From a virus, in the IMG/VR virus record IMGVR_UViG_3300040960_000697, positions 1-22,463 of that record: a stretch of DNA of 22,463 nt. One strand, 5' to 3'. A program made the translations under genes and the position numbers. A model generated the notes under the pieces. That model made no database searches. It worked only from the letters and a program-made list of their open reading frames with translations, and was not told the DNA's origin. How positions within the stretch are numbered: position 1 is the stretch's first letter; every line of letters starts with the position of its first letter. Below are positions 1-22,463 of this stretch, in pieces.

Positions 1-72
1 GACGTTACTAGCGAAGGAGAAAGAATACAAATTAATATAGGCATCGAGCCGGACGAAGATAATGAGGAGTAA
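1..72 (+). CDS. Probable small terminase subunit, C-terminal end (partial)
   Basis: Open from the window edge in frame 1 to TAA at 70-72; only 23 residues are visible. The visible tail is acidic and polar, with an alternating Ile/Asn stretch and a final run of Asp and Glu. The identification is positional: the large terminase follows within about 130 bp, and the small subunit, which recognises phage DNA for packaging, is usually encoded just upstream. Nothing in the 23 residues proves it. The stop overlaps the start of the next ORF by 11 bases. Confidence 0.45.
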   Translation, partial: DVTSEGERIQINIGIEPDEDNEE

Positions 73-211
73 ATTATTAGAAGAAAATAGAAGAAAGAGA
101 AAGGAGTTTAGAACTAAGGTTAGTGCTATGCCTTTCGAGATTAGGTACACTACTTCGTGTAGATACGTAGGTGCTAAATTTAGAAGGACTCGTACTTATG
201 GTGAAGAATGA
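62..211 (+). CDS. Small basic hypothetical protein (49 aa)
   Basis: An ATG at 62 inside the end of the preceding gene opens a 49-codon frame ending in TGA at 209-211, which overlaps the large terminase start by 14 bases. Such nested overlaps are the rule in this window. The product is strongly basic, rich in Arg and Lys at both ends, with one Cys in the middle and no membrane segment. I recognise no family. Sitting between the probable terS and terL, it could be a packaging accessory or nucleic-acid-binding protein, but that is inference. The main support is tight packing and the lack of any other frame covering 73-197. Confidence 0.5.
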   Translation: MRSKLLEENRRKRKEFRTKVSAMPFEIRYTTSCRYVGAKFRRTRTYGEE

Positions 212-1517
212 CATAAACTTAACTAAGAAACAAGCATTAGCGTTTAAATACCTAAATGACAAGGAGACTATAGAGGTGTTATACGGTGGGAGTGCCGGAG
301 GGGGTAAGTCCTTCTTCGGTGTTCTTTGGTTAATACATAATTGTATAAAATATCCGGGTACTAGATGGTTAATGGGACGTTCTAAATTAGATGCTTTAAA
401 GAAAACCACCCTTAACTCTTTCTTTGACGTTACCGGAATGTTAGGTATTGACTCGGAGTATAATTATAACGCTAACGAGAAAACTATAACTTTTAAAAAT
501 AAATCTCAGATAGTTCTAAAGGATTTGTTTCTATATCCTTCAGACCCTAACTTCGATAGTTTAGGTTCTCTTGAGATTACTGGCGCTATGATAGACGAGG
601 CTAACCAAGTGGTAGAAAAAGCTAAGAATATTGTAGTATCAAGGATTCGTTATAAGTTAAATGAGTATAATTTAACACCTAAGCTATTAATGACTTGTAA
701 CCCTGCTAAGAATTGGGTTTTTACTTCATTCTTTAAACCTAGCGTAGATAACTGTTTACCTAAGCATAGAAAGTTTATCCAAGCTTTAGCAACAGATAAT
801 AAGCACTTACACCCTTCCTATATAGAATCTTTAAAAAGGTTAGATGAAGCTTCTAAACAGAGGCTTTTATATGGTAATTGGCAGTATGATGATGATTTAG
901 CTAAACTATTTCCTTTTGAAAATATAGTAGACGCTTATACTAATGAGTTTGTAACTGAAGGAGAAAAGTATATAACTGCGGATATAGCTCGTTTTGGTAA
1001 TGATAGTACCGTTATAGCTTTATGGAACGGTTGGAGATTAGAGAGGGTTATTAAGCTTGATAAATACGATACAGTCCAAACATCACAAGAAATTAGAAAG
1101 TTAGCTACGGAAAACTATATTCCTATGAGTAGGGTTATAGCTGATGCTGACGGAATTGGAGGAGGAGTCGTAGACCAATTAAGATGCAAGAGCTTTGTAA
1201 ATAACTCGACTCCGGTTAAGGTTGAAGGGTCTAAGCAAAACTTTAGTAATTTAAAAAGTCAATGCTATTTTCATTTAGCTGAGAAGTTTAAAAAGAAAGA
1301 GGTTTATTTAATAGATAGCACTTTTAAAGAACAGTTAAACGAAGAGTTATCTTTAATCCGTAGAAAAGATATGGATAAAGATGTTAAATGGGCGGTAGAA
1401 GGTAAAGAGACTATTAAAACTATGTTAGGTCGCTCCCCAGATATTGCAGACACCGTAATGATGCGTAGCTATTTCGACCTTGTAGGCTCTAAATCTTGGA
1501 TAGACGATTTAATCTAA
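198..1517 (+). CDS. terL: Terminase large subunit
   Basis: ATPase-nuclease motor that pumps phage DNA into the prohead and cuts it. From the ATG at 198 the protein has 439 residues, a normal length. Walker A is GGSAGGGKS at residues 30-38, Walker B ends in D133-E134 within GAMIDEAN, and the coupling motif TCNP lies at 166-169. The C-terminal RNase H-like nuclease shows acidic metal ligands at D262 (ITADIARFGND), D316/D318 (IADADGIGGG) and D415/D418 (SPDIADTV). The frame is open from a GTG at 171, but the ATG at 198, preceded by AGAAGGA about ten bases upstream, is a more natural start; residues before it add nothing family-like. The order of motifs makes the call secure. Confidence 0.95.
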   Translation: MVKNDINLTKKQALAFKYLNDKETIEVLYGGSAGGGKSFFGVLWLIHNCIKYPGTRWLMGRSKLDALKKTTLNSFFDVTGMLGIDSEYNYNANEKTITFKNKSQIVLKDLFLYPSDPNFDSLGSLEITGAMIDEANQVVEKAKNIVVSRIRYKLNEYNLTPKLLMTCNPAKNWVFTSFFKPSVDNCLPKHRKFIQALATDNKHLHPSYIESLKRLDEASKQRLLYGNWQYDDDLAKLFPFENIVDAYTNEFVTEGEKYITADIARFGNDSTVIALWNGWRLERVIKLDKYDTVQTSQEIRKLATENYIPMSRVIADADGIGGGVVDQLRCKSFVNNSTPVKVEGSKQNFSNLKSQCYFHLAEKFKKKEVYLIDSTFKEQLNEELSLIRRKDMDKDVKWAVEGKETIKTMLGRSPDIADTVMMRSYFDLVGSKSWIDDLI

Positions 1518-1643
1518 TAAAATTAATCACGCTGAAAATAAGGGAGTTAGAAATTAATTATTGTCCCGAAAATTGACATTATTTGTGACACTAATTAAGA
1601 AAATATCTAAAAACTTAAATAGTGGAAGATTATGAGTAAAAAC

Positions 1644-1703
1644 TGTATGATAAACGATACAAAACAAGCTAAAAAGCGTGTTAATGTATTATAAACGATA
1701 CAA
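1644..1703. promoter_or_regulatory. Two operator-like dyads, TGTAT-N8-ATACA
   Basis: TGTATGATAAACGATACAA at 1644-1662 and TGTATTATAAACGATACAA at 1685-1703 differ by one base in 19. Each contains a perfect inverted repeat, TGTAT and ATACA, separated by eight bases. The copies start 41 bp apart, close to four helical turns, so dimers bound at both would face the same side. This looks like a pair of binding sites for a dimeric regulator; the protein is unknown. Confidence 0.45.
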
Positions 1704-1753
1704 TTTAAAATAGGTTAAAAGACGTTCATTCATAACTTTATTTTTTAATGTTT

Positions 1754-1781
1754 AGAGAGGTTTAACCAGCCTCTCTTTTTT
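1754..1781 (+). terminator. Intrinsic terminator downstream of terL
   Basis: A 7-bp stem, AGAGAGG (1754-1760) with CCTCTCT (1770-1776), a 9-base loop and a following run of T. It lies 237 bp after the terL stop, leaving a long 3' untranslated stretch that includes the two operator-like dyads. Confidence 0.8.
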
Positions 1782-1903
1782 ATTAAGTCTGATAGGTAAA
1801 ACCAACAAAAAACTGTTTTAAACTATGCAAAAATAATTACGGTATACCTCTATAAAATTTGAATAAATATAAAACATCATAAAAAGCTAACTAATTAAAT
1901 AAC

Positions 1904-2020
1904 AGTTAGTTTAATCCTTTCGAACCCTTTCAAACCCTTTCAAAGCCTTTAAAACCCTTTCGAACTATTACGTAAGTCTTTCTAAATTAAATTAAAGTTT
2001 AAGTTAAAGCTTAATACAAG
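1904..2020. repeat. Two-copy intergenic element, copy 1
   Basis: Shares four blocks in the same order with 14192-14290: AGTTAGT, 10-bp repeats of the CCTTTCAAAG type, a 26-bp block (1971-1996) beginning CGTAA and ending in TTTCTAAATTAAATTAAA (23 of 26 matches), and AGCTTAATACAAG (2008-2020, one mismatch). It is non-coding in both places. Function unknown; a regulatory or replication role is possible. Confidence 0.6.
1916..1965. repeat. Five tandem 10-bp repeats (CCTTTCRAAC)
   Basis: The units are CCTTTCGAAC, CCTTTCAAAC, CCTTTCAAAG, CCTTTAAAAC and CCTTTCGAAC, without gaps. A 10-bp period close to one DNA turn suggests protein binding on one face or bendable DNA. It is not CRISPR-like because there are no spacers. 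Confidence 0.75.
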
Positions 2021-2030
2021 TTTAAGTTAA
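1995..2030. repeat. Direct repeat AAGTTTAAGTTAA
   Basis: The 13-mer occurs at 1995-2007 and again at 2018-2030, 23 bp apart start to start, bracketing the AGCTTAATACAAG block. It is very AT-rich and adjoins the 10-bp array. Confidence 0.5.
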
Positions 2031-2233
2031 GAGTAATAGTCGCGTGACACACAAGCACGGACTAACGTCCTACAAACTACAATTTCTATTTTAAGCGATT
2101 TAAGACGTTTTCTAAGACTAAGTTAATAGATAATACTATTTTAAGTTTAAAGTTCGTTAGAACGTCTAAAAAGTGCCTTAAAAAGGATTTATTTAATTAG
2201 GAATAAGTCAGAAAAGTTTAATATCTTTAAGTA

Positions 2234-2473
2234 ATGAATATTAACGATACTATACGAGAGACTCAATATAGCGCTACAGTAGAGCAGCTTACAAGCGTTG
2301 TAGAGTGGTATATTAGGGAAAAGAAAGGAGTAGATGTTAAGATTGATATGTACTCCGATTCTATTACAGGTCGTAATAGGATAAACCCTGTATTGTTTAA
2401 GGTCTACGTTAATAAGCTATTTAAAGCTTACGTTAAAGCATTAGAGTATTATAAAAACGATTATAAAAAGTGA
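2234..2473 (+). CDS. Hypothetical protein (79 aa)
   Basis: First gene after the long non-coding region. The 79-residue product appears largely helical, with regularly spaced hydrophobic residues (VEWYIREKKGVDV, then VLFKVYVNKLFKAYVKALEYY) and a Lys-rich end; no membrane segment or known motif is seen. Its stop TGA (2471-2473) overlaps a GTG start of the next gene, so the two are probably translationally coupled. The ATG at 2234 has an A/T-rich leader and no strong Shine-Dalgarno site, like other genes here. I do not recognise the family. Confidence 0.65.
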   Translation: MNINDTIRETQYSATVEQLTSVVEWYIREKKGVDVKIDMYSDSITGRNRINPVLFKVYVNKLFKAYVKALEYYKNDYKK

Positions 2474-2685
2474 AATCGATTAAAGAACACGGATTACCAG
2501 AGACGGACAGAACGTACTTAGTGTATTCTCCTCATTATGAGCCTAAGCCATTCGAAGCTTACTTAGATGATAATGGAGATTGGCACGACGCTAGATTACC
2601 TAAGAGTGGTCTAGCTTTTATATTTTACGAGGTTTTAGAATACGAACCTATAGACATTATTGAAGATACAAGCGAACTATGGTAA
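2470..2685 (+). CDS. Small hypothetical protein, possibly DUF551-like (71 aa)
   Basis: Starts with GTG at 2470, overlapping the upstream stop (GTGA); no in-frame ATG is available early in the frame, and tight coupling supports the GTG. The pattern GLPETDRTYLVYSP, then an acidic stretch around DDNGDWHDARLP, recalls small DUF551-type phage proteins (LP..D..YLVY....W), but this is a weak likeness by eye and the length is marginal. The stop at 2683-2685 overlaps the next start. No catalytic motif is visible and function is unknown. Confidence 0.6.
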   Translation: MKSIKEHGLPETDRTYLVYSPHYEPKPFEAYLDDNGDWHDARLPKSGLAFIFYEVLEYEPIDIIEDTSELW

Positions 2686-3365
2686 AAGGACACTTAAAAA
2701 GAGAAGGAGAAAGGATAGACTTTACTATGCCTGAGAGTTGGAACGAACTAACCTTAGAGACTTACGAGAAGATAAACGAAGAAATGGACTCCTTAGAGAT
2801 ATTTTCTACGCTATCTGGATTAGACATCGAGTTAGTAAAAAGGTGCGACGTGCAAGAAATCGAATTTTTAGTAAGTCAGATTGATGTTTTATTCAATACT
2901 AAAGACCTAGAATCTGACACCGAACCGGTGGGAGAGTTCTTAATTAACGATAGAAGGTTTATAGTTCCTAGTGATATTAACAGTATTAAAGCAGGTCAAT
3001 ACTGGGATATTAAGAAGATAGAAGACAATTATAGAGACAAGCCATTATTAGCTATTAGAAAGCTGTTAGCGTTCTTTATATTAGAGGAAGGTAAGGAATA
3101 CAACTACAAGGATACGGACGAGAAGTATGAGCTATTTAAACAGCTAGACGTATTAACAGCTTATAGAATACGTAGTTTTTTTTTGACCAATCTTCTCTTA
3201 TCTATAAACGATTCGAACCTCTCTTTAATAAAGAGTACGAAGCTAAAGAACTTAAAGCGGGTTATGACGTTATTAGTAGGAAGTATGGTAGCTTACTTAC
3301 CGTCTATAGTTTGGCTCAAGATAAAGCGATTATTAGCGCTATTTTTGGGGAAAAGGAAAAGATAA
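2679..3365 (+). CDS. Same gene, zero-frame product (228 aa)
   Basis: Without a shift the frame passes through the T9 run and continues to TAA at 3363-3365. The first 168 residues are shared with the longer product; the last 60 (from LTNLLLSINDSN) become hydrophobic then very basic, ending LFLGKRKR, and look less like a folded domain than the -1 frame. This ending leaves 82 bp before the next gene, which is unusual in this tightly packed stretch. Both forms may be made, as for lambda G and GT, or only the longer one may be functional. Confidence 0.5.
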   Translation: MVKGHLKREGERIDFTMPESWNELTLETYEKINEEMDSLEIFSTLSGLDIELVKRCDVQEIEFLVSQIDVLFNTKDLESDTEPVGEFLINDRRFIVPSDINSIKAGQYWDIKKIEDNYRDKPLLAIRKLLAFFILEEGKEYNYKDTDEKYELFKQLDVLTAYRIRSFFLTNLLLSINDSNLSLIKSTKLKNLKRVMTLLVGSMVAYLPSIVWLKIKRLLALFLGKRKR

Positions 3366-3448
3366 CGGACTATAAAGTAGGAGAGATTTTTACCTACTTA
3401 CTGATTAAGCAAGAAAAAAACGAATGTGATATAAAATATAATAAGTAA
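2679..3448 (+). CDS. Probable tail-assembly-chaperone-type protein, -1 frameshifted product (256 aa)
   Basis: Read as 2679-3182 joined at a -1 shift to 3182-3448, this gives 256 residues. The first 168 start around TMPESWNELTLETYEKI, typical of a phage family with a MP-x-x-W-x-x-L/V-T opening. After the shift come 88 further residues (FDQSSLIYKRFEPLF through KYGSLLTVYSLA), with no stop until TAA at 3446-3448, which overlaps the next ATG in the TAATG style used throughout this window. That precise junction argues the -1 frame is really translated. Chaperones of this class are often expressed in short and frameshifted forms to guide the tube onto the tape measure; the assignment here rests on context and the shift. 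A second possible start is the ATG at 2727, preceded by GGAGAAAGGA. A genuine frame-disrupting mutation or a base-count error in the T9 run is the alternative. Confidence 0.6.
3176..3184 (+). other. T9 slippery run / probable frameshift site
   Basis: Nine T in a row, read in the zero frame as AGT TTT TTT TTG. A -1 slip on T-TTT-TTT re-pairs perfectly and enters the long downstream frame; one extra U by transcriptional slippage has the same effect. One T fewer gives TGA at once (3184-3186). No Shine-Dalgarno-like stimulator is seen just upstream; the nearest hairpin (CTCTT-TAATA-AAGAG, 3221-3235) is far for a classical stimulator. Confidence 0.65.
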
Positions 3449-3942
3449 TGAATTTAAGTACAGTACAGAATATCTTTAAAGACTTAGCTACTAAGCATAA
3501 AGCTATTAAGACTTTTTACACGGGGTTAGCTTCGGAGTTTAATACGGACTTCGAATTAACTTATCCGGCTTTAGTAGTAGACCCAGTTAGTATAACTAAG
3601 TCAGCTAGAGAAGGGTTCTTCGTTAATAATTGGAATCTAGTAGTGGAGATTATAGATATATTATCCGAAGAGAGAACTATGGACGAGGTTAATACTACTT
3701 TAGATTCTACTCAAAGGATATTAGACCAAGTTATAAGTCGTTTTATTACGGACTTTAACGATACTATTTTAACCTACGATAACGAGAGCGAGAGAGCAGA
3801 TTGGACTATTCAAGATAACTTTACTGTCTTACCTTTAATAGATGACGAGGATAAGAATCATACGGGGTGGCAAGTATCATTTACAATAACCGAGCAAGTA
3901 AGATTTAGTACTTGTTGTAACGACGACGTATTCGATGCCTAG
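3448..3942 (+). CDS. Probable tail terminator / tail completion protein (164 aa)
   Basis: A mixed alpha/beta protein of 164 residues: an N-terminal helix (LSTVQNIFKDLATKHKAIKTFY), then FELTYPALVVDPVSI, a strand WNLVVEIIDILS, a long helix (MDEVNTTLDSTQRILDQVISRFI) and a C-terminal strand GWQVSFTITEQVRF. This size and alternation resemble tail-terminator or neck proteins that cap the finished tail tube, and the gp10-like gene immediately downstream fits. Two adjacent Cys occur near the end. No motif proves the role; another minor virion protein is possible. Its ATG overlaps the -1 frame stop of the previous gene and its stop overlaps the next start by 8 bases. Confidence 0.55.
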   Translation: MNLSTVQNIFKDLATKHKAIKTFYTGLASEFNTDFELTYPALVVDPVSITKSAREGFFVNNWNLVVEIIDILSEERTMDEVNTTLDSTQRILDQVISRFITDFNDTILTYDNESERADWTIQDNFTVLPLIDDEDKNHTGWQVSFTITEQVRFSTCCNDDVFDA

Positions 3943-4393
3943 ACCTTTCTCACAGACTTTTATTAGGGTTAAGATAGCCGGATTCGATATGATAGACGGT
4001 ATTATAGATGACCTTAATAAAGAAAAGAAGAACGCTACAGGAGACTTAGCGAAGTCTTTAAGGGTAGAAGCTTCCGAGTTAGGAGGTATAGTATCGGTTA
4101 GGTTTAAGGCTAAGAGTTATTGGAAGTTCGTAGACAAGGGAAGGAAACCCGGTAAACGACCTCCTATAGCGCCTTTAGAAAGATGGGTAACTACTAAGCT
4201 AGGAATAACGGACGAGGGTAGTGTAAGGTCTATAGCCTTCGCTATCGCTAATAAGATTAAGAAGAGAGGTATTAAACCTACTTATATCTTTAGAAATAAT
4301 ATAGATAAGTTTAAAGGTAACTTAAAAACCCTTATATTAAATACGGGTAAAGAGGATGTAACTTTAGAAATTAGAAAAATTTTAAATAGATGA
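3935..4393 (+). CDS. HK97 gp10-like head-tail connector / tail completion protein (152 aa)
   Basis: The 152-residue protein has the features of gp10-like connector proteins: an N-terminal amphipathic helix, a beta segment ending in a conserved-looking YWKFVDKGRKPGKRPPIAPL turn (about residues 66-85), a helix with WVTTKLGI, and a basic IKKRGIKPTYIFRNNI segment. In known relatives this family joins the head connector to the tail or completes the tail end. It follows a terminator-like protein, as expected in a neck module. It starts with ATG at 3935 inside the previous gene and ends with TGA overlapping the next ATG (ATGA). Confidence 0.65.
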   Translation: MPRPFSQTFIRVKIAGFDMIDGIIDDLNKEKKNATGDLAKSLRVEASELGGIVSVRFKAKSYWKFVDKGRKPGKRPPIAPLERWVTTKLGITDEGSVRSIAFAIANKIKKRGIKPTYIFRNNIDKFKGNLKTLILNTGKEDVTLEIRKILNR

Positions 4394-4815
4394 GTACAAT
4401 ATTATCAACTACTTTCGGTGCTACCGTAACTATCAACGGAACTACTTACGCGGTAAGTAATAACGAGAGTATAACATTAACGGGAGAAGACGCGGTATTA
4501 CAGACAGTAAACGTACCTACTTCGGAGACTACTTTAGCTAACTTAGGAGCAGTTGGACCTGCTTCTTTAACAGACTTAAGCTACTTAATAGTAATTAATA
4601 GAGACGGAACAAACTTTGTAAGATTAAGGCTATCGGATACTGGAGGAGCTACTATGGATGTTAAGTTAGGAGCAGGAAAAGCTTTTGTATTTAACACAAG
4701 GGAGTTAAGCGTATCGGCTACAGAGGGCGCTTTTGCTTCGTTCTCTAATATCGACAATATTAAAGCTCAGGCGGATACTGCTGCTTGTGATGTAGAACTT
4801 TTATTAGCGTACTAA
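4390..4815 (+). CDS. Small beta-rich structural protein (141 aa)
   Basis: Rich in Thr, Ser, Ala and Gly with alternating strands and few charges, like an exposed virion protein. The segment LSYLIVINRDGTNFVRLRLSDTG, then a strand-rich AGKAFVFNTRELSV and a C-terminal IKAQADTAACDVELLLAY, suggests one compact beta domain. There is no signal peptide or membrane segment. It lies between connector genes and large tail-tip genes, so a tail or decoration role is reasonable but not shown. The product name is unknown to me beyond a general resemblance to small phage proteins of marine origin. Confidence 0.6.
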   Translation: MSTILSTTFGATVTINGTTYAVSNNESITLTGEDAVLQTVNVPTSETTLANLGAVGPASLTDLSYLIVINRDGTNFVRLRLSDTGGATMDVKLGAGKAFVFNTRELSVSATEGAFASFSNIDNIKAQADTAACDVELLLAY

Positions 4816-4816
4816 T

Positions 4817-6331
4817 ATGGCTTTAACGGTAATTCAAAGACCGGATAGCTATAGTGCAGCTTATTTACCGGTAGAATACAAATTTACTTCTGACTTATCT
4901 CCTAATTCAATATCTGGAGAGTCGGACTCTAACGGTACTTTATTTGGTTCTGATAACTCAGGAGAAGATATTTTAGTAGGTACTCAGCCTTTACCTTTAG
5001 TAGTAGGAGATTACGTTTACTTAGAGAATGCAGGAGTTTATAACGGAGTACATAGAGTTAGTTCTATTAATAACGGTACTGAAGGAGTAAGCGTGACGGG
5101 TTTCTTTATAGATACTCCAGTAACTACAGAGACTACATTACCGGGTATCCTTAAACAAGCTGTAGAGGTTAGTAAGTACTATAATAACTACAACGCTGTA
5201 GTAGACGTTTATATCTCCGGTAGCTTCGTAGTAAGGCTTAGGACTCGACGTAACTTCGATAACGAGTTCATATTCGATTTAAGTTCTATTATACAAGAGT
5301 ATTTAGGTTCTGACTTATTAGCTTTAGGTACTTCTACTTCATCTACTTCGGTAGACTTAAGTAAAGAAGTTTACGTTCAGTATGCGGAGGAATATGATGT
5401 TATTAGTAACGGTATCGCTACGTTAACTTTAACTAGCTTTACGGACGATAGCGCTAATACTTTTATAGGAGTAAATAGTACTATTCCTTACGTGTTTATG
5501 AACGACTTTACTATAAGTTCTGTTAATTATAATTTAGACGACTTTTATAGTACTAATGCTTTGTTTAACGGTGCTTCGGCTTATAATTGGCTTACTCTTC
5601 AACCAGAGGAGGTTAGGATAAGTAGTAACGACTCTTATCAGATGAGTTTTATTAACGCTACAGAGACTTATAACGGTGGTACTAATCCGATAGCGGTTAA
5701 CTTAGATTACGTGTTAAGGACTTATGATAATCAAGGCTCTTTAATAGCTACTAATATCATAGTAATAGATACGGATACTACGACTAATTTAGAAGGAGTT
5801 TATAACGTACCAGTAGGACCAAGTAACCTATCAGCTTATATAACTAGCGACGTAGTTAAGTATACGGTTCAAACTAGAATAGACGAATTTATCTTAGCTG
5901 ATTTAAGGACGTTTATAATAGAAGACGATTGTTCGCCTACTAGAGTAGAAAGACGTTTCGAGTGGGTTAATTCTTTAGGAGGTATAGACGCTTTTACTTT
6001 TAAGGGTAAAGAGGTTAGAGATATTGACGTAGAAAAGAGAACTTTTAAGAGAGTATTAAACGCTGTTAGGTCTATTCCTGAGCGTTCAGTAACTACTTTC
6101 GGAGTAGAGACTAAAGACGTTTATACAGTTAATAGCGGAATCGTATCTAAGAAAGAGAGAGACTGGTTATTAACTTTAGTAGAATCTCCTGAGGTTTACT
6201 TAGTGGTAGACGGATATAGATTACCGGTTCAAGTTAACACTACTTTCGGAGTAGAGAAGTTAGCAGAGTACTCTTATAACGTAACTATGGAGTACGAATT
6301 AGCTTATGAGAAAATAATACAACGTAATTAA
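4817..6331 (+). CDS. Tail-tip / baseplate structural protein (504 aa)
   Basis: A large, mostly beta protein. The N-terminal half includes VVGDYVYLENAGVYNGVHRV and VVDVYISGSFVVRLRTRRNFDNEFIFDL; the C-terminal third has RRFEWVNSLGGIDAFTFKGK followed by a module ending LTLVESPEVYLVVDGYRLPV and a final strand VTMEYELAYEK. That last arrangement recurs in tail proteins of Bacteroidota phages as I recall them, and looks like a distal-tail or baseplate ring component. It precedes another large tail protein and the tape measure, supporting tail assembly. No enzymatic motif is seen. Its stop overlaps the next ATG (TAATG). Confidence 0.65.
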   Translation: MALTVIQRPDSYSAAYLPVEYKFTSDLSPNSISGESDSNGTLFGSDNSGEDILVGTQPLPLVVGDYVYLENAGVYNGVHRVSSINNGTEGVSVTGFFIDTPVTTETTLPGILKQAVEVSKYYNNYNAVVDVYISGSFVVRLRTRRNFDNEFIFDLSSIIQEYLGSDLLALGTSTSSTSVDLSKEVYVQYAEEYDVISNGIATLTLTSFTDDSANTFIGVNSTIPYVFMNDFTISSVNYNLDDFYSTNALFNGASAYNWLTLQPEEVRISSNDSYQMSFINATETYNGGTNPIAVNLDYVLRTYDNQGSLIATNIIVIDTDTTTNLEGVYNVPVGPSNLSAYITSDVVKYTVQTRIDEFILADLRTFIIEDDCSPTRVERRFEWVNSLGGIDAFTFKGKEVRDIDVEKRTFKRVLNAVRSIPERSVTTFGVETKDVYTVNSGIVSKKERDWLLTLVESPEVYLVVDGYRLPVQVNTTFGVEKLAEYSYNVTMEYELAYEKIIQRN

Positions 6332-8340
6332 TGGCTACACCTTTAAATATATACGAGTTAGATAAGTTTAACCCTTACGACTTCTTTATTCCTCTTACGT
6401 TTTCTATAAACGACTTTAGAGATATATCGACTCGTAATGGAACTTATAGCAAGACGGTTAAGATACCGGGAACTAAAAAGAACGATTCTTTATTAGGACA
6501 TAGTTTTAAGATTAACGCGGAGGGGTTCTTCGATAGGAATAAGAGAGTACCGGCTATAATAGAAAAGGACGGTATTAGATACTTAGAGGGTTCTATGCAG
6601 CTTAAGAGCGTAGATATTAGCGACGGTAAGAACTGGGTTTATAATATTATCCTTTACTCTGACTTATCGGATTGGGGGTCTTTAATCAAGGACAAGAATA
6701 TAAGAGATTTAAACTACGATACTCTTACTTACAACCCTACTAACGTAGAGGCTTCTTGGTCTTATAACGGTAGAGATAACGGTTATACCTTCCCTCTTAT
6801 TAATTACGGTTATTTTAACGGCTTAAATGAAGGGTCTTTAATACAAGTAGAAGAGTTTTTACCTTCCGTATTCGTTTACGACGTATTTAGAAAGATTTTT
6901 AGAAATATAGGTTATACTTTAAAAGAAGGTTTCTTCGCTCGTCAGGAGTTTAGAGACTTAATCTTACCGGCTATTAATACCGAGTTAGCTACTTCTTCGG
7001 ATACCTTAAACGAGAATAGAGTAGAGGTTAGTAGTTTTTACGGTTTGTACTTTCCTAGAAGGTTAGAAAACCAAGACACTAACTTACTATTTACAGATAC
7101 AGACTTCGACGGGGGTTCTAATATGCTGTCTAGTACTTACTACGTAGCACCTTTCTTAGACGGTACTTATACTGGTACGGCTTCGGTTATACTTAAGAAC
7201 TCGCAGATAATATCTAATAATATAGTATTAAGGGTACAAGAAGTTACTCCGGCTCTATCGTTTGTAAGCGAGTTAGCTTCGGAGACTATAAGCCTACCTT
7301 CTAACTCTAATAACGTAGAATTATCGACATCTTTCGATGAGACTGCTATAGCTCAGGGTAATTACGTTAGAGTAGTAGTTCATTCGGATAATCCTAACCC
7401 TAAGATAGACGTAGGTTCTAATAACTTAAATATTACTCCGGTTTATGCGCCTTTATCTAACGGAGAAGAGATAAGTATTAAGGACTTCGTTTACGATATG
7501 AAGCAAGACTCGTTTATTAAGTACTTCGTTCAGTTATTTAACTTAGTACATATTACGGACGATAGAGCTAAGACGGTAGAGTTTTTCCATAGAGACGACT
7601 TTTATAAGTCTATAGAAGAAGCAGAGGATTGGAGTGAGAAGATAGACGTATCTAAGAAGCAAACTATAGAGCAGTTAGATGAAAAGTTAAACAGAGATTT
7701 AGTCTTTGAGTACGAAGAAGACGATAACGACCAGTTATTAAAGAACTTTGAGGATATTTGGAAAACTAATCTTACAGACGATAGTAGACTATTAGATAAC
7801 GAATTTTTAAAAGATGAGAAAAAAGTCGCAAGTGTTCGCTTCTCTGGAAGTGTGGGAAGTGGTACTATTATCCAGACAGCAGGTGGAAGTCTATATCTGC
7901 CTCAACTGATTAATAACTTTAAATCTACCGGAAAAGAAATAGAATTAAATCCTAGATTATTAATCTACGAAGGTTTAAAAGACGGAAACTTTACATTTGA
8001 GTCTGTGTTAAAAACTCAATATCCTTCAGCGTACTTTATTAAAAGGGTTTCTAGTCCTTTCGACGTATCTTTAAGTTTTAAGGATTTAAACGATGTAGAT
8101 AAGTCTATTCAAGAAAACGATAGAGGGTTAGTTAGTAGATATTACGGAGAACAGATAAGGCAATTTAATAACGCTAGACTTTACACAGCGTATATGAGAT
8201 TAACCGGAGTAGATATAGTAAACTTAGATTTTAGAAAGCCTAAGCTAATTAATGGAGTTTATTATTATCTTAATAAGGTAGAAGATTATAAAGCCGGAGT
8301 TTTTGAGTCGGTTAAGTGTGAATTTATACAAATAGTTTAA
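6331..8340 (+). CDS. Minor tail / baseplate hub-like protein (669 aa)
   Basis: The start has the pattern FTFSINDFRDISTRNGTYSKTVKIPGTKKNDSLLG (in segments around residues 22-56), which I associate with Bacteroidota phage tail proteins; later parts hold a beta-rich LEGSMQLKSVDISDG region, a helical middle (IKDFVYDMKQDSFIKYFVQLFNLVH) and a C-terminal VSRYYGEQIRQFNNARLYTAYM segment. The order resembles a baseplate hub or tail-associated protein acting with the preceding gene at the tail tip. A patch near 7815-7905 uses CGC, CTG and GTG codons that are rare elsewhere in this window, which may mark exchange. No lysozyme or peptidase motif is visible. Confidence 0.6.
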   Translation: MATPLNIYELDKFNPYDFFIPLTFSINDFRDISTRNGTYSKTVKIPGTKKNDSLLGHSFKINAEGFFDRNKRVPAIIEKDGIRYLEGSMQLKSVDISDGKNWVYNIILYSDLSDWGSLIKDKNIRDLNYDTLTYNPTNVEASWSYNGRDNGYTFPLINYGYFNGLNEGSLIQVEEFLPSVFVYDVFRKIFRNIGYTLKEGFFARQEFRDLILPAINTELATSSDTLNENRVEVSSFYGLYFPRRLENQDTNLLFTDTDFDGGSNMLSSTYYVAPFLDGTYTGTASVILKNSQIISNNIVLRVQEVTPALSFVSELASETISLPSNSNNVELSTSFDETAIAQGNYVRVVVHSDNPNPKIDVGSNNLNITPVYAPLSNGEEISIKDFVYDMKQDSFIKYFVQLFNLVHITDDRAKTVEFFHRDDFYKSIEEAEDWSEKIDVSKKQTIEQLDEKLNRDLVFEYEEDDNDQLLKNFEDIWKTNLTDDSRLLDNEFLKDEKKVASVRFSGSVGSGTIIQTAGGSLYLPQLINNFKSTGKEIELNPRLLIYEGLKDGNFTFESVLKTQYPSAYFIKRVSSPFDVSLSFKDLNDVDKSIQENDRGLVSRYYGEQIRQFNNARLYTAYMRLTGVDIVNLDFRKPKLINGVYYYLNKVEDYKAGVFESVKCEFIQIV

Positions 8341-11237
8341 TGGCTAAAGAGGAAATATTTTTCGGTATTAATATAGATACCGGTAAAGCGATAAAGGACT
8401 TTGGAACCTTAAAAGCAAGGACTAAAGCTTTAAAAAAGGAATTAGACGGTACTAAGGTAGGTACTAAGAGATTCGAACAGCTTAGAAGCGAGATTACTAA
8501 GAACCAAGCTACTATAAGAAGGTTTAATAGAGAGTTAAGACAAACTAAGTCTTTAGCTACTAGAGTAGGTCAAGGAGTTACTACGGCTTTTAAAAGAGTA
8601 GGAGGTGCTTTAGCCGGTGCTTTTGCTATCGGAGGAGTCTTTCAAGCTTTTAAAGGGGCAGTAGGAGTAATTATAGACTTTGAGCAAGCTATTAGGGATG
8701 TAGGCGCGGTTTCAGGTGCTACAGACGAAGAATTACAAGGTTTAGAGAAATCAGCTAGAGAATTAGCAAAGGTTTCGGTATTTACGGCTGAACAAGTAGC
8801 CGGACTACAGTTAGAACTTGCTAAATTAGGTTTTACTTCGAAGGAGATACAGCAATCATCATCAGGTATTATAAACCTATCTACAGCTTTTAGGATAGAC
8901 TTAGCTCAGGCTGCAACGGTATCTGCTTCTACTCTTAGAGCTTTTGGTTTAGACGCTTCAGAAATGACTAGAGTAACCGATGTAATGGCTGACTCTTTCG
9001 CATCATCTGCTTTAGATATAGAGAAGTTCCAAGAGTCTATGAAGTTAGTAGCTCCTTCTGCTAAATCTACCGGAAGGACTTTAGAGGAGACTACAGCTTT
9101 ATTAAGTGTTTTAGCTAATAACGGTATATCTGGAAGTATAGCAGGAACGCAGTTAAGAAGAGTCTTTATAGAGCTTAACAAAGAAGGTTTAACCTTAGAA
9201 GAGGCTATGGGTGAAGTAGCTAATTCTACTGATAAATTAGGTAAGGCTACCGAGTTAGTAGGAGTTAGAGGTGCTACAGCTTTACAGATATTCGCGGACC
9301 AATCGGATAGCTTAGAAAAGCTTAGAGAGGATTATAGCGATACTGCTAATACAGCTCAAGAGTTAGCGGATAAATCGGGAGATACTTTACAAGGTGCTTT
9401 AAAGCGTTTAAGGTCGGCTTACGAAGAGTTAATACTTAAGTTTAGCGGTTCTAAAGGTACTTTAAGAGATATTATAGAAAGTATATCAGACTTTATTAAC
9501 TCTATCGACGAGGACGATGTAAAAACCTTTACTAACGCGGTTAAGAATCTATTTAAGGTTATAGCTATAGGGGTTAAGACTTGGGTAGCTTATAAGGCTA
9601 CTATAATCGCTACTAACTTAGCTACTAAGCTTTATACGGCTTCTACTGTTACAGCTAGGATTGCTTCTATCGCTTTCTCTGGAGGGTTAAAGAACGTAAC
9701 TAGAGCTATGAAACTCTTAAACCTTACTATTAAATCTAATCCTATCGGGTTATTAGTAGGAGGTATTACTACTTTAATATCTGTTATGTCCTTATGGGGT
9801 GATGAAGAGGAAGAGGTAGAGAAAAGAGTTAAAAGAACTAATAAAGCTTTAATAGAGCGTAAAACGATAGTAGACGAGTTAACTAACGTAACTCCGGAAT
9901 TAAAGAAAGCTTTTGAGGAATTGGAAGACGGGTTAGATTGGTTAGACCCTACGGAGGCTCAAATCGAAAGATTTAGAGAATTAAATAAGGCTGCAATGGA
10001 TGCTTTTTTAGGTTCTGCTGAAGCTTATAGGGAAGGTTTAGGTAGTTTAGATTTATTCTCTTTACAGACCGACGCTAAAGACTTAATCGATAAGATTAAA
10101 GACTTAGAAGAGCAAGTATCTGTATTCGATGCCGGAGAAGAAAAAGATAACGCTATAGGTTTCTTAAAGGTCTTAAAAGGATTATTAAGAGACGTTAATA
10201 ATGAAATATCTAGTAGAACCGGAGAAGAGGACGATTCATTAGGGTTAATAGGAGATTTAGAGGAAAAATTAAAGAACTTAGGAAAGAATTTAAAGAAGGC
10301 TAAAACGGTAGACGAGATTATGGCTATCGGAGAAGAGATTAAAAACGTAAATAAACAGTTAGCTTTTTATAAAGAACTTTCTAAAGGTATTAGCGACGCG
10401 GAAGGATTTAACGAAGATGAAGACCCATTCTTTAATACATTCGTAGACGATACTAAGGATATAAACGAAGACCCAGATATAGAATTTGCAAGATTAAAAA
10501 GAGCTGAACTTTTAAAACAAGCCGGAGAGACTACGGACGGATTAATAAGAGAAGAAGAGAGGTTAACGGAGGCTAAAATGAGAGAAGCTCAGGTTAGAAA
10601 CGAAATTACTGGATTCTTAATTAATCAGACTCAGGACTTAATAGGAAGTACTATAGCTTTCTTACAGAGAGACGAAGATGCAAGAAAGGCTAACGCTGAA
10701 AAGATTAAAGCTTGGGCGAAGGCTAAGGTATTAGTAGATTTAGCTTCTCAGATTCAGAATATCTGGACTACTAACTCTTCTATTACTCAACCGGGTAACG
10801 CATTTACCTTCGGAGCTACCGGTACTACGGCTAGTATTATTCAGACGGGTATAGCTACGGCTAACGCTTTAGCACAAGTTGCAACTATTCAGAGTCAGAA
10901 ATTCGCTAAAGGGGGTATTTTAAGTGGACCAAGCCACGCTCAAGGAGGTATTAAAACACCTTTCGGAGAATTAGAAGGCGGAGAAGCGGTTATTAACAAG
11001 AAATCTACTAAGAAATATGGAGGTATTCTATCTGCTATTAATGAAGCCGGAGGAGGTAAAAAGTTCGCTAGAGGTGGTATACTACCTAATCCTTCGACTA
11101 TATCGACTCCTAACTCTTTAAATAGTGATATATTAAAAGCTATTAATAGTATAGATATTAAGCCTACGGTATCCGTAGTAGAGATTAACGAGGCTCAGAC
11201 TAGAATATCAGAAATTGAAAACAACTCAACTTTATAA
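8340..11237 (+). CDS. Tail tape measure protein (965 aa)
   Basis: Longest gene here. An N-terminal coiled coil (residues about 20-72) leads to a Gly/Ala hydrophobic stretch (LAGAFAIGGVFQAF, about 91-104) and a domain typical of TP901-type tape measure proteins: FEQAIRDVGAVSGATDEEL, then SARELAKVSVFTAEQVAGL and an ISGSIAGTQLRRVF segment. A second hydrophobic stretch occurs near LLVGGITTLISVMSLW. The C-terminus is Gly-rich with FAKGGILSGPSHAQGGI and FARGGILPNPS repeats, common in this family. Tape measures set tail length at about 0.15 nm per residue, which would predict a tail near 145 nm. The start ATG overlaps the previous stop. Confidence 0.92.
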   Translation: MAKEEIFFGINIDTGKAIKDFGTLKARTKALKKELDGTKVGTKRFEQLRSEITKNQATIRRFNRELRQTKSLATRVGQGVTTAFKRVGGALAGAFAIGGVFQAFKGAVGVIIDFEQAIRDVGAVSGATDEELQGLEKSARELAKVSVFTAEQVAGLQLELAKLGFTSKEIQQSSSGIINLSTAFRIDLAQAATVSASTLRAFGLDASEMTRVTDVMADSFASSALDIEKFQESMKLVAPSAKSTGRTLEETTALLSVLANNGISGSIAGTQLRRVFIELNKEGLTLEEAMGEVANSTDKLGKATELVGVRGATALQIFADQSDSLEKLREDYSDTANTAQELADKSGDTLQGALKRLRSAYEELILKFSGSKGTLRDIIESISDFINSIDEDDVKTFTNAVKNLFKVIAIGVKTWVAYKATIIATNLATKLYTASTVTARIASIAFSGGLKNVTRAMKLLNLTIKSNPIGLLVGGITTLISVMSLWGDEEEEVEKRVKRTNKALIERKTIVDELTNVTPELKKAFEELEDGLDWLDPTEAQIERFRELNKAAMDAFLGSAEAYREGLGSLDLFSLQTDAKDLIDKIKDLEEQVSVFDAGEEKDNAIGFLKVLKGLLRDVNNEISSRTGEEDDSLGLIGDLEEKLKNLGKNLKKAKTVDEIMAIGEEIKNVNKQLAFYKELSKGISDAEGFNEDEDPFFNTFVDDTKDINEDPDIEFARLKRAELLKQAGETTDGLIREEERLTEAKMREAQVRNEITGFLINQTQDLIGSTIAFLQRDEDARKANAEKIKAWAKAKVLVDLASQIQNIWTTNSSITQPGNAFTFGATGTTASIIQTGIATANALAQVATIQSQKFAKGGILSGPSHAQGGIKTPFGELEGGEAVINKKSTKKYGGILSAINEAGGGKKFARGGILPNPSTISTPNSLNSDILKAINSIDIKPTVSVVEINEAQTRISEIENNSTL

Positions 11238-11239
11238 AA

Positions 11240-11482
11240 ATGACTAACAAAGAAAAACTAGCGACACTATTAAACGTAGACTTTAAAACCGTAGAAACTC
11301 TTTTTAAAGAAGGGTTATTAGACCCTAGAGGATTAAATAAATACTTACTATGCGCTGACTATAGAAAGCTTAAAGAAGATAACCCAGATGCTAAGAATCA
11401 GGACTTATATACTGATTTAAGTATTAAATACGGGGTATCGGAGTCGGCAGTTTATAAATGGGTAAATAATTATAAGAGTTAA
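11240..11482 (+). CDS. Small helix-turn-helix protein (80 aa)
   Basis: The C-terminal half reads as a helix-turn-helix: DLYTDLSIKYGVSESAVYKW, with the turn at YGVSES and a recognition helix SAVYKWVNNYK. The N-terminal half (LATLLNVDFKTVETLFKEG) is also helical. It starts three bases after the tape measure stop, in AAAAATGAC. A DNA-binding role is inferred from the fold; being placed between tail and head genes, directly before a gap with dyad symmetry, it could be a late-gene regulator. A packaging role or a structural helical protein cannot be excluded. Confidence 0.65.
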   Translation: MTNKEKLATLLNVDFKTVETLFKEGLLDPRGLNKYLLCADYRKLKEDNPDAKNQDLYTDLSIKYGVSESAVYKWVNNYKS

Positions 11483-11533
11483 TTTACGGTACGTAAAAAA
11501 TTAAATTAAATAAAGTTTATAATATTATAGTAT
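11483..11533 (+). promoter_or_regulatory. AT-rich leader with dyad, before protease gene
   Basis: A 51-bp gap with the inverted repeat TTTACG-GTA-CGTAAA (11483-11497), then AAATTAAATTAAA (11498-11510), the core that also ends the 26-bp blocks at 1971-1996 and 14248-14273, and TATAAT at 11518-11523 just ahead of the ATG at 11534. It may be a promoter or operator for the head genes; the classic Bacteroidota TAnnTTTG box is not present. Confidence 0.35.
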
Positions 11534-12625
11534 ATGTGGTATAAAGCACAAAAGATTAATAATCAAGTAGAGGTAGATTTATTCGACGAGATTGGAGGAT
11601 GGGGAATCTACGCTAAAGAACTTAAGGACGAACTATCTAATATGATAGGTAATCCTACTGAAGAGGTTTTAGTTAATATTAACTCTCCGGGTGGTTCTGT
11701 TTTCGAAGGAATTGAGATTTACAATTATTTAAAAGGTTTACCTAATAAAGTAACTGTTAAGATTAATTCTTTAGCCGCAAGTATCGCTACTGTTATCGCT
11801 TTAGGTGCTGATGAATTAGAGATTAGCGAGAGTGCTTTCTTTATGATTCATAACCCTTGGACAATGGCAGGAGGAGAAGCAGAGGATTTAAGAAAACAAG
11901 CGGACGTTTTAGATAAGATTAAAGAGACTATCTTAAGTATCTACGAAAAGAACTCTAATCTATCAAGAGAGCGTTTAACTGCTTTAATGAATGAAGAGAC
12001 TTGGTTAACTGGTGCAGAGGCGTTAGAGTACGGTTTTGCTACTAGATTAACGGAAGGTCTAGCGGTAGCTGCAAAAGCTACTACTGGTTTAGTTAAGAAT
12101 TTTAAAAATGTACCTAATAATTTAGAAATGGCAGAAGAATTAAAAGTAGAGGAAACTACTGAAGAGGTAACTGTTGAAGCTAATTTAGAAGAGGCTACGG
12201 AAGAAACTTTAGAGGAGACTCAAGAGGTAACTAACGAAGCTACTGAAGAAGAAGTTGAGGAAGTTATCGAAGAAAAAGAAGAAGGAATCTTAGCTAAGGT
12301 TAAGGCTTTCTTATCTAACAAGTTAGAAAACGCTTCTAACGAACTTAATGAGCGTTACGCTGAAGTATCTAATGAGGTTAAGGCTTTAAAAGAAGTTAAA
12401 GCAGATTTAGAGTCTGAGAACAAAGACTTAAAAGAAACTTTAGAAGAGACTTTCGAAATGCTTAAGAAATCTCAAGAGCTTAACGAATCTTTTAAGAACG
12501 AAGTAAAAGACTTAAACGAAAAGTTAAAAGAAGAGGTAGGAGAAGATTTAACTCCGGTAGTAGAGCCAACTATCGAGAATAAAAAAGAAACGGCTAAAGA
12601 CGTATTTAGAAACTTAAAAAAATAA
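11534..12625 (+). CDS. ClpP-type prohead protease with scaffold-like C-terminal tail (363 aa)
   Basis: Residues 1-175 follow the ClpP/S14 fold used by phage head-maturation proteases: VNINSPGGSVFEGIEIYNYL, then the nucleophile S83 in SLAASIATVIALGAD, H106 in FFMIHNPW, and the segment EETWLTGAEALEYGFA. The third catalytic position, 49 residues after the His as in E. coli ClpP (H122 to D171), falls on E155, a Glu rather than Asp. Residues from about 200 on are extremely Glu-rich and then form a long coiled coil (LNERYAEVSNEVKALKEV and onward), resembling a scaffold. Such fused protease-scaffold proteins assemble and then clear the prohead core. It precedes the capsid gene by 6 bp. Confidence 0.88.
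   Translation: MWYKAQKINNQVEVDLFDEIGGWGIYAKELKDELSNMIGNPTEEVLVNINSPGGSVFEGIEIYNYLKGLPNKVTVKINSLAASIATVIALGADELEISESAFFMIHNPWTMAGGEAEDLRKQADVLDKIKETILSIYEKNSNLSRERLTALMNEETWLTGAEALEYGFATRLTEGLAVAAKATTGLVKNFKNVPNNLEMAEELKVEETTEEVTVEANLEEATEETLEETQEVTNEATEEEVEEVIEEKEEGILAKVKAFLSNKLENASNELNERYAEVSNEVKALKEVKADLESENKDLKETLEETFEMLKKSQELNESFKNEVKDLNEKLKEEVGEDLTPVVEPTIENKKETAKDVFRNLKK
12128..12625 (+). CDS. Possible internal-start scaffold protein (165 aa)
   Basis: An in-frame ATG at codon 199 of the protease gene would give a 165-residue protein made only of the acidic and coiled-coil part, beginning MAEELKVEETTEEV. In lambda, Nu3 scaffold is made in this way from within gene C. The AAATGG context resembles other starts here, but no ribosome site proves use. 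The boundary between protease and scaffold coincides with this codon, which is the main support. Confidence 0.35.
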   Translation: MAEELKVEETTEEVTVEANLEEATEETLEETQEVTNEATEEEVEEVIEEKEEGILAKVKAFLSNKLENASNELNERYAEVSNEVKALKEVKADLESENKDLKETLEETFEMLKKSQELNESFKNEVKDLNEKLKEEVGEDLTPVVEPTIENKKETAKDVFRNLKK

Positions 12626-12631
12626 TAAAAA

Positions 12632-13582
12632 ATGGCATTTGATTTAACAGCGTTATCAGATTATACTACTGAACACGCATCTACATTTTTTGCTAAGTCT
12701 GTAATGAAGTCAAGACTGGCAGGATTAGCTACTGTGTATACTGGATTCAAACCGGGTGCGCACAAATTACCAGACGTAGAACACGACTACGACTTATTAC
12801 AAAACGGAGAAGCTTGTGGATTCAACGCTTCAGGTGATTTAAACATCGAGCAGAGAGACATTACTGTAGAGTCTTTAAAGATTAACACTTCTTACTGTGT
12901 AAGAGACTTAGAAAAGAAGTTTACTCGTCAAATTATGCCTTCTGGGCAGGATTACGAAGGGTTAGCACCTTTAGAGGCTGAGTTAATGGCTTCTTTAGAT
13001 AGAGCTATCGGTAAGATGATGGAGCAAGTTTTAGTTAAGGGTAATAAAGCTACTGCGCCTAATGCTTTAGGTTCTTTAGACCACTTAAACGGACTTAACA
13101 AAGTAATCGCAGACGAGATTGCAAGTGGAGGTATTCCAGCTGCTCAAGCTTTGACTGCAGGTGCTTTAACTGAGTCTAACATCGTTGAGAAAGTAGAAGA
13201 CTTATACGACGCTTTACCAGTAGACGCTTACTCTACTATCCAAGACGAAAGATGGTACGTGTTAATGGGAGACGATAAAGTTAAAATGTACGAGAGAGGA
13301 TACAGAGACAGTAAAGGTACTGTAGTTTATAACCAAGGATTCGAGAAGAGATTCGTAGACGGTACTAACATCGCTATCGAAGGTATCCCGGGATTAAACG
13401 GAACAGATTACTTAGTACTTATCAAAGAGTCTGATTTAGTATTAGCTGTAGACGTTGAAGGAGAAGAAATGGAATTAAAAGTAGGAATGGACCAATATAT
13501 GGAGAATATCTGGGTTAAAGGTAGATTCGCTGCAGGGTTCCAAATTCATTTCCCTTCTCAAGTTGTAGTATCTAACTACTAG
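12632..13582 (+). CDS. Major capsid protein (316 aa)
   Basis: Located directly after the protease/scaffold gene, of typical length for an HK97-fold shell protein. The sequence has a long N-terminal segment, then a central helix (LAPLEAELMASLDRAIGKMMEQVLVKG in segments around residues 111-137, resembling the spine helix), a Gly/Ala-rich loop, WYVLMGDDKVKMYERG and a C-terminal strand region ending FQIHFPSQVVVSNY. Codon use differs from neighbours: more AAC, ATC and GAC, as expected for a very highly expressed gene. The leader is TAATAAAAAATGG, an A-rich start typical of strongly translated genes in Flavobacteriia. A terminator follows at 13603-13624. Confidence 0.85.
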   Translation: MAFDLTALSDYTTEHASTFFAKSVMKSRLAGLATVYTGFKPGAHKLPDVEHDYDLLQNGEACGFNASGDLNIEQRDITVESLKINTSYCVRDLEKKFTRQIMPSGQDYEGLAPLEAELMASLDRAIGKMMEQVLVKGNKATAPNALGSLDHLNGLNKVIADEIASGGIPAAQALTAGALTESNIVEKVEDLYDALPVDAYSTIQDERWYVLMGDDKVKMYERGYRDSKGTVVYNQGFEKRFVDGTNIAIEGIPGLNGTDYLVLIKESDLVLAVDVEGEEMELKVGMDQYMENIWVKGRFAAGFQIHFPSQVVVSNY

Positions 13583-13602
13583 TAGGAATAAGATTTATTA
13601 AC

Positions 13603-13624
13603 GGGGGTCTTCGGACTCCCTTTT
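13603..13624 (+). terminator. UUCG-loop terminator between capsid and tail tube genes
   Basis: Stem GGGGGTC (13603-13609) and GACTCCC (13614-13620), seven pairs including one G-U, closed by a C-TTCG-G tetraloop, which is exceptionally stable, then TTTT. Only four T follow, so read-through into the tail tube gene is likely; it may set the ratio of capsid to tube transcripts and stabilise the capsid mRNA 3' end. Confidence 0.85.
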
Positions 13625-13638
13625 AAAAAGATATTAAA

Positions 13639-14190
13639 ATGGCAGAATGTTTAATTACAGCGGGTTGGGTAGGACCATCTTGCGACGAGACTTTTAACGT
13701 ACCGGGAATCGAGAAAGATAAGATTTACGTAGGGAATAAGTCAGAAATTACTGCTTTTACTGAAACTGTTACCGGAGAAATCGACGCTATCACTTTCGAA
13801 ACGTATAAAGGGTTATATGCTTTAACGGTTCATAAAGATACTGCGTCTTGGACGGAGGAGTTACAAGTAGGAGCTAACTCAGGATATTACTATAACGAGA
13901 CTTTAACTTTTAGAACTATCGACTCTTCTACAGCGGTTAGAAACGCTATCGAGGATATGGTAGGTACTTCTTTAGTATTTATTGTTAAAGATAAGAATGG
14001 TAAATGGACTGTTATCGGAGAAACTGACGGAGTAGAATTATCAGAGCAAACTAAAGGTTCTGGTGCAGCACCGGGAGACGATACGGGAGATGTTTTAACT
14101 TTCTCAGGGGTAAACAGAGGTAAAGCTAAGAAGTTCTTTGCTACTGACGCAACTACAACTGACTCTACGTTAGCGGGTTACTTACTTTAA
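13639..14190 (+). CDS. Probable major tail tube protein (183 aa)
   Basis: Pattern typical of tail tube proteins in Bacteroidota phages as I recall them: an opening ending in a Cys-containing LITAGWVGPSCDETFNVPGI, strands IYVGNKSEITAF and IDAITFETYKGLYALTVH, the segment YYYNETLTFRTIDSSTAVRN, a strand-turn VFIVKDKNGKWTVIGETDG, and a SGAAPGDDTGDVLTFSGVNR end. These pack as a beta-barrel ring in known tubes. It is framed by a terminator on each side, as expected for a separately tuned, abundant protein. A-rich start context (TTAAAATGG). The tape measure lies upstream rather than downstream, which is unusual. Confidence 0.72.
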   Translation: MAECLITAGWVGPSCDETFNVPGIEKDKIYVGNKSEITAFTETVTGEIDAITFETYKGLYALTVHKDTASWTEELQVGANSGYYYNETLTFRTIDSSTAVRNAIEDMVGTSLVFIVKDKNGKWTVIGETDGVELSEQTKGSGAAPGDDTGDVLTFSGVNRGKAKKFFATDATTTDSTLAGYLL

Positions 14191-14191
14191 T

Positions 14192-14290
14192 AGTTAGTTA
14201 AGCTTAGTTAATGGTTCGGAACGGTTCGAAAGCCTTTCAAAGTCTATCGTAATCGTTTCTAAATTAAATTAAATATAAGCTTAATAGAAG
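14192..14290. repeat. Two-copy intergenic element, copy 2
   Basis: Matches 1904-2020 in order: AGTTAGT (14192-14198), three phased 10-mers GGTTCGGAAC, GGTTCGAAAG and CCTTTCAAAG (14213-14242; the second is close to the reverse complement of the copy 1 unit), the 26-bp block at 14248-14273 ending TTTCTAAATTAAATTAAA, and AGCTTAATAGAAG (14278-14290). It lies between the tail tube stop and the terminator at 14309. Confidence 0.6.
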
Positions 14291-14308
14291 TAGAATATAA
14301 TTTAAAAG

Positions 14309-14336
14309 AAGAGGAGGTTAATAGCCTCCTTTTTTT
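14309..14336 (+). terminator. Intrinsic terminator after tail tube gene
   Basis: Stem AGGAGG (14312-14317) with CCTCCT (14325-14330), extendable by flanking A-T pairs and one G-U, then a run of T to 14336. It ends 23 bp before the next start codon, so it separates the tube transcript from the glycan-type genes unless it is antiterminated. Confidence 0.85.
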
Positions 14337-14359
14337 ATCTTTATTAAAACGATTTAAAA

Positions 14360-14605
14360 ATGGAAGAGAAAAAGACTAAAAGAAGTTATAAGAGACGTTC
14401 TAAGGAACTTTCTAACGAAAACGAGGTAAACTTACCTAAAGAAGAAGAAAAAGCCTTAAAACCTAAGAAATGGGTGTTTAAGAACGTAAATAGAAAGATT
14501 CTTTTAGGTAGTGCTGTAATTAGTAACTACGATTTAGAGAATAATCAGAAATTAGCAGAGATTTTAATCGAAAAAGGATTAGGTGACCTTTTATGCTTAG
14601 AGTAA
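14360..14605 (+). CDS. Small basic hypothetical protein (81 aa)
   Basis: The N-terminal half is highly charged (KKTKRSYKRRSKEL and an acidic-basic mix) and probably disordered; the C-terminal half is more compact: WVFKNVNRKILLGSAVISNY, then a helix NQKLAEILIEKGLGDLL. Small proteins with an NRKILLxS-type core and such a helix occur near tail genes of related phages, in my recollection, without known function. The A-rich leader (TTTAAAAATGG) suggests good translation, and it is the first gene after the terminator at 14309. It overlaps the next gene by 13 bases. Confidence 0.65.
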   Translation: MEEKKTKRSYKRRSKELSNENEVNLPKEEEKALKPKKWVFKNVNRKILLGSAVISNYDLENNQKLAEILIEKGLGDLLCLE

Positions 14606-15270
14606 GACAGATTTACTACCAGAGCTTACAGAAAATTGTTAATATGGAGCGAACTAAAGACTTTGTTCCATATTTCAATCCTCTATCGGACGAAAACTTA
14701 GAAAGCGGTGTTATTAGACGCTTATTCGAGTCAGAGGATTATAGGCATCACGAATACTTCGGGGTAGTAAGCCATAAGTTTTATAAGAAACTTAAAAAAG
14801 ACTCTAACTACGTTAAACGAACTATAGAAAACGACGAAGATAAAGCCGACGTTTATAGCTTTTTTCCTAAACTAGATAAGGTTAATTTAGTCTTACAAGG
14901 GGATAACTGGCATCCTTTATTTTCTGATATCTATAGACTTTTAGCAGATAAATTAGATTGGGGTATAGATTTTAGCGATAAGAGTTTAAAAATGGAACCT
15001 ATTTACTCTAATCATTGGATAGCTTCGGTAGATACCTTCGAAGAGTTCTGTTTAGACTTTCTTATACCTGTAATAGATACTATAAACGAATCTAAAGTAC
15101 TTAGAGATTTATGTAACCAAGACGCTAACTATATCTCTAGAGAAAAGTTATCGCCTGAGTTATGCGAGAAGGTATTCGATAGACCTTATTACACTTATCA
15201 TCCGTTTATATTAGAGCGTTTATTCCCTATATTCTGCTATCTTAGAAATAAAACCGTTAAGCATATATGA
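14593..15270 (+). CDS. Uncharacterised protein in glycan cassette (225 aa)
   Basis: Opens with RVRQIYYQSLQ and DFVPYFNP, then HHEYFGVVSHKFYKKL, a DVYSFFPKLDKVNLVLQGDNWHP segment and PIYSNHWIA, ending in YYTYHPFILERLFPIF. I recall similar proteins among glycan-synthesis genes in Bacteroidota and their phages, and the arrangement could be a glycosyltransferase-related fold, but no clear DXD or nucleotide-sugar motif is visible. It overlaps the following glycosyltransferase by 4 bases (ATGA), so the two are coupled. The linkage to glycan work is mostly contextual. Confidence 0.6.
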   Translation: MLRVRQIYYQSLQKIVNMERTKDFVPYFNPLSDENLESGVIRRLFESEDYRHHEYFGVVSHKFYKKLKKDSNYVKRTIENDEDKADVYSFFPKLDKVNLVLQGDNWHPLFSDIYRLLADKLDWGIDFSDKSLKMEPIYSNHWIASVDTFEEFCLDFLIPVIDTINESKVLRDLCNQDANYISREKLSPELCEKVFDRPYYTYHPFILERLFPIFCYLRNKTVKHI

Positions 15271-15965
15271 AATTTTTAGTACTTGTACCGATTTATAGAC
15301 GTTACGACGTTTTAAGGCTTTTTAACGAAGGTTTAGAAGTTTTAAAGGGTAAAGGCTATAATATAGAAGTTCTAGCCGTAGGAGACTTAAAAGACGAACC
15401 TATAGCTAAAGAATTAGGTTATAGATACGTTACTCATCGTAATATCTTAGGAGAAAAGCTTAATAAGGCTCTTAAAGTAGCTAAGAATATAGATTTCGAT
15501 GCGATGTTAATGCTAGGTAGTGACGATACTTTAAACGCTGAGATTTTAGACTTCTATATCGACTCATTTAACAAGGGTTATAAGTTCGTAGGGTTCTTAG
15601 ATTGCTACTTCTACGACTTAGAAAAACGTAATATGATTAAATGGAACGGCTATATAGGACATAGACAAGGAGAACCTATAGGCGCTTGGCGTTGCTTTAG
15701 AAGAGATTTAATAGAAGAACTTAACTACGAGCTTTGGGCGAATCAACACCACTCTATAGACTATACGATGTGGGAGAAGATTAAAAAAAGACCCGATTTA
15801 CTTAAGGTTAAATTATCCGGTAATCAGTTTATTTGCGACTTAAAAACTTCGGAAAATGTAACTAAATTTCGTAAATTCGATAACTCGGTAATAGTTAACT
15901 CTTTAGACGGGTTAAACTTATTAGAAGCAAACTTTAAAAACAAGATATTAGACTATGGAAAATAA
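15267..15965 (+). CDS. GT-A type glycosyltransferase (232 aa)
   Basis: The start LVLVPIYRRYDVLRLF (about residues 4-19) is a family 2-like opening for nucleotide-sugar binding. After NILGEKLNKALKVA comes a strand and the acidic motif GSDDT (84-88), in the position of the DXD metal site, then GEPIGAWRCFRRDLIEEL (135-152), like an acceptor-side segment. It would transfer a sugar from a nucleotide donor; acceptor unknown. No membrane helix is visible, so it is probably cytosolic. The stop overlaps the next gene by 11 bases. Placement among virion genes suggests modification of the phage particle or of the host surface during late infection. Confidence 0.75.
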   Translation: MKFLVLVPIYRRYDVLRLFNEGLEVLKGKGYNIEVLAVGDLKDEPIAKELGYRYVTHRNILGEKLNKALKVAKNIDFDAMLMLGSDDTLNAEILDFYIDSFNKGYKFVGFLDCYFYDLEKRNMIKWNGYIGHRQGEPIGAWRCFRRDLIEELNYELWANQHHSIDYTMWEKIKKRPDLLKVKLSGNQFICDLKTSENVTKFRKFDNSVIVNSLDGLNLLEANFKNKILDYGK

Positions 15966-16545
15966 CATTCACGAAACCGCTATAATAGGCGAAAACGTAG
16001 TAATAGGTAAAGGTAATACTATTGGTCCTTACTCAGTTATTCACGACGGAGTAACGATAGGGGATAACAACGAGATAGGAAGTTTTGTAGTTATCGGAGG
16101 TAGAGGAGAGATTAGAAAGGCTAACGAGTTTAACGGTAGGATTCATATAGGATGTAATAACCTTATAAACCATCACGTAACGATAGACAAATCTATTGAA
16201 GGAGATACTGTTATTAGAAACAATAACTTTATAATGACTAAAGCGCATATAGGTCACGATGTTAAGATTATTGATAATGTAACTATATCTTCTGGTGCTA
16301 ATATAGGAGGTCACGTTTGGATAAAATCACACGCTAACGTAGGTCTAAACGCAGAGATACATCAGAGATTAGTGATAGGCAACGGTGCTATGATTGGTAT
16401 GGGTAGTTCTATCACTAAAGACGTTTACCCATTTATTAAGGTGGTAGGAGTTAATAGAATAATCGGTTATAACGATAAAAAGATTAAAGAGCTTGATTTA
16501 TCTATGAGAGAGGTTAGAAAACTAGGTAGAGAGTTTGGAGAATGA
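15955..16545 (+). CDS. LpxA-like left-handed beta-helix acyltransferase (196 aa)
   Basis: Hexapeptide repeats run through most of the protein (IIGENVVIGKGNTIG, VTIGDNNEIG, then later turns), the sign of a left-handed beta-helix. The likeness to LpxA (UDP-GlcNAc acyltransferase) is detailed: IHIGCNNLINHHVTI, then AHIGHD at 97-102 corresponding to AHIAHD of E. coli LpxA with its catalytic His (here H101), GGHV (H120 matching the LAGHV His) and IHQRLVIGNGAMIGMGSSITKDV matching the VHQFCIIG region. It is 196 residues against about 262, with most of the C-terminal helical domain missing. It probably acylates an amino or hydroxyl group on a nucleotide sugar; the exact substrate is unknown. Overlaps both neighbours, so it belongs to the cassette. 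Confidence 0.82.
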   Translation: MENNIHETAIIGENVVIGKGNTIGPYSVIHDGVTIGDNNEIGSFVVIGGRGEIRKANEFNGRIHIGCNNLINHHVTIDKSIEGDTVIRNNNFIMTKAHIGHDVKIIDNVTISSGANIGGHVWIKSHANVGLNAEIHQRLVIGNGAMIGMGSSITKDVYPFIKVVGVNRIIGYNDKKIKELDLSMREVRKLGREFGE

Positions 16546-17294
16546 AATTAGCAGCTTGTTATACCGTATTTAACGGAGTAGAGTTATTAGAACACGCTAT
16601 TAACTCGGTTAAGGACCACGTAGACGAAATAATAATAGGATTCCAAACCGTAAGTAATTACGGTAATGAATGTAAAGACATTTTAAAATTTATGGCTAGA
16701 TTCCCTAGCTATACTTACTTTTCTTACGAACCAGATTTAACGGTAGATTCTAAGACTAACGAAAAGAGAAAACATCAAAAGCTAATAGAATTCGCTAGGA
16801 GTAAGAATTGTACTCACTTTTTCCTATCCGCTACAGACCACTTTTACAAAGAAGATGAGATATTATACGCTATAAATGTAGTATTAACTACTGGTGTGAA
16901 AACTACTTACTCTAAGATGATTACTTACTTCAAAGAGCCTACTTTAATGTTAGAGCCTTTAGAAGAGTATTATATGCCGTTTATATGTAGTACTTCGGTT
17001 AATATGGGTAATATGTCTCCGGTATTAGTAGACCCTGCTTGTGCTTTTAAACCATTCGCACCTTATTACGTTTTTAGAGAAGATGAGGTATTAATGCACC
17101 ACTTCTCGTGGGTTAGAAAGGATATTAATAGTAAGTTAGATAACGCTGCGGCGAAAGTAAACTGGTTAGATAAAATAGACGAGTTTAAAGAGAGGTATAA
17201 TAACTTTAAGTTAGGGGATAAATTCCCGTACTACCCTAAACACAAAATAGTAGAGACAGAGGATATATTTAATTTACGTAATATCGAATTATAG
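16542..17294 (+). CDS. Glycosyltransferase-like protein (250 aa)
   Basis: Starts LAACYTVFNGVELLEHAINS and VDEIIIGFQTVSNYG, as in family 2-like transferases. EKRKHQKLIEFARSKNCTHF leads to LSATDHFY (residues 95-102), where typical relatives have a DADEFY-type metal site; here only D99 remains acidic. Later VLMHHFSWVRKDI (183-195) and a following KLDNAAAKVNWLDKI resemble a conserved acceptor-side helix of such enzymes. It is likely a sugar transferase working with the upstream genes, overlapping the acyltransferase stop (ATGA). The weakened acidic motif could mean altered metal use or loss of activity. Confidence 0.7.
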   Translation: MKLAACYTVFNGVELLEHAINSVKDHVDEIIIGFQTVSNYGNECKDILKFMARFPSYTYFSYEPDLTVDSKTNEKRKHQKLIEFARSKNCTHFFLSATDHFYKEDEILYAINVVLTTGVKTTYSKMITYFKEPTLMLEPLEEYYMPFICSTSVNMGNMSPVLVDPACAFKPFAPYYVFREDEVLMHHFSWVRKDINSKLDNAAAKVNWLDKIDEFKERYNNFKLGDKFPYYPKHKIVETEDIFNLRNIEL

Positions 17295-17319
17295 AATAAA
17301 AAATTATTTTTAGTAAAAT

Positions 17320-18588
17320 ATGGAAGAGAACAAGGCAAGTAATATTTTTTTCGTAAACCTTACGACTAAAAGCGTAACTCCGGACGTAGATATAAGAAAG
17401 AATAAAAAGAAAGATTACATCTACTTCGGTAAGGATAATCTTTTTCCAGATTATTTAATCGACTTAGCAGATAACTGTTCTATCCATAGAGCTTTATTAG
17501 AGACTAAGACTAAGTTTATAGCCGGAGAAGGTTTTTACTTCGAAGGAGAAGATAATCAAGTAGCTCAAGCTGAAAGGTTTTTAGAAGGATTAGATAAAGA
17601 CTTTTTAAGAAGAACGGCTATAGATATGGCTTATTTTAACGGTTTCTATTGGCAGTCTAAGTTCGAAAGAAGCGGTAACGTAGCTTACTTACGTAACGTA
17701 GATTTTTCTTACGTTAGAAGCGGTAAAATGAACGAGAACGGAGAAGTAGACAAGTATTATTTTTCTCCAGATTGGAAATTTGCCACTAAAAGAAATTCTT
17801 TTAAACCTGAGGACGAAATTTACAAGCCTAAGCCTATCGCTTCTTGGCAATCTTCGGATAGAATGTTAGTTAGAGAAAGAGGAGAATTAGTTAACGGAAT
17901 GTGTTACTCTCCGGGTAAATTATTTTACGCTGAGCCATCTTACTTAGGCGCTTTAAATTACATCGAGATATCTAACCAAATAGCTGAATTTCATAAAAAT
18001 AATTTAGATAATGGAATGGTAGGTTCGATGCATATCCATTTATTCGAGGACTTAAGCGACGGAGAAAAGAGAAGGAAGGTAGAGAAGTCTATTAATAATA
18101 AGTTTAGCGGTTCTGAGAACGCTGGTAAGGTAGTAGTAACTTGGTCTACTAATCCGGATATGAAAACGATGGTAGAATCTATACCTGTAAACGATTCTCA
18201 CGAAATGTTTACTCTACTTAACGGTAAGGTAAGCGAAGAGATTATAATGTCACATCGTACTCCTATGGCTTTAGCAGGTATTAAAGTAGCTACTGGTTTA
18301 CAATCGGAGGAGAGCTTAACTCGTGCTAATATGGAATACTATCAGAATACGGTAATTAGACCTTCTCAAGTAGTTATAGAGGAGAATTTAGATAAAGTAT
18401 TAGAGCGTAACGGTATCAGCGTTAAATCTAAGATTAAACCTCTTAAGCCTATTGATATTTTAGGTTCTGAGGAGTTAATGAGTAGAGTAATGACTATTAA
18501 CGAGATTAGGACAAGTGTTTTAGGTATCGAGGCTTTAGAAGAAGGAGGAGACGAATTTTTAAACGATAATAATAACGAGTTAGATTAA
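17320..18588 (+). CDS. Portal protein (422 aa)
   Basis: Forms the ring at one head vertex through which DNA passes. The features fit Bacteroidota-type phage portals: an N-terminal DYIYFGKDNLFPDYLIDLADN, HRALLETKTKFIAGEGF, a region around FNGFYWQSKFERSG and YLGALNYIEISNQIAEFHKNN, then GSENAGKVVVTW and SEEIIMSHRTPMALAGI before a C-terminal helix ending VVIEENLDKVL. The length of 422 is within the family range. It lies about 16 kb after terL and after the capsid gene, an uncommon position; usually it follows the terminase. The stop overlaps the spike gene's ATG (TAATG). Confidence 0.85.
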   Translation: MEENKASNIFFVNLTTKSVTPDVDIRKNKKKDYIYFGKDNLFPDYLIDLADNCSIHRALLETKTKFIAGEGFYFEGEDNQVAQAERFLEGLDKDFLRRTAIDMAYFNGFYWQSKFERSGNVAYLRNVDFSYVRSGKMNENGEVDKYYFSPDWKFATKRNSFKPEDEIYKPKPIASWQSSDRMLVRERGELVNGMCYSPGKLFYAEPSYLGALNYIEISNQIAEFHKNNLDNGMVGSMHIHLFEDLSDGEKRRKVEKSINNKFSGSENAGKVVVTWSTNPDMKTMVESIPVNDSHEMFTLLNGKVSEEIIMSHRTPMALAGIKVATGLQSEESLTRANMEYYQNTVIRPSQVVIEENLDKVLERNGISVKSKIKPLKPIDILGSEELMSRVMTINEIRTSVLGIEALEEGGDEFLNDNNNELD

Positions 18589-20357
18589 TGGCTTTAGATT
18601 TAGGTATATTTTTAGAAGGCGCTCAGAGTACTTTTAAGGTAAAGGTATCAGAGAACGACCAACAAGCTCAATACTTAATAGATAAGCTTGTAAGTTCAGA
18701 CGGTTCGGTAACTATTACCGAGACTAACGACGGAGGGATAGAGACTATTGATTTAACTGTCGCTGGTGGTAGTGATACCAATATAGCTAATACAGACTTA
18801 ACGAATGACGCTAATCATTCAGTTAACTTAAACACGTTCAAACAAGGTTTTACTAACGGAGAAGTCGGTATTGGTACTGCAACGCCTGATAATTCATCAC
18901 AACTTGAAGTATCTGCAACAGATAAAGGTTTATTAATTCCAAGAGTTACTACGGCTCAAATGAATGCGATTAGTACGCCAGCCACTAATTTACTTGTGTT
19001 TAATACGGATTTAGAAGCGTTATACCGTTATGATGGTTCAGCGTGGGTTGCTTTATCTGCTGGTTATGGGATTGTTGAAATTGTCCGCAGTTCTGACGCG
19101 GGGATTCCAACTTTTTACGCTGACATACAATCGGGGTTAAATGATGCCAATTTATTAGGTGGGGATATTACTGTTACTTTACACGATAATATAACAACAA
19201 CTGCGGCTATTTCTACAAATACAACAACGAATATCGATAATATAACTTTCGACTTAAACGGCTTCACTATTACTAATACCGCTAATGATTCAAGTGCTGT
19301 TATATATAACAAGCTACAAAATAATATAATTAGAATAATAAATGGGTCTATAATAAAAACTACTGGAACTGGAAATGCTTTACATTTCGTATCTGGTATT
19401 GGGGATTTGTATATGTCTAATTGTTACGTTTATAGTGAAGCAGGTTCAGCTTTACTGGTAGATTTGTCAATAACACCAATTAATATTTGGGAACTAGGCG
19501 GCAGTACTTTTAAAACTAATACTGGTTATGGTGTTTATTTGAATAATGTATTAGGAGGTGTTTCGTTAACAAATTTTATTTCTATCAGTACAGGTTCTGG
19601 AATGGCTTGTTTTTTAAATGCTGGTGGTGATGTTACTAATTTCAAAGCAATAGCAGAAGGAACTGGAACAGCTTTGAGAGTTAGGTCTGCTGTAACATCA
19701 GCGACGAACTTTGATGCTAAATCTAATAGTGGTAATTGTGTTTTATTGGAGTCGCTAAATCCTATAGTCAAAGATTTTACAGCCATAAGTGTATCGGGTT
19801 ACGCTGTTTATTCTTCTACGAGTCCCTACAAGATAGAAAATTTTTATGCTAAGACTACTAGTGGAATAAGAGCGTTAAACGTACCTAGTAATTCAATATT
19901 AATTAACGGCGATGTTTTTAGTGATACTACTGATTGCGCCTTTATTGCTGACGCTGAAAGAGTTGAAAATGTAAACTTTACCACTAATTCGGGAAATTAT
20001 GCTGTACTTTCAAGATTCACGACTAATTGGATTAATTGTACTTTTAGGAATAAAGATGGTGTGCCATTTTATAATTATAGTACTTCCAATAGTAAATTAA
20101 AAAGATGTACTTTTATAAGTGAAAAAACTACAGGGGGTTCAGCACACGCCACTATTATTGACGACGGAGCATCTGTTCTTACTTTTGTTAATTGTGATTT
20201 TGAAGTTGCTGATTCAACAGTTAATTGTATAAAAGGTAATGTAGCTATGAATATGAAAGTGGCTAATTGTAGTTTTGACAATGCAACAACTCCATTAAAT
20301 GCAAACATAACAGTAACAGCGTCAACTGATTTAGGGAATGGGAATAGACAATATTAA
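18588..20357 (+). CDS. Tail spike / fibre with beta-helix (589 aa)
   Basis: Three parts are visible. Residues 1-70 are a short attachment-type region. Residues 92-158 contain VGIGTATPDNSSQLEV, KGLLIPRVTTAQMNAI and NLLVFNTDLEALYRYDGSAW, a linker motif common in fibre and surface proteins of Bacteroidota and their phages. From about 165, FYADIQSGLNDANLLGGDITV begins a repetitive Asn/Ser/Thr-rich region with short hydrophobic turns, typical of a right-handed parallel beta-helix. It probably binds or degrades a host surface glycan; no catalytic residues can be assigned. From about 18770 on, codon use changes (more ACA, AAT, GGT and TTG), suggesting that most of the gene was exchanged recently. 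Confidence 0.72.
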   Translation: MALDLGIFLEGAQSTFKVKVSENDQQAQYLIDKLVSSDGSVTITETNDGGIETIDLTVAGGSDTNIANTDLTNDANHSVNLNTFKQGFTNGEVGIGTATPDNSSQLEVSATDKGLLIPRVTTAQMNAISTPATNLLVFNTDLEALYRYDGSAWVALSAGYGIVEIVRSSDAGIPTFYADIQSGLNDANLLGGDITVTLHDNITTTAAISTNTTTNIDNITFDLNGFTITNTANDSSAVIYNKLQNNIIRIINGSIIKTTGTGNALHFVSGIGDLYMSNCYVYSEAGSALLVDLSITPINIWELGGSTFKTNTGYGVYLNNVLGGVSLTNFISISTGSGMACFLNAGGDVTNFKAIAEGTGTALRVRSAVTSATNFDAKSNSGNCVLLESLNPIVKDFTAISVSGYAVYSSTSPYKIENFYAKTTSGIRALNVPSNSILINGDVFSDTTDCAFIADAERVENVNFTTNSGNYAVLSRFTTNWINCTFRNKDGVPFYNYSTSNSKLKRCTFISEKTTGGSAHATIIDDGASVLTFVNCDFEVADSTVNCIKGNVAMNMKVANCSFDNATTPLNANITVTASTDLGNGNRQY

Positions 20358-20377
20358 AATATTTAAAAAATTAAAAA

Positions 20378-20794
20378 ATGGCAATAGTAATAACAGAAGA
20401 TTGGACAATTGAATTAGGTATTGATACCGATACTGGACTAAATAAAAGGTTAGTTGTTGATACTCCAGTAATACAAGTACCACGACAAGAGGTTACAACA
20501 CCTAAAATAGTGGTTCATCTTAGAGAGCAATTATACAACGCTACAAGCGGGATAGTAGTAGAAGATAAAACAGAAGGTTATCAACTTGTAAGAGGTCAAG
20601 AGCATAAGCACTTTGATGGTTCGCAAATGCAAGAAAAAGACGATTTAGGTAATTTAGTTTTTGAAGCTGATGGGACAACTCCAGTAATGGGTAGAACTCA
20701 AGCCTATGAGCGTACTATTTATGCTTTAGAGAATGGCTTATTTAATAAGCAACAATTATTAGACGGTATTAAAGAGTACTATAAAATAGTATAA
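20378..20794 (+). CDS. Hypothetical protein downstream of spike (138 aa)
   Basis: Opens VITEDWTIELGIDTDTGL and later has VVHLREQLYNATSGIVVED and QAYERTIYALENGLFNKQQL; mostly beta then helical, with no membrane segment. Codon use resembles the preceding spike rather than the rest of the window, so the two may have moved together. By position it could be a fibre-associated or fibre-assembly protein, but I recognise no family. The A-rich leader (ATTAAAAAATGG) is a good start. A gap of 74 bp without a gene follows. Confidence 0.65.
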   Translation: MAIVITEDWTIELGIDTDTGLNKRLVVDTPVIQVPRQEVTTPKIVVHLREQLYNATSGIVVEDKTEGYQLVRGQEHKHFDGSQMQEKDDLGNLVFEADGTTPVMGRTQAYERTIYALENGLFNKQQLLDGIKEYYKIV

Positions 20795-20868
20795 CTCTTA
20801 GGCAGTAACAAGTGCTTAATAATTAGTATATTTAATAGTATAGTAATTAACACAGAAATTATTTTATA

Positions 20869-21030
20869 ATGAACGAAAACGACTTAAAAAACATCGAAGT
20901 AGTATTCGCTATTGCTAGAAAAGAATTAGCGTTAGACGAAAACCAATTATTAGAAATAATAGACTTAAAAAGAAGGCTATTTAATGAGATTAAAAACGAA
21001 GAGGAAACTAATTTAAAAGTAGAGGAGTAG
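20869..21030 (+). CDS. Small acidic hypothetical protein (53 aa)
   Basis: An open frame with ATG at 20869 and TAG at 21028-21030. The product is highly charged and probably helical: NDLKNIEVVFAIARKELALD followed by an ELxxIIDLKRRLFNEI-type segment. It fills an otherwise empty stretch, codon use (TTA, AGA, GTA) matches the genome, and it is closely followed by the next gene. The start overlaps a TATAAT-like stretch. No family recognised. Confidence 0.6.
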   Translation: MNENDLKNIEVVFAIARKELALDENQLLEIIDLKRRLFNEIKNEEETNLKVEE

Positions 21031-21044
21031 TACCTTATAGAATT

Positions 21045-21353
21045 ATGTTGGACCTAGATAGCTTATTTAAGTATATGGTAACTGGAGGGGGTGCAGTAGT
21101 TGCTTACTTCTTTAAGAGTATTCATAATGGTATTAAAGAGCAAGAGAGAAAGGTGGAGATTATGCAGATTGAGCTATCTAAATTAGAAAACAGATTAGAA
21201 CTAATTGATAATAAGACTTCGACACAAGTAGAGAGGTTAGAAGAGCTTAGTAAGATTCAGTTCGACCAACTACACATAGAAATTAACGAGTTAAAGACTT
21301 ATGTTAATTCTATTAATACTAATATTCAAGAACTAGTTAAAAGTATGTTATAA
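21045..21353 (+). CDS. Membrane-anchored coiled-coil protein, possible holin-like (102 aa)
   Basis: A short hydrophobic stretch, about residues 8-23 (FKYMVTGGGAVVAYFF), is followed by a long charged coiled coil (KEQERKVEIMQIELSKLENRLELI and onward) to the end. One membrane segment plus a coiled coil is seen in small phage membrane proteins, including some lysis proteins, but the segment is short for a holin and no endolysin lies nearby in this window, so lysis is only a possibility. The final ATAATG overlaps the next start. Confidence 0.6.
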   Translation: MLDLDSLFKYMVTGGGAVVAYFFKSIHNGIKEQERKVEIMQIELSKLENRLELIDNKTSTQVERLEELSKIQFDQLHIEINELKTYVNSINTNIQELVKSML

Positions 21354-21937
21354 TGAGCCTAGCAGAGACAAAATTAATAACGGAGCAAGAGGTTAAGAAT
21401 TGGACCGATATATCTAATAACGTTCAGAGTAGTAGTTTATCCTTTGCTATAACTATGGCTCAGGATTTATACGTAAGAACGGCTTTAGGGGAAAAGCTTT
21501 ACGAGGAGATTTTAACTCAGGTTAAGAATAATACCTTAACGGCTTTAAATACTACCTTATTAAACGGTAACGACGGACTTTTTAGAGGTATTAAGAGCGG
21601 TTTAGCCTGGTGGGTAGCTTATACGGTTTACCCTTATTTACATTCTAAGGTAAGTCCTACGGGTATTCAGTCTAAAAGTACGGACGAGGCTACTTCTATC
21701 GATAGTAGGTCGTTAGAGATTAGAAAGAACTTAGCGAAGAAGAACGCGGAGTATTTAATAGACCAGTTAATCTGCTACTTAAGAGATAACGAGAACGATT
21801 ACCCTCTATTTAGAGATTCTGACTCTTGTTGTACTAATTTAGCTTTTGACGGTTACGGTAACTCAGGTATTATCACTGACGATGAGGACCATTTAGACTA
21901 TTATAGAAGAGATAACGACGGATTTAAACCTTTGTAG
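21353..21937 (+). CDS. Head-tail adaptor-like protein (194 aa)
   Basis: A helical protein: ITEQEVKNWTDISNNV, then FAITMAQDLYVRTALGEKLYEEIL, LFRGIKSGLAWWVAYTVYPYL and a long IRKNLAKKNAEYLIDQLICYL helix. This arrangement resembles the adaptor (gp6-like) proteins that sit under the portal, and Bacteroidota structural proteins of that type. A C-terminal Cys-Cys and an acidic tail are present. It is not far downstream of the portal gene. No motif is decisive, so the role is likely but not proven. Confidence 0.6.
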   Translation: MSLAETKLITEQEVKNWTDISNNVQSSSLSFAITMAQDLYVRTALGEKLYEEILTQVKNNTLTALNTTLLNGNDGLFRGIKSGLAWWVAYTVYPYLHSKVSPTGIQSKSTDEATSIDSRSLEIRKNLAKKNAEYLIDQLICYLRDNENDYPLFRDSDSCCTNLAFDGYGNSGIITDDEDHLDYYRRDNDGFKPL

Positions 21938-21940
21938 AAT

Positions 21941-22171
21941 ATGGCTTTTGAGATAACTAATAGCGGAGGTTTTTTTAAGATAAAAAATACTATTACTAAC
22001 GAGGTAAAAGCGATAGCTAAAAACGATATTAGATTTGTTTTAAGAAATGATTTATCTATCGTTAAAGGTGCTAACTTTAGATTTGCTGTTATAAGCGATG
22101 CAAGTGAGGTTACTACGCCCTCTGCTACAGATTTAAATGATTTATTAACTAAATTAAATAACTTAACATAA
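21941..22171 (+). CDS. Small virion-like protein (76 aa)
   Basis: Beta-rich start FEITNSGGFFKIKNTIT, then NDIRFVLRNDLSIVKGANFRFAV and a C-terminal helix ATDLNDLLTKLNNL. Small proteins with this ending (T.P.A.DL..LL..L) precede fibre genes in related phages, in my recollection. The function is unknown; position between an adaptor-like gene and a probable spike fits a minor structural role. TAATG overlap with the next gene. Confidence 0.6.
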   Translation: MAFEITNSGGFFKIKNTITNEVKAIAKNDIRFVLRNDLSIVKGANFRFAVISDASEVTTPSATDLNDLLTKLNNLT

Positions 22172-22463
22172 TGGCTACAATAACGGTAGAAGGAGGGCAA
22201 TTAAAGATAGTTTACGGTAACGATATAGATACTATCCCTTTAGATGATGTAATAATGGAATCAAAAGGAGTTGATTCTGTAGTATTTAAACAATGTACCG
22301 CACCGGTGGTAGAGTTAGAAAGGAGTACTATTACTGTTCCTACTTCTACTAGTGTAGAGAATTTAATAGATAAAATAGGTATACTTGTAGACGTTAACGA
22401 TAGTGGTATAACTAACTTAACTTTCGTAGCTTCTAAAAGCGATTTACCTTCTTCTGTTGGAGG
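22171..22463 (+). CDS. Probable tail spike / fibre, N-terminus (partial)
   Basis: Open to the window end, 97 codons visible. The beginning, ITVEGGQLKIVYGNDIDTI, is a beta segment, followed by TVPTSTSVENLIDKIGILVDV. The last residues, SKSDLPSSVGG, recall the motif that opens beta-helix domains of phage spikes (DLP...GG followed by I.L..N..Y), so a second host-binding protein may begin here. The defining part lies outside the window. Confidence 0.55.
   Translation, partial: MATITVEGGQLKIVYGNDIDTIPLDDVIMESKGVDSVVFKQCTAPVVELERSTITVPTSTSVENLIDKIGILVDVNDSGITNLTFVASKSDLPSSVG

Follow-up and report, generated by a model that had tools for sequence, protein, structure and literature searches.

A tailed phage of Bacteroidota lacks three short palindromes, GATC, CATG and GGCC, throughout its structural genes. 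The absence far exceeds what chance predicts, extends through the clade to which the phage belongs, and the sites are lost and regained motif by motif among close relatives. The window, which here means the whole stretch of DNA analysed, is an entire IMG/VR record of 22,463 bases with 34.8% GC. Type II restriction is an established agent of palindrome-specific elimination, and elimination of recognition sites in dsDNA phages is reported to be complete or almost so in roughly one in ten viral genomes (Rusinov et al., 2018; PMC6286503). Of the explanations considered, selection against restriction sites alone fits all the observations, and we infer this agent with a probability of about 0.88, because only palindromes are lost, because the avoided set varies by clade, because GATC returns while CATG and GGCC stay avoided, and because complete matching restriction-modification cassettes exist in the likely host family. 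The avoidance principle has long been known, and the window family is a new and unusually clear example of it.

The window contains no GATC, against 72 copies expected from independent bases and 61 from a maximal-order Markov model. In 1000 synonymous-codon shuffles, which kept protein and codon usage in 26 genes covering 93% of the window, the count was 49.9 ± 5.6 and never fell below 32. The Poisson probability of zero copies is about 2e-22. CATG is likewise absent (17 expected by the Markov model and 26.9 by the shuffles), and so is GGCC (11 and 7.0). These are the only 4-mers missing from the window, 3 of 256, and all are palindromes; at 0 copies each, they lie below an observed/expected ratio of 0.1 beyond composition and codon usage. 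The sequence-only reading had claimed a complete absence of GATC where about 70 copies were predicted, and the count confirms that none was missed by eye. Its observation was right but understated, since the absence of CATG and GGCC had been overlooked. Its explanation, selection against a GATC-cutting enzyme of the host, is supported as far as it goes and is incomplete, as three enzymes are implied.

Codon choice agrees with these counts. Asp before C was said to be always encoded by GAC, and indeed there are 24 GAC and 0 GAT in this context, while elsewhere GAT is common (252, against 185 GAC). Ile after G is never encoded by ATC but by ATA or ATT (96 cases), and Ser after xGA is AGY in 11 of 11 cases and never TCN, so that the codon evidence against GATC holds in all three reading frames. 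The non-coding DNA of the window (1,211 bases) has no GATC either, and the 954 one-mismatch neighbours of GATC are evenly distributed over the window. For CATG, His before G is encoded by CAC 17 times and by CAT not once, and none of the 93 internal ATG triplets is preceded by C. The dipeptide Trp-Pro does not occur in the window, against 1.6 expected, which is weak but consistent with GGCC avoidance. Two other palindromes were considered as avoided sites and rejected. CTAG is low by the Markov model (51 against 128), but codon usage nearly accounts for this (50 against 62); AATT has a z of -6.2 against the shuffles, but a ratio of only 0.82 by the Markov model. CCGG is over-represented in the window relative to codon shuffles (45 against 16.3), yet it is eliminated in sister clades.

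The absence could be thought to need no nuclease at all and to reflect mutation bias, codon usage or an artefact of library or assembly, such as cutting of the DNA at GATC prior to sequencing. In an AT-rich genome like this one, composition does make GGCC and CATG modestly rare. However, 50, 27 and 7 sites are still to be expected when codons are shuffled without altering protein or codon usage, and non-palindromic neighbour words occur at normal or raised frequency (GATG, 1.46). The metagenome 3300025853 rules out a library artefact, as it gave both a contig with 39 GATC (L001) and one with none (L012). GATC is also back at a nearly blind rate in a sister that is 90% identical. An origin without nuclease selection is thus extremely improbable.

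The gene content identifies the window as the structural-gene part of a tailed phage of Bacteroidota with a genome of about 37 kb (Table 1). Its phage genes are densely packed on the plus strand. The large terminase subunit, on which the tree and the choice of relatives are based, shares 51-52% identity with its counterparts in Flavobacterium phage 11b and Cellulophaga phage phi10:1, and most of the relatives found in bacterial genomes are from Bacteroidota, at up to 57% identity. The phage comes from an aquatic source, and its host family is probably Flavobacteriaceae. A host search with the tape measure protein gave no match; a search with the terminase alignment matched only relatives of 57% identity or less, spread over many Bacteroidota genera with a few in records under other phyla, and therefore no host is assigned. 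No DNA-level match to the window was found among phage records. The stretch behind the terminase gene is AT-rich and carries CCTTTCRAA-type repeats and a terminator-like hairpin. Four genes between the capsid-side genes and the portal gene (14593-17294), among them an LpxA-like acyltransferase and two glycosyltransferase-like proteins (no Pfam match), may form a sugar cassette.

Table 1. Features of the window and of the sister phage G002 referred to in the text.
Feature	Location	Strand	Basis or content
Whole window	1..22463		0 GATC, 0 CATG, 0 GGCC
Terminase large subunit	171..1517	+	PHROG 2, 8e-36; 52% identical to Flavobacterium phage 11b
Stretch without listed gene, 716 bases	1518..2233		three sites absent here too
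Tail length tape measure protein	8340..11237	+	PHROG 1533, 1e-60
Head maturation protease	11534..12625	+	PHROG 94, 1e-69
Probable major capsid protein	12632..13582	+	position after protease; PHROG 11320 (function unassigned)
Portal protein	17320..18588	+	PHROG 11226, 5e-42
Thymidylate-synthase homologue of G002	L139 857-1636	minus	PF00303

The extent of the absence beyond the window can be judged from close relatives. The sister contig G002 has 37,650 bases and is probably complete because it carries an 80-base terminal repeat; by comparison with it, the window covers some 60% of the phage genome, and what is missing is mainly the early-gene half. One contig, L240, is 99.8% identical to the window start over 530 bases and extends 5.4 kb upstream with none of the three sites, encoding a SNF2-like helicase and a PF01555 methyltransferase. 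Another, L237, is 98.6% identical at the 3′ end of the window and extends 5.2 kb with one GATC. As this GATC lies in near-identical sequence just past the window, the elimination may not be absolute. The claim of absence covers the window, and the phage species is almost, perhaps not totally, free of GATC.

The same three sites are absent or nearly so from contigs whose terminases are 74-92% identical to that of the window, and the contigs lacking them span 10-30 kb. For example, a 30-kb contig covering both genome halves (G022) has 1 GATC of 65 expected, 0 CATG of 22 and 0 GGCC of 12, and three further members (G008, G014 and G012) have none of the three. In a terminase tree of 81 contigs, from which the terminase of L004 was excluded for an in-frame stop, the avoided set differs by clade: it is CCGG in one, GATC, GGCC, CCGG and CGCG in another, CATG, GGCC, GCGC and TCGA elsewhere, and GTAC in single contigs. 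Such switching from clade to clade is hard to square with a fixed mutational bias.

A single site has returned in the G002 lineage (L001-L003), whose terminases, at 98% identity, come closest to that of the window. Since this lineage is nested inside the avoiding clade, its tolerance of GATC is derived. The window and G002 align over 17.4 kb at 90.5% identity, and in this alignment 14 GATC are confined to G002, none is confined to the window and none is shared by the two (sign test, P = 1.2e-4). Eleven of the 14 are one base away from the window sequence and the other three are two bases away. Control palindromes are evenly split between the pair (G002/window: CCGG 14/13, CTAG 12/13, AGCT 31/37, GTAC 19/13). 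The gains expected without selection were estimated by reassigning the differences between the two sequences at random among the positions at which they differ. For G002, permutation gives 18.5 GATC, 9.4 CATG and 6.5 GGCC, against 14, 1 and 0-1 observed; for the reverse direction it gives 11.5, 9.1 and 4.6 in the window, against 0 of each, where the permutation ignores codon position and the control palindromes scatter around it up to two-fold. The CATG deficit in G002 and the zeros of the window are well beyond this scatter. Thus, in G002 GATC is back at nearly the rate of blind placement and selection on it is over, while selection against CATG and GGCC has continued in the structural half.

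Two other, independent releases are restricted to GATC. G030 has 32 GATC of 103 expected, against 1 of 19 for CATG and 1 of 25 for GGCC; two fragments, L090 and L119, together have 20 of 50, against 0 of 13 and 0 of 8. G002, G030 and L090/L119 therefore regain GATC and not CATG or GGCC, so that each site is selected separately. Loss and return motif by motif is what separate Type II enzymes predict, and it argues against mutation bias, a library artefact or any one general cause.

A different factor may lie in the slot upstream of the small terminase gene, whose content is variable across the clade. It holds a PF01555 methyltransferase with a SNF2-like helicase in L240, G022, L006 and L007, the methyltransferase in L015, and C5 and D12 methyltransferases in L005. 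In G030 it holds a TAGT glycosyltransferase (PF20691, 3e-34; L145 12362-13195), and this TET-associated enzyme suggests sugar-modified DNA in that phage. In G001 and G002 it holds a MazG-like gene and a thymidylate-synthase homologue (PF00303, 1e-71). Aligned to solved thymidylate synthases, the latter has Asp at the dUMP-binding Asn position (IGLPYDVGMYA against LGVPFNIASYA), so that this flavophage-like genome has a candidate dCMP (hydroxy)methylase. T4 gp42, a dCMP hydroxymethylase of the thymidylate-synthase fold with Asp at this same position, resembles in these respects the protein of G002, which is present in the sister only and lies beside the MazG-like gene. The predicted G002 enzyme differs from T4-type anti-restriction in that it lies outside the window and that CATG and GGCC are avoided in the G002 structural genes.

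From this slot it could be argued that phage modification genes, acting in addition to restriction, set which sites are present. Carriers of a methyltransferase would still need avoidance, while the predicted enzyme of G002 would protect all C-containing sites, after which avoidance would have decayed. The slot would then swap modification cassettes among close phages, and a hydroxymethylase import would have let one lineage, caught soon after the event, drop avoidance; this remains a tentative proposal, as does its corollary that sites abound in the imported half of the genome but are still almost lacking in the old half, a picture to which we would give rather low odds. The homologue itself with its neighbouring MazG-like gene speaks for it, as does the early half of G002, where GATC is normal (55 of 56 expected) and CATG partly tolerated (16 of 34). 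Moreover, among coliphages the share of host sites that are avoided is 2.4% for hydroxymethylase carriers and 55.8% for their relatives (PMC6286503). However, general cytosine modification should free all three sites, and the structural half of G002 remains nearly devoid of CATG and GGCC, so that the import is either very recent or unrelated to the older release of GATC. For the same reason, the hydroxymethylase is disfavoured as the sole cause of the G002 release. The G030 glycosyltransferase carrier also still avoids CATG and GGCC, L090 and L119 released GATC with no modification gene seen in those fragments, and the single origin of the hydroxymethylase in the clade offers no independent replicate. 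A role for modification in setting the sites is rather unlikely.

It is considerably less likely still that a phage-encoded nuclease, or host enzymes cutting methylated sites in the manner of DpnI, select against the sites. Methyl-dependent cutting is conceivable because phage-encoded methyltransferases occur in the clade. Against it, the window has lost three unrelated palindromes and sister clades lack different sets; the early genes that were annotated include no recognisable restriction nuclease; and the PF01555 enzyme, also present in about 78 further phage contigs whose GATC content varies (pooled observed/expected 0.40), is not tied to GATC avoidance. A phage methyltransferase as the general cause of GATC avoidance was rejected on the same ground, since the same enzyme is found in phages with and without GATC. 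The PF01555 gene (L240 3151-4170; L259-L336) is a very widely shared phage gene: at least 80 diverse viral contigs carry relatives above 80% identity, and more than 600 stretches match. Neither the D12 nor the C5 enzyme of L005 is a close copy of a methyltransferase from a DpnII, ICEA or HaeIII cassette.

Restriction by the host requires suitable enzymes, and complete cassettes are found in Flavobacteriaceae: DpnII with D12 and N6_N4 methyltransferases, ICEA with a D12 methyltransferase, and HaeIII with a C5 methyltransferase. We take the DpnII, ICEA (NlaIII-like) and HaeIII families to be the enzymes for GATC, CATG and GGCC. In 399 sampled genomes, these families score above the cut-off in 11, 4 and 16, respectively. 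Full-length DpnII and HaeIII are both present in two of the 399 (P = 0.025), neither of which has ICEA, and no genome with all three families was found in this sample. Under selection by restriction, the hosts of the phage, taken together, would carry Type II enzymes cutting all three sites. Incoming unmethylated phage DNA with a site would be cut, and mutations creating sites would be purged. Synonymous recoding is possible for every GATC and CATG context, and for GGCC except at Trp-Pro, so that the phage could stay free of sites with hardly any change to its proteins. Each site would be selected on its own: once an enzyme is no longer met, its site would return by single mutations, and the others would stay purged.

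The pattern resembles that described by Rusinov et al. (2018; PMC6286503), in which short palindromic Type II sites, including GATC, are almost completely lost. That study was built on phages with known hosts and enzymes, whereas the window phage, probably one of Flavobacteriaceae, loses three sites at once, and aligned genes of its close relatives have individual sites coming back. Phages 11b and phi10:1 likewise have Flavobacteriaceae hosts and have eliminated GGCC (observed/expected 0/22 and 1/25). In contrast to the window, they keep many GATC and CATG (43/78, 46/72; 36/133, 93/124) and avoid CGCG, and 11b also avoids CCGG. Site avoidance has so far been documented mostly as a correlation of phages with host enzymes. 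Here the aligned genes form a natural experiment, in which the same genes, about 90% identical, have released one site and still purge two. Selection can thereby be measured per site, and it can be estimated when a lineage ceased to be exposed to an enzyme. The avoided set may also serve as a restriction-enzyme fingerprint of an uncultured host. A distant relative, L035 (1-13355; IMGVR_UViG_3300030107_001403), avoids at least six palindromes together (observed/expected: AGCT 0/30, CATG 0/26, ACGT 1/29, TCGA 1/26, CTAG 1/37, GATC 2/19).
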